Shown here one piece after another: positions 1 through 64,000 of a stretch of 64,000 bases of DNA. Origin of the DNA: Planctomycetota bacterium (GTDB taxonomy: Bacteria > Planctomycetota > UBA1135). The notes under the pieces were generated by a model, which ran no database searches, was not told where the DNA came from, and saw only the letters and a program-made list of their open reading frames with translations. The DNA is taken from positions 1-64,000 of the forward strand of contig JAPKBM010000003.1 in the NCBI GenBank assembly GCA_026421205.1, read 5' to 3'. The stretch's first letter is position 1; every line of letters begins with the position of its first letter. The translations under genes were made by a program, and so were the position numbers.

Positions 1-176
1 TTTTCTGATGACACCGAGCACAGTTCTTCATTGACCTTGGCCATGTTTTTTTGAAGATCCGCAATCAGGGCTTCCTTGGCATCCACACGAGCGAAAAAGT
101 TTCCAATTTCTGGGACGGCGGTCAGGCCAGCGATGAGGCCGAGGGCGGAAAGAGTGGCGAGGTAGGAATTATTCAC
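1..176 (-). CDS. partial hypothetical protein, N-terminus with hydrophobic segment, runs off window edge
   Basis: GTG at 174-176 opens VNNSYLATLSALGLIAGLTAVPEIGNFFARVDAKEALIADLQKN... with no stop to base 1. Confidence 0.35.
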   Translation of the reverse strand, partial: MNNSYLATLSALGLIAGLTAVPEIGNFFARVDAKEALIADLQKNMAKVNEELCSVSSE

Positions 177-278
177 ATCTTTTCTTCGGCATTCCACCCC
201 GAACTCCTTGAGAGGGTAGAATGATTGCTTGCGGACGACCCGCGAAAAACCCAGAAAACCCCCATTAAACGCATAAAA

Positions 279-1523
279 ATGGTATTTTCCACTGTAGAAG
301 AGGCAGTTCAGGACATCCAAGATGGCCGCATGATTATCTTGGTCGACGATCCTCGTCGAGAGAATGAGGGGGATCTGGTCATGGCCGCGGAGGCCATTAC
401 TGCGGACGCCGTTAATTTCATGCGTAAAGAGGGAGGTGGACTCATTTGTCTCGCGATGAGCGGGGACATCTGTGACCAGTTGAATTTACGCCCGCAAGTC
501 ACGGAAAATACAGCACGCCTCGGGACCGCTTTTCTTGAGTCCATCGAAGCGCGGGAGGGGGTCACCACGGGGATCTCGACTGCCGACCGTGCGCATACCA
601 TCCAAACGGCGGTGAAAGCAGAGGCCAAACCTTTTGACTTGGCGCGTCCCGGACATGTTTTCCCTCTGAGGGCTCGCGATGGCGGAGTACTCGTTCGTCC
701 AGGCCAAACGGAAGGAAGCGTAGATTTGTCTCGATTGGCGGGCATGAGGCCGGCTGGCGTGATTTGCGAAATTATGAATGAGGACGGCACCATGGCAAGA
801 ATGCCGGATTTAGAGATTTACGCCGCCAAGCATCAACTGAAAATCCTGACTACGGAGGCACTGATTGAATACCGTCGGCGGAAGGAAAAGCTGGTCACGC
901 GGCGCGTTTCTGGTGTTCGTCTTCCTACTCAGTACGGGGAATTCAAAGTGCATCTTTATCATGCTTTGACGGACGACAAGGAGCATTTGGCCTTGACGTA
1001 CAACTGGAATCCATCTCCGGATGAATTGGCCGAGCCCTTCGCAAGAATTGAAGACTCTGTTGCGGTACGTGTGCATTCGGAATGCCTGACCGGAGACATC
1101 ATGGCTAGTCTTCGTTGTGACTGCGGGCCTCAGCTTCATGCGGCGATGGAGCAAATTAGCAAGGAAGGGAAAGGTGTGTTGCTGTATATACGCCAGGAAG
1201 GCCGAGGCATTGGGCTTGAGGCAAAATTACGGGCGTATCAGCTTCAGGATGAAGGCATGGATACGGTGCAGGCCAATGAAGAACTTGGTTTTCCACCGGA
1301 TATGCGGGAATATGGCGTGGGAGCCCAAATATTGCATGACTTAGGGGTGCGTACTATGAAGTTATTGACGAATAATCCGAAGAAATTGGCCGGCTTGAAA
1401 GGCTACGGCCTTAAAATTGACGAGCAAGTTCCGATTCAGATTGCCCCTCATGAACATAATGAGAACTATCTCCGAACGAAACGGGATAAACTCGGGCACT
1501 TTATGCCTCATCTGGACCATTGA
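279..1523 (+). CDS. ribBA: bifunctional 3,4-dihydroxy-2-butanone-4-phosphate synthase / GTP cyclohydrolase II
   Basis: RENEGDLVMAAE (DHBP synthase) and SECLTGDIMASLRCDCG, YIRQEGRGIGL (GCH II); ATG at 279 preferred over the TTG at 225. Confidence 0.95.
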   Translation: MVFSTVEEAVQDIQDGRMIILVDDPRRENEGDLVMAAEAITADAVNFMRKEGGGLICLAMSGDICDQLNLRPQVTENTARLGTAFLESIEAREGVTTGISTADRAHTIQTAVKAEAKPFDLARPGHVFPLRARDGGVLVRPGQTEGSVDLSRLAGMRPAGVICEIMNEDGTMARMPDLEIYAAKHQLKILTTEALIEYRRRKEKLVTRRVSGVRLPTQYGEFKVHLYHALTDDKEHLALTYNWNPSPDELAEPFARIEDSVAVRVHSECLTGDIMASLRCDCGPQLHAAMEQISKEGKGVLLYIRQEGRGIGLEAKLRAYQLQDEGMDTVQANEELGFPPDMREYGVGAQILHDLGVRTMKLLTNNPKKLAGLKGYGLKIDEQVPIQIAPHEHNENYLRTKRDKLGHFMPHLDH

Positions 1524-1565
1524 GCCAACAGGGGGGAACGAGTAGGCTTATTCCTCCCCATTACC

Positions 1566-3398
1566 ATGCGCAGCCTCGGAATATCACTACGACCAGACGG
1601 TTTTGACTTTGCCCTGTGTGAGGGCAATGCAAAAAAGCATTCGCTCGCCGCTTCAGGTTCAGCAAACCTCTCTGAAAATCAAGCTACTCCCAAAGAACTT
1701 GGACAGCTTCTGGCCGCGGAATTGAAAAAACAAGGCACAGGGAAAATTGATCAAATCACATTGGTGTTGCCTTCTACGGGAACACTTTATCGGGAACTCA
1801 ACTTGCCCTTTTCGGAGCGCGCAAAGATTGAGCAAGTGCTGAAGTTTGAGGTGGAGTCAGAGCTCTACCACGTTGACATTGACGAAGTCATTTGTGATTT
1901 TTTAGAGCTTGACGATGAACGGGCTACGTCTACTTTGTTGGTTGCCGTTCAGCCCAAAAAGGGTGTTGGTCAAGCACTGGACGCTGCAAGCGGAGCCGGC
2001 TTAGATGTTTCTGTCGTTGACATGGACCTTTGCTCCATGGCTTCTTTGGCAACGCACTTGCCGTCGGCGGAAAACTTAGAGGACCCCGCAGGCTATCGGG
2101 CCGTATTGCATTTGGGGTCCATGACATCTTTGTTGTTGATTTATTCGGGAACCTCTTTGCGCACTGCACGTGCATTGCATTTAGGCTGGAGAGAACTTGC
2201 TCGTGATTTTGATGACTCTTCTCTGGAGGCCGCAGCAGAGGACATCCCGGAAATTGAAGCCGTTCCTATGGAAGGGACAGGAGAGGCGTCGGAGGTTGCG
2301 GAAGAAGCGCCGGCAGATGCCACGAGCGCGGAAGATGGAGACGAGGATGATGAAAAAACGACGGCTGATCCGGCACTAGGCCTTTTCGAAGCTGACGTGC
2401 GTTTGCCGTACACTTTGAGCTTGCAACAAGTTTTGGACGGCTCGGAGGACTCCGCAAAAGCAGCTTTCCTTCAGCGCATCGCTGGCGAAATTCATCGTAC
2501 TTTGCTTTCTGCGTCCATTCAGATTCAAGATGTTCACCTAACGGGCGCAGCTTTTCCGGGTTTGGCCGATGCCCTGACGAAGCGTTTGGATATTCCCGCC
2601 TCTTCATGGGATTTGTCCGCCGACGCCGTTGCATTTTCTGCATCGCTTCGCGGGCTTGATGTGAAGGGATGCTCTCCCATGAACATGCGGCAGGAGGAAT
2701 ATCGTTTTACTCAAGGTTTAGAGCGTATTGAGCGGCCTTTGACGTTTGCCTTGGTGGGGCTCATTGCATTTTTCTTGGTGGACGGCGTGAGTCATTTCCA
2801 GCAGGGTCGCGCGCGGATGAGAGACGCTGCAGCGTTGGATAACCCAGCGAGTTTGGTTTCTCTTGCCGTCGGTGAGATTGATCGTAATTTGAATAAGGAT
2901 TTGCCGGATAACCCACCGAAGGGTTGGCGTGTGAAAACAGATTTGAGTGCGTTTTCCCCAGAGCGTTACATGGCGGAATTGCGCTTGCGCGTGGCAAATT
3001 CAAAGCGCGCTCTTGATGAGGAAGTGGGAGCCGCTGGAGTGGCAATGCCGGAGTCTTCCTTGGATGCCTGGCGTTTGGTAATGAATGTGCTGGAAGAAGA
3101 GTTGGGTACGGACCAGGGACGTTGGATGGTCGAGAGAATTAAGTTGACGTCGGTCGACAAGAAGAGCAAAAAGTCATCGTCTCGTGTGGATGTTGACATC
3201 ACCCTTTCTGTCATGGGAGATGGATTGACGGCATCTCGGCGTATTGAATCTGTAAAAGCAGCTTTTAAACAAAAAGAATGGGTGACGGAGTCGCCCAGTA
3301 TTAAGGGCAGTTTGGAGCCCACGAAAAGCCAAGGTGGCATGACAGGTACAATTGCCATTCAAGTATCTACGCTGAAAGCAAAAGAGGTGGACGCATGA
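1566..3398 (+). CDS. GspL/PilM-like actin-fold assembly protein with acidic low-complexity insert and TM segment
   Basis: N-terminal PilM/GspL-like pattern (LPSTGTLYRELNLPFSERAKIEQVLKFEVESEL), TM near LTFALVGLIAFFLV, overlaps the next gene by 4 nt. Confidence 0.6.
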   Translation: MRSLGISLRPDGFDFALCEGNAKKHSLAASGSANLSENQATPKELGQLLAAELKKQGTGKIDQITLVLPSTGTLYRELNLPFSERAKIEQVLKFEVESELYHVDIDEVICDFLELDDERATSTLLVAVQPKKGVGQALDAASGAGLDVSVVDMDLCSMASLATHLPSAENLEDPAGYRAVLHLGSMTSLLLIYSGTSLRTARALHLGWRELARDFDDSSLEAAAEDIPEIEAVPMEGTGEASEVAEEAPADATSAEDGDEDDEKTTADPALGLFEADVRLPYTLSLQQVLDGSEDSAKAAFLQRIAGEIHRTLLSASIQIQDVHLTGAAFPGLADALTKRLDIPASSWDLSADAVAFSASLRGLDVKGCSPMNMRQEEYRFTQGLERIERPLTFALVGLIAFFLVDGVSHFQQGRARMRDAAALDNPASLVSLAVGEIDRNLNKDLPDNPPKGWRVKTDLSAFSPERYMAELRLRVANSKRALDEEVGAAGVAMPESSLDAWRLVMNVLEEELGTDQGRWMVERIKLTSVDKKSKKSSSRVDVDITLSVMGDGLTASRRIESVKAAFKQKEWVTESPSIKGSLEPTKSQGGMTGTIAIQVSTLKAKEVDA

Positions 3399-3919
3399 GT
3401 AATAAACAGAAACTCTTCCTTTGGCTCTTGATTACCTTTGCCGCGGGTTTTGGCCGATATTGGGCGGCTGATTTTCATTCTCAATGGCAAGGCCTTCTTG
3501 ATAAGGGAAAGGATCAGTATGTTTCCGTTGCTGAAATGGCTCGGGAACTTCAGCAAAGACGCCAAGATTTAGCCGTCGGTGACGGTGACAATTTTTTACA
3601 GACTAAACTCCGAGAACTCGCATTCGATGTCAGCCTTGGAGATTTGAAAATCACAGAGGCTAACCCATCCGGTGGAAAGGGCTACGAAGACAATAAATTC
3701 ACGATTGGCTTTGCCCATGACCGTGGATATCGACGCTCTCAGTTGTCCGCCTTTTTGTACAACGTAGAAAGCCAATTGCCTCGGATGCGTACTGTCATTT
3801 TAGATGTGCAGGCTTCCGACGGCAGTAGCCGATCCCCAGAGCCTGGCGCAGAACGGCCGGACCAGTGGAAGATTTCAAAAATGGTATTGACACGTCGGTC
3901 GCCAAAGAAAGACAAGTAG
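3395..3919 (+). CDS. GspM/PilO-like bitopic membrane protein
   Basis: ATGA overlap with preceding gene, N-terminal TM followed by coiled region; weak similarity by pattern only. Confidence 0.45.
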   Translation: MSNKQKLFLWLLITFAAGFGRYWAADFHSQWQGLLDKGKDQYVSVAEMARELQQRRQDLAVGDGDNFLQTKLRELAFDVSLGDLKITEANPSGGKGYEDNKFTIGFAHDRGYRRSQLSAFLYNVESQLPRMRTVILDVQASDGSSRSPEPGAERPDQWKISKMVLTRRSPKKDK

Positions 3920-3927
3920 CCTCGGTG

Positions 3928-4950
3928 CTACATCCACTTTCTAATCCATCGTAAGGCCCCTTCGTTCCAAGGAACGCGGTGCCCCATGCCCGCTTGCGGC
4001 AGTTTGTCTTTGTTTTCTTTGTACCAATCCCAAGTGGCTATCAATGTGCTGGCATTGGAATGCTTTGGCGTCCAGCCCAGTTTTTCTAATTTGTCCACAT
4101 TGACAAAAGAGTCTTGATCTGCCGTGGCGTAAATCCACTTGTAAAGTGGAGAGCAATGAAAGGTATCAAGGATGGCTAATATCGTCTTCGCGGGAAGTGC
4201 CGGGACCGGAAATACGCGACTCTCTGTTTTTGCATGTTGAAAAAGCTGGGTGAGGTCTTCTTCAACCGTTCCAAATTCTTTTGCCCCTACATTGAATGTT
4301 TGGTTGGCGTCGGCGGGTGGAGCATTGAGTACCACGGAAACGGCTTCCACCAAATCCTCTACGGCTAAGAGTTGGTATCGATTCTTTCCGCTGCCAAGTA
4401 CGGGAATGCGTCGGCCTTCGGCAATCCAATCGTAGAGGATTTGAAAAACCCCAAGGCGTTCTGCGCCGAGAAAAGTCTTTGGCCGAAGGATGGTGATGCA
4501 TTGTCCTTGGGCTCGCGCCTCTTCGCAAAGTTGCTCTGCTTGAATTTTACTTTCTCCGTATGGACCGACGCCAATGAGTTTGTCGGACTCATGCAACGGG
4601 TGGTGATCTGGAATTCCGTAAACAGCCGTGGAGGAGATATGGACGACATGGGGAACCCCAACGTTTTTTGCCGCTTGTAGAACCGTGCGAGTTCCTTCAA
4701 AATTGACGCTCCGAATTTCTTTTGGCTTCCAAAGTGGTAAGCCGGCCGCAGCGTGAATGACGGCGTCACAATTTTCCATGGAGCGTTGAACTGCCGAAAG
4801 GTCACGTACGTCGGCGACGACGGTTTCTATGGTGTCGGGCCATTCTTCTGGTGCAAAAGGCGTGATGTCGAGGAGTCGTTTCTCCTGCGGGAGGCCGTGC
4901 GCCAAATGAAACCCAAGAAAGCCTGCCCCGCCCGTAATAAGGACTCGCAT
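3928..4950 (-). CDS. NAD-dependent epimerase/dehydratase (extended SDR)
   Basis: MRVLITGGAGFLGFHLAHGL Rossmann motif, SSTAVYG, YGESKIQAE; start placed at 4950. Confidence 0.88.
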   Translation of the reverse strand: MRVLITGGAGFLGFHLAHGLPQEKRLLDITPFAPEEWPDTIETVVADVRDLSAVQRSMENCDAVIHAAAGLPLWKPKEIRSVNFEGTRTVLQAAKNVGVPHVVHISSTAVYGIPDHHPLHESDKLIGVGPYGESKIQAEQLCEEARAQGQCITILRPKTFLGAERLGVFQILYDWIAEGRRIPVLGSGKNRYQLLAVEDLVEAVSVVLNAPPADANQTFNVGAKEFGTVEEDLTQLFQHAKTESRVFPVPALPAKTILAILDTFHCSPLYKWIYATADQDSFVNVDKLEKLGWTPKHSNASTLIATWDWYKENKDKLPQAGMGHRVPWNEGALRWIRKWM

Positions 4951-4957
4951 TTTTGGG

Positions 4958-5839
4958 TTAGAAATAAACGACCCAAGCAATCACGGCAAGGTATCCAAGG
5001 ACTGCGCCGAAAAGTGGAAAATCTGTTGTTAAGAGTTTTTCTGGACGCTGGCCCCGATCTTCTTGATAGACGAGCCAAAGGTAGCGCATGACGCCGTATA
5101 GAACAAAGGGCAGGGTCCAAACCATGCCAGGCTCTCCGGCCCGGGATTCTAGTTCTGGAGCTAAGGTGCCAAGGGCCCCAGGGAGCAATGTGTAAAGCGC
5201 ATAGGTGACCACGGTGGCGGAGGCCACGACTGAAATCATGATATCGGTCGCAGCATTGTCATAGGCCTCTAAAAGTGGACGTTGCTCTCCACGGCCGATT
5301 TGGGTGAGCTCTGCGCGTCGTTTGCAGAGCGCAAGAAAGAGTGCCAGCTGAACTCCGCAGGCTACAAGCCAAGGAGACAGAGGGACGTTTAAAACCCAGA
5401 CTCCGGCCAGAACACGAAGAAGGAAACCGGTTGCAATGCAAAACACATCCAAAATAACAATATGTTTTAATCGGTGGCAATAGAGGACTTGAAGGAAGAA
5501 ATAGCCACCAATTGCAGGCAAAAGTGCACGATATTGGAGCGACTGCAAAAATGCCAGAACGGCAAGGATTGCAATCATGGTGACAGCATTGCGTGGAGAG
5601 AGTTGTCCCGAAGCAATCGGTCGATGTCGTTTGATCGGATGCAGTAAATCCTTTTCCTTGTCGAGCAGGTCGTTGTAGAGATAAATAGCCGAGGAGGCGA
5701 GGCAGAAAGTTATAAAAGCGTGAAGAGCAAGGCCGACAGATTCCATGTTGCCGGCTTGACCACTGAAAGCAAGACCGGCAAAAACGGCAAGGTTTTTGAT
5801 CCACTGACGTGGCCGAAGGCTAGCGAGTGCAGGAGGCAT
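4958..5839 (-). CDS. UbiA-family prenyltransferase, decaprenyl-phosphate phosphoribosyltransferase-like
   Basis: SSAIYLYNDLLDKEKDLLHPIKRHRPIASG contains NDxxDxxxD plus the HPxKRxRPIA(S/A)G signature; polytopic; start at 5839. Confidence 0.85.
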   Translation of the reverse strand: MPPALASLRPRQWIKNLAVFAGLAFSGQAGNMESVGLALHAFITFCLASSAIYLYNDLLDKEKDLLHPIKRHRPIASGQLSPRNAVTMIAILAVLAFLQSLQYRALLPAIGGYFFLQVLYCHRLKHIVILDVFCIATGFLLRVLAGVWVLNVPLSPWLVACGVQLALFLALCKRRAELTQIGRGEQRPLLEAYDNAATDIMISVVASATVVTYALYTLLPGALGTLAPELESRAGEPGMVWTLPFVLYGVMRYLWLVYQEDRGQRPEKLLTTDFPLFGAVLGYLAVIAWVVYF

Positions 5840-5858
5840 GATGGAAAGGATACCGTGT

Positions 5859-6734
5859 TTAAGCTCGAACCGGCCACCAAGCGCGAACGGCGCATTGCCA
5901 GCGTTGCCATGAACTGAGTGTAGGAGGGTGTCGGAAAAAATCTTTTTGAAGATCTTGTACTTGCTCGAGTAAAAAGAGAGAGCGCAAGACCGTGGCGCGT
6001 AGCCCACGGGCAAGGCGGGCGCCGACTTCATTGCACACCGGCATTCCTGCAAGCAAGAGTTCTTGTGCCCATTGCGCCATTGCTTTTAAGTAAAGGGCAA
6101 TCTCTGGGGTTACGATTCCTTGGTGTAGGTCTTTCACGGTGGCCCCGGTTGCGTTTAAATCCTGTTGGGGGAGGTGGCAAACTCCTTGGGAAAGATGCGT
6201 CGGGAGGTCCGTAATCCACCGCACCAGGACTAAGCCACATGCCAAGTCTTCCATAGACTTTACAGCCGTTTGTTCTCCTTTTTGAGAAAGGGATAAAATG
6301 CAACGGGCCATGGCTCCGGCTCGAGGACGAACCCATTGGAGGACGTCTTCCTTTGTTTCGGGGAAAACGGGTGGAGGGGTCGGCATGAGCCGGACGAGGT
6401 CGCGAAGATCTTGGTGGTTTATTTCTCCTCCTGCGATGGAAGACCAGAGTGCAAGGAGAAGGGGACCGTCCGGTCTGCCCCGAAGTGTGGCCTCAAAGGA
6501 GGCTACAAATTCAGGGGAATTGAGGCGTGCTGGGCCTGCCGCGAGCGCCAATACGGGGTCGAGAGCGCGGAGGAGGCCTTTCGGCATGAGGACTGGGCCG
6601 GGATAGAGCTCACCCGCAGCCAGTCGAGCTTGGCGAGTAGCGTATTTCTGGGCGTGGCGAAGATTCAAAAAAGTGCTCCGAGGGTTGGAACTTGGGGTCT
6701 GCCCACTCAGAATAGAAGCCCTGACCTCTTCCAT
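5859..6734 (-). CDS. squalene/phytoene synthase-like protein, apparently degenerate at both Asp-rich motifs
   Basis: GPLLLALWSSIAGGEINHQDLRDLV and DLACGLVLVRWITDLPTHLSQGVCHLPQQDL resemble HpnC/HpnD-type segments (..NxxxDxxxDxxxGRxYLP..). Confidence 0.6.
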   Translation of the reverse strand: MEEVRASILSGQTPSSNPRSTFLNLRHAQKYATRQARLAAGELYPGPVLMPKGLLRALDPVLALAAGPARLNSPEFVASFEATLRGRPDGPLLLALWSSIAGGEINHQDLRDLVRLMPTPPPVFPETKEDVLQWVRPRAGAMARCILSLSQKGEQTAVKSMEDLACGLVLVRWITDLPTHLSQGVCHLPQQDLNATGATVKDLHQGIVTPEIALYLKAMAQWAQELLLAGMPVCNEVGARLARGLRATVLRSLFLLEQVQDLQKDFFRHPPTLSSWQRWQCAVRAWWPVRA

Positions 6735-7428
6735 GAAGACTCCTTCTTCCTCTCCTCCGCATGCAGACCCTGCCATGGTAGCGCATGACCTGAAAAACTT
6801 GCTCTCTGTCGTGCTTGGGCACGCAGAATTGCAAAGCGTGCATTTGGAAGAGTCTGGAGGAGATGCTGGGTTGTTAGAGAGTTTGAAAACGATTCATCTC
6901 TATGCGGGCCGCGCAACGTCGGTGTGCGAGGACTTATTAGCTTTGGCGGCGGGACAAGAGGGCACGTATCAGGAGTTTTCTTTGTCCTCCTTGGCAGCAA
7001 CTACGGCGGAGCTTTTTCATAATCGTTCCGGGTGTGATTTAGAAGTCATGCCAAGTGAAGCGGATGAGGTGGTTGTCATCGGTTCCCGAAACGCCATTGG
7101 CCGTGCGGTTCTCAACCTTGTGTGGAATGCGCTAGATGCCGTAGCGGATCAAACCGAAGGCTGGATTGGTCTTCGGTGGGGAGACTCCGACGGCACTCCT
7201 TGGTTAGAGGTATTAGATAATGGTCCTGGTCTTCCGGACGGAGAGTTGGGTGATTTCACCGACGCCTTTCGAAGCACTCGGGAAGGGGCTGCACCCCGAG
7301 GCTTAGGGCTGACATTGGCTTCCCTCGTGATGCAAGAGCAAGGGGGGGAATTGAAAGGCCGGAACCGTCAAAACGGCTCCGGCGCGGTGATGAGGCTGGA
7401 ATTTAGGAACGCTTCAAGGACTGCGTAA
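6733..7428 (+). CDS. sensor histidine kinase-like protein (HisKA/HATPase_c)
   Basis: MVAHDLKNLLSVVLGHAEL H-box, VLNLVWNALDAV N-box, LEVLDNGPGLP G1, RGLGLTLASLVMQEQGG G2; start could also be 6775. Confidence 0.85.
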   Translation: MKTPSSSPPHADPAMVAHDLKNLLSVVLGHAELQSVHLEESGGDAGLLESLKTIHLYAGRATSVCEDLLALAAGQEGTYQEFSLSSLAATTAELFHNRSGCDLEVMPSEADEVVVIGSRNAIGRAVLNLVWNALDAVADQTEGWIGLRWGDSDGTPWLEVLDNGPGLPDGELGDFTDAFRSTREGAAPRGLGLTLASLVMQEQGGELKGRNRQNGSGAVMRLEFRNASRTA

Positions 7429-7738
7429 TTCTTTTGAGTCCAAGCTCCATGCGCTTTATCCGTTTTTCTAGATTCTCTACGCGCTGGTTGAGGGAGCCTG
7501 GTTGCTGAAAATGGTCGCGTTGTGTCCTTGCGCTATTACGCTGCCTTTTGGCGCGCGCATTGCGCTCCACCTTTTTGCGGCTGCCCCTTTGAGCCTTTTT
7601 TTGCGTGCTGCGCTTGGCGCGACCTTTCTTCTCTTGGCAGGAAGGGCAACTTTGTTCTTGAGGACGAGCTTTTCGCTGGGCCCCTTGTTGAGGCAGGGCA
7701 GCGAGAGGGAAAAGGAGGACGAGGGAGCTAAGAATCAT
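7403..7738 (-). CDS. small secreted, very basic coiled-coil hypothetical protein
   Basis: N-terminal hydrophobic segment, CPSC, Lys/Arg-rich middle, heptad-like C-terminus LNQRVENLEKRIKRMELGLKRI. Confidence 0.5.
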   Translation of the reverse strand: MILSSLVLLFPLAALPQQGAQRKARPQEQSCPSCQEKKGRAKRSTQKKAQRGSRKKVERNARAKRQRNSARTQRDHFQQPGSLNQRVENLEKRIKRMELGLKRITQSLKRS

Positions 7739-7819
7739 GACCGAAGTACAACCCGGCCAATTCCTCTGGGTTTCGCAAAAAATAGTCTATGAGGCAAACG
7801 AAGAATTAACCTGTTTAGG

Positions 7820-9115
7820 ATGCATCGCCTCATCCCCCTGTCACTTTGTGTTTTCCTTCTTGCCTGTACTGTGGAAGAAAAGCCTTCGGTTGCGGTTGCT
7901 CCGGTTTCACATTCTTCGGAAAACACCTTTGATCAGGCAACCTTACAGGCCGCGGTGGACAAAATCCTTCCTCGAGTGGAAGAATTACGCGGATGGAAGT
8001 TTTCTGTAAAGGTTCCTGCCGGCGTGCATTCACCGGACGAGTTTATGGCCTATGCGATGAAGGAATTTGAGGAGGAGTATGGCAAAGAGAAATTTATTGC
8101 CTTGGGTGAATCTTATGCGCTCTTGGGCTTGATCGGCCCGGAGGTCGATTTTTTTCAAACATTTCTGGACCTCTTGCGGGGACAGGTGGGTGGTTACTAT
8201 GACCCAAAGACAAAAAAGTTTTTCATGATTGATGCATTTAATCAGGGCCCCTTGGCCGACATCATCATGGCCCATGAATTGACTCATGCTTTGGATGACC
8301 AACGATTTGATTTACTTCAAATGGGGTTAAACGCCAAAGGAAACTCGGATGAGGAGTTTGCTATGCGTTCGGTGGCCGAGGGAAGTGGGACAAACTTGAT
8401 GACCTTGTACACGACACAGGGTGCCGTGAAGGGTTGGCTAGACCCGATGCAATTGATGAAAGATACGATGGCGATGCAAAAGGACCAGACGGAGGCATTG
8501 GAAAAGGCGCCCGCATTTCTTGTGATGACCTTGTCCTTGCCTTATTTAGAGGGGAATAAATTCCTGCTGAAGACAACGAATACCATGGCAGCCATGATGG
8601 GCAAGCCAAAGAACGAAGATTTGGATCAGGCCTTCCGATTCCCTCCTCGCTCGAGTGAGCAGATCCTTCATCCAGAAAAGTATTGGGACCCATTAAAAAA
8701 GGATGAACCAATGGCGGTGCATGTTTCCGATTTTTCTGACAAGCTCGGAGATGGTTGGGCGTCTTTGGATTCAGATACTTTGGGGGAATTGGGCTGCTAC
8801 GCATTGACCGCCAGGGAAATGCCCAGCATGGCTACGGCTGCAGGGCAAATGGCATCACGTTTCAATCAGGCGTCCTCTGGGTGGGGTGGAGACGCGTATC
8901 GCTACTTCCGAAAGGAGGGCGGCGGGAAGCTCTTATTTTGGAAGACCGTGTGGGATACAGAGAAGGATGCCGTTGAGTTTTCCGAAGCCATTGAGATGAA
9001 GCAGAAAGACAATCCGTTTTATTACCATCAAGTGCTGACGGCCAATCGAGTACTTGTTACATTTGCGGATTCCGTTGGCATTGAGGACTTTAACCCCAGA
9101 GATTTTAAAGAATGA
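7820..9115 (+). CDS. lipoprotein, putative zinc metalloprotease with HExxH
   Basis: Lipobox-like LLACT; MAHELTHALDDQRFDL. Confidence 0.75.
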   Translation: MHRLIPLSLCVFLLACTVEEKPSVAVAPVSHSSENTFDQATLQAAVDKILPRVEELRGWKFSVKVPAGVHSPDEFMAYAMKEFEEEYGKEKFIALGESYALLGLIGPEVDFFQTFLDLLRGQVGGYYDPKTKKFFMIDAFNQGPLADIIMAHELTHALDDQRFDLLQMGLNAKGNSDEEFAMRSVAEGSGTNLMTLYTTQGAVKGWLDPMQLMKDTMAMQKDQTEALEKAPAFLVMTLSLPYLEGNKFLLKTTNTMAAMMGKPKNEDLDQAFRFPPRSSEQILHPEKYWDPLKKDEPMAVHVSDFSDKLGDGWASLDSDTLGELGCYALTAREMPSMATAAGQMASRFNQASSGWGGDAYRYFRKEGGGKLLFWKTVWDTEKDAVEFSEAIEMKQKDNPFYYHQVLTANRVLVTFADSVGIEDFNPRDFKE

Positions 9116-10737
9116 TGATGACCCTTTTCCTTTTCTTATCGCTCGCTCCGCAAGAAGGTGCGGTGGCGACTTCTGAGCCTTACGCCACAGTGGCAACGTC
9201 CAGTATTTTCGCAGAAGGTGGAAATGCGGTGGATGCGGCGGTTGCAGCATCTTTTGCATTGGCGGTGACTTACCCCGCTGCGGGCAATTTAGGCGGTGGC
9301 GGGTTTTTTCTTTACCGAACTCCGCAAGGTGAAGCGCACTTCTTGGATTTCCGCGAGACGGCGCCGGCCGCTTCGCATCCGGATTTGTATTTAGACGCGT
9401 CGGGGAAGGTCAACAAAAGCGCATCTCGTTTAGGTTGGAGAGCCGTTGGCATTCCGGGGTCCGTGACAGGCATGGCAGAGGCGCATCGGCGGTGGGGGCG
9501 TTTGCCTTGGAAGAAAGTTCTAGCACCGGCAATTTGGTTGGCGGAAGACGGTTATGTTTTGACAAAAAAATCTAGTCAGAGCTTGGCTTGGGCAGCCAAA
9601 TACTTCGCCAAGGACCCGATGGCATCTTCTGTTTTCTTGGACACCCATGGAACATCTTGGCCGGCCGGGCATCGGCTGAAGCAGCCTGAACTTGCGGCAA
9701 CACTGCGTCTTATTGCAGAAAAGGGTGGCGATGCATTCCGGCGAGGACCGCTGGTAGACGGCATACTGAAAGCTAGTCGTGCGGGTGGAGGTATTTTGAC
9801 GGCGGAAGACTTTCGTGATTATCGCCCTGAAATGCGCCCGGTGCATCATTTCCATTGGCAGGGACTGGAGCTTCTTACCTTGTCACCTCCTTCCTCTGGC
9901 GGAGTTTTCTTGGAGCAGACCCTGACTTCTTTGGTGCACCCGAAGTTGAGCATCTTAGGTCCCATGGCTGGGTGGACGGTTCAATGCATTGGTGAGGCCA
10001 CGGCTCTTGCATTCCAAGATCGGAATCGTTGGCTTGGAGACCCTGACGGCTTTGATTTTGCATGGACAGATTTAGTGGCAGAGGATTACCTGAACCACCG
10101 ACGGAAGTTTTTGTCGGGAGATCGGTTCACGCCGACTTCTGCGCCTTTGAATCATCCATTTCTAGAAAGTGAAGAGACGACTCATTTTTCAGTGATGGAC
10201 CCACAGGGAGGGGCCGTTTCTGTGACGACTACGCTGAATGGTGCCTATGGTGCAAAGGTAATGGCGCCGGGTGGGTTTCTTATGAATAATGAGATGGATG
10301 ATTTCGCGGCGGCTCCTGGAACTGCAAATCAATTTGGTTTGGTGCAGGGGAAGTACAACGCAGTTGTCGCCGGTCGCCGACCTTTGTCGTCTATGTCACC
10401 CGTGATCGTCGTGAAAGAGGGGCGCGTAGATGCCGTATTAGGTTCACCGGGTGGTCCAACGATTCTGACTACCGTGATGCAAGTTTTATTGAACCGCTAT
10501 TTGTTTACTATGAATCCAAAGGCTGCGATGGCGTTCCCACGATTTCATCGTCAAGACTTGCCGGAGGTTCTTCATTTTGAGCCCGGAAGGTTGAATGACT
10601 TTTCACGCGCTTATCTCAAGCGAGTCGGACAACCGATGAAACGTCGTTCTTCTTTGGGAGACGTCAATGCGATTTTTTGGTGGGAGGGGGAGTGGCGTGC
10701 TTTTACGGATCCCCGCCATGAAGGGCTTGGTCTGTAA
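9112..10737 (+). CDS. ggt: gamma-glutamyltransferase
   Basis: GGNAVDAAVAASFALAVTYPAAGNLGGGGF; ETTHFSVMDPQGGAVSVTTTLN catalytic Thr region; ATGA overlap with previous gene. Confidence 0.9.
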   Translation: MMMTLFLFLSLAPQEGAVATSEPYATVATSSIFAEGGNAVDAAVAASFALAVTYPAAGNLGGGGFFLYRTPQGEAHFLDFRETAPAASHPDLYLDASGKVNKSASRLGWRAVGIPGSVTGMAEAHRRWGRLPWKKVLAPAIWLAEDGYVLTKKSSQSLAWAAKYFAKDPMASSVFLDTHGTSWPAGHRLKQPELAATLRLIAEKGGDAFRRGPLVDGILKASRAGGGILTAEDFRDYRPEMRPVHHFHWQGLELLTLSPPSSGGVFLEQTLTSLVHPKLSILGPMAGWTVQCIGEATALAFQDRNRWLGDPDGFDFAWTDLVAEDYLNHRRKFLSGDRFTPTSAPLNHPFLESEETTHFSVMDPQGGAVSVTTTLNGAYGAKVMAPGGFLMNNEMDDFAAAPGTANQFGLVQGKYNAVVAGRRPLSSMSPVIVVKEGRVDAVLGSPGGPTILTTVMQVLLNRYLFTMNPKAAMAFPRFHRQDLPEVLHFEPGRLNDFSRAYLKRVGQPMKRRSSLGDVNAIFWWEGEWRAFTDPRHEGLGL

Positions 10738-10750
10738 ACGAATCAGTTGA

Positions 10751-13700
10751 TTACAGGCGCACTGTGACGACAGCTTCGTCACCCAGCGTAAGATTCATGG
10801 GGAACTCCTTTGTGATTCCGTCGGCCGTCACTTCCAGGAGATAGCGACCTGGGGCAAAGGAGCCCACTCTTTGAACGCCATCGCCGCCAAACATGTTTCT
10901 GAAGCGAGCGGCAGCGCTGTCACTCTCGCTGACTAGGTTGCCATCGTAGTCTAAAAGAACAAGGGCAGCGTCAGCGATATTCTCTCCGTTGTTACCTAGT
11001 ACACGAACTTTCAAGGTGACGCCTGTGCTCATCACCAGTCGTATATTCGTGACTTCACCCATTTCCACGAAGACGGGGTCACTGGTCATGGGAGCCATGC
11101 CCCGTGATTCCACCTTCACCGTCCATTCTCCTGCTGGAAGTCCGCCCAGAGATCCATTCCCATTCCATCCCCACGTGGAATAATCATTTCCGGACATGTC
11201 AGCATAAGCAGGGACTCCTTTTACGCTAAACCCTTGTTTGATAGGGTCTCCATTGGAATCGACTACTTCCACGGAAATAGCGCCAGCCGATTCAAGATAG
11301 ATTACCCCGACATCTTTTATGCCATCTTCGGAAAGTGAAAATGTTTCCCCATGACTCTCGAGGTAAAACATAGACTCCGGCATGCCTCCCCGATTTTTTT
11401 GTCGAACCTCAACGCGATATTCCCCATGAGGCGTCCCTTCAAATTGGAAATTCCCCTTGGCATCCGTTTCAGTTTGCCGGCTGTTGGGGCCTTGCGAAGA
11501 TCGTGAGCCACCAAAAAGAGCAAAGCCTCCTCCGGGGGAAGCCTTCATATCTACTAGGTGTACGGGAACTCCTGAGACGGGTGCATCGGTTGCCATGGAT
11601 CGGACAAAGCCTTTCACCACGGACTCCGGAACGCGAACGTCTAGCCAATGAGTGGGGGTGTCTGGAACACTCATCTTTAAATTCCCTCCCCAATCATTGG
11701 ATTCGACGCGGAGTGTGTATTCACTGGGCGCCAAGCTCTTAAAGACGAAATTCCCTTCGGCATCGGATTTCACTGATGCCATACTGAAATTAAACATACC
11801 CGCGTTATTGTCTGCGGCGGTCAATTGCGCATAAGGAACAGGGTTTCCGTTTTTTGTGATTTGTCCAGACACTTCACAGCCACCGGAGGATGGGTCCAAT
11901 AATTCAATTTCAGTGACTTCATTTTCTTCGACGGTGGCGGTCACTAATCTTCCGCCCGTTAGGATGGATGCAAAATCACCCGAAAATAAAGAGTCGTCAT
12001 CTAAAGCTGCTGCAATCATGAAATAGGTCCCAGGGCGCATATTCTCAAAAGAAAATGCCCCTCGTTCATCAGTTCCGGTTTGACCGAAATCTTGTCCGGC
12101 CATGGTTAAGCAGGCCACCATGCGGCGAGCCAGAAGATTGCCATGACGGTCCACAACCGTTCCTTGAATACTTCCCCCACGACCGAGTTCTAACTCTAAG
12201 TCCTCACGGAGTTCACCCGCTTCTAACGGACTCCCCTTTTTAGAAAGCGCTGCGTAGCCGTCGGCGAGGACATGGATGTGGTCGGCCCCTTCTTCTAGCC
12301 CCTCTAATAAGAAGGTCCCATCTTCCGCAGTTTCCGTGACTGGGTTCCCTTCCCAGAATCCTTGCAGAAGCGTTCCAAGTCCAGATCCTTGGCCTACGCC
12401 ACCACTGACGGTTGCGCTGGCAATGGGTTGCCCTGTTTGTTTATCGATGACACGACCACCGAGTCCAGCCCCACGAACCATGGAAACGAGGAGTCCCGTG
12501 GCTTCTCCAGATTCCGGAATCGTGACTTCAAGAGTGTGGTTTGTGAGACCTTCCGCACGGAATACGAATGTCCAGGGGCCCGAGGAAAGGCCCTGCATGG
12601 AAAAACTTCCGTCGGAATTGTCAAACCATTTTGCGTTTCCGAGCTTTCGCATTGGCGTGGATGACGGCGTTAAAAGATTTTCCTGTTCCCCCAAGAATTC
12701 ACCTTGCGTCTCTTGCGAAGATAATGAGGTGGGCGCCTCCGTTTCCGTTGCTGCTACCGAATCGACCGAGGACGAAGCTCGCCCTCTATAGCCCATTTCT
12801 GCTTGGATTGTGAAAAAGGGGACAGGGTCTTCTCGGTCTGCTCGAACAACAATGCCTGAAGCTGTTCCAGGTCTATTGAGAAGCAGTACCGGTAGAGGAT
12901 TCTCTTCTAGATTCCCTAATTTGTAATCGCCATCGAGAAAACCAAGAGACGTAACACGGACTCGGGCATGGTTCCAACCTGGGAGAGAGAAGCGTCCTTG
13001 TTCGTCCGTGCGTGCCATGGTGTCGGCAGGAAGAAATTCAGGAATAATCTCTCGAGCTGCTTCCAAGAGAGGGTTCATGCTTTGGCGGCCGCGAGAACTC
13101 TTTTCTGTGTCGTTGGTCACCGGGTTGGGCAAGCTCATTAAAGCAACTTTCGCAAACGGAACTGGTTTTCCTTCCACGTCGATGACACGCCCTTGAATCA
13201 GCTGAGTTTCAGGAATGAGTAAATCGGGAGCACGAGAGGCAGAACCGGCAAGAATGGCTTGTCCTGGCTGCGAGCGCCCATCGATAGATTGGGCAATTGT
13301 GAGATAATTTCCTTTCGGGAGAAAAGGAAATATATAGTCTCCTTTCGAATTCGTCTGAGCTGTCCATGCCGGAAAATCTCGAAAGAGTGGAATAATCCGA
13401 CGGAGGTCAAGGGGGACTACGGCTACCGTGGCTTGTGAAATACCCTTTCCGCTTTCGGCGACGACTTTCCCCTGAAGGGAGCCACCGTCATCAAGGCGGA
13501 CTTCAATTTTCGCCTCTTGCTTTCCAGGCAAGGGTCCCAGCTCTTTGACCCCAGGTTGGGTGGAAGAGGCGAACCCACTTAAGCTCAATACCATTCCGGC
13601 CGGAACAGCTTCCAAGTGAAATGCACCAGCGGCGTCGGCGAAAACACGCTCCACAAAGAATTCTCGATTCCGAAATGCCGCGATGAGGTATTTGATTCCT

Positions 13701-14317
13701 GGATTCACCAGAACTTCCGCCCCCGGAACCGGAGCTCCTCGCGCGTCCACGACCCTTCCCTGAATGCTGGCCGCTGGGTGGGTTGTGAGTGTGACCCCAT
13801 CCGTGCTCAACAACACACTTGCGGGAACATGGCGTCGCCCGCGCGTGAGGAGTTGTGGCGCCCTTGCCGTCAAATATAAACTTCGTCCAGGCACTCCCTC
13901 AAGTTGGAACTCTCCCCGTTCATTGGTTTTTGCCGACGCAAGCGGTTCCAAAGAAAACTCCAGCGGTTTCGAAAGTATTTCTTCAAATCCTTGTTCCACA
14001 TCAAGTAAAGGAAATGGAGACGAGTATGCCGCAACCCAAGCATTTCCTACCGGAGTTCCTTGTGCGTCCACAACCATGCCGTGCATGCCAAAGTTCCCTT
14101 GCCCAATTTTCTCCCCCCGATTATCAAATAATTTCCCCGGGCTTAAATCCGTGGTCACGCGAGAAGGGATAAAGTCAGCTTTGGCGACTGCGGTGGTTTG
14201 TGACGCTTTGAGGTCAGGAACCTCCAGAGGGGTCACGGGGGTCCACTGCGGTTGAAATACAATCCACAAGAGGGCTCCTAGGAGGAGGATCAGAATGGGG
14301 GCAAGGAACTTTCGCAT
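10751..14317 (-). CDS. large secreted protein with multiple carboxypeptidase-regulatory-like (beta-sandwich) repeats
   Basis: Signal anchor then many GxVVDxxGxPVxxAxV...TDExGxFxxxGLxxG repeats. Confidence 0.8.
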   Translation of the reverse strand: MRKFLAPILILLLGALLWIVFQPQWTPVTPLEVPDLKASQTTAVAKADFIPSRVTTDLSPGKLFDNRGEKIGQGNFGMHGMVVDAQGTPVGNAWVAAYSSPFPLLDVEQGFEEILSKPLEFSLEPLASAKTNERGEFQLEGVPGRSLYLTARAPQLLTRGRRHVPASVLLSTDGVTLTTHPAASIQGRVVDARGAPVPGAEVLVNPGIKYLIAAFRNREFFVERVFADAAGAFHLEAVPAGMVLSLSGFASSTQPGVKELGPLPGKQEAKIEVRLDDGGSLQGKVVAESGKGISQATVAVVPLDLRRIIPLFRDFPAWTAQTNSKGDYIFPFLPKGNYLTIAQSIDGRSQPGQAILAGSASRAPDLLIPETQLIQGRVIDVEGKPVPFAKVALMSLPNPVTNDTEKSSRGRQSMNPLLEAAREIIPEFLPADTMARTDEQGRFSLPGWNHARVRVTSLGFLDGDYKLGNLEENPLPVLLLNRPGTASGIVVRADREDPVPFFTIQAEMGYRGRASSSVDSVAATETEAPTSLSSQETQGEFLGEQENLLTPSSTPMRKLGNAKWFDNSDGSFSMQGLSSGPWTFVFRAEGLTNHTLEVTIPESGEATGLLVSMVRGAGLGGRVIDKQTGQPIASATVSGGVGQGSGLGTLLQGFWEGNPVTETAEDGTFLLEGLEEGADHIHVLADGYAALSKKGSPLEAGELREDLELELGRGGSIQGTVVDRHGNLLARRMVACLTMAGQDFGQTGTDERGAFSFENMRPGTYFMIAAALDDDSLFSGDFASILTGGRLVTATVEENEVTEIELLDPSSGGCEVSGQITKNGNPVPYAQLTAADNNAGMFNFSMASVKSDAEGNFVFKSLAPSEYTLRVESNDWGGNLKMSVPDTPTHWLDVRVPESVVKGFVRSMATDAPVSGVPVHLVDMKASPGGGFALFGGSRSSQGPNSRQTETDAKGNFQFEGTPHGEYRVEVRQKNRGGMPESMFYLESHGETFSLSEDGIKDVGVIYLESAGAISVEVVDSNGDPIKQGFSVKGVPAYADMSGNDYSTWGWNGNGSLGGLPAGEWTVKVESRGMAPMTSDPVFVEMGEVTNIRLVMSTGVTLKVRVLGNNGENIADAALVLLDYDGNLVSESDSAAARFRNMFGGDGVQRVGSFAPGRYLLEVTADGITKEFPMNLTLGDEAVVTVRL

Positions 14318-14369
14318 ACCGTAGCCTACGGATAAAAAGCATCGACGTACTCAAGTTTTTGGAAGTTAT

Positions 14370-15410
14370 TTAAACCTCTAAGAGCGGCAATTGCTGGCTC
14401 TGTTTCTTAGATATTTCCCTCGCAACTTTCCCGGCTAGACTGACGTAAGCCTTTGCTGCGGCGGAATCTGGATGACTCAGCACCACGGGCGTGCCAGAGT
14501 CGCCGGCCTGGCGAACGTCGGGATGCAAGGGAACCGTTCCAAGGTATGGGAGGTCATAAGCTTCGGCTGTCTTTTTCCCACCACCGGTCCCAAAAATATC
14601 ACCGGACATATTTTCTACCACGCCAAGAATAGGGCACTTTACTTTTTTACACATGCCAATCGCTCGTCGAACATCGGTGAGAGAAACTTCGGGGGGCATG
14701 GTGACGACCACTGCGCCACTTAAGGGCACGAGTTGTGCCAAGGAAATTTGCGCATCTCCTGTGCCCGGAGGCATGTCCACGATTAAGTAATCTAAGCTCC
14801 CCCAATGCACTTCTTTCAGAAATTGCTCCAGTGCTTTGTGCAACATGGGGCCCCGCCACATCACAGGTTGACCGTCTTCAACCAGATTTCCAACGGAGAT
14901 CGTTTTTACTCCGTGGGCCGTCATCGGAACAATTTGTCCGTCGGCGCCTCCCGTCGGCTTTCCTTGAATCCCCATCATCACGGGAATGTTTGGCCCATAA
15001 ACATCGGCATCTAAGATTCCAACTTTCGCTCCAGCTTGTGATAAGGCGACGGCCAAGTTCACCGTGGTTGTCGTTTTTCCGACGCCGCCTTTGCCTGAAG
15101 TCACGGCAAGCACATGCCCGATGTTTCCTCCCAAATCGTTGCCCTCCGGAAGTGAGCTTTTCACTTTTGCTGTGAGATTGACCGTTACTTGTTCCGCACC
15201 TTCTAGCGCCGCAACCGCATCATGGGCTTGCTGCTTGAGCTCTTCCTTCACGGGGCAGGCCGGGGTCGTGAGTTCCAGCGTGAATTTGACCCCACCACCG
15301 CAAACGGTAAGATCCTGAACAAAGCCTAGAGCGACAATGTCCTGATGGAGATCGGGGTCTTGAACGGCTTTGAGCGCGTCCAGCACAGTTTCCTTGGTGA
15401 GTTCTGTCAT
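14370..15410 (-). CDS. mrp: Mrp/ApbC-family Fe-S carrier ATPase with N-terminal MIP18/DUF59 domain
   Basis: [55 protein letters not shown]. Confidence 0.95.
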
Positions 15411-15424
15411 GGGGATATCGTAGA

Positions 15425-16141
15425 ATGAGCCATAAACCTGAGGGTTTCAAGGGTATGGCAACTCCAAAGGATACGAAAAAACACGCCGTAGTGCTGTTGA
15501 GTGGTGGCTTAGATTCAGCCACGGTCGCGGCATGGCTTAAAGCCGACGGATTCCTCATCTACGCTTTGAGCGTGGATTATGGTCAGCGGCATCGGGTGGA
15601 ACTGAATGCAGCAAGCAAAATGGCCTCTTGGGTCGGTGTGGAAGAGCACCTCATTCTTCCCATGGACCTTCGCCCTATAGGAGGGAGCGCTCTTACGGAC
15701 CCCTCATGGCCTATTCCGAAGGGTGGCCAAGAGCAAGACCCGGTAGCTGCCGATATTCCCATCACCTATGTCCCTGCCCGAAACACCCTTTTTCTTTCTT
15801 TGGCTTTGGGATTCGCTGAAGCACGTGGGGCATCCGTGATTGGCATTGGAGTGAACGCCTTGGATTATTCGGGCTACCCGGATTGCCGCCCAGAATTCAT
15901 TGCGGCCTTCGAAACTCTTGCAAACTTAGCAACGCGAGAGGGCGTAGAAGGCAAGGGATTCCAACTCTGGACCCCCCTTCAACACATGACGAAGGTGGAA
16001 ATCCTTCAAAAAGCGGAGGAGTTGGGGGTTCCCGTTGAGCAAACGATTTCTTGCTATGACCCGGACGCCTCGGGATTGGCTTGTGGCCTCTGTGATTCAT
16101 GCCGCCTTCGTACGCAGGCTTTTCAAGCGCTTCATGGTTAA
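15425..16141 (+). CDS. queC: 7-cyano-7-deazaguanine synthase
   Basis: [26 protein letters not shown] zinc motif; real start may be the ATG at 15455. Confidence 0.93.
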
Positions 16142-16601
16142 ACCCAACGCACCTGTGGCATTGTGCCTTCTAGAGGATGTGACTCCCGCACTCTTGGATT
16201 TACGCCATCGCCTTCTTCGGAAAGGTCAGCCTCCAGAGTCCGCGTCTTATCCCGACGTAGACCCTCTTCCAACGACAAAGCACCTCGGCGCCTTTGCTGA
16301 GGAACGGCTCGTTGGTTGCGCCACGATGCAGGCCGACCCTTCTTCTACGGGAAACCCCACTTGTCGCTTACGCATTCGAGGAATGGCGGTCGACCCCGCC
16401 TGGCAAGGGCAGGGCATCGGCACCCGCATGGTGCAACAACTGCAACAATGGGCGCGTAAAGAAAACAGCGGGATTTGGTGTAACGCACGTATCCTTGCCG
16501 TGCCAATGTACGCCCGCTGCGGTTTTGAAATCACGTCAGAGGAATTTGACATGCCCCTGATCGGCCCGCATTACAACATGGAGTGGAATGATGCCTCTTG
16601 A
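16134..16601 (+). CDS. GNAT family N-acetyltransferase
   Basis: [33 protein letters not shown] inside queC 3' end. Confidence 0.88.
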
Positions 16602-17406
16602 ACAACCTGTACCTTCCGAATGGCTTTCTGCCATCGAACGCCTCATGCAAGTTGTGGATACTTTGCGTGGTCCCGACGGCTGCCCCTGGGATCAAAAGCA
16701 AACCATTAAATCCCTTGCTCCGCATTTGGTGGAAGAGTGTCATGAAATGGCCGACGCCGTGGCTCGCAAAAATACGGCCGACACTTGTGAAGAGCTGGGG
16801 GATTTGTTGATGGGGGTCTTGATGGTGGCCCGCGTGGCCAGTGAAGATCAAAGTTTCACGCCTGCTGACGTAGCGGATGGGATTACGAAGAAATTAATCC
16901 GTCGGCACCCGCATGTTTATGGGGATGTGGAAGTTCACGGAGATGATGGTCAGGTTTTGAAAAATTGGGAGGCGATTAAGAAAGAGGAGAAGGCTGAGAA
17001 AGGTGTGGATGAATCTACTTTGTCTGGCGTTCCCCGAAGCTTGCCTGCATTGTTGCGTGCCTATCGTGTCGGGCAAAAAGCTTCCAATGCTGGTTTTGAT
17101 TGGCCTGATTTGCGCGGACCGGAGGCAAAGGTTGAGGAGGAATGGGGAGAATTCAAAGAGGCGGTAGAGGCGGGTGATCAAAAAGCGGCAGAAGAGGAGC
17201 TTGGAGATTTACTTTTTGCTGTCGTCAACATGGCACGGAAAATCAAGATTGAGCCAGAATTGGCATTACGTGGGACGGTTGAGCGATTTAGCTCACGTTT
17301 TCAGCATATGGAGCAGCACCTCGGCAAGCCATTGGCGGACGCAACCCTAGAAGAAATGGATGCCCTTTGGGATGAGGCAAAGGAAATTGAGCAAAATGGC
17401 TCTTGA
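16588..17406 (+). CDS. mazG: nucleoside triphosphate pyrophosphohydrolase MazG
   Basis: LRGPDGCPWDQKQTIKSLAPHLVEECHE; EEELGDLLFAVVNMAR. Confidence 0.95.
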   Translation: MMPLEQPVPSEWLSAIERLMQVVDTLRGPDGCPWDQKQTIKSLAPHLVEECHEMADAVARKNTADTCEELGDLLMGVLMVARVASEDQSFTPADVADGITKKLIRRHPHVYGDVEVHGDDGQVLKNWEAIKKEEKAEKGVDESTLSGVPRSLPALLRAYRVGQKASNAGFDWPDLRGPEAKVEEEWGEFKEAVEAGDQKAAEEELGDLLFAVVNMARKIKIEPELALRGTVERFSSRFQHMEQHLGKPLADATLEEMDALWDEAKEIEQNGS

Positions 17407-17420
17407 GACGGGTGTTCCTC

Positions 17421-17450
17421 TTGACCCTTTGTGCTGGAAAGCCCTATACT
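17421..17450 (+). promoter_or_regulatory. sigma70-type promoter for tRNA-Asp
   Basis: TTGACC - 18 nt - TATACT ending 15 nt before the tRNA 5' end. Confidence 0.65.
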
Positions 17451-17465
17451 TCTCGGCCAAACAGC

Positions 17466-17542
17466 GGGGATGTAGCGCAATTGGTTAGCGTACCAGACTG
17501 TCGATCTGGAGGTTGCGAGTTCGAGTCTCGTCATCCTCGCCA
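17466..17542 (+). tRNA. tRNA-Asp(GTC), CCA encoded
   Basis: Acceptor GGGGATG/CATCCTC, D arm GCGC..GCGT, anticodon arm CCAGA-CTGTCGA-TCTGG, T arm GCGAG-TTCGAGT-CTCGT, GCCA end. Confidence 0.95.
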
Positions 17543-17547
17543 TTCAG

Positions 17548-17580
17548 CTAGGTAGTCTTTCGAGGCTACCTAGTTTTTTT
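17548..17580 (+). terminator. intrinsic terminator after tRNA-Asp
   Basis: CTAGGTAGTCT-TTCG-AGGCTACCTAG stem (one G-U) with UUCG loop followed by T7. Confidence 0.9.
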
Positions 17581-17597
17581 ATTCCCTTAGGTCTGTA

Positions 17598-18359
17598 TTA
17601 CTTCCTGGGTGATTTTGCCGGAAGTTTGAACAGTTTCTTTTCTCTTGAGCCATCAAAGTTAAAAGTCGTTGTCAGGCGGCAAGTCCCGTTAGATTTGGTT
17701 GCAATTAAGGTGTATTCCCCTTTGGGCCGTGTGAATTTCACTTCTCCCAAGTCATCGCAGCGTTGCGTAGTTCCGTAATTGTCACTCAGACCTCGGGTAT
17801 TTTCCGTTCCGGCGACTGGCTTCAGCGTGATGATTCCATTCGTTACGCGCATCCCTTGTGCATCTTCAAAGATCAAATGCGCAATGGGGAGAATATTGAC
17901 CGGGCAGGTCATTTCGTGACGTTTTCCGCTGGTTGCCGCAGGCAAAGCATAAATATGAGGCTGGAAGCCCTCGCCGCCGACCCAAAGGTATTTCGGTTTG
18001 TCGTCGGACTCAATCATTCCAGCAAAACGCCCGTGCAGCGGAGTTCGGTATTCATAGGCCACCGTTTTCCGGCGTGGTTTTCTCATGTAAAGACCTTCGG
18101 GCTCTTCGGTCAAAATCATGACGCGGGCGCGGGCAATGGGTAGATTGTCCTGGTTGCGGATATAGGCCACGTAGAGAGATTGCCCAGGTCCGGGATCTGC
18201 AATCGCAGTCATTTCAACACGGCCAGTCGTGGCGCGAGGCCCTTCGCTTTCACTTAGGGATGCTGCTGGCTGGGCCGTATTGTTCTTGGGACGAGATTTT
18301 GAGCAAGCGGCTAGAGAGGCCATCAAGCAAATGAGGAGGTAGAGAGAGATTCTTTTCAT
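17598..18359 (-). CDS. lipoprotein of unknown function, regulatory-like beta-sandwich domain
   Basis: MKRISLYLLICLMASLAACSKSRPK lipobox; PIARARVMI... ; overlaps thiI end by 4 nt. Confidence 0.7.
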   Translation of the reverse strand: MKRISLYLLICLMASLAACSKSRPKNNTAQPAASLSESEGPRATTGRVEMTAIADPGPGQSLYVAYIRNQDNLPIARARVMILTEEPEGLYMRKPRRKTVAYEYRTPLHGRFAGMIESDDKPKYLWVGGEGFQPHIYALPAATSGKRHEMTCPVNILPIAHLIFEDAQGMRVTNGIITLKPVAGTENTRGLSDNYGTTQRCDDLGEVKFTRPKGEYTLIATKSNGTCRLTTTFNFDGSREKKLFKLPAKSPRK

Positions 18360-19543
18360 GCTTCAATCCGCAGGAGTTCAGTATTTCGAAGGGCGTTGAG
18401 GGTCAGCGCGTCGACATCTAAAAAAGCCTCGGCCTCGTGGGCTTCCTCTATACGGCCGTAGATGACAGGGCGTTCCGGCTGGAATACCGTACAACAATCG
18501 GGCGCAGGAAGGTTGGAGAGTTCATAGGTGCCGATGGCGCGTGCCCACTGAATAGTCTCCGTTTTGTCAAAGGTGACCAAGGGGCGGAGGACAGGAAGGC
18601 CCGAGGCCTCTTCAATGACGGTCATGTTCTCCAGGGTTTGGCTGGCAACTTGTCCGACGCTCTCTCCCGTGATGAGTACCTTTCCTTTCCGACGCCATGC
18701 AATACGTGTGGAGATACGTTGCATGGCGCGTCGGTAGAGGACAGTGCGGTAAGCGGGCGGGCATTCATCACGGACGGCTTCCTGATATTCCGCAAAAGGA
18801 ACCATGTGAAGGACCGTGGTCGGTTGCCATCCGGCGAGTTTTTCCGCAAGGGTGATGATTTTTTCTCGACTTTGCGGGCCGACATGAGGGAAAGAATAGA
18901 AACTGACAAATTCCACGCGCATTCCGCGTTTCATCGCCATCCAGGCGGCCACAGGAGAATCAATGCCGCCCGAAAGCAGACAGAAGGCGCGCCCCATTGT
19001 GCCGACGGGGAGTCCACCGGGCCCCGGCAGGCGGCTGGAAAAAACCCAAGCGCCTTCGGAGCGCACGTCCACTTCAAGTGTGAGCTCGGGATTGGAGAGG
19101 TCCACCTTTAACTGAGGGTGTTCCGGCATGATTGCGTCAGCCAAATGAATCTCAAAATCTCGGCTCATGAGCGGAAAGCGCTTCTCTGCCCGATTGACCT
19201 TGGTCCTGAAGCGGACTTGCTCTTTGCCCATGAATTGATTGGCGATGGTCTCGGCTGCACATTGCCTTGCGACTTCCGTGATCGCATCGACGTCTAAGAG
19301 GGCGGGTACGGCAGGGGAGACGCTCGTAACCCCGAATACTCGGCTGCATTTTTCAGCAATGCGAGCGCCCGAGGCTTGGGCAGAGACGAGGAGGCGCCCT
19401 CGGATTCCGTGGACTTTGACCTCGCCGAAATCAGCAAGCGCCGCCCGCAAATTATTTTTGAGGGTACGTTCGAAGAAGGCCCGGTTTCCACCTTTGAGGC
19501 TGAGTTCTCCGTATCGGACGAAAACTTGTGCGTTGGGTTCCAT
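18356..19543 (-). CDS. thiI: tRNA 4-thiouridine synthase
   Basis: VRYGELSLKGGNRAFFERTL; LLSGGIDSPVAAWMAMKRG. Confidence 0.95.
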   Translation of the reverse strand: MEPNAQVFVRYGELSLKGGNRAFFERTLKNNLRAALADFGEVKVHGIRGRLLVSAQASGARIAEKCSRVFGVTSVSPAVPALLDVDAITEVARQCAAETIANQFMGKEQVRFRTKVNRAEKRFPLMSRDFEIHLADAIMPEHPQLKVDLSNPELTLEVDVRSEGAWVFSSRLPGPGGLPVGTMGRAFCLLSGGIDSPVAAWMAMKRGMRVEFVSFYSFPHVGPQSREKIITLAEKLAGWQPTTVLHMVPFAEYQEAVRDECPPAYRTVLYRRAMQRISTRIAWRRKGKVLITGESVGQVASQTLENMTVIEEASGLPVLRPLVTFDKTETIQWARAIGTYELSNLPAPDCCTVFQPERPVIYGRIEEAHEAEAFLDVDALTLNALRNTELLRIEA

Positions 19544-19562
19544 TTTTGGCGTCCGCTATTTT
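19533..19562 (+). promoter_or_regulatory. possible promoter for tRNA-Val
   Basis: TTGGGT - 18 nt - TATTTT, 14 nt before the tRNA 5' end; weak -35. Confidence 0.35.
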
Positions 19563-19576
19563 AGACTACGCCTTCC

Positions 19577-19653
19577 GGGCGATTAGCTCAGTTGGCTAGA
19601 GCATCTCGTTTACACCGAGAGGGTCGGGGGTTCGAGTCCCTCACCGCCCACCA
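19577..19653 (+). tRNA. tRNA-Val(TAC), CCA encoded
   Basis: GGGCGAT...TCTCG-TTTACAC-CGAGA...GGGGG-TTCGAGT-CCCTC...ACCGCCC-ACCA; one A-C mismatch in acceptor stem. Confidence 0.93.
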
Positions 19654-19667
19654 CCACCCTTCTTTTC

Positions 19668-21551
19668 ATGTTCCTGTCCATTCTCCTTGCGTCATTTGCT
19701 GCACCTCAGGGAGAGGTTCAGGTTTCTTCGGTTGCCTTGGAGCCCACGTCCGTGTCTTCGGGCGCGCTGGCTCATGTCCAAGTGTCCTTGGATGTGGCCT
19801 ATGGTTATCACGTCTATCACCCAGATCAGGACCCCCTCTTAGGCTATCCGGTTACCGTGACCGTTTCTGGGGAAGGAGTTGCCGCCGAAGGATCTTTGGT
19901 TTCTTTACAGGCGGGGATTCTTCATGAGCTTCCTGTTGGAGAGGATGTGTATCGTTATTTATGGTTGGAGGGCACGCCATCCTTCACTCTTCCTGTCCGG
20001 GTGACGGGTGAGGCAGGTGCACGGACTCTCAAGGTGGCGGTGAGTTGGCAAACGTGTGATGACTCCCTTTGCTTTCCGCAAACCGGAAAATCTTTTTCGC
20101 TCGATTTTGAAGTGACAGGAGACGCAGTGATTCCGGAAGGAGTTGGAATATCTACGGTGGATGAAGCTGGTTCTATTCAATCAGATGTGCAAAAGAAATT
20201 AGATGAAGGGTTTTGGGCATTTATTTTGGCGGCTATCTTGGCAGGCTTTGCCACGTTGGCCACCCCTTGTGTGTTTCCAATGATTCCGATTACGGTGAGT
20301 TTTTTTACAAAGCGTGCGGAGTCGGGGAAAGGGTCGGCACTGGGTAACGCAACGGCCTATGGCATCGGCATCGTTTTGACTTTTGTTGGCTTAGGCTTGG
20401 GGACGGCTGCTTTGTTGGGTGCTGGTGGTGCCAATGACATGGCCTCTAACCCATTTTTGAATATTGGCTTGGCCACCTTGTTTGTGGTGTTTGCATTGAG
20501 CCTTCTTGGATTTTTCGAGATTAACCCTCCTCGCTTCCTTCAGAATTATGCGTCGAAGAAGCAGGCCGAGGGCACCCAAAAAGCAGGCTATTTCCCCGTT
20601 GTCTTGATGGCCGTGGCATTTAGTATTACGGCTTTTACTTGCACTGTGGGCTTCGTTGGAGGCCTTTTAGGCTTGGCTGCCGGCTCAGGAGACATGGGGC
20701 TTTACGTATTATCTGGCATGTTCGTGTACGCATTTGTTTTTGCGACACCGTTTTTCTTTTTAGCCTTATTCCCTTCCGTACTTCAGCGTCTTCCCTCCGC
20801 AGGAGGATGGATGAATGCCGTGAAAGTTTCCTTAGGCTATCTTGAATTGATTGCAGCATGGAAGTTCCTTTCGAATGCAGATCGTTATTGGGATCTAGAA
20901 ATCCTGACCCGGCCAGTGGTAATTGTTCTGACGGCCGCTCCTCTTTTGTTGTTGGCGTTTTACCTTTTTGGTTGGTACCGCACAAAGCATGATTATGAAA
21001 AGCCCGTGCCGGGGAAAATGCGCAAGCTTACGGGCGTTGGTTTCTTGACTTTGGGGATTTATATCGGAATGGGCCTTCAGGGTGGCCCATTCTCAGGGGC
21101 CCTTGAAGCCTATTTCCCTCCAGAGGGCTACGGGCATGGCATCGGCCCAGCTAATCTAGAGTGGCATGAAAATTACGATGAAGCCTTTGCAGAGGCGAAA
21201 CAGGAAGGGAAATTATTATTTTTGGATTTCACCGGAGTCACTTGTGTTAATTGTCTGCGTATGGAAGGGAATATTATGCCGCATGATTTGGTCAAGCCGC
21301 TCTTAGAGCAAATGGTTCGGGCCGAGTTATATGTGGATAAGCCTCCTTATGGGGATTGGAATAGTGATTTTCAAATTGAACGATTCAATACTGCGCAACA
21401 GCCACTCTATGTGGTGATTGACCCATCTCTTGGAGACCCTTCAAAGGGGGGAATGGAGGCTATTCAGAGCACTTTCCCTGGCTATCACCCTGACCCTGTT
21501 CGTTTTGCAGCTTTCCTGAAAGACGGAATGGGTTTGACGGATACGGAGTAG
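19668..21551 (+). CDS. DsbD-like thiol:disulfide interchange protein (N-terminal DsbD-alpha, CcdA-like TM, C-terminal thioredoxin-like)
   Basis: ATLATPCVFPMIPITVSFF; C-terminal LFLDFTGVTCVNCLRMEGN. Confidence 0.92.
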   Translation: MFLSILLASFAAPQGEVQVSSVALEPTSVSSGALAHVQVSLDVAYGYHVYHPDQDPLLGYPVTVTVSGEGVAAEGSLVSLQAGILHELPVGEDVYRYLWLEGTPSFTLPVRVTGEAGARTLKVAVSWQTCDDSLCFPQTGKSFSLDFEVTGDAVIPEGVGISTVDEAGSIQSDVQKKLDEGFWAFILAAILAGFATLATPCVFPMIPITVSFFTKRAESGKGSALGNATAYGIGIVLTFVGLGLGTAALLGAGGANDMASNPFLNIGLATLFVVFALSLLGFFEINPPRFLQNYASKKQAEGTQKAGYFPVVLMAVAFSITAFTCTVGFVGGLLGLAAGSGDMGLYVLSGMFVYAFVFATPFFFLALFPSVLQRLPSAGGWMNAVKVSLGYLELIAAWKFLSNADRYWDLEILTRPVVIVLTAAPLLLLAFYLFGWYRTKHDYEKPVPGKMRKLTGVGFLTLGIYIGMGLQGGPFSGALEAYFPPEGYGHGIGPANLEWHENYDEAFAEAKQEGKLLFLDFTGVTCVNCLRMEGNIMPHDLVKPLLEQMVRAELYVDKPPYGDWNSDFQIERFNTAQQPLYVVIDPSLGDPSKGGMEAIQSTFPGYHPDPVRFAAFLKDGMGLTDTE

Positions 21552-22327
21552 TGGTCTCCATTCAGGTTCAACCCGGCAATGCCCTTGGCAATACTCTTTT
21601 ATTATTGCAGAAGAGCGTCTTGCTTCATTCGGGGTTTGATGCTTCAGCCTTGGCCAAGAAGATTTGTGGGCATCAGTATGATGGATTGCTTGTGGTTGAT
21701 GCGTCGAAAGGAGAGGGCGTTCCTGTAGAAGTGGTCATTTGGAATCGTGATGGAAGTTCTGGTGGAGCCTGCTTAAATGGACTGCGTTTGGTGGCGCGTT
21801 GGACGAAGAAGAAATCAGGTCAGCTCAAAATGGACGGCCGAATTCTTGATTGGCGCATAGTCGGTGATGAGGTTGAGTTACATTTGCACGGAAGAGATAT
21901 GCCGAAGGAAATGCAATTGGCCATGGTGGTGACGGCGGGCGGACCTGGTTTATCGGTCCCTTTTTGGAATCCGCATTGCGTCGTGCCTGTGGCGGATGTG
22001 GGCGCAGCTAATCTTTCATTGATTGCAGAGTCGGCCCGTGCGGTGAAAATATATTTTCCCGCGGGCGCAAACGTGGAAGTCGTTTCTGAAGATGGGCCCG
22101 GAAGGGTTCGAATGCGTGTGGATGAGCGGGGAGTCGGTGAGACGCAGGCCTGCGCCAGTGGGGCTGTTGCCGTTGCATTATCAGCCTGGGGAGGGGGGCT
22201 TGAAGGCCCCTTAATGGTCGCCATGCCCGGCGGAGAACTTCGGTTGGCTCGAGCAGAAGACGGTGGAATAAAGCTTCGGGGCGATGCTTTTTTAACCGAA
22301 GAAGTCTCTTTCTTCGTGGACTCTTAA
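21551..22327 (+). CDS. diaminopimelate epimerase-like protein (divergent)
   Basis: GTG start overlapping TAG; NRDGSSGGACLNGLR and ETQACASGAVAVALSAWG catalytic Cys regions. Confidence 0.75.
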   Translation: MVSIQVQPGNALGNTLLLLQKSVLLHSGFDASALAKKICGHQYDGLLVVDASKGEGVPVEVVIWNRDGSSGGACLNGLRLVARWTKKKSGQLKMDGRILDWRIVGDEVELHLHGRDMPKEMQLAMVVTAGGPGLSVPFWNPHCVVPVADVGAANLSLIAESARAVKIYFPAGANVEVVSEDGPGRVRMRVDERGVGETQACASGAVAVALSAWGGGLEGPLMVAMPGGELRLARAEDGGIKLRGDAFLTEEVSFFVDS

Positions 22328-22450
22328 GTTTTTCGTAAACTGCGCTAAATAAAAGAGTTAGGTCGTGATAAGTTTCAAGAAGAGGCTTCCCTCAGAGGCT
22401 CCGCAACGTTGAAATATGCCCTCATCTAGCTCCCCTGCTACCCGCCTTTT

Positions 22451-24925
<2,475 letters not shown>

Positions 24926-24934
24926 GACATCATC

Positions 24935-25411
24935 ATGCTGACTCAGTTGACTCAAGATATGAAGGAAGCCATGCGGGCAAAGGACAAACTTCGTTTGAAT
25001 ACTGTCCGTGCCATCATTGCCGAATTGAAGAATATGGGTATTGAAAAGAAAGGTACCCAGGGATTAACGAAAGAAGTCACTTCCCCTGCAGATTACTTGG
25101 ATGATTCAGAAATGCTTTCTTGTTTGCGCACCATGGTCAAGAAGAGAAAGGAGGCTGCGGAGCAATACACCGAAGGCAATCGGTTGGAATTGGCAGAAAC
25201 GGAGCTGGCGGAAGTCGCCATTCTTGCGGATTACTTACCTCAGCCCTTATCCGCCGATGAAGTCCAAGCCTTGGTTCAAGAAGCTATTGCGGAGGTCGGC
25301 GCCCAGTCTATGAAGGAAATGGGTTTAGTAATGAAAGCCGTTCAGCCCAAAGTGGCGGGGCGTGCCGACGGCAAAGCATTGTCTGATTGTGTCCGCTCCC
25401 TTCTTGGTTGA
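24935..25411 (+). CDS. GatB/YqeY domain-containing protein
   Basis: AMRAKDKLRLNTVRAIIAELKN; EQYTEGNRLELAETELAEVAILADYLPQPLS. Confidence 0.93.
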   Translation: MLTQLTQDMKEAMRAKDKLRLNTVRAIIAELKNMGIEKKGTQGLTKEVTSPADYLDDSEMLSCLRTMVKKRKEAAEQYTEGNRLELAETELAEVAILADYLPQPLSADEVQALVQEAIAEVGAQSMKEMGLVMKAVQPKVAGRADGKALSDCVRSLLG

Positions 25412-25420
25412 GATTGATTG

Positions 25421-26086
25421 ATGTCATTTCGCCGAAAAGCCTTTTTTTTTCTCCTTTGGGTGATTGCTGTCTCTGTCATGGTTTATTTTTCCATGCAGAA
25501 AGCCACTTGGCTGGCGCAAGAAGAAGCCCGACTTCGGCAAACACCTTTTCAGGCAATTTTCCATCCAACGGCGCTTGACCCAGAGGCCGGCGAGCACGTT
25601 TTGCAAGCCCGAGATGCTGCACAGGACTTGATGACCCTTCTGGGGCAGCAACTCAAGGGGTCAATAGAGGCAAACGGCCCTGCTGCTGCTGTGGGTGTTT
25701 GCGGTTCTGTTGCGCAAAGCTTGACCAACGAATACGCCGTTAAGCATGGCATTGGCATTCGTCGCACCGCGCTCAGAATGAAAAGCACCAAGAATTCTCC
25801 GGATTCTTTCGAGAAAGCCTGGATGGATTCTCAATCTATTTTTGATGCAAAAACCCCAGCTCCGGATCACGGTGAGATTGTCACTCGGGAAGATGGCTCT
25901 AAGGTTTACCGTTACATCACCCCCATTTATATGAAGGAGATGTGCCTCGCTTGCCATGGAAACCCGGCCACTTTCCAGACAGGAGTCAAAGCATATCTTG
26001 CAAAGCACTATCCGCTCGATCAAGCGACCGGTTTTTCTGTGGGCGACTTCCGTGGTGCCGTGAGCGTGCAGGTGCCTATTCCGTAA
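25421..26086 (+). CDS. DUF3365-type (Tll0287-like) membrane-anchored haem-binding protein
   Basis: N-terminal TM, CLACHG haem motif, YRYITPIYMKEMCLACHG. Confidence 0.82.
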   Translation: MSFRRKAFFFLLWVIAVSVMVYFSMQKATWLAQEEARLRQTPFQAIFHPTALDPEAGEHVLQARDAAQDLMTLLGQQLKGSIEANGPAAAVGVCGSVAQSLTNEYAVKHGIGIRRTALRMKSTKNSPDSFEKAWMDSQSIFDAKTPAPDHGEIVTREDGSKVYRYITPIYMKEMCLACHGNPATFQTGVKAYLAKHYPLDQATGFSVGDFRGAVSVQVPIP

Positions 26087-28211
26087 CCATATGGGCGTCG
26101 ACGGCAAGAATCGAAAAGCCGACGCTTCTTGGCTTGAGGCTTCGTCCGCCTCGAGTTTGCCGGCCCATAAGCGCTTGTGCGACTACATCCGGCATGCCGT
26201 CCGCGCCTCCTCTTGTTCCTGAGGTTTTAGGCTTGGCGACAAGACGAGAACTCTTGCTGACGAAGGGGCTAAAGTCAGCTTGCTTTTCCGTGGCAATCAC
26301 GAGGTAGCGGTCTCTCATTGGCCGGCTCAGTGGCCAGTCCGGATCACTGTAAACCATCATTTGAATTGGTTTAGGCACTCCTGGTTCAATGAGGTTTGTG
26401 GCACGCTCTTCGGCAGGCGGCCAAGCAATGGTGATGCTTCGGTTCTCACTAACGCAAAGTACGGTGACATGCATAGGTTTTGTGCCTTTGCCACCGGGAA
26501 GGTTGATGACAAAATCAGCCATGTCATAAACATTGTCACCTTCGGTGTCGACAAGAACCTGATTGCCTTCATGATTGGTGTCTTCCCCTCGACTCCCTTG
26601 ATGGCGTATTTGGGCTTTTGCAAAAGTGAAATCATAACTGTCTCGCAGGTCCTCAAGGGATTTATCCGAAATAGGTTGGAAGGATGCCGAAATAGACATC
26701 GAGTTTCCCGTACTCGCTAAGTTGAGAATTTGCTTAAACCTTATTTCTTGTTTCAGCGCCAGGAGAACACCACGGGAAATATTTTCCGCGCGACTTCTCT
26801 TTTTTTGTTCTTCCCAGAGCGGAAGGCTACTTGTGGTTGTCCACATTTGAAAGAGCCCAGCATCCCCATGTGGAGGGAAGAGCTGGTAATCCACGCCAGG
26901 CCCCGGCTCCCTTTGAATCTCCACGACACCAGCCCCTTCTTTTTGGAGGAGCGCAACAATTTCATCTTCTAATTTCCCTTGGTCCACGAAGAGGACAACG
27001 GGGTCGTCACCCACAGGCCGCTCAATTTCAATGGCACGGAGCCCCATTGCTTGGGCAAACTTTGGCTCTTCACCTACCCATTTTGCCTGGGCCGACTCCG
27101 AGTAAACCCGTGTAATTTTTGCATTTCCAAGAACTTTGTCGGCTACAGGGTCAATCATTTTCATGATGGATCCTTTGCGCAAAAAGTGAATAGACCCTCC
27201 TTCAATTTCTAAAGGGAAACGAGCTTCAGGATCTGCGACGGCAGCGAAACCAGGGGGGGGGTCGGCAAACTGACCTTGAAAAATAACTCGGTCAATACTT
27301 CCTTCTGCTTGGACGTTTTGCCCTTCAAAGAAAGTATTCACTTGCAATCCGACTTGCTTCGCAAGCTCACGGTAAGTGGTGCCTTTGGGCATTTTTTCCA
27401 AGGCCTGGGTTAGAAAAAATGACATCGCGCCGAAACGTCTCGCACGGCCCCGAGAATCTTTCACTTCAATTTCTTCGGCTTCTTCGATGGAAGAGCACGC
27501 CGCGATGTGCACATAACTCAAGGGGGCATTACGTCGGACATCGCCATCTTCTAAGAAAGGAACCGCGGATGGCCAGAACGATTCAATGTCATTGAACGTG
27601 AGGGATTGGCTGCCGGCCTTGGCTGCCCGAGAGCTTCGGCCTGCAGGGCCTCGGGTGACACCTCCGGAATGGCAGGAGTCTGTGATGACGGTGAGTCGAT
27701 CCGTTTTTCCGCACAGTGCGCGAATGAGAGAATGTAGCTCGTCATCCGTAAAATCAAAAGAGTGTCCGTTTCCTTTGGAACGACTATTAAAGGTGACAAA
27801 AGTGGAATCTTTTCCCTGATATTCAGCGCTTGCAATGCCGCTTCCATCGGGAACTCTAGAGCCGTGGCCGGAGTACCAAAAAAGGACTTCGGTATTTTTC
27901 CCGGCCTTTTGGATTAAGTGGTCATAAAAGGCACGAACGATGCCCTCATGCGTAGCTTGCTTGTCGGTAAGGAGCAAAATATCCTTGTCCTGAAAGCCGA
28001 AACGCTTTTTGAGCACTTTTTTGACTCTTTCTGCATCATTGACGCAGCCGGTGAGGTCTCTCCATTGATCATCCGTACCATTATGCTCATATTGGTTAAT
28101 GCCAATAATAAGTGCTAATCTCTCCGGATCCCCTTGGGTGAACTCGGTGTAAGAGGCCGAATCGGCAAGGAAAAGAGAAGAAGTAAGGAAAAGAAGCGAC
28201 GTGAGTCCCAT
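26076..28211 (-). CDS. secreted caspase-family (metacaspase-like, C14) protein with C-terminal extension
   Basis: Signal peptide; ALIIGINQY, FWYSGHGS (His) and VITDSCHSGG (Cys) dyad; C-terminal region similar in layout to DUF4384 proteins. Confidence 0.88.
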   Translation of the reverse strand: MGLTSLLFLTSSLFLADSASYTEFTQGDPERLALIIGINQYEHNGTDDQWRDLTGCVNDAERVKKVLKKRFGFQDKDILLLTDKQATHEGIVRAFYDHLIQKAGKNTEVLFWYSGHGSRVPDGSGIASAEYQGKDSTFVTFNSRSKGNGHSFDFTDDELHSLIRALCGKTDRLTVITDSCHSGGVTRGPAGRSSRAAKAGSQSLTFNDIESFWPSAVPFLEDGDVRRNAPLSYVHIAACSSIEEAEEIEVKDSRGRARRFGAMSFFLTQALEKMPKGTTYRELAKQVGLQVNTFFEGQNVQAEGSIDRVIFQGQFADPPPGFAAVADPEARFPLEIEGGSIHFLRKGSIMKMIDPVADKVLGNAKITRVYSESAQAKWVGEEPKFAQAMGLRAIEIERPVGDDPVVLFVDQGKLEDEIVALLQKEGAGVVEIQREPGPGVDYQLFPPHGDAGLFQMWTTTSSLPLWEEQKKRSRAENISRGVLLALKQEIRFKQILNLASTGNSMSISASFQPISDKSLEDLRDSYDFTFAKAQIRHQGSRGEDTNHEGNQVLVDTEGDNVYDMADFVINLPGGKGTKPMHVTVLCVSENRSITIAWPPAEERATNLIEPGVPKPIQMMVYSDPDWPLSRPMRDRYLVIATEKQADFSPFVSKSSRLVAKPKTSGTRGGADGMPDVVAQALMGRQTRGGRSLKPRSVGFSILAVDAHMVTE

Positions 28212-28255
28212 AAAAGGAGTATATACTTTAAAAGTCCTCAGACTAGTAAAACTCC

Positions 28256-28411
28256 ATGACGAAATCCTTTTTGCTACTTTTTTGCTTGGCTCTCCTTCCT
28301 TCTTGCTCTGGGGGGAGTGATGGAGAGGATGTCCAAATTACCCCCACTGACGAAGGGGGCCGAGGCCATGAAGGCGGTGTCGTCATGGTCGACGACTCTA
28401 CAGACGAGTAG
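28256..28411 (+). CDS. 51-aa candidate small lipoprotein (absent from supplied ORF track)
   Basis: MTKSFLLLFCLALLPSCSGGSDGEDVQITPTDEGGRGHEGGVVMVDDSTDE; hydrophobic leader plus LPSC lipobox. Confidence 0.55.
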   Translation: MTKSFLLLFCLALLPSCSGGSDGEDVQITPTDEGGRGHEGGVVMVDDSTDE

Positions 28412-28553
28412 TTACGCTGGTTGATTAGAAAGTCTCAGTGTTTACGTATCACTGTGGTGCAGATTTTGTTCATTCCGATACCTTCAAAGCGCGTGTTTCC
28501 CGTCAAGGTATACCCCTGAGAAAAGGTAACGGTGAAGAGAAGAAGCCCCAGTA

Positions 28554-29837
28554 TTATTGAATGATGGTGACTAAGGAATTCGTAAGAACGGTGTCGCCAT
28601 TTACGCGAACGATAAGAGCCTGAGAATATACGGGCACTCCGGTCAACGCAAGGGGGACTTGGATATCAATGCTTGCCGTTCCCGTGGCATCTGCGGTAAG
28701 GGTGGGGAGAGCGCGGATAGGCATGCTCAGATCCACAAGGCCATACCATGTTGTCGTTGGCCCGCTACCAGAAATAGAGTAGGCGATAACACATTCATCC
28801 AACCTTTGGCAGTGTTCGATAAGGAAAGTCGCCGTGCTCCCGGCCACTAAATTGCTGATGGAATAAACGGGGGTGGGCATGTAGACCTCGGCAATTCCAA
28901 AAAGTGCACCGCCAACTAATGTCCCGTAATTGATATTTTTTGCATCATTGAATCGGAATTGTGCATCTGTGGCGTCAAGGAGGACATAATCCTCATCAGC
29001 ACTGGCAGCACTCGGCTCGCCAGGTGCCCAATTGACATAAGAAACGCTGGAGCCGTCCACCCATTCAAAGATGCCTTCCGTGTTAAGGTCATTGAGTCCT
29101 GTCCAAAGAGCACGGCGTGCTCCCGTGGCATCAAAACCAAAGTTTTGCACCGCCCATAGGTGTTCCGCACCGTCGTCAATGGTGATTAAATTTCCTCCCA
29201 GCGCTTCGGCGGTGGCTTGCGCTTGCACCCAAGTGGAAGGCGCAAGAAGATGGTAGGAGTGATCCGTTGCTGGGTTGTTTTCTGTCTGTAAAATATTACC
29301 GGGAATGTCATTGACGACAACTTCATCAACCCACCATTCTGAGGCATTGTCTCCGGTGTAGCGAAAGGAGAGGAGAACTCCATTCAGACCCGCGTAGGAG
29401 GACAAGTCTAGGTCCAAAGAGGCCATGTTCGTATCCCCTTCTACATCATCGTGAATGATTTGAAATGTGATGCCACCGTCTAACGATACTTCAACCGAAT
29501 GATTGTCTCGATAGGAGGCAAAGCGAACGGCCTGTAGGCAATGCATCCAGGCTTGATTCGGAAGAGGTAATAGATTGATGGGAGGCGAAATTAAGGAATT
29601 GTCATTACTTCCAAGTAAATCGTCATGCCATGCCGCAGTGCCAAATAATTTATAGCCCGCAGTCCATCCATTTGTTGATGCCCCTGATTGAACTTCGGTC
29701 CAGCCAGGTGGGGGGAAAGGAAGGGTTTCAAAGTCCTCGGCAAGCACAATCACCTGCCCCCAGGCAGGAGAGGAAAGCAAGGCTCCCACAAGGAGAGCTA
29801 AGGAGGGGGAGGTCCACGACTTCAGCATGACCTTCAA
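28554..29837 (-). CDS. secreted protein with C-type-lectin-like domain and shared C-terminal domain
   Basis: SYHLLAPSTWVQAQATAEALGGNLITI...WTGLNDLNTEGIFEWVDGSSVSYVNWAPGEPS. Confidence 0.82.
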   Translation of the reverse strand: MKVMLKSWTSPSLALLVGALLSSPAWGQVIVLAEDFETLPFPPPGWTEVQSGASTNGWTAGYKLFGTAAWHDDLLGSNDNSLISPPINLLPLPNQAWMHCLQAVRFASYRDNHSVEVSLDGGITFQIIHDDVEGDTNMASLDLDLSSYAGLNGVLLSFRYTGDNASEWWVDEVVVNDIPGNILQTENNPATDHSYHLLAPSTWVQAQATAEALGGNLITIDDGAEHLWAVQNFGFDATGARRALWTGLNDLNTEGIFEWVDGSSVSYVNWAPGEPSAASADEDYVLLDATDAQFRFNDAKNINYGTLVGGALFGIAEVYMPTPVYSISNLVAGSTATFLIEHCQRLDECVIAYSISGSGPTTTWYGLVDLSMPIRALPTLTADATGTASIDIQVPLALTGVPVYSQALIVRVNGDTVLTNSLVTIIQ

Positions 29838-29854
29838 GGATACCCTAGGAAGCC

Positions 29855-31123
29855 CTATTTTGTGGGATATTCGTCCAGTACCCAGTCAGCCCATAGCGCC
29901 TCGAATTGCTCATAATCCACGCCGAAGGCTTCCGTGAAGAGTTGCTTTTGATATTTGAGAACTTTTTCTATATTTGCAGGCACCCCAGGCTGAAAAATTC
30001 GATCATTCATGCCAAGAATGAATTTCCCGAACGCCTCTTTTTGATTGGTCAGGAGGTAGTCCACTTTGGACCAAAACATCATGTGGTGCGAAATTGCCAA
30101 TGTGTTTAAATCAGACCACTCAAAGAGTCGGTTCCCAGATGGATATGCTTCCGGACCAAATTTGGCAAGTTTTTTAATCCGGGGCCGCCACTTCCAAAGT
30201 TTCTTCCCATTCGGGAATGTTTCTTTGGTCTTAGAAAACATGTGATAGCGTTCATCAATTTGATCTACGTACCAATGAGCAAGTCCTTCGGTGAACCAAA
30301 GCGGAAGAGAGTGGATGTAGCCTTTGAGCCCTAAGAGCAGATTCTTCGTTACACCAAAAATAACATTGCAATGAAGGCGAGAATCATCCGAGAGGTAGCC
30401 TTCGGCAAGCTCCGTACATGTGCCATAGAAGAGGCTTCCTGATTCGGCGAAGTTGTGCGTTTTCGATCCACCATGGGCATAGGCGTTCGCAAAGCGTTCA
30501 CAGTACCGCCCCAAGGTCGATTCCTTGGTGACAATCATGACCGTGAATTTATTTTTCTGGCCGAGGTACTTCCCTTCGCCCATGTAATGGCCCTTGACGA
30601 GCCTTCCGGGTTTGTCGGGGAAATCAGACAACGAAACTCCTAGTAGTCCCGTGTATTCAGCCCAAAGTTCTTCTAGGCGTTGTGCGTAGAGGTGCGCCCG
30701 AAGCCACGGGTTTAGAACCCTTACCTTTTTTGGAATGGTGGGGAGCTTTTCCCGGAGCCTGTCAAGTTCGGCAAGAATTTTTTTCTTTTGAATCTTGTCA
30801 GGCGGAATCTTGTAGGAGTTTAACGAGCACCCTAATTGAAAATGCTCTGTTTCGAGCCATATAATTTCAACAGCCCCAAGTGTTTTTTCAATTTGCGTGG
30901 TGCCGTGATCCCCAGCCCAGAGAAATCTTCCGAAGTCGGTGTACCCCGCCGCCTTCCATTTCTCAGGGTCATTTTCCGTATAGGGATCTTTTTTCCAGAG
31001 CTTTTCTTTCTCCTCCTCTTGGGCAGCCAGAAGAGGATCAAAAAAAGCAGACCTCCCTAAGAGGGAGGTCTGCGAGAGTAAAACGAAAAGCGCAGCGAGG
31101 GCAAGCCGAGCAAGGCTTTTCAA
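29855..31123 (-). CDS. secreted gluzincin/DUF1570-like protein with apparently degenerate metal site
   Basis: TTG start, signal peptide; LPLWFTEGLAHWYVDQ preceded by RLHCNVIFGV where HExxH is expected. Confidence 0.6.
   Translation of the reverse strand: MKSLARLALAALFVLLSQTSLLGRSAFFDPLLAAQEEEKEKLWKKDPYTENDPEKWKAAGYTDFGRFLWAGDHGTTQIEKTLGAVEIIWLETEHFQLGCSLNSYKIPPDKIQKKKILAELDRLREKLPTIPKKVRVLNPWLRAHLYAQRLEELWAEYTGLLGVSLSDFPDKPGRLVKGHYMGEGKYLGQKNKFTVMIVTKESTLGRYCERFANAYAHGGSKTHNFAESGSLFYGTCTELAEGYLSDDSRLHCNVIFGVTKNLLLGLKGYIHSLPLWFTEGLAHWYVDQIDERYHMFSKTKETFPNGKKLWKWRPRIKKLAKFGPEAYPSGNRLFEWSDLNTLAISHHMMFWSKVDYLLTNQKEAFGKFILGMNDRIFQPGVPANIEKVLKYQKQLFTEAFGVDYEQFEALWADWVLDEYPTK
31040..31073 (-). terminator. 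intrinsic-terminator-like hairpin inside the signal-peptide codons of the 29855-31123 gene
   Basis: Minus strand GCAGACCTCCCT-CTT-AGGGAGGTCTGC followed by T7; 12-bp perfect stem. Confidence 0.6.
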
Positions 31124-31127
31124 GAAT

Positions 31128-32135
31128 TTACTTGGAAGCGACTTTTGGAGCAGTTGGAATTAAGCCAAGCTCAAACAACTTCGCCTCTTCCTTCTTCAGC
31201 TGATCTCTGCGGTTGCTGTAAGTTTTCACTTTTGCACGCATTTTTCGCAACTTAGACGATTTTGGTCCACGCTTCTCAATTTCAGCTTGGATTTTCTCTT
31301 GGTAGAGGTCTTCCATGGAGTCGATGTGATCGTACTCAGCCAAGATTTTCATGAGGTTCTTGACAGAAGTATCCGCGTCTTTCTTGTAGTCATTAGCAAG
31401 AATATCGCTCATTGCAGACCAAAGTTCTCCTTGTGCCTGGTCCCCTTTCAAAGGAATGACACTAGAGCCGTCGGCGCTGCAAACAAAAAGGTGAGGCGTT
31501 TTTTTCTTGTTCTCAAACAAGTTGGTGAAGGGGTGATCTTCTTTCAGCACGTGCGTCGGAAGTTTGACGCAGTGAAACCATTTAGACAGGAGAAAGGTTT
31601 TTTCATTTCCCGTGGAAGTGCTGAGAAGAGCGTCATCGGTTCCATTGCAGAATTCACATTCCCGTAAAATCAAGAGAGGGCGTTGATCTTCCTCGGCGAG
31701 ATACCAAAGAGCCTTTTCTCGCGGAAGTGCTTTGTCCACGGAAACCGCAACGGTTTGTCCATCGTTGCCTTCGGCACCCGCCGTTTTCTTGACTTGGTAA
31801 ACCGGGTAGTCCCAATCAATAAACAAGAGTTCTCGGGTTGTTTTTCCATGTTGTGGAATGAAAACAGCTCCACCACCGCCACCGGCACCTGGGGTGACGC
31901 CTGCGGGCCCAGCCGGCGCTGCAGGGGTTGCGGGTGCGGCACCTGGAGTCATTCCTCCACCGCCACCGCCGCCAGCACCGTCTCCGGGGCCTCCATAAGA
32001 TCCACCACCACCATAACCCCCGCCACCGGCGGGTCCACTAGGTGGGCATCATTGTGGGGCGGCACCCGCTGGCGCGCCCATAAGGGCAGCAGCAAATGCT
32101 GTTAAAATTAGTGTCGTGAAGGATTTTTTGATCAT
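31128..32135 (-). CDS. secreted thioredoxin-like protein (CEFC), reading frame interrupted by in-frame TGA at codon 29
   Basis: ATG 32135 gives MIKKSFTTLILTAFAAALMGAPAGAAPQ-TGA-CPPSGPAGGGG..., same frame as the 31128-31952 ORF; RPLLILRECEFCNG. Confidence 0.6.
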
Positions 32136-32190
32136 GAGAATCTCCGGTAGGGAAGGATTTCCCTCTGGCTTCAAGGTACCATAGAACAAG

Positions 32191-34422
32191 GTGGAAGAAG
32201 CACAATTTGACCCGAATCAAGACAATTACCCTAACCTGCGTGTTCTAGGGGACTTCCGTCTCATGAAAGAGCTTGGGAAAGGCGGTGCAGGGACAGTTTG
32301 GGAGGCCGAACAGCTCTCTCTAGGACGTCGGGTTGCGGTCAAGTTGCTGAGCAGCACTTCACCGTCTCAAAAAGAGAGAACGGCCTTTCAGCGAGAAGCG
32401 CAGGCGGGGGGCCGATTACAGCACCCATCGATTGTGCAGGTTTTTGCCGTTGGAGAGGCCGAGGGTATCCCTTATTTAGCGCAAGAGTTAGTTGAGGGCG
32501 GGCAGACACTGTTGCATTGGCTGGCAAGAGCTCGGAAGGCGTCGGCGTTGACGGAGGGTTATGGAAAAGCATGCGCACGTCTTTTACTGCCGATTGCGGA
32601 AGCTCTGGCCGTAGCGCACCAGGCCGGCGTCGTGCATCGAGATATCAAGGCAGCTAATATCCTGCTGACTCCTGAAGCCGTTCCCAAAATTGCAGACTTC
32701 GGCTTGGCCAGTATCGCCGACGGCTTGCCGGACCACTTGGCTCCCGGCGTAGGCTCCCCCTACACAATGTCTCCGGAGCAAGTTGCAGCGGGCTCATTAC
32801 GTGTTGGCGCATCCACCGATATCTTTTCTTTGGGCGCCACTCTTTATGAAATGCTGACATTGCGCAGAGCCTTTGACGGGGACACGTTGGCGCAGGTGAT
32901 GGAGAAGATTTTACTTTTGGATCCACCGTCACCATCTTCTGTTCGTTCAAAAATCTCGAAAGACCTTTCTGCCATTTGTTTGAAATCTTTAGAGAAGAGT
33001 CCCGCAAATCGTTATCTCAGTATGCAAGATTTCGCGGATGACTTATCCGCATTCCTTCACGGCGAAACGGTGCAAGCAAAGCCTCCTTCTCCTTTGGCCC
33101 GCGCTTCTCGGTGGATGCGTCGCCACCCTGTTCAAAGTGCATCGATGGCAGGCTGTCTGTTCGCAACGGTATTGATTGGAGGTTTGGCGTGGAAGAATGT
33201 GTCGAGCCGCGCGGAAAAGGAGGCCGTCGAAAAACATGCTTGGCTTGCCAAGGAAGAAGCTTTACTAGAGGCTAATGCATCAACGCAGGCACTCCATTTC
33301 CTTGTCGACGTTTTTCAAACTGCCGACGCCTCGACTTCAGCACGGTCCCTTCTCGAAGTCGGTGTTGAGAAGGCGAATGTTTCCTTTAGGGATCAAGCCC
33401 CGATGAAGGCACGTGTTTTTGGCACATTAGGTCGGGTTTACCGGTCCGTTGGGGATTATTCTGCAGCAGAGCCTTTATTGGCCCGCGCGATGACCCCACA
33501 GTCTTTTGAGTGGGCATTGGAGAAGGTTCGACTTTCTGTTTTGCAGGGTGCTTACGCTGGAGCAGAGAAAGAATTATTGGCGGCGATGGATTTCCTTGAT
33601 GCCGAGTCCGATCAAGCCCTCGAGGCTAAAGGGCTGCTGGGCTACATTCGTTGGAGCAAAGGTGAGGATGGGCAGGGGAATGTTTTAGCGGAGTTGCTTC
33701 GTGAGCAACGCACTCGTTTCGGGGAAGAGGATGATCGGACCTTGGACACTCAAAATGGCTTGTTCGCAATTTTGTTCCGTCAAAATCGGCTTACCGAAGC
33801 GGAGCCGTTGATTTTATCTGAGGTGCAAATTCGCTCTCGGAAACATTCTCCTCTTCACCCAGAAACATTGACGAGTCTTCATGACTTGGCCTCGGTTTAC
33901 ACAAAGCTGGGCCGTTACGAAGAGGCAGAGCAGAAGTTCCGTGAAGTGTTGGAAGGCCGACGCCGTGTACTTCCAAAGGGACATCCTGACACGTTGAGCA
34001 CGATGGCGAATATGGCTGTTTTATTTTCGCGACAAAAAGACTACGATCAAGCGGAACCGTTTGCGCGAGAGGCATTGGTCTTGCGGAAACAAGTGCTTCC
34101 AGCGCTTCATCCTAATACACTGATTGCGGCAGGAAACCTGGCCAATATTCTTCGCAAGAAGGGGCTGTTGTCAGAATCAGAGAGGTATTACGAAGAGGCG
34201 CTCTTGGGGTTTTTCGCGCGGGGGGAAGGGGGCTCTTCCGTTCCAAATGCATTGCGGCCTGGTTATGTCCTCTTGCTGATTGCGCAGGAAAAATGGGAGA
34301 AGGCCGAAAAGGAATGCCGCATGGCTTTGGAAAGTTTGTCTATGGAGTCCGCGACCAGAGAACGTTTAGAAGGTTTACTGGAACAAGTTTTGGGAAATCA
34401 ATCTAAGCCTTTATTTGATTGA
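32191..34422 (+). CDS. serine/threonine protein kinase with TM segment and C-terminal TPR repeats
   Basis: GTG start; LGKGGAGTVWEAE, VAVKLL, HRDIKAANILL, DFGLA, then TM and TPR repeats. Confidence 0.93.
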   Translation: MEEAQFDPNQDNYPNLRVLGDFRLMKELGKGGAGTVWEAEQLSLGRRVAVKLLSSTSPSQKERTAFQREAQAGGRLQHPSIVQVFAVGEAEGIPYLAQELVEGGQTLLHWLARARKASALTEGYGKACARLLLPIAEALAVAHQAGVVHRDIKAANILLTPEAVPKIADFGLASIADGLPDHLAPGVGSPYTMSPEQVAAGSLRVGASTDIFSLGATLYEMLTLRRAFDGDTLAQVMEKILLLDPPSPSSVRSKISKDLSAICLKSLEKSPANRYLSMQDFADDLSAFLHGETVQAKPPSPLARASRWMRRHPVQSASMAGCLFATVLIGGLAWKNVSSRAEKEAVEKHAWLAKEEALLEANASTQALHFLVDVFQTADASTSARSLLEVGVEKANVSFRDQAPMKARVFGTLGRVYRSVGDYSAAEPLLARAMTPQSFEWALEKVRLSVLQGAYAGAEKELLAAMDFLDAESDQALEAKGLLGYIRWSKGEDGQGNVLAELLREQRTRFGEEDDRTLDTQNGLFAILFRQNRLTEAEPLILSEVQIRSRKHSPLHPETLTSLHDLASVYTKLGRYEEAEQKFREVLEGRRRVLPKGHPDTLSTMANMAVLFSRQKDYDQAEPFAREALVLRKQVLPALHPNTLIAAGNLANILRKKGLLSESERYYEEALLGFFARGEGGSSVPNALRPGYVLLLIAQEKWEKAEKECRMALESLSMESATRERLEGLLEQVLGNQSKPLFD

Positions 34423-35869
34423 CCGCGCGTTGCCAAGAATCGTGGCGTAAATCTCTTTCTTCTTTGTTCATAGTTGGGTTATAGCGCTTCTTGAGTACCC
34501 ACTGATTTTCAAAGTCATTGAGCCCTTTCGACATTCCGTGGTGAAGTCCGGCTAGTTGAGCAATGCCTTTTGCGGTGGCTTCGGTCGTTTGAGGGATATC
34601 TACAGGAACACCTAAGAGGTCGGCTAGGCGTTGTGCAAGCCATTGATTTTGCATCATGCCACCGTCGGCGCGCAGACTTTGCGGGAGCGGGGCGCCGTCG
34701 GCTTGCGAGGCTTCCAGTAAATCTCTAGTCTGAAAACAAACGGCGTCCAGTGCGGCGCGGACAATCTCAGCCACGCCGGTGTTTCGAGAAAGCCCAAGGA
34801 TGGCGCCTCGGGTATTTGCGGACCACCAAGGCGCACCTAGCCCAGTAAAAGCGGGGATGAAGTGCACTTCATGCGCATCATCTGCTTGTTGAGCCAAGGC
34901 TTCCGTGTCTTTTGCATCGGAAATCATTCCGGCTTGATCGCGGAGCCATTGCACGGTGGTTCCCGCATTGAAAACACTTCCTTCTATGGCAAAGGTTGGT
35001 TTCCCGTGGAGGCGACAGGCGACCGTGGTGAGGAGACGGCTTTGGGAGGGAACAATTTGCTCCCCTGTGTGCACAAGGAGAAAACAACCCGTCCCGAATG
35101 TGCTTTTAGCCTGTCCTTTTTGAAAACAAGCTTGACCGAATAGAGCAGCCTGCTGATCTCCGAGGATGGCAGTGATGGGAAGTCCTTCGCCAGGAAGTCC
35201 TTCGCCGATATTCCCAAAGTCATCCGCGCTATCTTTGACCTCGGGGAGCATGCAACGGGGAATACCGAAGAAGGAGAGGAGGTCGTCGCACCAATTTTGC
35301 GTTTTTAAATCAAACAGTTGAGTGCGGGATGCGTTCGTGGCATCGGTGGCGTGTACCTTTCCATTCGTTAAGCGCCAAAGAAGAAAAGTATCCACCGTTC
35401 CGACGGCAAGCTTTCCAGCCTCTGCTTGTTGTTGTGCCTCCGGGACATGCTGGAGGATCCATCGAATTTTTGAGGCAGAAAAATAAGGGTCAAAGAGAAG
35501 TCCTGTTTTGGATTGAATCCAGGCTTCGTCCTTTTCTTTGTTCTCTTTACACCATTGCGATGTTCGTCGGTCTTGCCAAACAATGGCCGGGTAGATGGGT
35601 TGTGATGTTTCTCGGTTCCAAACGACCACCGTTTCTCGTTGGTTCGCAATGCCGACGGCCTTGGGTGCGCCTTGTTCCAGGACTTCAGCCACGGTTTTGA
35701 GCGTGTGCTTCCAGATGTCCTCTGGATGGTGTTCCACCCATCCGGGTTTTGGATAATGCTGAGGAAGTTCTTCTTGTGCTGTGGCTAGGGTGCGGCCGTC
35801 TTCGGAAAAAAGGATGGCACGGGAGCTTGTTGTTCCTTGGTCAATGGCAAGCAGGCAATCGTTGCTCAT
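34403..35869 (-). CDS. glpK: glycerol kinase
   Basis: LLAIDQGTTSSRAILF; ESTFGTGCFLL-type STFGTGCF; GGMMQNQWLAQRLADLLG. Confidence 0.93.
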   Translation of the reverse strand: MSNDCLLAIDQGTTSSRAILFSEDGRTLATAQEELPQHYPKPGWVEHHPEDIWKHTLKTVAEVLEQGAPKAVGIANQRETVVVWNRETSQPIYPAIVWQDRRTSQWCKENKEKDEAWIQSKTGLLFDPYFSASKIRWILQHVPEAQQQAEAGKLAVGTVDTFLLWRLTNGKVHATDATNASRTQLFDLKTQNWCDDLLSFFGIPRCMLPEVKDSADDFGNIGEGLPGEGLPITAILGDQQAALFGQACFQKGQAKSTFGTGCFLLVHTGEQIVPSQSRLLTTVACRLHGKPTFAIEGSVFNAGTTVQWLRDQAGMISDAKDTEALAQQADDAHEVHFIPAFTGLGAPWWSANTRGAILGLSRNTGVAEIVRAALDAVCFQTRDLLEASQADGAPLPQSLRADGGMMQNQWLAQRLADLLGVPVDIPQTTEATAKGIAQLAGLHHGMSKGLNDFENQWVLKKRYNPTMNKEERDLRHDSWQRAVNQIKA

Positions 35870-36867
35870 TGAATGCGCAGGTTTTGTTGAGGATTGACCG
35901 TGGATCCAGAAATAGGAGGAAGTCCGAGGAGAGCGAGGGCTAGGTTGGCGACCCCGCTATTTCGGATAGGCGGCACCTCGACCTCTGGGCCAGGGTTGCC
36001 AATGGACGGGTCTTTTCTTGTTTGCGTATTAAGGACATAGAGTTCCTGTTTTGGAAGACTATGAGTCCAAACGAAGAAAGGGATGATGAGGTTGACCCAC
36101 ATATTGGGAATGCCATGGTGATTTTTGTGGGGGGCTCCGCCGCCGTGGTCGGAAGTGAGAAGGATGGCCGTTTTCTGAAGTAGGTCTTTGTTTCGGTCAA
36201 GCTCTTGGAAAAGAAGTCCGAGTTCGGCATCGACGGCCTGGATGGATTGCAGGTATTTGGAATCTTTGGTGAGGTTCCAGCCGTGTCGATGGCCAGCTAC
36301 ATCAGGGCCGAGGTAATGTGCAAAAATAAGTGTGCGGGAAGTTGTGCGAAGTTGAGCAAGAATGCCTTGTGTCACCATGCTTTGAAGTGGGCCGACGCTA
36401 GCTTCATCTTTGTAGGGCCCTACTTGGAAAGTGTTGATTTCTTTTGGCCAAGAGTTTTGAAAGAGAATGAATTTCCCTTTCGTGGCAAAGAGACTTGTGC
36501 GGATGTTCGCTTGGCGAGCAAGATGAAAGATGCTGGTACAAGAAAGGATGTCCCCCTTTCTTGGGAGATTGTTTTTCGTCCAACCATGGCCTTCTTTCCC
36601 GTCGGCAAAGCGTCCTGTGAGCATGCCGGCGTGATTGGGTAACGTGACGGAGTAGTTTGGGTCAGGGCGTGCGTTGAAGGTAGAAGCGCCTTGCATCAAT
36701 CGGTGAAAATTGGGAGTGGCCTTTTTGTCAAGAGCTAGGAACGCATCACTTCTTAGGCCGTCAACGGAAATGACCACCACATGATCCATCTTGGGTGGGC
36801 GAGCGGCTGTGGGGTCTTGCTGTGGAAGGAAGGCCGCAAGAAGAAAAAGGGCTGAAGGGAAAATCAT
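35866..36867 (-). CDS. type I phosphodiesterase/nucleotide pyrophosphatase (alkaline phosphatase superfamily), secreted
   Basis: VVISVDGLRSDAF, PNYSVTLPNHAGMLTG nucleophile Thr region, LLTSDHGGGAPHK. Confidence 0.88.
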   Translation of the reverse strand: MIFPSALFLLAAFLPQQDPTAARPPKMDHVVVISVDGLRSDAFLALDKKATPNFHRLMQGASTFNARPDPNYSVTLPNHAGMLTGRFADGKEGHGWTKNNLPRKGDILSCTSIFHLARQANIRTSLFATKGKFILFQNSWPKEINTFQVGPYKDEASVGPLQSMVTQGILAQLRTTSRTLIFAHYLGPDVAGHRHGWNLTKDSKYLQSIQAVDAELGLLFQELDRNKDLLQKTAILLTSDHGGGAPHKNHHGIPNMWVNLIIPFFVWTHSLPKQELYVLNTQTRKDPSIGNPGPEVEVPPIRNSGVANLALALLGLPPISGSTVNPQQNLRIQ

Positions 36868-36883
36868 GGATAAAAGCAGGATA

Positions 36884-36924
36884 CAAAAGAGAAGGAGCTG
36901 GACTTGAAAAAGTCCAGCTCCTTC
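36884..36924 (-). terminator. intrinsic terminator after the 36937-37569 gene
   Basis: Perfect 15-bp stem GAAGGAGCTGGACTT/AAGTCCAGCTCCTTC, then TCTTTTG on the minus strand. Confidence 0.85.
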
Positions 36925-36936
36925 ATGAAAGACAGC

Positions 36937-37569
36937 TTAGTGAAAGATGGAGTAGCCGAAGAATACGCCGAAGTCCGCAGTCGTGTCGGTGGCCCAAGTT
37001 TGTGCTAATTGAGCACTCAGTTCCAGGGCGTGGATGTCACTGACAAAGTAAGTCATCCCGATAGAACCTGCTGTGACGAAGCCATCAGCTTCCACTTCCG
37101 AGACGTCTGTAATGGCATAGCCGACGTTGCCCTGTACCCAAGGAAGGACGGGGCAGTCGAGTGGTATGTAATAGCGGGTGTACGCGCTTCCGCTGAAAGA
37201 CGTGCTGTCTTCGGACGTTGGGGTATCCAAGGTGCGGACGTCGTCGACGGCTCCACTGAATTTGAGTTCCGTGGTATGCATGCCGTAAGAAAGACTTGCT
37301 CCCATTTCCATGGACTCTGTCATGAAGGTACCGTAAGAGCCAGCAAAACTGATACCGGTAGAGTCTGCAAGTGAGGACGGGTCCACCGTGTCGTTTAGTA
37401 CTCCGTCAAATCCAACGCCGACAATTTCCCCAACATTGCTTCCAATGGCAATGCTGGTATGGACGGAGCCCGGGGCGAAGATCGGGCCAAGATTATGGCC
37501 ATTAGGATGAGATTGGCACCCGCCTGCAACGAGGGAGGCGAGAGCAAGAAGGGAAACGGTGTACTTCAT
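36937..37569 (-). CDS. outer-membrane beta-barrel-like protein with lipobox-like leader
   Basis: MKYTVSLLALASLVAGGCQS; alternating hydrophobic strands, GYSIFH terminus; start at 37569. Confidence 0.6.
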   Translation of the reverse strand: MKYTVSLLALASLVAGGCQSHPNGHNLGPIFAPGSVHTSIAIGSNVGEIVGVGFDGVLNDTVDPSSLADSTGISFAGSYGTFMTESMEMGASLSYGMHTTELKFSGAVDDVRTLDTPTSEDSTSFSGSAYTRYYIPLDCPVLPWVQGNVGYAITDVSEVEADGFVTAGSIGMTYFVSDIHALELSAQLAQTWATDTTADFGVFFGYSIFH

Positions 37570-37720
37570 TTCTGGGGGATTGGGGGAGGCGCGAGGAGCG
37601 CGAACAGGGGGAACTATAGCGATTCCCCCAGCCGGCGGTTTAGTGTCGTTCCTAGTTTTAATGTCGTTATTTTCTTGGAAAAGAGGGCCTTTTAGCCCAG
37701 AAACGGTGTGACTCGGATGC

Positions 37721-37759
37721 AAAATGAAACAAGCTCCGGTGCATTAGCACCGGAGCTTG
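37721..37759 (-). terminator. intrinsic terminator after the 37777-38730 gene
   Basis: Perfect 13-bp stem CAAGCTCCGGTGC/GCACCGGAGCTTG then TTTCATTTT on minus strand. Confidence 0.85.
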
Positions 37760-37776
37760 AAAGAGATGGATGTCTC

Positions 37777-38730
37777 TTACTGAATCGCGGAGGTCACGAC
37801 ATTGGAAGCTTCACCTACTTGGCAGCACTGAAAGTAGACCGTATAGCCCGCCGCAAATCCTGGAATGGGGAGGAACCAATTTGCGTCACCGTTACTGTCT
37901 GTGGTAGCCCGGTTGCCAGCTTGGGTTGGGTTATTGATTCCCAAATCTACACCAAGCTGAGGGATTGTGGTGGTTCCTAGGGACATGCCATAGGCCAACC
38001 AGATGGGGGCATTGGCTGACCCGCTCGTTGCCGAGAATGCACCCGTGTTTCCTGCTGTCAAGGCGTTGACGCTTAAACTCAGGACGTCGGCCTGGACAGG
38101 AGCTGTGGCGTAGAGGGTGCCGGCAAGATCCAAGACGGCCCAGTTACCAGCGCCATCATCCTGAGCGATTACTAGGTCAATGGGCAAGTCCAAAATGACG
38201 GTGCTGCCAGATACAGAAAGGTTGCCACTGACAGGGGTCGGGTCCGTCGGTCCGGTGTCAGTAAGGTTGACTGTTGTCGTGCTCCCTACTAATGGAATAG
38301 TCACAATGTATCCACCCAAAGGCCACATGATGACGTCGGTCGACCAAGTCCCAGAAGTGTCCAAATTGAACTGCGGACTGGTGAGCTTGAAGTTGGCGTC
38401 GTGGATTTCTATTTCCGCCAATGGAGGCAGCCAACTGAAAACATTATTAACCTTTGCGTAGAGCACGTTGGGCACGGTCACCATGTCGGCGCTTATGAAT
38501 TCACCCGTAGTGAATGGACCCGCAGCTGGATTGAGATTCAAATCAAGGGCCCCCCCCATATTAAAATATCCAGGAGTTCCTCTGATTCGGCCAACACTAG
38601 AATCACCACCAAAATCGAAGTAGGAAGCCGGGGTGTCAATGGTGAGGGAATATTGGCTTTGCGCAGAAACAGCAGGAGCCATGAGGGAAACGGCCAATAA
38701 GACCGTTGCAACAGATAAGATTTTTTTCAT
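37777..38730 (-). CDS. secreted hypothetical protein with shared C-terminal domain
   Basis: Signal peptide MKKILSVATVLLAVSLMAPAVSAQ; C-terminal ~100 aa resembles two other window proteins. Confidence 0.7.
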   Translation of the reverse strand: MKKILSVATVLLAVSLMAPAVSAQSQYSLTIDTPASYFDFGGDSSVGRIRGTPGYFNMGGALDLNLNPAAGPFTTGEFISADMVTVPNVLYAKVNNVFSWLPPLAEIEIHDANFKLTSPQFNLDTSGTWSTDVIMWPLGGYIVTIPLVGSTTTVNLTDTGPTDPTPVSGNLSVSGSTVILDLPIDLVIAQDDGAGNWAVLDLAGTLYATAPVQADVLSLSVNALTAGNTGAFSATSGSANAPIWLAYGMSLGTTTIPQLGVDLGINNPTQAGNRATTDSNGDANWFLPIPGFAAGYTVYFQCCQVGEASNVVTSAIQ

Positions 38731-38794
38731 GTGAGGAACTAAGGAAGAGGGGGATTTGAGAATCAGAACGGGGAACCCACTTTACACGATAAGC

Positions 38795-39589
38795 CTACTG
38801 TACAAAGTATTCGATTGTGGATTTCAGATCAAGAAAAACTGGCGCGTGGTCGGAAAACCTCTTGTCCTTGTAAACCATTGCCTTTAAAGAAGTTAGGGCC
38901 AGATTAGGTGTGGCCAGTAAAGCGTCAATACGCCAGCCTGTATTGTTTGCCCAAGCATTACCGCGGTTCGACCACCAGGAGTAACCGTCTCCCTCGGCAT
39001 TGGGGTGGAGGTGGCGGTAGGTGTCTACCCACCCAAGCTCGTCCAAAACCTCAGTCATCCACGCGCGTTCTTCTGGGAGAAAGCCCGAATTATTTCGATT
39101 ACCCCGCGCGTTTTTGATGTCCTTTTCTGTGTGGGCAATATTCCAATCTCCGCAAATTAAAAACTCGCGCCGACTTTTTCGCTTGCCTTTCATCCAGGTA
39201 TAAAGTTGATTCATGAATTGAAACTTGAAGTTTTGCCGAAGCTCACCGGAAGATCCCGATGGCAAGTACAGGGAAACTACTGATAAGTTCCCGAAGTCCG
39301 CTTGGAGAAACCGTCCTTCTTGGTCCGCTTCCTTCCACCCAATGCCACGGCGAACGCGGTCCGGCTTTTGTCGTGAGTAGATTGCCACTCCGCTGTAGCC
39401 TGGTTTTTCAGCCAGGAAATATTCCGCGTGAAATCCAGGAGGGTTTCGCATTTCCTCGGTGAATTGATGTTCTTGGATTCGGACTTCTTGTAGGCAAATG
39501 ACATCGGCTTTCTGATGGGGGAGCCACTCGAAAAAACCTTTGCGCGCTGCTGCACGTATCCCATTCATATTCAGGGTAATCACTCTCAT
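38795..39589 (-). CDS. xth: exodeoxyribonuclease III / AP endonuclease
   Basis: MRVITLNMNGIRAAARKGFFEWL, ICLQEVRI, CGDWNIAHTEKD, SDHAPVFLDL; start at 39589. Confidence 0.92.
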   Translation of the reverse strand: MRVITLNMNGIRAAARKGFFEWLPHQKADVICLQEVRIQEHQFTEEMRNPPGFHAEYFLAEKPGYSGVAIYSRQKPDRVRRGIGWKEADQEGRFLQADFGNLSVVSLYLPSGSSGELRQNFKFQFMNQLYTWMKGKRKSRREFLICGDWNIAHTEKDIKNARGNRNNSGFLPEERAWMTEVLDELGWVDTYRHLHPNAEGDGYSWWSNRGNAWANNTGWRIDALLATPNLALTSLKAMVYKDKRFSDHAPVFLDLKSTIEYFVQ

Positions 39590-40350
39590 GGCTTCATAAC
39601 ACCGAGTTCGGCCAATTGCTTTTCTACTTGTTCTTCCCAACCACGATTCGCGGCGGGGCTTGCGGGGCTTGGATGGAGAATGCTCCCAAATAGCAGAGAA
39701 TGGTTTGGCAGTGCTATCTTGGCTCTTTTAAGTGCGAATTGTCCAACGCCAATCATTTGCTTTGGTTGCAAATAGTCCACAGTCTGCTGGAGAGCTGTGT
39801 CGCATAACTCAAAAAGTTCGGCGCGGATGTCGGCGGGCAACTTATCTGGTGTGAGGTTTTTTCCGCTCTCCTCCATGAAGACCAAGGGACAGTAATTCAA
39901 AATAAAAAATCTATGAAAAAAATCTCTCGGAGAAGAAAAATTCTTTTGCGCCCATCCCCAAAGTCGTCGGCCGCTCACTTCCGACCGCGTGCAATTAAAC
40001 CCTTCAATCGGTCGCTTCGGGTGTTGTCTTCTAGGCGGTTTGACGGGCGCTTCCACTTGTAGCCAATCGCGCGCGGCAGTTATCTCTCCGAAGGGAACGC
40101 CTGTTTGTGCCATGCCCCAAGGTCCTGGGTTCATGCCTAAGAGCAGGTTGGGGACACCTGGTTTTCCGTAATCCAAAAAGCGCTCATGAGATTGCCTTGC
40201 ATATTGCAATGGGTTGTAAACACAGGCGACCGGCTCTGGAAAAGAGAGCCGGTCCACGGCGTCGGCAAGTTGCCGGCTGATGGAGACCAGAGACACGAGA
40301 TTGGCGTGGAAACTCCACCGGACAAGTTTAGAATATTTCTCCGCTTGCAA
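39586..40350 (-). CDS. SMUG1-type uracil-DNA glycosylase
   Basis: LLLGMNPGPWGMAQTGVPFGE, ILHPSPASPAANRGWEEQ; ATGA overlap with xth. Confidence 0.88.
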   Translation of the reverse strand: MQAEKYSKLVRWSFHANLVSLVSISRQLADAVDRLSFPEPVACVYNPLQYARQSHERFLDYGKPGVPNLLLGMNPGPWGMAQTGVPFGEITAARDWLQVEAPVKPPRRQHPKRPIEGFNCTRSEVSGRRLWGWAQKNFSSPRDFFHRFFILNYCPLVFMEESGKNLTPDKLPADIRAELFELCDTALQQTVDYLQPKQMIGVGQFALKRAKIALPNHSLLFGSILHPSPASPAANRGWEEQVEKQLAELGVMKP

Positions 40351-43300
40351 GGTTTGACTTCACCGAATCCATTCCCCCCGCCCCGCGCACGATGACGGCT
40401 TGGGTATAGGCGGTATGGCCGACGTACGCCGAAGGCACATTGACGTCAATCGTTGCAATGCCAGATGCATTAGCCAGACCGGAGCCTAAGAGTACAGCCG
40501 ATGTACCTAGGCCTAAGCAGAGTGTGCCTAGAGCAGGTGGGCAAAGGGATCCAGTACGTAAAGAGCCGACGACAAAAACCTTTTCACCAGGTTGTGCCCC
40601 TTCCACGGTCATGCGGGCGGCAAACCCGCCAATGAGCGTACTCATGGAGAGGAAAAGGTCATACGAAGGACCGAGCATGCCAATCCAGGTGCGCCATCCG
40701 GAAGTGCGGTACTCATGATGATTCCAGAAAGTTCCCGGGCTTGCGGGATCTTCATCAACGCCGCTGTAATCTCCCCATCGGGAACCCGTTTCAGGGGAAG
40801 AACTGATTTGAAGTTGAATGGGGTCGCCGAAGGTGCCCATGGGGTCGCCAGCTTCTCGGTAAACATATTCCACCGAAATATACTGATTGGAGGAAGAGCG
40901 ATTGAATGCAATCACCACGTTGTTATTGGCATCCACGTGGATATCCCCGAACCAATTGTGCTCGCCGACGCCAAGATTTAGCGTGCCGTATTGTGCGAGT
41001 GTTGGGTCATTCCCGGACAGTGGCCAACCGTTGAGTGCAAATTCATACCACCGAACGCGTGCTGTGTTTGCGTGTCCCGAGTTATGGCAAATCCAAAGAG
41101 ATCCATTGCGCACGACCCCGTTTTTTACGCGGTAGTCAATCGTGGAGGCACGATTTGAGGTGCCCAGTTGGTCTGCGCCGGGGGGCTGGTTGTACTTTTG
41201 CGGCAGGTCAATTTGGATTTGATGAAGTTGCGGGCTGCTGTTTGCATTAGTGATGGACTCCAACATCATTTTTGTATTGGAGGAAGCCGCCCACGTGGAT
41301 GCAAAATAGCCCACCTTCCCCCGCGCATTCAGATTGTAATTTTTTGAAGCCCCTAAAGAGACCAAGCTCGAAGAAGTTAAGACCTGTTTCATATTTGGGG
41401 TTTGTCCATTTGCCATGGAATTTTTGTCAAACATGAAGATACGGTTTCCGCCAGGAGAACCGAAGCAGTCACCCGTGATGTAAATGGTGTCTTGGTCTAT
41501 GCCCATGTTGGGGAAGTCAAGGAAGCCACATGTGGAATCTACTCGGTATCGAAATTTGTGCCATCCACTATTCGGGTCAGTTGATTTCGAAATGGCAATG
41601 CAAATAGCATCATTAGTTCCTGCGCCATCCGCAGCAGCAACAATAAAGCGTTCCGTGTGCGGGTCATAAACCGCAATAGGGTCAAAGACAAAACCACCAG
41701 CACCTTGGCCAGCCCAAAATCCGGTTAGGGATTGGTTGAACGTTTTTGAACCGCTTTTTGTAAAGATGGCAATTTCACCGTTCACAACGCCCACAATATG
41801 ATTCTGCCCTACAGCCAGATCTGGGTCAGGTGGGGTCCACCCTGTGCTTGAAATGGCCTCAAAACCAAAGGTTGACCCTCTTGGTGGGGGTCCTGGGACT
41901 TTAGGCCCGGGAACGAAAAATGGGTCATAGTAAGGCTTCTCTGACTTTTCCATGACGGCAAGAAGGGGGATGTCCAAGGCTGCGGCCATAGGCTCTACAG
42001 CGAGGGGAGCCGGCGGATTTAAGCGGGCATCGGCGAACAAGGTGACTCCAGCAGCACGTTTGTCACCAAGCAGGTTGCCATGCCAGATGAAGGCAAGTTG
42101 ATCCAGGTCTGTCCAAAGCATGTGTGTGCTGACCAAGCCGACTTGCATGTTTTGTTCCCCTTCCGAAGCCTGATTGACTTGGAACGATGCACCAATGGGA
42201 TTGGCGTCGGCGGTGAATGCTTGGGCGCGAATATTGACGGGGCGACTTGGGCGATGCACGCTGTGGTGCTCGGTAAGAAGGCCATTGTCGTTATAGGCAA
42301 CCACAAATCTTCCGTCGGAGTGCATGGCAACGGACGCACCGTTTTGATAACCCTCTCCTCCAGCATCCACGGAGAATGCCGGTGCCGACGGCGTGCCATC
42401 AGCGTGGAAGGTTCGCGCCATGACGCCGTAATCACTTCCCGTTTTTGCGGACATCCAAGCCACAGCAAAGCGGTCCATACCGTTGGAGGCAATCGTCGGC
42501 TCAACATTTTTCTGCTGATTGGACTGGTGGAGTGCGAATGGCTTTTGCGTGAGTTCTCCTTGAAGAGGAATCAACCTTCCTTGAAGATGAAATCGTTCTT
42601 GAAGGGATTCTCCCCATGCAACGACCCACCCCTGTTCTAAACTTGCCGCTGTGGGCAACCAATCTTGGCTCTGATTTGCGGAGCCAATTTGAAATTCCAG
42701 ACCATCCGCCGCCCCATTTGAGAAAAAGCGTCGGCCCATAACTTTGCGTGTGGTTTGATCTGCATCGGTCCAGGTCACTAAAACATTTCCACCGGAATGA
42801 ATGTGCACAGATGGTTGGCCTTGGTCTCCGAATGGATCTGAGGCGATGGGAAATTCATGGCCAAGCGCCTGGAAATGGCGTTGCGTTTCTCCCGCTTCTT
42901 GCTCCGTCTCTACCCATCCAAAGCGCCGCGCAAAAATTCCACCACGGTCTCCGTCTTGACCGATGGAGTTCCAAACGACCCAAGCAGTGTTGTCCGGCGC
43001 GAAAGCCGCGGACGGCTTAATCTGATGGTCTGGCAGGAATTCATTGACATGGATTTCAGTGCCAATGGGGCGGCCGAGGGGGTCCAAAAGCTGCGCAAAA
43101 ACCCCGAATGTCCCATGTTCTTGGCGTCGGCTGTCCCATACCGCGAAGAAATCCCCTTTCGGCCCTGCCGCTAAAGCCGGATCCATTTGCCGGTTCGAGG
43201 TAAACGTATTGGCACGAACTTCCACTCGTTGATGTTGAACGAATGGGTGGGGGGTGATTTGAGGGCTTTGGAGGAGGAGGGCGGCGAAGAAGGTGAGCAT
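40328..43300 (-). CDS. large secreted protein (beta-propeller-like repeats) with shared C-terminal domain
   Basis: Signal peptide; C-terminal LANASGIATIDVNVPSAYVGHTAYTQAVIV module. Confidence 0.7.
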   Translation of the reverse strand: MLTFFAALLLQSPQITPHPFVQHQRVEVRANTFTSNRQMDPALAAGPKGDFFAVWDSRRQEHGTFGVFAQLLDPLGRPIGTEIHVNEFLPDHQIKPSAAFAPDNTAWVVWNSIGQDGDRGGIFARRFGWVETEQEAGETQRHFQALGHEFPIASDPFGDQGQPSVHIHSGGNVLVTWTDADQTTRKVMGRRFFSNGAADGLEFQIGSANQSQDWLPTAASLEQGWVVAWGESLQERFHLQGRLIPLQGELTQKPFALHQSNQQKNVEPTIASNGMDRFAVAWMSAKTGSDYGVMARTFHADGTPSAPAFSVDAGGEGYQNGASVAMHSDGRFVVAYNDNGLLTEHHSVHRPSRPVNIRAQAFTADANPIGASFQVNQASEGEQNMQVGLVSTHMLWTDLDQLAFIWHGNLLGDKRAAGVTLFADARLNPPAPLAVEPMAAALDIPLLAVMEKSEKPYYDPFFVPGPKVPGPPPRGSTFGFEAISSTGWTPPDPDLAVGQNHIVGVVNGEIAIFTKSGSKTFNQSLTGFWAGQGAGGFVFDPIAVYDPHTERFIVAAADGAGTNDAICIAISKSTDPNSGWHKFRYRVDSTCGFLDFPNMGIDQDTIYITGDCFGSPGGNRIFMFDKNSMANGQTPNMKQVLTSSSLVSLGASKNYNLNARGKVGYFASTWAASSNTKMMLESITNANSSPQLHQIQIDLPQKYNQPPGADQLGTSNRASTIDYRVKNGVVRNGSLWICHNSGHANTARVRWYEFALNGWPLSGNDPTLAQYGTLNLGVGEHNWFGDIHVDANNNVVIAFNRSSSNQYISVEYVYREAGDPMGTFGDPIQLQISSSPETGSRWGDYSGVDEDPASPGTFWNHHEYRTSGWRTWIGMLGPSYDLFLSMSTLIGGFAARMTVEGAQPGEKVFVVGSLRTGSLCPPALGTLCLGLGTSAVLLGSGLANASGIATIDVNVPSAYVGHTAYTQAVIVRGAGGMDSVKSNLASGEIF

Positions 43301-43335
43301 GAGGGAAGTCTAAGGGGAAAAAGGGGGGGCGAAGC

Positions 43336-43369
43336 GTGCGATTTCGCACATTTTTGTACAAAATCGCAC
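43336..43369. promoter_or_regulatory. operator-like inverted-repeat cluster in divergent intergenic region
   Basis: GTGCGA-TT-TCGCAC, TTTTGTACAAAA palindrome and third TCGCAC. Confidence 0.45.
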
Positions 43370-43463
43370 AATTACTAGGGTTACAGGGGTAATTCAGGTT
43401 GGTACAGAAATTGCAGGGAAGAAGTCGGCCCTTGGGCTAAAGACCCTTAGAATAGAAACACCC

Positions 43464-46400
43464 ATGAATCTCACAGGTATCCACATTCTGTCCCGCTTTT
43501 CTGGCGGTTTTGCTCTCTTTGGAGCGCTTTTGGCTTCTTCTTGCATCCCTGGAGATAGCCTCGGGGATGGCATTGGCTCAGGTTCTAGTGCTGGAAGTGG
43601 CTCAGAAGGGCAATTCCGTGTGATTCGCTCCAATCTGCCGGACAATGCGACCTGGGAGTTGAATCGAGTCATTGAAATTGAATTTAGTGATCCACTAGAT
43701 CCAGATTCAGTTGGGTTTGGCTCGATTTCATTCGTGACGGATGATTATTCCATTCCACCCGTAACGGGTAGCTTTGAATTTGAAGAAGGTTCCGAAGACC
43801 GAATTGTCCTTTTCCGCCCTACTTGTCCGAATAACAGCGACAACACGAATGGTGGTTTTTACCCTGAAGGCACGCAGTACACCATGGTGCTGCCTGGGCA
43901 GGACACGTTGTCGGGTAGCGCCGTTCGTGATGCACTTGGGCGCCCTTTGGCTCTGGGCTATTCCCGTCAGTTTTCTACTCCTCTTGGCCAAGGTCCATCC
44001 TTGTTTATGGATGATTTGCCAACACCACCGAAGTTAATTCCGAGCTCCGGAGTGCGATTCCCAGGGAATCTCAATTTATTCATAGATCCCGACCCCAACA
44101 TTATTCTTTCTTTTGACCAATCTTTAGATGGTCGTTCCAGCAATATTAATTTAGAGAATATTTACATCCTTTACTCGGATGTTCCCGCAGACCAAGTTGT
44201 TGGAGACGTTAACTTTCCATCGACTAATTTAATTCCAGGAATGGTTTCCTTGACGGACAATTGCAAGGAACGTGCCGAAGTTTCTTTTGTCGTTGCCGGC
44301 ATCCTCCCTCCCGGCCGTGCTTTACGCGTTGTGGTTCGAAGGGAACTTTTGGATATTGCCGGTAACGGGAATATTGAGGATCAGGTGTGGCCAGATTTTG
44401 CGCTTCCCACTCTGGAGGATTATTTTGACGACAGCACGACGCCCTGGAACGTCACCGAAGTTGTGGATGAATTCACCGAAAACTTCAATGACACGCGTGG
44501 TTTAGATTTAGATGCTGCTTACCCCATGCCAATGGCAACGACTGGGGAGGGATACGTGCGCGCTAGCTTTGAGTTCCCGGGCACTTTTACTTCAAAGGAT
44601 TTCTTTTTGAACAGTGGCTATCAAGAAATTTTTACGGATGGCCAAACTTTTTTTACCGACACCAACAACACTTTGTTTACCTTGCAGGATGGTGTTCTTA
44701 ATTGCAGAGATTTCACGATTAAGTCCGGGTCGGAGTTGCGTGGACGTGGTGACAGTCCTTTGGTGATTTATGCAAATGGCAACGTTCAAATTGAAGGCAC
44801 ACTGAATATCAGTGGAAATAATGCTCTTTGGCCAACGGGTTTGAACTCAGCAAGCCGTCCTGAAGGTGGTGCCAAGGGAGAATGTGGGGGCGGAACAGGC
44901 GGAACGTCTTCCGCAGAAATGACAAAAGAAACCCCGCGAGGCATGACGGGATTTGGCGCGTTTCAGGTACCGGGTGGGGGTGGTGTTGGAGGTGAAGCGG
45001 GCTACAACCAACGAGATAATGTCGGTTACGCGAACACAGAAATGGCAAATAATATTTCCGCCGGTGGTGGTGGAGGGGGCTTTGCGTTGACCGACAACGA
45101 AGCGGTGCATTGGCATCGCTGGGGCAGTAGTGACAAGATGCCTGAAATTGATGTGAAAGGGCACCCAGACCACAACACTTATCGTCACCGCGCGACAAAC
45201 CCTTTCTATGCGGGTCACCCGGGGGCTGACAAATATGACATTGGCTTTCCTGAGGGCAGTGCAAACCCACACGCTTCTTACGTGGTCCAGGGGGCAGAGG
45301 CCGGTAACCGTGGCTCTTCTTGGAACTGTGTGCATGCGGTCGACTCGAACCCATGGAAGACCTTTCCTCATGGTGTTTATGGGTTTGAGGACATGGCGGT
45401 TGACGTCCTCTTGCATGATGATGGCTCCGGTACAGAAACGATGGTTGCGGACGATGGTCAAGCGAATACGTTTAATACGGGTGCATATTTTACATTTGAT
45501 CGTGTTTGGGAAGATCCGTCGGATCCTTTTCCGTTTCAGGCCGGCCACCCAATCTTTGGTGCCGATGGAGGATCTGGGGGTACTTCGGTATTTCGAAATG
45601 ACGGGGATACAACCAATGATTTTTGGGGATCTCGCATTGATGCAGCAGGCGAAGTGATCCAAGGCGAGTTATTAGTTCCTTGGGCAGGTTCCGGTGGGGG
45701 TGCCTCCGGAGATATGATTTTGTACAACCGGAAGCCAGACGGCTTCGGGGGATATCTTCACATTAATGAGAGTGTTCCGGATCCGGCCTTCCCTTCAGGA
45801 ACAATTTTCACTTACCGAAAGGGTGGCCCTGGCGGTGGCGGTGGCGGTCAATTGCAAATCATGGCTATTGGCACCATTAAGATTGGAGTGAATGGTCTTA
45901 TTTTGGCAAAAGGCGGAAATGGAATTGCCGGTGAGTCCACCGGTTGGACTTATGGGCAGGTTTCCGGTTCTGGTGGTGGCTCTGGTGGGCACATCATTCT
46001 TCACTCCGCCACAGCATTGGACCTTCGAGGTGTGAATGTCACGTCCATCGGCGGGACCATTGAAAATGAAAACCGGACCTGGACTCTTGCGGACGGCACT
46101 TTAGTGGAGCCCAACGTTGCGGGCCTTTACTACGCCGAAGTTCTCCGTGCCCACGGTGGGCGCCGAGGTTGGGCAGCTTCACGAGTCAATGAACATTTGC
46201 CCTACAAAGACTATGGCGGATCTGCCGGTAAGAAAGATGGGAATAGTACTTGGATGGCGGGTCGTGGCGGAGCAGGAGCCAATGGTGTTATCCAGTTGCA
46301 TGTGCCTAATCCATCCACGGACATCCTTTGGCCGGGTTATGACCCGTCAGGAAGTCACGGCTCCACGTACAGCAACATTCAAGACTATGTGCATGCATCT

Positions 46401-47489
46401 TATGACCCTTTTACCGAAGAATGGTCGGGCTTGGATCCGGATAAATTAGAAGAAGTCTTGCGTTGTTTTGCGGCGCCCCAGCCGGTTGTTCTTGTTCCTT
46501 TCTTTGCGTCAACTTCTGTCGTGCAGTCGGAGTGGGTTGACACGGGGCTTGCCGGTTTACGGGCTCCGGCTGGCGCTACAGAGTTTGTCGATTATCCAGA
46601 TTATAGCAATTCACTTTTGCAAATTCAGGGCATCGACACTTCTTCCGGACGGGTAGAAACCACCGTCGGCGCCGTGCCTATGTTGCCTGATGTTGTAACC
46701 GGAAGTACTTCTATGGCGGTGATCAGCGCCTATGAGGTCGTCTTGTCCAATGCCTCGGTTGATTTTGCCGCGGCCCTTCATTTCCTTCGTCAGCCAGCTG
46801 TGCTTGAGGGCTATATTTTTCGGCCGGACTCATCTGCTGCCGTTGGGTTTACTATTGTGGAAGCGGAATATGATTCTTCCGTAGACGTATTGACGCTGAC
46901 CACGGATACCGCCGATGGCTCGGTTGAGTTTGCGATTAATCCAGGAAATCCTGTTTGGGGCTTGTCACCGAAGTTTTTCCAGATACAGACAGAAAACTTG
47001 ATGAACCAAGTTCCGACCTCTGCTCAAGTGTTTCTTCAATTCCAAGGTGCTGATGAAGTTGCTCCCGGAGAGAATCAGCCGGGCATTCCGGTTCCAGGTG
47101 AAACAGACTGGACCGCGGACCTTTCCATACTGCAAGGAAAACGTTTCCTGCGTTGGCGAGTTCTTTTCGACATTGATTATCGTGGATTGAGCGCCCTTGA
47201 TGGGAACCTGAACGCCTCGAAAACGGAAATAGTTATAGACGATTCTTCCGAATTCCCGGATGAAGGAAGGGTGAAGATTGTCGATGAAATGATTTCTTTC
47301 GCCGTGAACGACAAAGTGCACAATACGCTTCTTGGCTGTGTTCGTGGGCTGGAGGGAACGACGGCGGGCTATTATATGAACGATACTCTTGTAGAGGTGC
47401 TTTCCAGTGATCCGAGCAGTTCCGGTGGGGTTAATTTGAGCAGTCCAAAGCCTCAAATTGACCGTCTTAAGGTGCCCTTCGTCTGGTAG
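43464..47489 (+). CDS. very large Gly-rich lipoprotein/surface protein with SbsA-Ig-like N-terminus
   Basis: Leader LLASSCIPGD lipobox; Ig-like VIEIEFSDPLDPDSV; GGGGGGF-type glycine-rich segments. Confidence 0.7.
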   Translation: MNLTGIHILSRFSGGFALFGALLASSCIPGDSLGDGIGSGSSAGSGSEGQFRVIRSNLPDNATWELNRVIEIEFSDPLDPDSVGFGSISFVTDDYSIPPVTGSFEFEEGSEDRIVLFRPTCPNNSDNTNGGFYPEGTQYTMVLPGQDTLSGSAVRDALGRPLALGYSRQFSTPLGQGPSLFMDDLPTPPKLIPSSGVRFPGNLNLFIDPDPNIILSFDQSLDGRSSNINLENIYILYSDVPADQVVGDVNFPSTNLIPGMVSLTDNCKERAEVSFVVAGILPPGRALRVVVRRELLDIAGNGNIEDQVWPDFALPTLEDYFDDSTTPWNVTEVVDEFTENFNDTRGLDLDAAYPMPMATTGEGYVRASFEFPGTFTSKDFFLNSGYQEIFTDGQTFFTDTNNTLFTLQDGVLNCRDFTIKSGSELRGRGDSPLVIYANGNVQIEGTLNISGNNALWPTGLNSASRPEGGAKGECGGGTGGTSSAEMTKETPRGMTGFGAFQVPGGGGVGGEAGYNQRDNVGYANTEMANNISAGGGGGGFALTDNEAVHWHRWGSSDKMPEIDVKGHPDHNTYRHRATNPFYAGHPGADKYDIGFPEGSANPHASYVVQGAEAGNRGSSWNCVHAVDSNPWKTFPHGVYGFEDMAVDVLLHDDGSGTETMVADDGQANTFNTGAYFTFDRVWEDPSDPFPFQAGHPIFGADGGSGGTSVFRNDGDTTNDFWGSRIDAAGEVIQGELLVPWAGSGGGASGDMILYNRKPDGFGGYLHINESVPDPAFPSGTIFTYRKGGPGGGGGGQLQIMAIGTIKIGVNGLILAKGGNGIAGESTGWTYGQVSGSGGGSGGHIILHSATALDLRGVNVTSIGGTIENENRTWTLADGTLVEPNVAGLYYAEVLRAHGGRRGWAASRVNEHLPYKDYGGSAGKKDGNSTWMAGRGGAGANGVIQLHVPNPSTDILWPGYDPSGSHGSTYSNIQDYVHASYDPFTEEWSGLDPDKLEEVLRCFAAPQPVVLVPFFASTSVVQSEWVDTGLAGLRAPAGATEFVDYPDYSNSLLQIQGIDTSSGRVETTVGAVPMLPDVVTGSTSMAVISAYEVVLSNASVDFAAALHFLRQPAVLEGYIFRPDSSAAVGFTIVEAEYDSSVDVLTLTTDTADGSVEFAINPGNPVWGLSPKFFQIQTENLMNQVPTSAQVFLQFQGADEVAPGENQPGIPVPGETDWTADLSILQGKRFLRWRVLFDIDYRGLSALDGNLNASKTEIVIDDSSEFPDEGRVKIVDEMISFAVNDKVHNTLLGCVRGLEGTTAGYYMNDTLVEVLSSDPSSSGGVNLSSPKPQIDRLKVPFVW

Positions 47490-47492
47490 GGC

Positions 47493-50400
47493 TTACATAT
47501 TTCGGCGGTATTGCCCACCAATCTCATAAAGCGCGTGGCTCAGTTGCCCTAGCGTGGCAACTTTTGAGGCTTCCATAAGTTCCTCAAAGATGTTGGCGTT
47601 GGAAAGAGCTTTATCCTGAAGCATGGCCAGAGCTTTTGCAGTGCAAGCCGGATCTCTTTGGTGCATATCTTGAACCTGCTTTACTTGAGATTCTTTTTCT
47701 TCCACTGAGGAGCGTATGAGTTCGGTTTTTACAACGCCCTCCCCGGCCTTTGGGTTAAGGAAGGTGTTCACGCCCACGATGGGAAGCTCTCCGGAGTGTT
47801 TCTGGCTTTCATATTCCAAGCTTTCTTCTTGGATTTTTCCGCGCTGATACATGGTTTCCATGGCGCCCAAGACGCCTCCTCGCTCTGAAATTCGATGAAA
47901 TTCATCAAGCACTGCTTCCTCTACGAGGTCGGTTAAGAGATCTGTGAAATAGGCCCCTTGTGTCGGGTTTTCATTTTTTGCTTGACCGAGTTCTCGGTTG
48001 ATGATGAGTTGGATGGCAAGTGCTCGGCGGACGGAATCCTCTGTAGGGGTCGTGATGGCTTCGTCATAAGCATTAGTATGTAAGCTGTTACAGTTGTCGT
48101 AGATGGCGTACATGGCCTGCAGTGTGGTGCGAATGTCGTTGAAGTCAATTTCTTGTGCATGAAGAGACCGCCCGCTTGTTTGAATGTGGTACTTCAGCTT
48201 TTGGGAGCGGGCATCTGCTTTATAGAGATCTTTCATTGCGATGGCCCAGATGCGTCGGGCGACTCGGCCGATGACGGAATACTCTGCGTCTAAGCCGTTA
48301 CTGAAGAAGAACGAAAGATTGGGCGCAAAGTGATTTACGTCCATACCACGTGCGCGGTAATACTCAACAAAGGTGAAGCCATTCGCAAGCGTGAATGCCA
48401 ATTGCGAAATGGGGTTTGCTCCAGCTTCGGCAATGTGATAACCAGAGATGGATACGGAATAGAAATTCCGTATTTTCTTCTGGATAAAGTGTTCTTGCAC
48501 ATCGCCCATGACTTTTAGGGCAAATTCTGTACTGAAGATACAGGTGTTTTGAGCTTGGTCCTCCTTCAAAATATCCGCTTGAACCGTGCCGCGAACCGCT
48601 TGAATGGCGGTGGCTTTAATTTCTTCATACTCATCTTGAGGGATGAGCTGATCTCCGGTAACCCCGAGCAGGCCTAAGCCGAAGCCGTCATGGCCTTCGG
48701 GAGGTTCGCCTCGATAAACCGGTTGGTTCCCTTGGGTCAGTTCCTGGATTTTCTTTTGCGCCTCTTCCCAGCGACCCGTTTCTTTCAGGCGTTTTTCCAC
48801 TGCCTGGTCAATGGCCGTATTCAGGAAAAAAGCAAGCATGATGGGGGCCGGCCCATTGATTGTCATGGAAACGGACGTCTTCGGTGAAGCTAAATCAAAT
48901 CCAGAGTACAGCCTCTTTGCATCGTCTAAGGAGCAAATGGAAACACCGGCATTTCCCACCTTCCCGTAAATGTCGGGGCGTAGGTCCGGGTCTTCTCCGT
49001 AAAGCGTGACGGAGTCAAAGGCTGTCGAAAGTCGCACTGCGGGTTGGCCTGCGGAAACATAATGAAAGCGTCGGTTCGTGCGCTCCGCCGTACCTTCCCC
49101 GGCAAACATTCGCGTAGGGTCTTCCCCTGTTCTTTTAAAGGGGAAGACGCCGGCGGCGTAGGGGAACTGCCCAGGCAACCCCTCTAGGCCAAACCACTGT
49201 GTTAAATCTTCCCAGTTCTGGGTTTGCGGAAGGGCTACTTTTGGAAGTAACGTTCCGGAGAGTGTTTCAAACTTCGCTTGAATTTGAATGTCTTTTCCAC
49301 GTACCTCATAGGAGAAGTGCTCTTTTTCATAGGCCGACTTCTCTTCTTGCCAGTGCTGCAAGCGATTCTTTAGGTCTTCCGGGAGTTCGGCGAGTAGTTG
49401 GTCAAGGCGCTCTTGAAGTAGTACTGCTGTGGAATCAGAGGAGTCAAATTCTAGAAGGGCACGGCGGAGTCCGTCAGCGCGACCGGCAAGCTTTGCGACG
49501 GATTTCGTTTTCTTTTTATGCTGGCGTACGGTGTCGGCAATCTCAGCTAAGTAACGGATACGATCTGCAGGGACAACGGTGGGGGTTTCCGTGATACGCA
49601 AGGGAGGTGGAGTTGTCTTCCAGTCTTTTTTCGTGAGCGTGGTCCATTCCGTCATGAGCCATTCAAAGAGATGGTCGACGCCTGGGTCAGAAAACCGACT
49701 TGCTGAAGTAAGAAAAACGGGAAGGTCCTCATCTAATCCATCAAAGTTTTCTCGGTTACGTCGAAATTGTTTCCTTACATCGCGCAAGGCATCTTTTGCG
49801 CCTTTGCGGTCTGACTTGTTGATGACGATGCCTTGGGCAAAGTCCAGCATGTCAATTTTTTCTAGTTGAGAGGGTGCGCCGAATTCGGGGGTCATGACGT
49901 AAATTGAAAAGTCACAGAGGTCGACGACTTCGGAATCACTTTGCCCGATGCCCGCGGTTTCCAAAATGATAAGATCATAATTTGCGGCTTGGAGAACATG
50001 GAGTGCATCTCGGACGGCGTCGGCGGTGGCCAAGTGGGCTCGTCGCGTGGCCATGGAGCGCATAAACACGCGAGGCCCGTGTACTGCATTCATACGAATT
50101 CGATCTCCTAAGAGCGCACCTCCAGTGCGACGTTGGCTGGGGTCCACGGAAAGAATTGCCACGGTGCGGTCTGGGAATTGATCCAACGTGCGTCGTACGA
50201 GTTCGTCAGTAAGAGACGACTTTCCCGCGCCTCCGGTTCCCGTAATACCTAGGATAGCTGCCGTTTCGGAGGGCATACTTTGTTTTAGTTCGGCCCGTAG
50301 GGCGTCTAAAGTCGAAGCATGCTTAGGCCCTTGATGATATTCAAAAAGGCTGATGGCTCGTGCCACGGCCGGCGCATTTTTTTGCAATCGCCCTTCGGGG

Positions 50401-50879
50401 AGTTGGGTTATATTTTCTAATTCATGCGGCTTTGCTTGTGCCAGCATGTCTTGAATCATGCCTACGAGTCCAAGGCGTCGGCCATCTTCAACGGAGTACA
50501 AGTGATCCACGCCATATTCATGAAGCGCCGCAATTTCTTCATCCGTGATGGTGCCACCACCACCGCCAAAAACTTTGATGTGCTCACAGCCTTTTTCCCT
50601 GAGGAGCTCCACCATGTATTGGAAAAATTCCATATGCCCTCCTTGGTAAGAGGAGATGGCAATGGCGTGAGCATCTTCTTGAATGGCGGCCTCCACAATT
50701 TCTTCCACGGACCGGTTATGTCCAAGATGGATGACTTCGGCGCCTTCTCGTTGCAGAATTCGACGCATGATGTTGATGGCGGCGTCGTGGCCGTCAAACA
50801 AAGAGGCCGCAGTGACGAAGCGGAGATTGTCTTGTGCGCTGGAGTCTTGAGCGTGCGTGGGGGCAGGGGAGGTTTTCAT
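47493..50879 (-). CDS. icmF: fused isobutyryl-CoA-type mutase (B12 domain + MeaB-like G domain + mutase)
   Basis: [17 protein letters not shown]12 domain; [18 protein letters not shown]-loop; [32 protein letters not shown]. Confidence 0.93.
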
Positions 50880-51271
50880 GGTGATGGGGGGGCGTGTTGC
50901 TTTTGGGCTATGCGTGCTTGGTAGTCCTTGAGCTCTTGGTCTAGCTGGTGCAATTCTTGAATGCGTGTGGTGACTTCGGTCCGGCGTGTTTGGAGGAGTT
51001 GATGAAGGTCGTCGAGCAGAGCTGGTGTTTGCCCGCGGTCAAAGGCCTGGTTGAGCCGGCCGATTTCTTCCAGGGTTAAGCCAAGATGCTTGAGGCGTTG
51101 GATGAACCGAAGTCGCTCTAGGGCATCTGGCCCGTAAAGCCGACGTCCTCCGTTTCCGCGTTCCTCTGCCTTCAAGAGGCCGCGCTCCCCGTAGTAGCGG
51201 ATGGTGCGACTACTCATACCAGCCTCTTTGGCAAGAGCACTGATGTCGAGCAAGGAGGCCAGAGGTTGCAT
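50876..51271 (-). CDS. MerR-family transcriptional regulator
   Basis: [28 protein letters not shown] overlap with icmF. Confidence 0.93.
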
Positions 51272-51298
51272 AAGGTGAGTTTACACCATGTTGCCAGT

Positions 51299-51946
51299 TT
51301 ACGTCAACTGTTTGTCGCAGGCCCGTTTCAGAGGGCATTCTTCACATTTAGCTATTCGTGCCGTACAGAAAGCTCTTCCGTGGTCAATGAGGGCATGGCT
51401 CAGCCAGGTCCAGCGACTTTTGGGAAAGAGATCCATGAGTACTTTCTCTACCTTTTCCGGCTGTTGGGCTGTGGTCAGCCCCAATCTACGGGCAATACGC
51501 CCCACATGCGTGTCCACCACCACGCCGACGGGTTTCCGGAAGGCCTGCCCAAGAACGCAGTTTGCAGTCTTTCGCGCCACGCCAGCCAGTTGGAGTAATT
51601 CCTCCATGGTCTCCGGAACCTCACCCCGATGGTCCTTCATGAGTGTCTTGGCCATTGCACTGAGGTGCTTGGTTTTATTGTTGAAGAAATTGATGGAGGC
51701 AATGAGGGGGCGGATTTCCTCAAGGGAAGCGCTGGCTAGGGATTGCGCGTCAGGAAAATGATGAAAGAGGGCTGGCGTGACCAAATTGACACGCTTGTCC
51801 GTGCATTGCGCCGACAAGATGGTGGCTACAAGGAGTTGAAAGGGGTTTTCCCAGTGAAGGGCCGTTTCACTGCTTATGTAGTGGCGGAGCAAGATACGCT
51901 GAATTCCTTTTGCTCGTTCCGACAGAGTTTTCACAGATTTTGGCAT
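51299..51946 (-). CDS. nth: endonuclease III
   Basis: ATILSAQCTDKRVN, VDTHVGRIARRLGL, CTARIAKCEECPLKRAC Fe-S motif. Confidence 0.95.
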   Translation of the reverse strand: MPKSVKTLSERAKGIQRILLRHYISSETALHWENPFQLLVATILSAQCTDKRVNLVTPALFHHFPDAQSLASASLEEIRPLIASINFFNNKTKHLSAMAKTLMKDHRGEVPETMEELLQLAGVARKTANCVLGQAFRKPVGVVVDTHVGRIARRLGLTTAQQPEKVEKVLMDLFPKSRWTWLSHALIDHGRAFCTARIAKCEECPLKRACDKQLT

Positions 51947-52057
51947 GATTTCATGGAGAAGAGAACAGTTTAGCGCTTTTTCAGACTCCCGTAAGTCCTT
52001 GTTTTTTCAAGGCTTCCACAGGAAGTTGCAATAAAAAGTCAAAAAAAGGAGGAGAAA

Positions 52058-52197
52058 GGTTGCTGACGGGCCGAATTAAAAGTTGCTGCATGGGTTCTCT
52101 TCCTTATCACCAGTGACTCGCAGGGGATGGCGATACCTGGCATGTAGCAAGGGGAAATGAAGGTCAGCGATCATTTACTTGGTCGCTGACTTTTTTT
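52058..52197 (+). ncRNA. orphan structured RNA candidate ending in an intrinsic terminator
   Basis: P1 GGTTGCTGAC/GTCAGCGATC, P2 TTGCTGCATG/CATGTAGCAA (10 bp each), no ORF, terminator at 3' end. Confidence 0.5.
52163..52197 (+). terminator. intrinsic terminator
   Basis: GTCAGCGA...TCGCTGAC stem followed by T7. Confidence 0.8.
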
Positions 52198-52240
52198 GTG
52201 CGGTAGGGTGCCTGCCCATGTCAGTGGGCAGCACCGCCAA

Positions 52241-54574
52241 TCAGGCCACCGGCTCTGGCATTGAGGCTTCGGCGAAACGAGCTTCACGGTCCGTTACAAA
52301 GCGCTGAATGCCGCTCCGCAGGCTTTCCGTGTCCAAATGGGCTTCGGCAATCACTTCTTCGCCGGAACCCCCAGTGCGCCAACGGTCATCCCAATCAGAA
52401 CCCATGGCGTAAACGTAGGAAGTTTTGTGGGAGGTCCACAGCCACATGTTTTGGCGTGCGCCATTGGTGATGAAAGTGCTGTTAAACCAATCCTCTTGGG
52501 TGATTAGCTGATTGCGCCATTCTTCTGGTTGGAGCATGAATAATTCATGACTGATGGCGGCAACCAATTTCACATTGGGCCCATTCTTGTCAAACCAGCC
52601 TTCGCGTATTAAACCTAAAAGGGAATTGGTGGAGGAGGTGCCACGTACAAAAATGCAACCCTCCTTCGGCCGAGACGGGTCATAGTCCCGAATAAGGGAA
52701 GCGCCCTTGGCGGCCTCCATGTAGCAACCCATGCCCAAAGCTTTGCGGTCTGGGATTTCTACCCCTGGACGAGTGAGATGCAAAGCGACAATCGGCGAAT
52801 TCGTGCTGAGGGCTGCCAATAAGCAGGGGCCTACCTCGTTGGGTTCCCAAGGGTGCAAGTCAATGACTTGGCCGCGCGGGAAAAACTGGGTGATACCGGG
52901 AGAAAAGACGCCGAAGTGAGTGCGCGAATCTTCAGCCGTTTCAGGACCTGAGTGTCCGGCCACCCAAATTACCTTGCCGTGCTTCAGTGGGCTGTCCTGA
53001 ACCAGTTGAGAGTAAAGCCGCATTGGGCCGTATTTCAGATAAGAAAATGAACCGTAAGTGGAGCAAGCGCCCCAATAACCGGCGAAGCTTTCTTTCGGGT
53101 TTTCGGAAAGGTTGGTAGAAGCAAGACCACAAACTAAACCGGCATTGCCAAATTCGGTAATGGTGGTTGGCAACAAGGAACCTTCAACGTTGTTGTTGCG
53201 GTCATACCAACCAAAGCCTTCGCTACCTTCCCAACCCTTGGCAAAGCCTGAGATGTTAGTGGAGTCAGCCAAATCAGCACTGGCGGCAATCACCAAAGGC
53301 CGGCCATACTTTTCTTTAGCTTTGGCGTTCATCCAAGCGCCAACTCGGGCCAAGCCGACTCGGTTCGGTTGGTTTTCACCGGGTGCAAAGAACAATTCCT
53401 TAGGCAAGTTTTCTGGATTGGTGAAGTCAGGGTCCTGACTTGGGTCGGCGCCGAAAGGTTTTGCTCCAGCAATGGTTTCAGGAACAGAATCGCCGATGGT
53501 CACCAACCGATCAGCAAGCCAAGTGCAATATTCTTCATCGTCCAGCAAGCTAAGGACGGCTTGGATGCCATCGGCGGTCTGCTGACGGAAGGCTTCGGCG
53601 GTGTCGGGCTTGGCTTCTCCTTGGCCGGGAATTTTGACACCGTAAGTGTCTGTGAATTCTTGTTTCGTTCGCCAATAAATTTCGGAGTTAGGCTTGTGGG
53701 CTGCGCCGTGAGACTTGAAGCCAGTAACGCCATAACCGCGGCCTTTGATGGTTTTGAACCAGGCACAACGGGGCTGGTCTACGTCGGAGCCGATGCAATC
53801 AAAAAGGGTTTCGGCAACTTGGCGGTAATCATGGCCGTTTTCGGTTCCTTTGGTATAAAAACCGTAAGAGTCAAACCATTCCTGGGGGTTTCCGTAAACC
53901 ATGGAGGAGTAAGCGCGGGAATCAATGCCGTTGTCGTTCCAATCCAGCAAGTAGTTCAAGTTAGACAATCCCAAGCCCCATGAAGTGTGTTTGGTTTCAT
54001 GGTTGGCTCCAGCAGTGTGTCCACCCTCACCTTCCACGGCAAAGACTTTGACTTCTTCGGCTCCGGCCAACTTCAAGGCCAAGGCGATACCGGCTGCGGC
54101 AGGAGCACCGTGGCCACTGGGTCCGGTGTTTGCTTTAAGGAACAAGGTTTTTCCTTCGGACTCCGCGTGACCTGGCAGACCGCCATGTTTGCGTAATTCC
54201 AGCAAATCTTCCCAAACCAATTGGCGCTCTAGACCACCGGGAACGACGTACTTTTCATCGCCGGTTTTCGCATGCATGCGGCGCAGGGCTTCGTTGTAAA
54301 TGGCAAGCAAGGCGTAAATGGCTGGCACGGTATGACCGGCCACCAAAACAAATTTGTCGCCCCAGGCTTTTTCTGGGTGGCGGATATCCCAGCGCATCGC
54401 TCCGGACAAAGTGAGCGCCACGAAAGTGGGAATTTTGGAGCGGGAACCACCGGGATGGCCGCTCTGGCGGAGGTTGAGCATTAGGTCGATCAGTTGATCG
54501 GCCATGGCTCCAGTTTTCTCCCAATAGGGGAGGTCAGAGCGAAGAGATTCCAGGTTAGGGGTGTTTCTGGCCAT
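52241..54574 (-). CDS. divergent transketolase-family TPP-dependent enzyme
   Basis: HPGGSRSKIP, FAVEGEGGHTAGANHETKHTS..LLDWNDNGID (TPP region), ITEFGNAGLVCGLA. Confidence 0.8.
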   Translation of the reverse strand: MARNTPNLESLRSDLPYWEKTGAMADQLIDLMLNLRQSGHPGGSRSKIPTFVALTLSGAMRWDIRHPEKAWGDKFVLVAGHTVPAIYALLAIYNEALRRMHAKTGDEKYVVPGGLERQLVWEDLLELRKHGGLPGHAESEGKTLFLKANTGPSGHGAPAAAGIALALKLAGAEEVKVFAVEGEGGHTAGANHETKHTSWGLGLSNLNYLLDWNDNGIDSRAYSSMVYGNPQEWFDSYGFYTKGTENGHDYRQVAETLFDCIGSDVDQPRCAWFKTIKGRGYGVTGFKSHGAAHKPNSEIYWRTKQEFTDTYGVKIPGQGEAKPDTAEAFRQQTADGIQAVLSLLDDEEYCTWLADRLVTIGDSVPETIAGAKPFGADPSQDPDFTNPENLPKELFFAPGENQPNRVGLARVGAWMNAKAKEKYGRPLVIAASADLADSTNISGFAKGWEGSEGFGWYDRNNNVEGSLLPTTITEFGNAGLVCGLASTNLSENPKESFAGYWGACSTYGSFSYLKYGPMRLYSQLVQDSPLKHGKVIWVAGHSGPETAEDSRTHFGVFSPGITQFFPRGQVIDLHPWEPNEVGPCLLAALSTNSPIVALHLTRPGVEIPDRKALGMGCYMEAAKGASLIRDYDPSRPKEGCIFVRGTSSTNSLLGLIREGWFDKNGPNVKLVAAISHELFMLQPEEWRNQLITQEDWFNSTFITNGARQNMWLWTSHKTSYVYAMGSDWDDRWRTGGSGEEVIAEAHLDTESLRSGIQRFVTDREARFAEASMPEPVA

Positions 54575-54621
54575 ACGGGATTGTACTCCTGCCAGTAAGA
54601 AAAAAGGTCAGGAACTGCGGT

Positions 54622-55935
54622 CTAGAAAATGGGGGGAAGGCCCACTGCATGGCGTTCAAACCCGTGTTCCTTTAACGCGGGAATGGACAAAATGTTGCGT
54701 CCATCAAAGAAGAGTTTTCGCTTCATTGACGCAGCCAATCGAGCAAAGTCAGGGTTGCGGTATTCGTTCCACTCAGTGCACAAAATGACCGCATCGGTGC
54801 CGTCGGCCACTTCATACATGTTCTCTAAATAGGCATCAATGTTACTTCCAATGATCTCCTGACCCGTTTTGAGGGCTTCCGGGTCACAGGCTTTGATTGT
54901 GGCGCCTCGTACTTTGAGCTCCCGTGCAATGGTGATGGCCGGCGCTTCTCGCATGTCGTCCGTCTTCGGCTTGAAGGCAAGGCCCCAAAGTCCAAAGGTT
55001 CGACCAGAAAGGTTTTCGCCGAAGATGTCTACAACCTTTTCAACCATGAGGCCTTTTTGGTTTTCATTCACTGCTTCGACTGCTTCCAATATTTGGAAGG
55101 TATAGCCATTTTCCTTTGCTGTATGCATGATGGCTTTAACGTCTTTAGGGAAGCAAGATCCGCCATAACCGATGCCCGGGTAGAGAAAAGGCCTGCCGAT
55201 GCGTGCGTCTGAGCCAATCCCGCGGCGGACATTGGAGACGTCGGCATTCACTTTGTCACAAATCCGTGCAATTTCATTCATGAAAGAAATTCGGGTCGCC
55301 AACATGGCGTTAGCTGCATACTTGGTCATTTCTGCACTTGTGGGGTCCATGCGAATAATGGGCGCACCATTTCGAACGAAAGGTGCATACAGTTGATCCA
55401 TGAGATTGAAGTCTTCCTCCAGCTCTGCGCCGATGACGACGCGGTCCGGTTTGAGGAAATCATCAATGGCCGCACCCTCTTTTAGGAATTCTGGATTTGA
55501 GCAAACCGAAATGTCATGTTCACTGGCTGCATTGGCAATTTCTTTGACTTTGGCAGCGGTGCCGACGGGGACGGTGGACTTATCCACAATCAGTTTGGGC
55601 CCGTTTGCGTGGCGCCCGATGTCTTCCGCAACTTTAAAGACAGCGGTTAAGTCGGCACCACCATCTTTTCCAGGTGGGGTTCCTACAGCAATGAAAACGA
55701 TGCGTGCTGCGTGAACGGCTTCCGCCAGATTCGTGGTGAATTGCAGTCGCCCGTCTTTGTGGTTGGATAAAACCAATTCCGAGAGCCCCGGTTCAAAGAT
55801 AGGAATTTCTCCTTGCTTGAGGCGGCTGATTTTTTCTTCATCGATATCAACGCATTCCACTTGATTGCCCATTTCGGCAAAGCAAGTTCCAGCGACAAGA
55901 CCAACGTACCCAGTTCCGACGACGGCAATTTTCAT
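54622..55935 (-). CDS. ugd: UDP-glucose 6-dehydrogenase
   Basis: MKIAVVGTGYVGLVAGTCFAEMG; GYGGSCFPKDVKA; GLWGLAFKPKTDDMREAP. Confidence 0.95.
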   Translation of the reverse strand: MKIAVVGTGYVGLVAGTCFAEMGNQVECVDIDEEKISRLKQGEIPIFEPGLSELVLSNHKDGRLQFTTNLAEAVHAARIVFIAVGTPPGKDGGADLTAVFKVAEDIGRHANGPKLIVDKSTVPVGTAAKVKEIANAASEHDISVCSNPEFLKEGAAIDDFLKPDRVVIGAELEEDFNLMDQLYAPFVRNGAPIIRMDPTSAEMTKYAANAMLATRISFMNEIARICDKVNADVSNVRRGIGSDARIGRPFLYPGIGYGGSCFPKDVKAIMHTAKENGYTFQILEAVEAVNENQKGLMVEKVVDIFGENLSGRTFGLWGLAFKPKTDDMREAPAITIARELKVRGATIKACDPEALKTGQEIIGSNIDAYLENMYEVADGTDAVILCTEWNEYRNPDFARLAASMKRKLFFDGRNILSIPALKEHGFERHAVGLPPIF

Positions 55936-55996
55936 GGTGGGGGATTTTAGGGGTTTCGAGGAAAGGTTTCAGGGATTTCAGTCAAGCGAAGAACCT

Positions 55997-57442
55997 CTAA
56001 CCATCTATATACCCCAATTCTGCAAGCTTGCGCTTCATTTCTGGATCCTCGGTCATGGGGGCAGCCTGCCCCGCAGTGGTTTCGGCGGCCCGGAATGCGG
56101 CACTGGCTTTGCTGGATACCGCAGTCTCATTGGGGGAACTCATGTATGCCGGGTCATTTTCCTCCGGGTCTTTCGTCAAATCCCACGCGGAAAACGTTTG
56201 CTGACGTGTATCCCAAAGCACCTTATTTTGGGCCTCTCGCCAGCCTCGGAGATCTAATTTTTGGCCGGGGTGAAGGAGGTCCATCTGGATTTCATGAGAA
56301 CCACCGGACAAAAGGAGGGGGAGGGCACTGCGCCCGCTACGCTCCGTCCAAGCCGTAAGTTCAGCAAGATCCAAAAGGGTGGGGCCGACGTCATAGTTGG
56401 CCACTGAACCGGCCACACGCTGCGCCGGTTCCAAGAGGCCCGGCGCGCGCAAGACCATGGGAACATGCGTTACTTCTTCATAAAGCGTGCGATGGTGATA
56501 ATACTGACCATGTTCGCCGAAGTGATCCCCATGATCGGAAACAATGGCGATGATGACGTCATTATCTAAGCCCCATTGAACAAGTTGATCAAAGAGGCGC
56601 GCGATTTGATCATCCGTGTATCGAATTTCCGCATTGTAGAGTGCCTTCAAACGAAGGATTTCTTCGGGGGTGTACTCCCGGGGAAGCCGCGGGGTGAACG
56701 TCGCTCCTAGTTTTAGGTCGGCGTCGGAGAAGTCAGGGAGGAAGAGGCGGTTGTAATCATCGGGTGCCTGGTAGTTGTAGTGTGGGTCCCAGAAATGCAG
56801 GAAGAGAAAAAATGGGGTGTCTTTGCGATCATCTTTTTCTAGCCATTGCAAAGCATGGTCGACGACGTGGGGCGCATTTTCTTTGTCCGTGTCTGCGACA
56901 TCGTGAAATTCTTTGATTTCTGGCGACCCCACATTCATCATGGCATCGGTGGCTTCTTTAGAATTTAAATAGGGAGCTGCCGCAACATAAGTATCAAATC
57001 CTGGATAGTAGCCCCAACTTGGATGGAGGAAGGGCGCACTGTAAAACGCGGCAGTTTGATAACCAGCGCTTTTAAACTTTCCTGCAATATTTTCCGTGTC
57101 CGCAGGTAAACGAAAGCGTCGTGCACGCACGCCATGTTCCATGGGATGCATCGCCGTCAAAATACTGATGTGGCTGGGTAAAGTCCAAGGTGCGGATGCC
57201 GAGCAGTTTTCAAAGACCACGCCTTCATCGGCCATTTTTTGTAGAAAAGGCGTCGTCTTCTCCTGCGTAAACTGTGCCGTATGCCCGTAAGGCGTGCAAT
57301 GGTCCGCCCTCAGCGAGTCAATGGAAATCAAAATGACCGGCCGTTGGTTCCCAGCATTGGCTTGCCCGCAAGATAGCGCGCCAATCAAAAGAACGGTGCC
57401 AACACATCGCCGTGTCCAATGGAGTAGAGGTTTAGTGGTCAT
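55997..57442 (-). CDS. sulfatase-family hydrolase, secreted
   Basis: VILISIDSLRADHCTPYGH; SAPWTLPSHISILT; VSDHGDHFGEHGQYYHH. Confidence 0.85.
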   Translation of the reverse strand: MTTKPLLHWTRRCVGTVLLIGALSCGQANAGNQRPVILISIDSLRADHCTPYGHTAQFTQEKTTPFLQKMADEGVVFENCSASAPWTLPSHISILTAMHPMEHGVRARRFRLPADTENIAGKFKSAGYQTAAFYSAPFLHPSWGYYPGFDTYVAAAPYLNSKEATDAMMNVGSPEIKEFHDVADTDKENAPHVVDHALQWLEKDDRKDTPFFLFLHFWDPHYNYQAPDDYNRLFLPDFSDADLKLGATFTPRLPREYTPEEILRLKALYNAEIRYTDDQIARLFDQLVQWGLDNDVIIAIVSDHGDHFGEHGQYYHHRTLYEEVTHVPMVLRAPGLLEPAQRVAGSVANYDVGPTLLDLAELTAWTERSGRSALPLLLSGGSHEIQMDLLHPGQKLDLRGWREAQNKVLWDTRQQTFSAWDLTKDPEENDPAYMSSPNETAVSSKASAAFRAAETTAGQAAPMTEDPEMKRKLAELGYIDG

Positions 57443-58937
57443 TTTTAACAGTAAATCCTAGCCCAACGAGCATGGCCGCAGGGCCAATAAGATGGAGCAT
57501 GAGTCGGTCGGGGATTCCTTTTTCTAAGAGGAGAGGGAGGTACCAAGGAGTAACCAGAAGGATCAACGCATAAAGGCTAAGTCCACCAACAACAAGAAGC
57601 GCCAGCCAGGTTTGTTCTTTATTCTGTTTCCACAGGCGCCAGGGGAGTGCAAAAAAAACAAGAATCCAAAGCAGTCCCCAACTGAAGATGTCGAAAAACT
57701 CACGTACGAAGGCTTGCAATAATTGCATGGGGCGCGCGGGAATTTCAGCCAATAATTCTTGCGCCGTCACTTGACCCGCAATCACCTTGGGGGAAAGTTC
57801 CACAAGCTCTTCTCCACCAGTAAGAAAGTGTGTGATGCGTTCTACGGAGATTTGACTGCTATAGTTTTCGTCAATCGCGGGGAGTTCAGCGCGCAAAAGA
57901 AGCCAAGGGAGAATGCTCAAGATGCTGACGCCAATGGCAAGCCAACTGACACCCAGGACTTTTCCTCTATCGCGTTTGGGGCATAGAGTTCCTGCCAATA
58001 TTCCAGCAAGAATGAAAACGCCAAGCAAGGCGAGGCCCTCATTTTTCATCATGACCATTCCGGCAAGAGCCAGGCCGCTCAAAACCCCAAGGCGTCGGCA
58101 ATGCTCCCAACGTGCGCGCAGAAAAAGCGCACATGCCAGCGTCAACATGGCGGCCGTGGGCAAGTCCGCGCCGGCACCGAGGGTCATTGTGTTTCCAAGA
58201 CCGGCCTCTTGCAGGTCAGAGAATCCGTCGGCGAACAGGTGGCGAAAATAGAGGATGGGGGTGCACGCGGCGAGGAGTGCTCCATGCCCAGCGGCTTTTA
58301 GGGAATAGCGTCGGAGGCCGAAGAAAACTGCGCCGGGGAGGCAGAGTGCCCAAAGCGCAAGAGGCCATTGGACCCAGCGATCACTCCAGGTTGCGCCGAA
58401 AGACGAAAATGCCTCAAGAATGGGGATGCCTAGGGGGTAATTGGGGTGAGTCACCATGCGCCCGAATTCCATGGGCATGCCGTCCTGGGTCATCATCCCC
58501 GTGAGGGCTTCCACTTGTGGCGAGCCTTCAAAGTGCAGAACTTTCCCCTTGTAGGCAAAATGCAAAAGAGGGTCAAACTCGTTGATAGGCAGGGAGAGGG
58601 TGACCGCAAGGGATAATACGCCCAAAGTGATAAGCAAGATTTTCTGCCATGGGAGGAGTCCGGTTGTTGTGTACGCCGACGTGCTCTCCCATTGCCTCCG
58701 GGAGGAAACCCAAAGCACAACCAAGCTACCACTTCCAAGGGACACGAATGCAAATTGAATGGGGATGCCGACGGCCAAAAATGCCGTGCCCACGACGGTC
58801 CAGACGGCGGCGCCCAAAAGAAAGCTGACGGAGAATGATTCCCATCGAGAACGCGGTGCTGTGGAGGTCAAGGGGAGGAGTGCTTCTCCACAAGCCCAAA
58901 GAAGCAAAACCAAACTGAGCCCCATGAAGAAGTTCAT
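57432..58937 (-). CDS. polytopic membrane protein, possible GT-C-like glycosyltransferase
   Basis: Multiple TM helices; INEFDPLLHFAYKGKVLHFEG loop; overlaps sulfatase start. Confidence 0.6.
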   Translation of the reverse strand: MNFFMGLSLVLLLWACGEALLPLTSTAPRSRWESFSVSFLLGAAVWTVVGTAFLAVGIPIQFAFVSLGSGSLVVLWVSSRRQWESTSAYTTTGLLPWQKILLITLGVLSLAVTLSLPINEFDPLLHFAYKGKVLHFEGSPQVEALTGMMTQDGMPMEFGRMVTHPNYPLGIPILEAFSSFGATWSDRWVQWPLALWALCLPGAVFFGLRRYSLKAAGHGALLAACTPILYFRHLFADGFSDLQEAGLGNTMTLGAGADLPTAAMLTLACALFLRARWEHCRRLGVLSGLALAGMVMMKNEGLALLGVFILAGILAGTLCPKRDRGKVLGVSWLAIGVSILSILPWLLLRAELPAIDENYSSQISVERITHFLTGGEELVELSPKVIAGQVTAQELLAEIPARPMQLLQAFVREFFDIFSWGLLWILVFFALPWRLWKQNKEQTWLALLVVGGLSLYALILLVTPWYLPLLLEKGIPDRLMLHLIGPAAMLVGLGFTVKNDH

Positions 58938-59971
58938 CGCAGGTCCTCCACAGGAATGCACTCCCAGTCCGTGGCGCGGAAATCAGAATTGTGCGAGAAA
59001 AAAAGGATGTGCGTGATGGATTTATTTTGCACAAAGTTGCGTTCGGCTTCGTGCAATAACCGGGCTGGGCCGATGCCAGGCATCCCGCTGAAATCTCGCA
59101 GGTTTGGCCCCCAACGTTGAAGGCGTTTCCAAGGTTTCTTTTTGTTGTAACTTAAAACCCAGTCTCGGTATTGACCGCTTGTGCCACTGGCCAGATCAGG
59201 CCTCCAAAGGTACAAATGGCGCGGGGCAAGTTGATAGTTCAAATGCAGGAACCAACGAGCGCGACCGCTGGTGGTGGCCAGGCGGGAAACGGGAAGAAGA
59301 AGGAGGCGGGCGTCGGCTGGAAGCTTTTCCTGGAGGTGCTCGACGTAGGTTTGGAAGTCCCCATCCAACCAAGGGGGGCCGGCAGGTTTTGCAAAAGAGA
59401 GATAGAACAGCCCAGCGGCGTCGGCGGCGAGAGAGTTGAGAAACTCACGGCCGTCAAGAACCATGCGTCCTTGGAGGGCGGCGGCCAAATCGGTCATGGC
59501 AACGGCGGAGTACATGAGGCGCTCTGTAATGAGGGCGACCGCATGGGCTCCTTGTGCGGCCTGAAGGGGGTTGTTGAAAATAGAAACTGCGTCACCTAAG
59601 AGGCGGCGCGCGTCTTCTTGATGAGGGGTCGCCACGCGGATTTGAATGCCTTCTTCCTGCCACAGGCGGGCCATGATGATGCCCGGGTCTTGTTCGGAAA
59701 GAGCGGTGGCTTCAGGGTTTTCGGCTAATCCCCAGAGCGTGAGGACCCTGCCTTGCACACCGACCGGCGTTTGCTTCCACGTTTCCACCAAATATTCCAC
59801 GGCGTCGGCTGGCTCAAAGGTGGCTCGGGCGTAAAGATCGCGGTTTGCCGTGAAGCCTTGGCCCGCAGCATTCAAGAAAGCCATGACAAGGTAAAGGATC
59901 ACGCCGACCGCGCCCAATAGATGGATGCGGAAGAGGCCGTTGCGCACGGGGGTGAGTAGAGAAATCCCCAT
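58934..59971 (-). CDS. membrane-anchored protein containing UDP-glucose dehydrogenase C-terminal-like domain
   Basis: N-terminal TM; GRVLTLWGLAENPEATALSEQDPGIIMARLWQEEGIQIRVATPHQEDARRLLG...VLDGREFLNS aligns by eye to Ugd C-terminal domain. Confidence 0.6.
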   Translation of the reverse strand: MGISLLTPVRNGLFRIHLLGAVGVILYLVMAFLNAAGQGFTANRDLYARATFEPADAVEYLVETWKQTPVGVQGRVLTLWGLAENPEATALSEQDPGIIMARLWQEEGIQIRVATPHQEDARRLLGDAVSIFNNPLQAAQGAHAVALITERLMYSAVAMTDLAAALQGRMVLDGREFLNSLAADAAGLFYLSFAKPAGPPWLDGDFQTYVEHLQEKLPADARLLLLPVSRLATTSGRARWFLHLNYQLAPRHLYLWRPDLASGTSGQYRDWVLSYNKKKPWKRLQRWGPNLRDFSGMPGIGPARLLHEAERNFVQNKSITHILFFSHNSDFRATDWECIPVEDLR

Positions 59972-59996
59972 GGGTTGAGGGTAGCCTTACCACCCC

Positions 59997-61655
59997 ATGG
60001 AGACCAAGGCGCCCCTTCGCCCTCGTTTCATCCTCCTCGCTCTCGGGTTGGGTGCCGTCCCCGGTTTGGCCTCCGCCGCGCTTGGCCAGGACATTTTGCA
60101 ACCATGGGATCTTGGATTGAGTGCCGTCATTTTGTTGGCCGCACTTCTCTTGGCATCCAACCGTTTATCGCCCGCGTTTCAGGCAGCCGAAATCCGCATC
60201 CCGTTTTTTCTGGTGTTTATCATCGCGCTTGTCCCGACGGCTTTTTTAGATTTAGTTTCCATTGCAACGGTGACAAATGATGAACGCGCCTACTTAATGC
60301 AAGCTGAATTATTCACCGACGGTGAACTGTCGGAGCCTTTGGCTTCTTCTCCAGCATCGGCTTGGGCACTCAATCGCCGTCAAGTATTAGAAATACCACC
60401 AAGGAAAACGGCCGAAGGCTTTCAGGCAGGGAAGCGCTATCCGAAATATTCCCCTGGCACAGGGCTAGGGCTCGTCCCTGGGACATTCCTTGGCTGGCCT
60501 TGGCTTTCCGTGGCTTTGATGGCAGTTTTTGACCTGTTGCTTTTAGCAGCAATCGGCAAAAAACTTTCCTTAGGTCATCGCACGCTAGCTCCACTTCTTC
60601 TTGCTACTTCGCCTTTTTTCCTTTTAGTGCACACTTCGTTTCAGTCCGAAGTCTTCACTCTTCCAGCGGCACTTTTGGGCTGGCTTGCTTTACTGCACAC
60701 ACGGTCGCCCCATGCATCCAAGGTCTGGCCACTTCTTTTGGGTGCCAGTGCGGGTTGGATTTTCCTTTGCCGTCCACTGACGGGTGTACTTTTTGCGTTT
60801 GCGGCTTTGCCAGGTTTATGGGTGGGTCCACAGGCTTCCAAATTACGGGGAACTGCGGGCGCTATTTTGGGTGGCCTTCCTTTTCTGGCACTTGCACTGG
60901 CTTACAACGTCGCGCAAACAGGAGATTTTTTCTTAAGCCCCTATGAGGTGTATGCGGAAATTCACGGCCCTTGGAATGCCGACGGAACCCCCAGGGACGT
61001 TTACGGAAATGGAGATGTTTGGGGAGGACTCCTTCGGCAAATGGGTCGTTGGTCGGTGACATTCTTTAGCATGCTTGGCGGAATTGGACTTGGTCTTTGG
61101 GGCCTTTGGCGACATCGCCGCGTTGACGGTGGAAGTGGTTTTTCTTTTGCACTTCTTCTTCCGGTGGCCTATGCGTTTCATTGGTATCCCGGTCATTGGG
61201 GCTACTTGGGGCCACTTTATGCCTTTGAGAGTTTGGGCGTACTCCTTGTGGGTGCCTTATTGCTTTTGGCCGACGCTCCCCCTGTGTGGCGTCGATCTTT
61301 GATTTTAACTTCCGTTTCTTTTGGTTTGATTTTCTTTAATCTGCGCCTTCCGGCGTTGACCATGCAGCAGATGCATCGCTCTGCTCCAGAACGCGCTGCG
61401 AAAGTAGCAGAGACAGGATCTGTCGTCTTACTTCCTTGGGTGAATCAACCGGCACTCAGAGAAAAAGGGGTGAAACTGTCCACCCCAGACCGGCCTCCTT
61501 TTTCCGACCAACGTGTGGTTATTATTCGAGAGAATCCAACTCCGGAAGCAACCCGCAAGGCTTTGGTGGAACTTGGCTTGCAGGACCGAAAGGTCTACCG
61601 ATTTGTGCCAGATAGCACGTCGTCAGGGAGTTTGACGGAAATTGACATTCCTTGA
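59997..61655 (+). CDS. polytopic membrane protein, GT39-like glycosyltransferase candidate
   Basis: Many TM segments; TNDERAYLMQAELF early acidic loop; PKYSPGTGLGLVPG. Confidence 0.65.
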   Translation: METKAPLRPRFILLALGLGAVPGLASAALGQDILQPWDLGLSAVILLAALLLASNRLSPAFQAAEIRIPFFLVFIIALVPTAFLDLVSIATVTNDERAYLMQAELFTDGELSEPLASSPASAWALNRRQVLEIPPRKTAEGFQAGKRYPKYSPGTGLGLVPGTFLGWPWLSVALMAVFDLLLLAAIGKKLSLGHRTLAPLLLATSPFFLLVHTSFQSEVFTLPAALLGWLALLHTRSPHASKVWPLLLGASAGWIFLCRPLTGVLFAFAALPGLWVGPQASKLRGTAGAILGGLPFLALALAYNVAQTGDFFLSPYEVYAEIHGPWNADGTPRDVYGNGDVWGGLLRQMGRWSVTFFSMLGGIGLGLWGLWRHRRVDGGSGFSFALLLPVAYAFHWYPGHWGYLGPLYAFESLGVLLVGALLLLADAPPVWRRSLILTSVSFGLIFFNLRLPALTMQQMHRSAPERAAKVAETGSVVLLPWVNQPALREKGVKLSTPDRPPFSDQRVVIIRENPTPEATRKALVELGLQDRKVYRFVPDSTSSGSLTEIDIP

Positions 61656-62491
61656 ACCGAAATTTTATATTCGCCGGCAGGGAGATTTGGGAAAAAAAGT
61701 GTGCCCATTTCATCGACCCAGTGATCCGGCATTTCCGCGGGTGGATGAGTTCGGCGTATGGACGCCAATTCATTGGCCGGTAAATCCCTGAGCGAGAGTG
61801 GCCAGCTTTCAGTGGGGATGGTGATGGACGTACCCATTTTTTCAAGGTCCGCCGTGCCAATTTCCCAGGCATCGGCCGACGGGAACCCAGGCGCGTAAAC
61901 GGCAAGGTTGAGTGGGATTTCTGGAAGTGTTTTGAAAACAGCAACTCCATTTTGATTCGTCCACGCCATCCAAGGGGGTCCATCGGCCTTTGCGGTGAGA
62001 AGGGCATCCTGAACAGGAGGGACCGTTTGGACAGTGACGTTCCTTTTGCGTAATGTGAGCGGATATTGGGGTAGGGCTTTCTCTTTGAGTGCCGTGAACT
62101 CCAGACCACCTAAAGGGAAGGCGTCGGCTGGGCCGAAATGGAGGAGTTCGTGGTGTGAGAGAGACGCCATCAAGTGAACGGGGCCGTGGGCTTGAATTAA
62201 AAATGTTGCTTTGCCATGAACATCTACTGCTGCGCGGGCGAGTTCGGGTTGAAGGAGAACAGCGACGGCGTCAGAGGCGGGATGACCGAAAGAGTCTTTT
62301 AAGGAAACCGTGATTATTTGAGGTGGCGAATGAGGAGGCTGAAGAAGTACGGAACTCATGGGCACGGAATCATTTTGTGTCACTTCTGGTTGAGTTGTCA
62401 AAAAATGACCAAGAAGGACTGCGATGGCAACGCCTATGAGGGGATAAAGTAGCCAGCGCCAGGGCCCTTGAATTCTTGGAACAAGGCTCAT
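61595..62491 (-). CDS. membrane-anchored regulatory-like beta-sandwich protein
   Basis: N-terminal TM (WLLYPLIGVAIAVLLGHFL); GKATFLIQAHG.. / GEYKISVQGMSISVKLP; overlaps neighbour by 4 nt. Confidence 0.6.
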   Translation of the reverse strand: MSLVPRIQGPWRWLLYPLIGVAIAVLLGHFLTTQPEVTQNDSVPMSSVLLQPPHSPPQIITVSLKDSFGHPASDAVAVLLQPELARAAVDVHGKATFLIQAHGPVHLMASLSHHELLHFGPADAFPLGGLEFTALKEKALPQYPLTLRKRNVTVQTVPPVQDALLTAKADGPPWMAWTNQNGVAVFKTLPEIPLNLAVYAPGFPSADAWEIGTADLEKMGTSITIPTESWPLSLRDLPANELASIRRTHPPAEMPDHWVDEMGTLFFPNLPAGEYKISVQGMSISVKLPDDVLSGTNR

Positions 62492-64000
62492 GGTTTTTCT
62501 TTTTTAGACTCTTTCTTTTTCTCTTTAGATTCCTTTTTCTCCCGCCTCTGCAAGTAAAATGTTTCCTCTAGGGTTGAATCTGCGGTGATTTGAATGGGGA
62601 TGTTTCGCAGATTCCAATTCCCCGAGTCAAGCCGCAAAGTCCAAAGGCCTGCAACTACGTTGTCAAAATGAAAGCTCCCATCTCTTTTGATGGAAGTCCA
62701 GAAGGAATCAAGCCCTTCCGAGGTGCTCGCCGGCATTAGGCGAGCATATCCTCTTGCCGGTTGATCTCCTTTTTCTGTGGCGCGCAAGGAAAAGCCACGA
62801 AATTCTCCCGTTTGAATGGAGAAATCCACGATTTGTTCTTCACCCGGAGGCAAATCAATCTGAACGCGAGACAAGCCTTTTGGAGGTTCATTCTTGCGGC
62901 TCCCAAAGCCATGGCCTGGGTAGGAATTACTTTGAGTAAGGATTGCCCAGTATTCTCCAGACAGTACCCCAGATAATTGATACCGGCCTTGGTAGTCGGT
63001 CGTTGTGCTTCGGAACCCGCCGAGGTCGAGTCTTATGTTGTTGATGGAAAGATCTTCGTCACGAAATCCAGATTCTTCTGGAAATAAACTAATGCCAAAA
63101 TTGGGGGCGGGCAATCCATTTTGAAAGACGACACCTTGAAGCGACCCTCGACCTTCAAGCATGAGCTCTAGGATGATATTTTGAGATTCACCTTCAGAAA
63201 GTTCCACCGTTTGAACTGGAGTCAAGCTTTCTTGGGAAGGAAAAGACTGGCCAAAAACGTGTTCGGTGACCGCATCCACTTCGCGAGTACGGATTTCATA
63301 GTCAGCGGGAGGGAGGTTTTGAAAGAGGAATCGACCATTTCCTTGGACGCGCACTTCTACTTCATCCATTTCCGATGCTTGGATATAAACGCGTAATCCA
63401 TGAAATGCGTTGATGTTCCCGAGGACTTCTCCTTCAATGGTTGCTGGATGAAAGAGTTGGATATCCGTTTCCCATGCTATGCCGTCGGAAGTTTCGAAGT
63501 CCTCACTTTTTCCGGGTGCAGTTCCTTTGGCATATGCTTCTACACGCCAGAGTGCAGAAGGAGCTCCTTGAAAGGTGAAGCTTCCATCGGCCGACGTCCT
63601 TGTGCTTTGATAGATTTTCCCTGGAGCTTGCCATGTGATTTGACTCGTTGTTCCGTTTCCGCCGGGACGACGATAAAGTCGGCGTAAATGAACTTGCGCT
63701 GCGGTTGCGGGCGAACCATCGGGAAGGAGCACTTTCCCCGAAATTCCGCCGGCAACATCGAGATGAAGATTGATTTCATTGGGAATACGGCTGGGCCCTC
63801 GGTCCATGCGAAAGCTACTGGAAAACGTTGCGCCGTGGTCTGGGTGCCAGGCGGAAAGCCGGAAGCGAGAATCTCCTTTTCCCGTCATGATGGGAAGCAA
63901 AGAATAAGATCCGTCTTTCGACGTTGAGACGGTTACGAGAGGTTCGGACTGTCGCGGGTCAGCCCGACGGTCTCTGGATTGCTCCAGGCTGAATAAACCA
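62488..64000 (-). CDS. carboxypeptidase-regulatory-like repeat protein, partial (extends past window)
   Basis: Frame stays open to base 64000 (GLFSLEQSRDRRADPRQSEPLVTVSTSKDGSYSLLPIMTG...); repeated GxVLxDGSPATxAQV / TSADGSFTFQGAP. Confidence 0.75.
   Translation of the reverse strand, partial: GLFSLEQSRDRRADPRQSEPLVTVSTSKDGSYSLLPIMTGKGDSRFRLSAWHPDHGATFSSSFRMDRGPSRIPNEINLHLDVAGGISGKVLLPDGSPATAAQVHLRRLYRRPGGNGTTSQITWQAPGKIYQSTRTSADGSFTFQGAPSALWRVEAYAKGTAPGKSEDFETSDGIAWETDIQLFHPATIEGEVLGNINAFHGLRVYIQASEMDEVEVRVQGNGRFLFQNLPPADYEIRTREVDAVTEHVFGQSFPSQESLTPVQTVELSEGESQNIILELMLEGRGSLQGVVFQNGLPAPNFGISLFPEESGFRDEDLSINNIRLDLGGFRSTTTDYQGRYQLSGVLSGEYWAILTQSNSYPGHGFGSRKNEPPKGLSRVQIDLPPGEEQIVDFSIQTGEFRGFSLRATEKGDQPARGYARLMPASTSEGLDSFWTSIKRDGSFHFDNVVAGLWTLRLDSGNWNLRNIPIQITADSTLEETFYLQRREKKESKEKKKESKKEKP

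What the first reader, a model, noticed from the sequence alone, without database searches (positions are those of the whole stretch)
1..64000. Highly iterated non-palindromic 7-mer CGTCGGC / GCCGACG across the whole window
Reading both strands by eye I tallied about 62 copies (for example 873, 2062, 2619, 4308, 4409, 4809, 10821, 12259, 13633, 14939, 14952, 16900, 31469, 34663, 34696, 40260, 42384, 42729, 50018, 54801, 58093, 59311, 59419, 59803, 62122). A base-composition model at roughly 53% GC (my estimate) predicts about 10. Sister words CGTCGG(A/T/G) and (A/G/T)GTCGGC look several-fold rarer. Copies occur in both orientations about equally and in several reading frames (Ala-Asp GCC-GAC, Arg-Arg, Ser-Ala, Val-Gly, Pro-Thr), so one favoured codon pair does not explain all of them. 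Density is about one per kb, similar to known DNA uptake sequences or to HIP1-type iterated motifs. Near-equal strand use argues against a Chi- or KOPS-like polar motif. Function is unknown.
Basis: partly seen in the sequence, partly recalled or inferred. Interest (0 to 1): 0.75.

Follow-up and report, generated by a model that had tools for sequence, protein, structure and literature searches.

The report
Genome-wide iterated, uptake-sequence-like DNA motif
An uncultured Planctomycetota bacterium carries about 2,000 copies of the short DNA word CGTCGGC, the core of a longer, fuzzier motif that codon usage does not explain; the pattern resembles the "self-DNA" tags that a few bacteria use when taking up DNA, although no test of uptake has been done.

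Summary
The count is exact: 62 copies of CGTCGGC/GCCGACG in the window (34+/28-), and 1,974 in the 2.15 Mb genome (988/986), against 264 for the reversed control word. CGTCGGC is the strongest outlier of all 7-mers. It exceeds a codon- and junction-preserving shuffle about 4-fold overall and 3- to 6-fold in each of the six reading frames. In non-coding DNA it is about 6-fold over expectation and again the top word. E. coli's best word by the same test reaches 1.9-fold. So it is a DNA-level feature, not a codon pair.

The 7-mer is the core of a graded, asymmetric motif of about 14 bp (g-G-a-n-G-v-CGTCGGC-g-n-a). It shows no strand polarity (471:434; the same approach gives 43:13 for E. coli Chi). 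Its spread over genes is near Poisson. It recurs at 1.8- to 2.9-fold in five relatives and is absent in others of the family. The three methyltransferase families searched gave no convincing hit in this genome, weakening the HIP1-type reading. Uptake genes (ComEC, DprA, PilT) are present, but also in relatives lacking the motif.

Best reading: a DNA-uptake-sequence-like motif accumulated by biased uptake (inferred; about 0.45). No receptor was found; function is untested.

The parts
873..879 (+). motif copy CGTCGGC
2062..2068 (+). motif copy
2619..2625 (-). motif copy (GCCGACG on +)
4303..4314 (+). extended match GNNGNCGTCGGC; core 4308-4314
4409..4415 (+). motif copy
4809..4815 (+). motif copy
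10819..10825 (+). motif copy (reader gave 10821)
12254..12265 (+). extended match; core 12259-12265
13633..13639 (+). motif copy
13932..13938 (-). motif copy
14939..14945 (+). motif copy
14952..14958 (+). motif copy
15542..15548 (-). motif copy
16750..16756 (-). motif copy
16900..16906 (+). motif copy
19001..19007 (-). motif copy
24434..24440 (-). motif copy, inside gyrA
25364..25370 (-). motif copy
26118..26124 (-). motif copy
31469..31475 (+). motif copy
32535..32546 (+). extended match GANGNCGTCGGC; core 32540-32546
32716..32722 (-). motif copy
33322..33328 (-). motif copy
33956..33962 (-). motif copy
34663..34669 (+). motif copy
34691..34702 (+). extended match; core 34696-34702
35651..35657 (-). 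motif copy
36391..36397 (-). motif copy
36600..36606 (+). motif copy
37120..37126 (-). motif copy
38085..38091 (+). motif copy
39965..39971 (+). motif copy
40260..40266 (+). motif copy
40418..40424 (-). motif copy
40565..40571 (-). motif copy
40964..40970 (-). motif copy
42205..42211 (+). motif copy
42384..42390 (-). motif copy
42494..42500 (+). motif copy
42729..42735 (+). motif copy
43125..43131 (+). motif copy
46664..46670 (+). motif copy
50013..50024 (+). extended match GANGNCGTCGGC; core 50018-50024
50476..50482 (+). motif copy
51139..51150 (-). extended match GANGNCGTCGGC on -; core 51139-51145
51524..51530 (-). motif copy
54796..54807 (+). extended match; core 54801-54807
55234..55245 (+). 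extended match; core 55239-55245
55561..55567 (-). motif copy
56384..56390 (-). motif copy
58093..58099 (+). motif copy
58226..58232 (+). motif copy
58675..58681 (-). motif copy
58767..58773 (-). motif copy
59306..59317 (+). extended match; core 59311-59317
59419..59425 (+). motif copy
59803..59809 (+). motif copy
60978..60984 (-). motif copy
61269..61275 (-). motif copy
61875..61881 (-). motif copy, outside the called genes
62117..62128 (+). extended match GANGNCGTCGGC; core 62122-62128; outside the called genes
63590..63596 (-). motif copy

Best explanation
CGTCGGC is the core of a graded, asymmetric DNA motif of about 14 bp (g-G-a-n-G-v-C-G-T-C-G-G-C-g-n-a). A DNA-binding part of a type IV pilus/ComEC uptake machine prefers it in double-stranded DNA. 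Fragments carrying the motif are taken up and recombined more often, so copies accumulate by point mutation wherever the protein code allows, on both strands, until there is about one per kb. Shown here: the excess, its DNA-level nature, the graded motif, the lack of polarity, the even spread over genes, the patchy presence in relatives, and the presence of ComEC, DprA and pilus ATPase genes. Inferred: that the cell is competent, that a receptor reads this motif, and that biased uptake maintains it.
For: Density is 0.92/kb, 1,974 copies in 2.15 Mb. DUS number about 1,900 in 2.2-2.3 Mb in N. meningitidis (PMC3630211) and the 9-bp USS core 1,465 in H. influenzae (PMC7811141). Excess over the codon/junction null is in all six frames and there is an excess in non-coding DNA, 37 against 6.3, so the signal sits in the DNA and not in RNA or protein. 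The centre is strict and the edges are graded: changes in positions 4-6 give no excess, while some changes at positions 2, 3 and 7 keep about 1.7- to 2.4-fold. Flanks at -4, -1, 8 and 10 carry signal beyond the coding null, and GANGNCGTCGGC is 57 against 3.4. The measured USS likewise has a crucial central GCGG with weaker flanks (PMC7811141). No strand polarity: 471:434. Gene-to-gene scatter near Poisson, variance/mean 1.07. No amino-acid-level shift. The same word is first or second in relatives G025 and G011, with G011 favouring CGACGTC, which is dialect-like. ComEC at C92, DprA on the window's own contig, C79:92488-93108, PilT with flanking PilB- and PilC-type genes at C90:72990-78512.
Against: ComEC, DprA and PilT are equally present in family members that lack the motif, so their presence does not discriminate. 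No prepilin or ComP-like receptor was found by pattern search in the 994 kb sampled. No frequent inverted-pair arrangement was seen at short spacing, unlike the terminator pairs of Neisseria DUS. The core is shorter and the excess (4-fold over the coding null) is modest. Competence has not been tested in this organism.
Confidence: 0.45

Rival explanations
1. A HIP1-like motif made and kept by a DNA methyltransferase plus biased mismatch repair.
For: Similar patchy spread within a phylum. HIP1 and alternate HIPs track methyltransferases (PMC4390886).
Against: HIPs are palindromes; this is asymmetric and graded. In this genome no C5 methylase (PF00145), no PF02384 and only a sub-cut-off PF01555 hit were found. 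The PF01555 methyltransferase seen in most of the family is not convincingly present in the strongest carrier. One-step deamination variants are not specially depleted; CATCGGC is 1.7-fold over expectation.
Confidence: 0.13
2. A Chi-like recombination hotspot read by AddAB.
For: AddAB-like PDDEXK proteins are present in every family genome. Known Chi sites are iterated and short.
Against: Polarity is 52:48, against 43:13 for E. coli Chi by the same approach. An early 56% in 618 kb did not hold in 994 kb. Excess is similar on both strands, 3.9-fold leading and 4.3-fold lagging.
Confidence: 0.1
3. A binding site for an abundant nucleoid or chromosome-organising protein, or another genome-wide DNA-binding protein, kept by weak selection.
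For: Graded motif, both strands, even spread over genes and non-coding DNA. Sites are shared between orthologues of carriers more often than expected from compatible peptides (17/35 against 25/119, P = 0.002), though shared ancestry and codon bias confound this.
Against: No candidate protein was found. About 2,000 selected sites would each need selection above drift. Patchy presence inside one family is odd for a core chromosome function.
Confidence: 0.17
4. Neighbour-dependent mutation bias or long-range codon-context preference, with no dedicated reader.
For: All genomes have over-represented words; E. coli CGCCAGC reaches 1.9-fold under the same null. Relatives other than this genome and G011 are within or near that range (1.8- to 2.5-fold).
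Against: Excess here is 4.1- to 4.6-fold, in six frames and in non-coding DNA. Positions -4 and -1 add signal outside the core, which nearest-neighbour mutation bias does not produce.
Confidence: 0.15

Closest known systems
DNA uptake sequences (DUS) of Neisseriaceae, read by the minor pilin ComP
   Same: About one copy per kb, asymmetric, both strands, common within genes, lineage dialects, most abundant word of the genome.
   Different: Different phylum and different sequence; no frequent inverted pairs seen; core shorter and more graded; no receptor found and no uptake test.
Uptake signal sequences (USS) of Pasteurellaceae
   Same: Strict 4-bp centre with weaker flanks, lineage variants, spread by point mutation.
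   Different: USS flanks are AT-rich tracts; here the flanks are single G/A preferences. No uptake data.
HIP1 of cyanobacteria
   Same: Highly iterated, patchy within a phylum.
   Different: HIP1 is a palindrome tied to methyltransferases; this is asymmetric, and the three methyltransferase families searched gave no convincing hit in this genome.
Chi sites (RecBCD/AddAB)
   Same: Short, iterated, non-palindromic; AddAB-like genes present.
   Different: No leading-strand bias.
KOPS (FtsK)
   Same: Short, iterated, non-palindromic.
   Different: KOPS are strongly polar; this is not.

Membership tests
DNA uptake sequence (DUS/USS) | Short motif over-represented genome-wide far beyond codon usage | tested here: met
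DNA uptake sequence (DUS/USS) | No strand polarity; inside and outside genes | tested here: met
DNA uptake sequence (DUS/USS) | Strict centre with graded flanks | tested here: met
DNA uptake sequence (DUS/USS) | Uptake machinery encoded (ComEC, DprA, type IV pilus ATPases) | tested here: met
   also present in motif-free relatives, so not discriminating
DNA uptake sequence (DUS/USS) | Sequence-specific pilin receptor (ComP-type) | tested here: inconclusive
   no prepilin found by pattern in 994 kb, less than half the genome
DNA uptake sequence (DUS/USS) | Motif raises DNA uptake or transformation | not testable with these tools
   needs a competent culture
HIP1-type iterated palindrome | Palindromic core | tested here: not met
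   CGTCGGC is asymmetric; the left flank does not mirror the right half
HIP1-type iterated palindrome | Matching DNA methyltransferase in the genome | tested here: inconclusive
   PF00145 and PF02384 absent, PF01555 only below cut-off; assembly 88% complete and other methyltransferase families not searched
Chi site | Over-representation | tested here: met
Chi site | Leading-strand bias | tested here: not met
   471:434; E. coli Chi control 43:13
KOPS | Strong polarity towards the terminus | tested here: not met

The most novel reading that the evidence does not exclude
A third, independently evolved family of DNA-uptake sequences, with dialects, in an uncultured lineage of Planctomycetota; the paper read here (PMC7811141) names only Pasteurellaceae and Neisseriaceae as having strong uptake-motif preferences.
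Probability: 0.4. Interest if true: 0.85.

Novelty: new variant of a known kind. Interest (0 to 1): 0.62.

Why it matters
Strong uptake-sequence preference is described in the literature read here only for two proteobacterial families. A third case in a distant phylum would give an independent test of how such motifs arise, and would imply routine, self-biased gene exchange in uncultured Planctomycetota. Even if the reader protein is something else, a graded motif of about 2,000 copies per genome that appears and disappears among genera is a sharp handle for finding that protein by comparative genomics.

Tried and rejected
Codon usage and codon-junction bias: rejected by shuffles in all six frames. 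Strand polarity: 56% leading in 618 kb looked suggestive but fell to 52% in 994 kb, below the median for balanced words. Methyltransferases: PF01555, PF00145 and PF02384 searched in 26 family genomes; none tracks the motif. Amino-acid-level drive: dipeptides coded by the motif are not raised relative to relatives. Preference for conserved genes, gene length or gene position: none clear. Palindrome reading: the abutting dyad GCCGACGTCGGC is over expectation (9 against 0.7 in 994 kb) but rare, and the left flank lacks the mirrored C-C. Prepilin candidates by pattern: none. Literature: no useful hit for the word itself and no report of uptake sequences in Planctomycetes noticed in the library searched. 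A plasmid search with gyrA gave nothing nearer.

Full report
Observation. The window holds 34 CGTCGGC on the + strand and 28 on the - strand, 62 in all. The genome (2.15 Mb, 96 contigs, 88% complete, 1.2% contaminated) holds 988+986, against 134+130 for the same letters read backwards. The nearest named relative by gyrA (75% identity) is Planctomycetota isolate NORP40; several of the next hits are also Planctomycetota.

Not codon usage. Shuffling synonymous codons within each window gene gives 19.8 +/- 3.6 against 60. In 618 kb of this genome, 562 copies lie in genes, against 149 with codon shuffling and 132 when codon-junction dinucleotides are also kept. By frame, observed/expected is 237/70, 46/8, 36/10, 48/13, 76/13 and 119/19. 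In non-coding DNA it is 37 against 6.3 and again the first of all 7-mers. Among 7-mers it is the first outlier under Markov orders 1, 2, 3 and 4 and under the codon null. With matched size, E. coli's best word reaches 1.92-fold (z 10), this one 4.63-fold (z 27).

A longer, graded motif. Around the core, bases at -4 (G 249 against 167), -1 (G 325 against 178), 8 (G 214 against 154) and 10 (A 176 against 135) depart from the coding null, and positions beyond about -5 and +10 are mostly flat, with a weaker signal at 14. GANGNCGTCGGC occurs 57 times against 3.4 expected. Within the core, changes at positions 4-6 leave no excess, while some changes at 2, 3 and 7 keep about 1.7- to 2.4-fold. Expectation-maximisation on the whole sample gives the same picture, but the site number was still growing when it was stopped, so it is only a description.

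Distribution. Spacing is near random with a few long gaps (CV 1.28). Gene counts are near Poisson around the coding expectation. There is no shift in amino-acid pairs. Strand use relative to replication is 471:434; a first, smaller sample had suggested 56%. The same approach applied to E. coli Chi gives 43:13.

Relatives. Under the codon/junction null, enrichment is 4.1-fold here, 2.9 in G011, 2.5 in G003, 2.4 in G025, 1.9 in G024 and 1.8 in G001, and none in G006, G009 or G012, nor clearly in the other families of the order sampled. Several of these samples are small (20-90 kb). On the gyrA tree the carriers fall in two groups, this genome with G011, and G001 with part of genus g4, with non-carriers among them, so the motif has probably been gained or lost more than once. 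Flank preferences -4 G and -1 G are also seen in the pooled g4 carriers. At peptide-identical, motif-compatible positions, carriers G011, G025 and G024 have the motif in 17 of 35 places where this genome has it and in 25 of 119 where it does not (P = 0.002); shared descent and shared codon bias may explain part of this.

Machinery. ComEC, DprA (on the window's own contig) and a PilC-PilB-PilT-PilB-type cluster at C90:72990-78512 are present, as ComEC, DprA and PilT are in nearly all family genomes, including those without the motif. No C5 or PF02384 methyltransferase was found here, and PF01555 only below its cut-off, although most of the family has it. AddAB-like PDDEXK proteins are universal in the family.

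Interpretation. A strict centre with weaker flanks, both orientations, about one per kb, lineage variants and no polarity is what uptake sequences look like (PMC3630211; PMC7811141). This is a resemblance: the key test, preferential uptake, has not been done, the machinery does not discriminate carriers from non-carriers, and no receptor was found. A genome-wide DNA-binding protein, a methylation-linked process with an unsearched enzyme, or an unusual mutational process remain possible.

Noticed in passing
window 26076-34422: A caspase-like protein (26076-28211, weak NCBIfam hit) lies near a protein kinase with TPR-like repeats (32191-34422); this stretch also has a motif gap of 5.3 kb (26118-31469).
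   Followed up: no
window 1566-3398: Weak PilM/GspL-like protein with a small companion ORF (3395-3919); may belong to a pilus or type II secretion assembly.
   Followed up: no
window 43464-47489: 1341-aa open reading frame with no Pfam or NCBIfam match.
   Followed up: no
window 10751-14317: 1188-aa protein with several weak hits to unrelated dioxygenase and S-layer-type families, likely repeated beta-domains of a surface protein.
   Followed up: no
family genomes: A PF01555 methyltransferase of about 300 aa is present in most family genomes but missing or very weak in this genome and in genus g10.
   Followed up: partly
G011: In this relative the top word is CGACGTC (121 against 24), shifted relative to CGTCGGC; may be a dialect or a second motif.
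   Followed up: partly
E. coli control: E. coli's strongest word under the same null is CGCCAGC/GCTGGCG (1.9-fold).
   Followed up: no
L133, L140 (contigs C75, C83): These two contigs have zero G+C in the base counts, as if read entirely as N; this fits withheld stretches.
   Followed up: no
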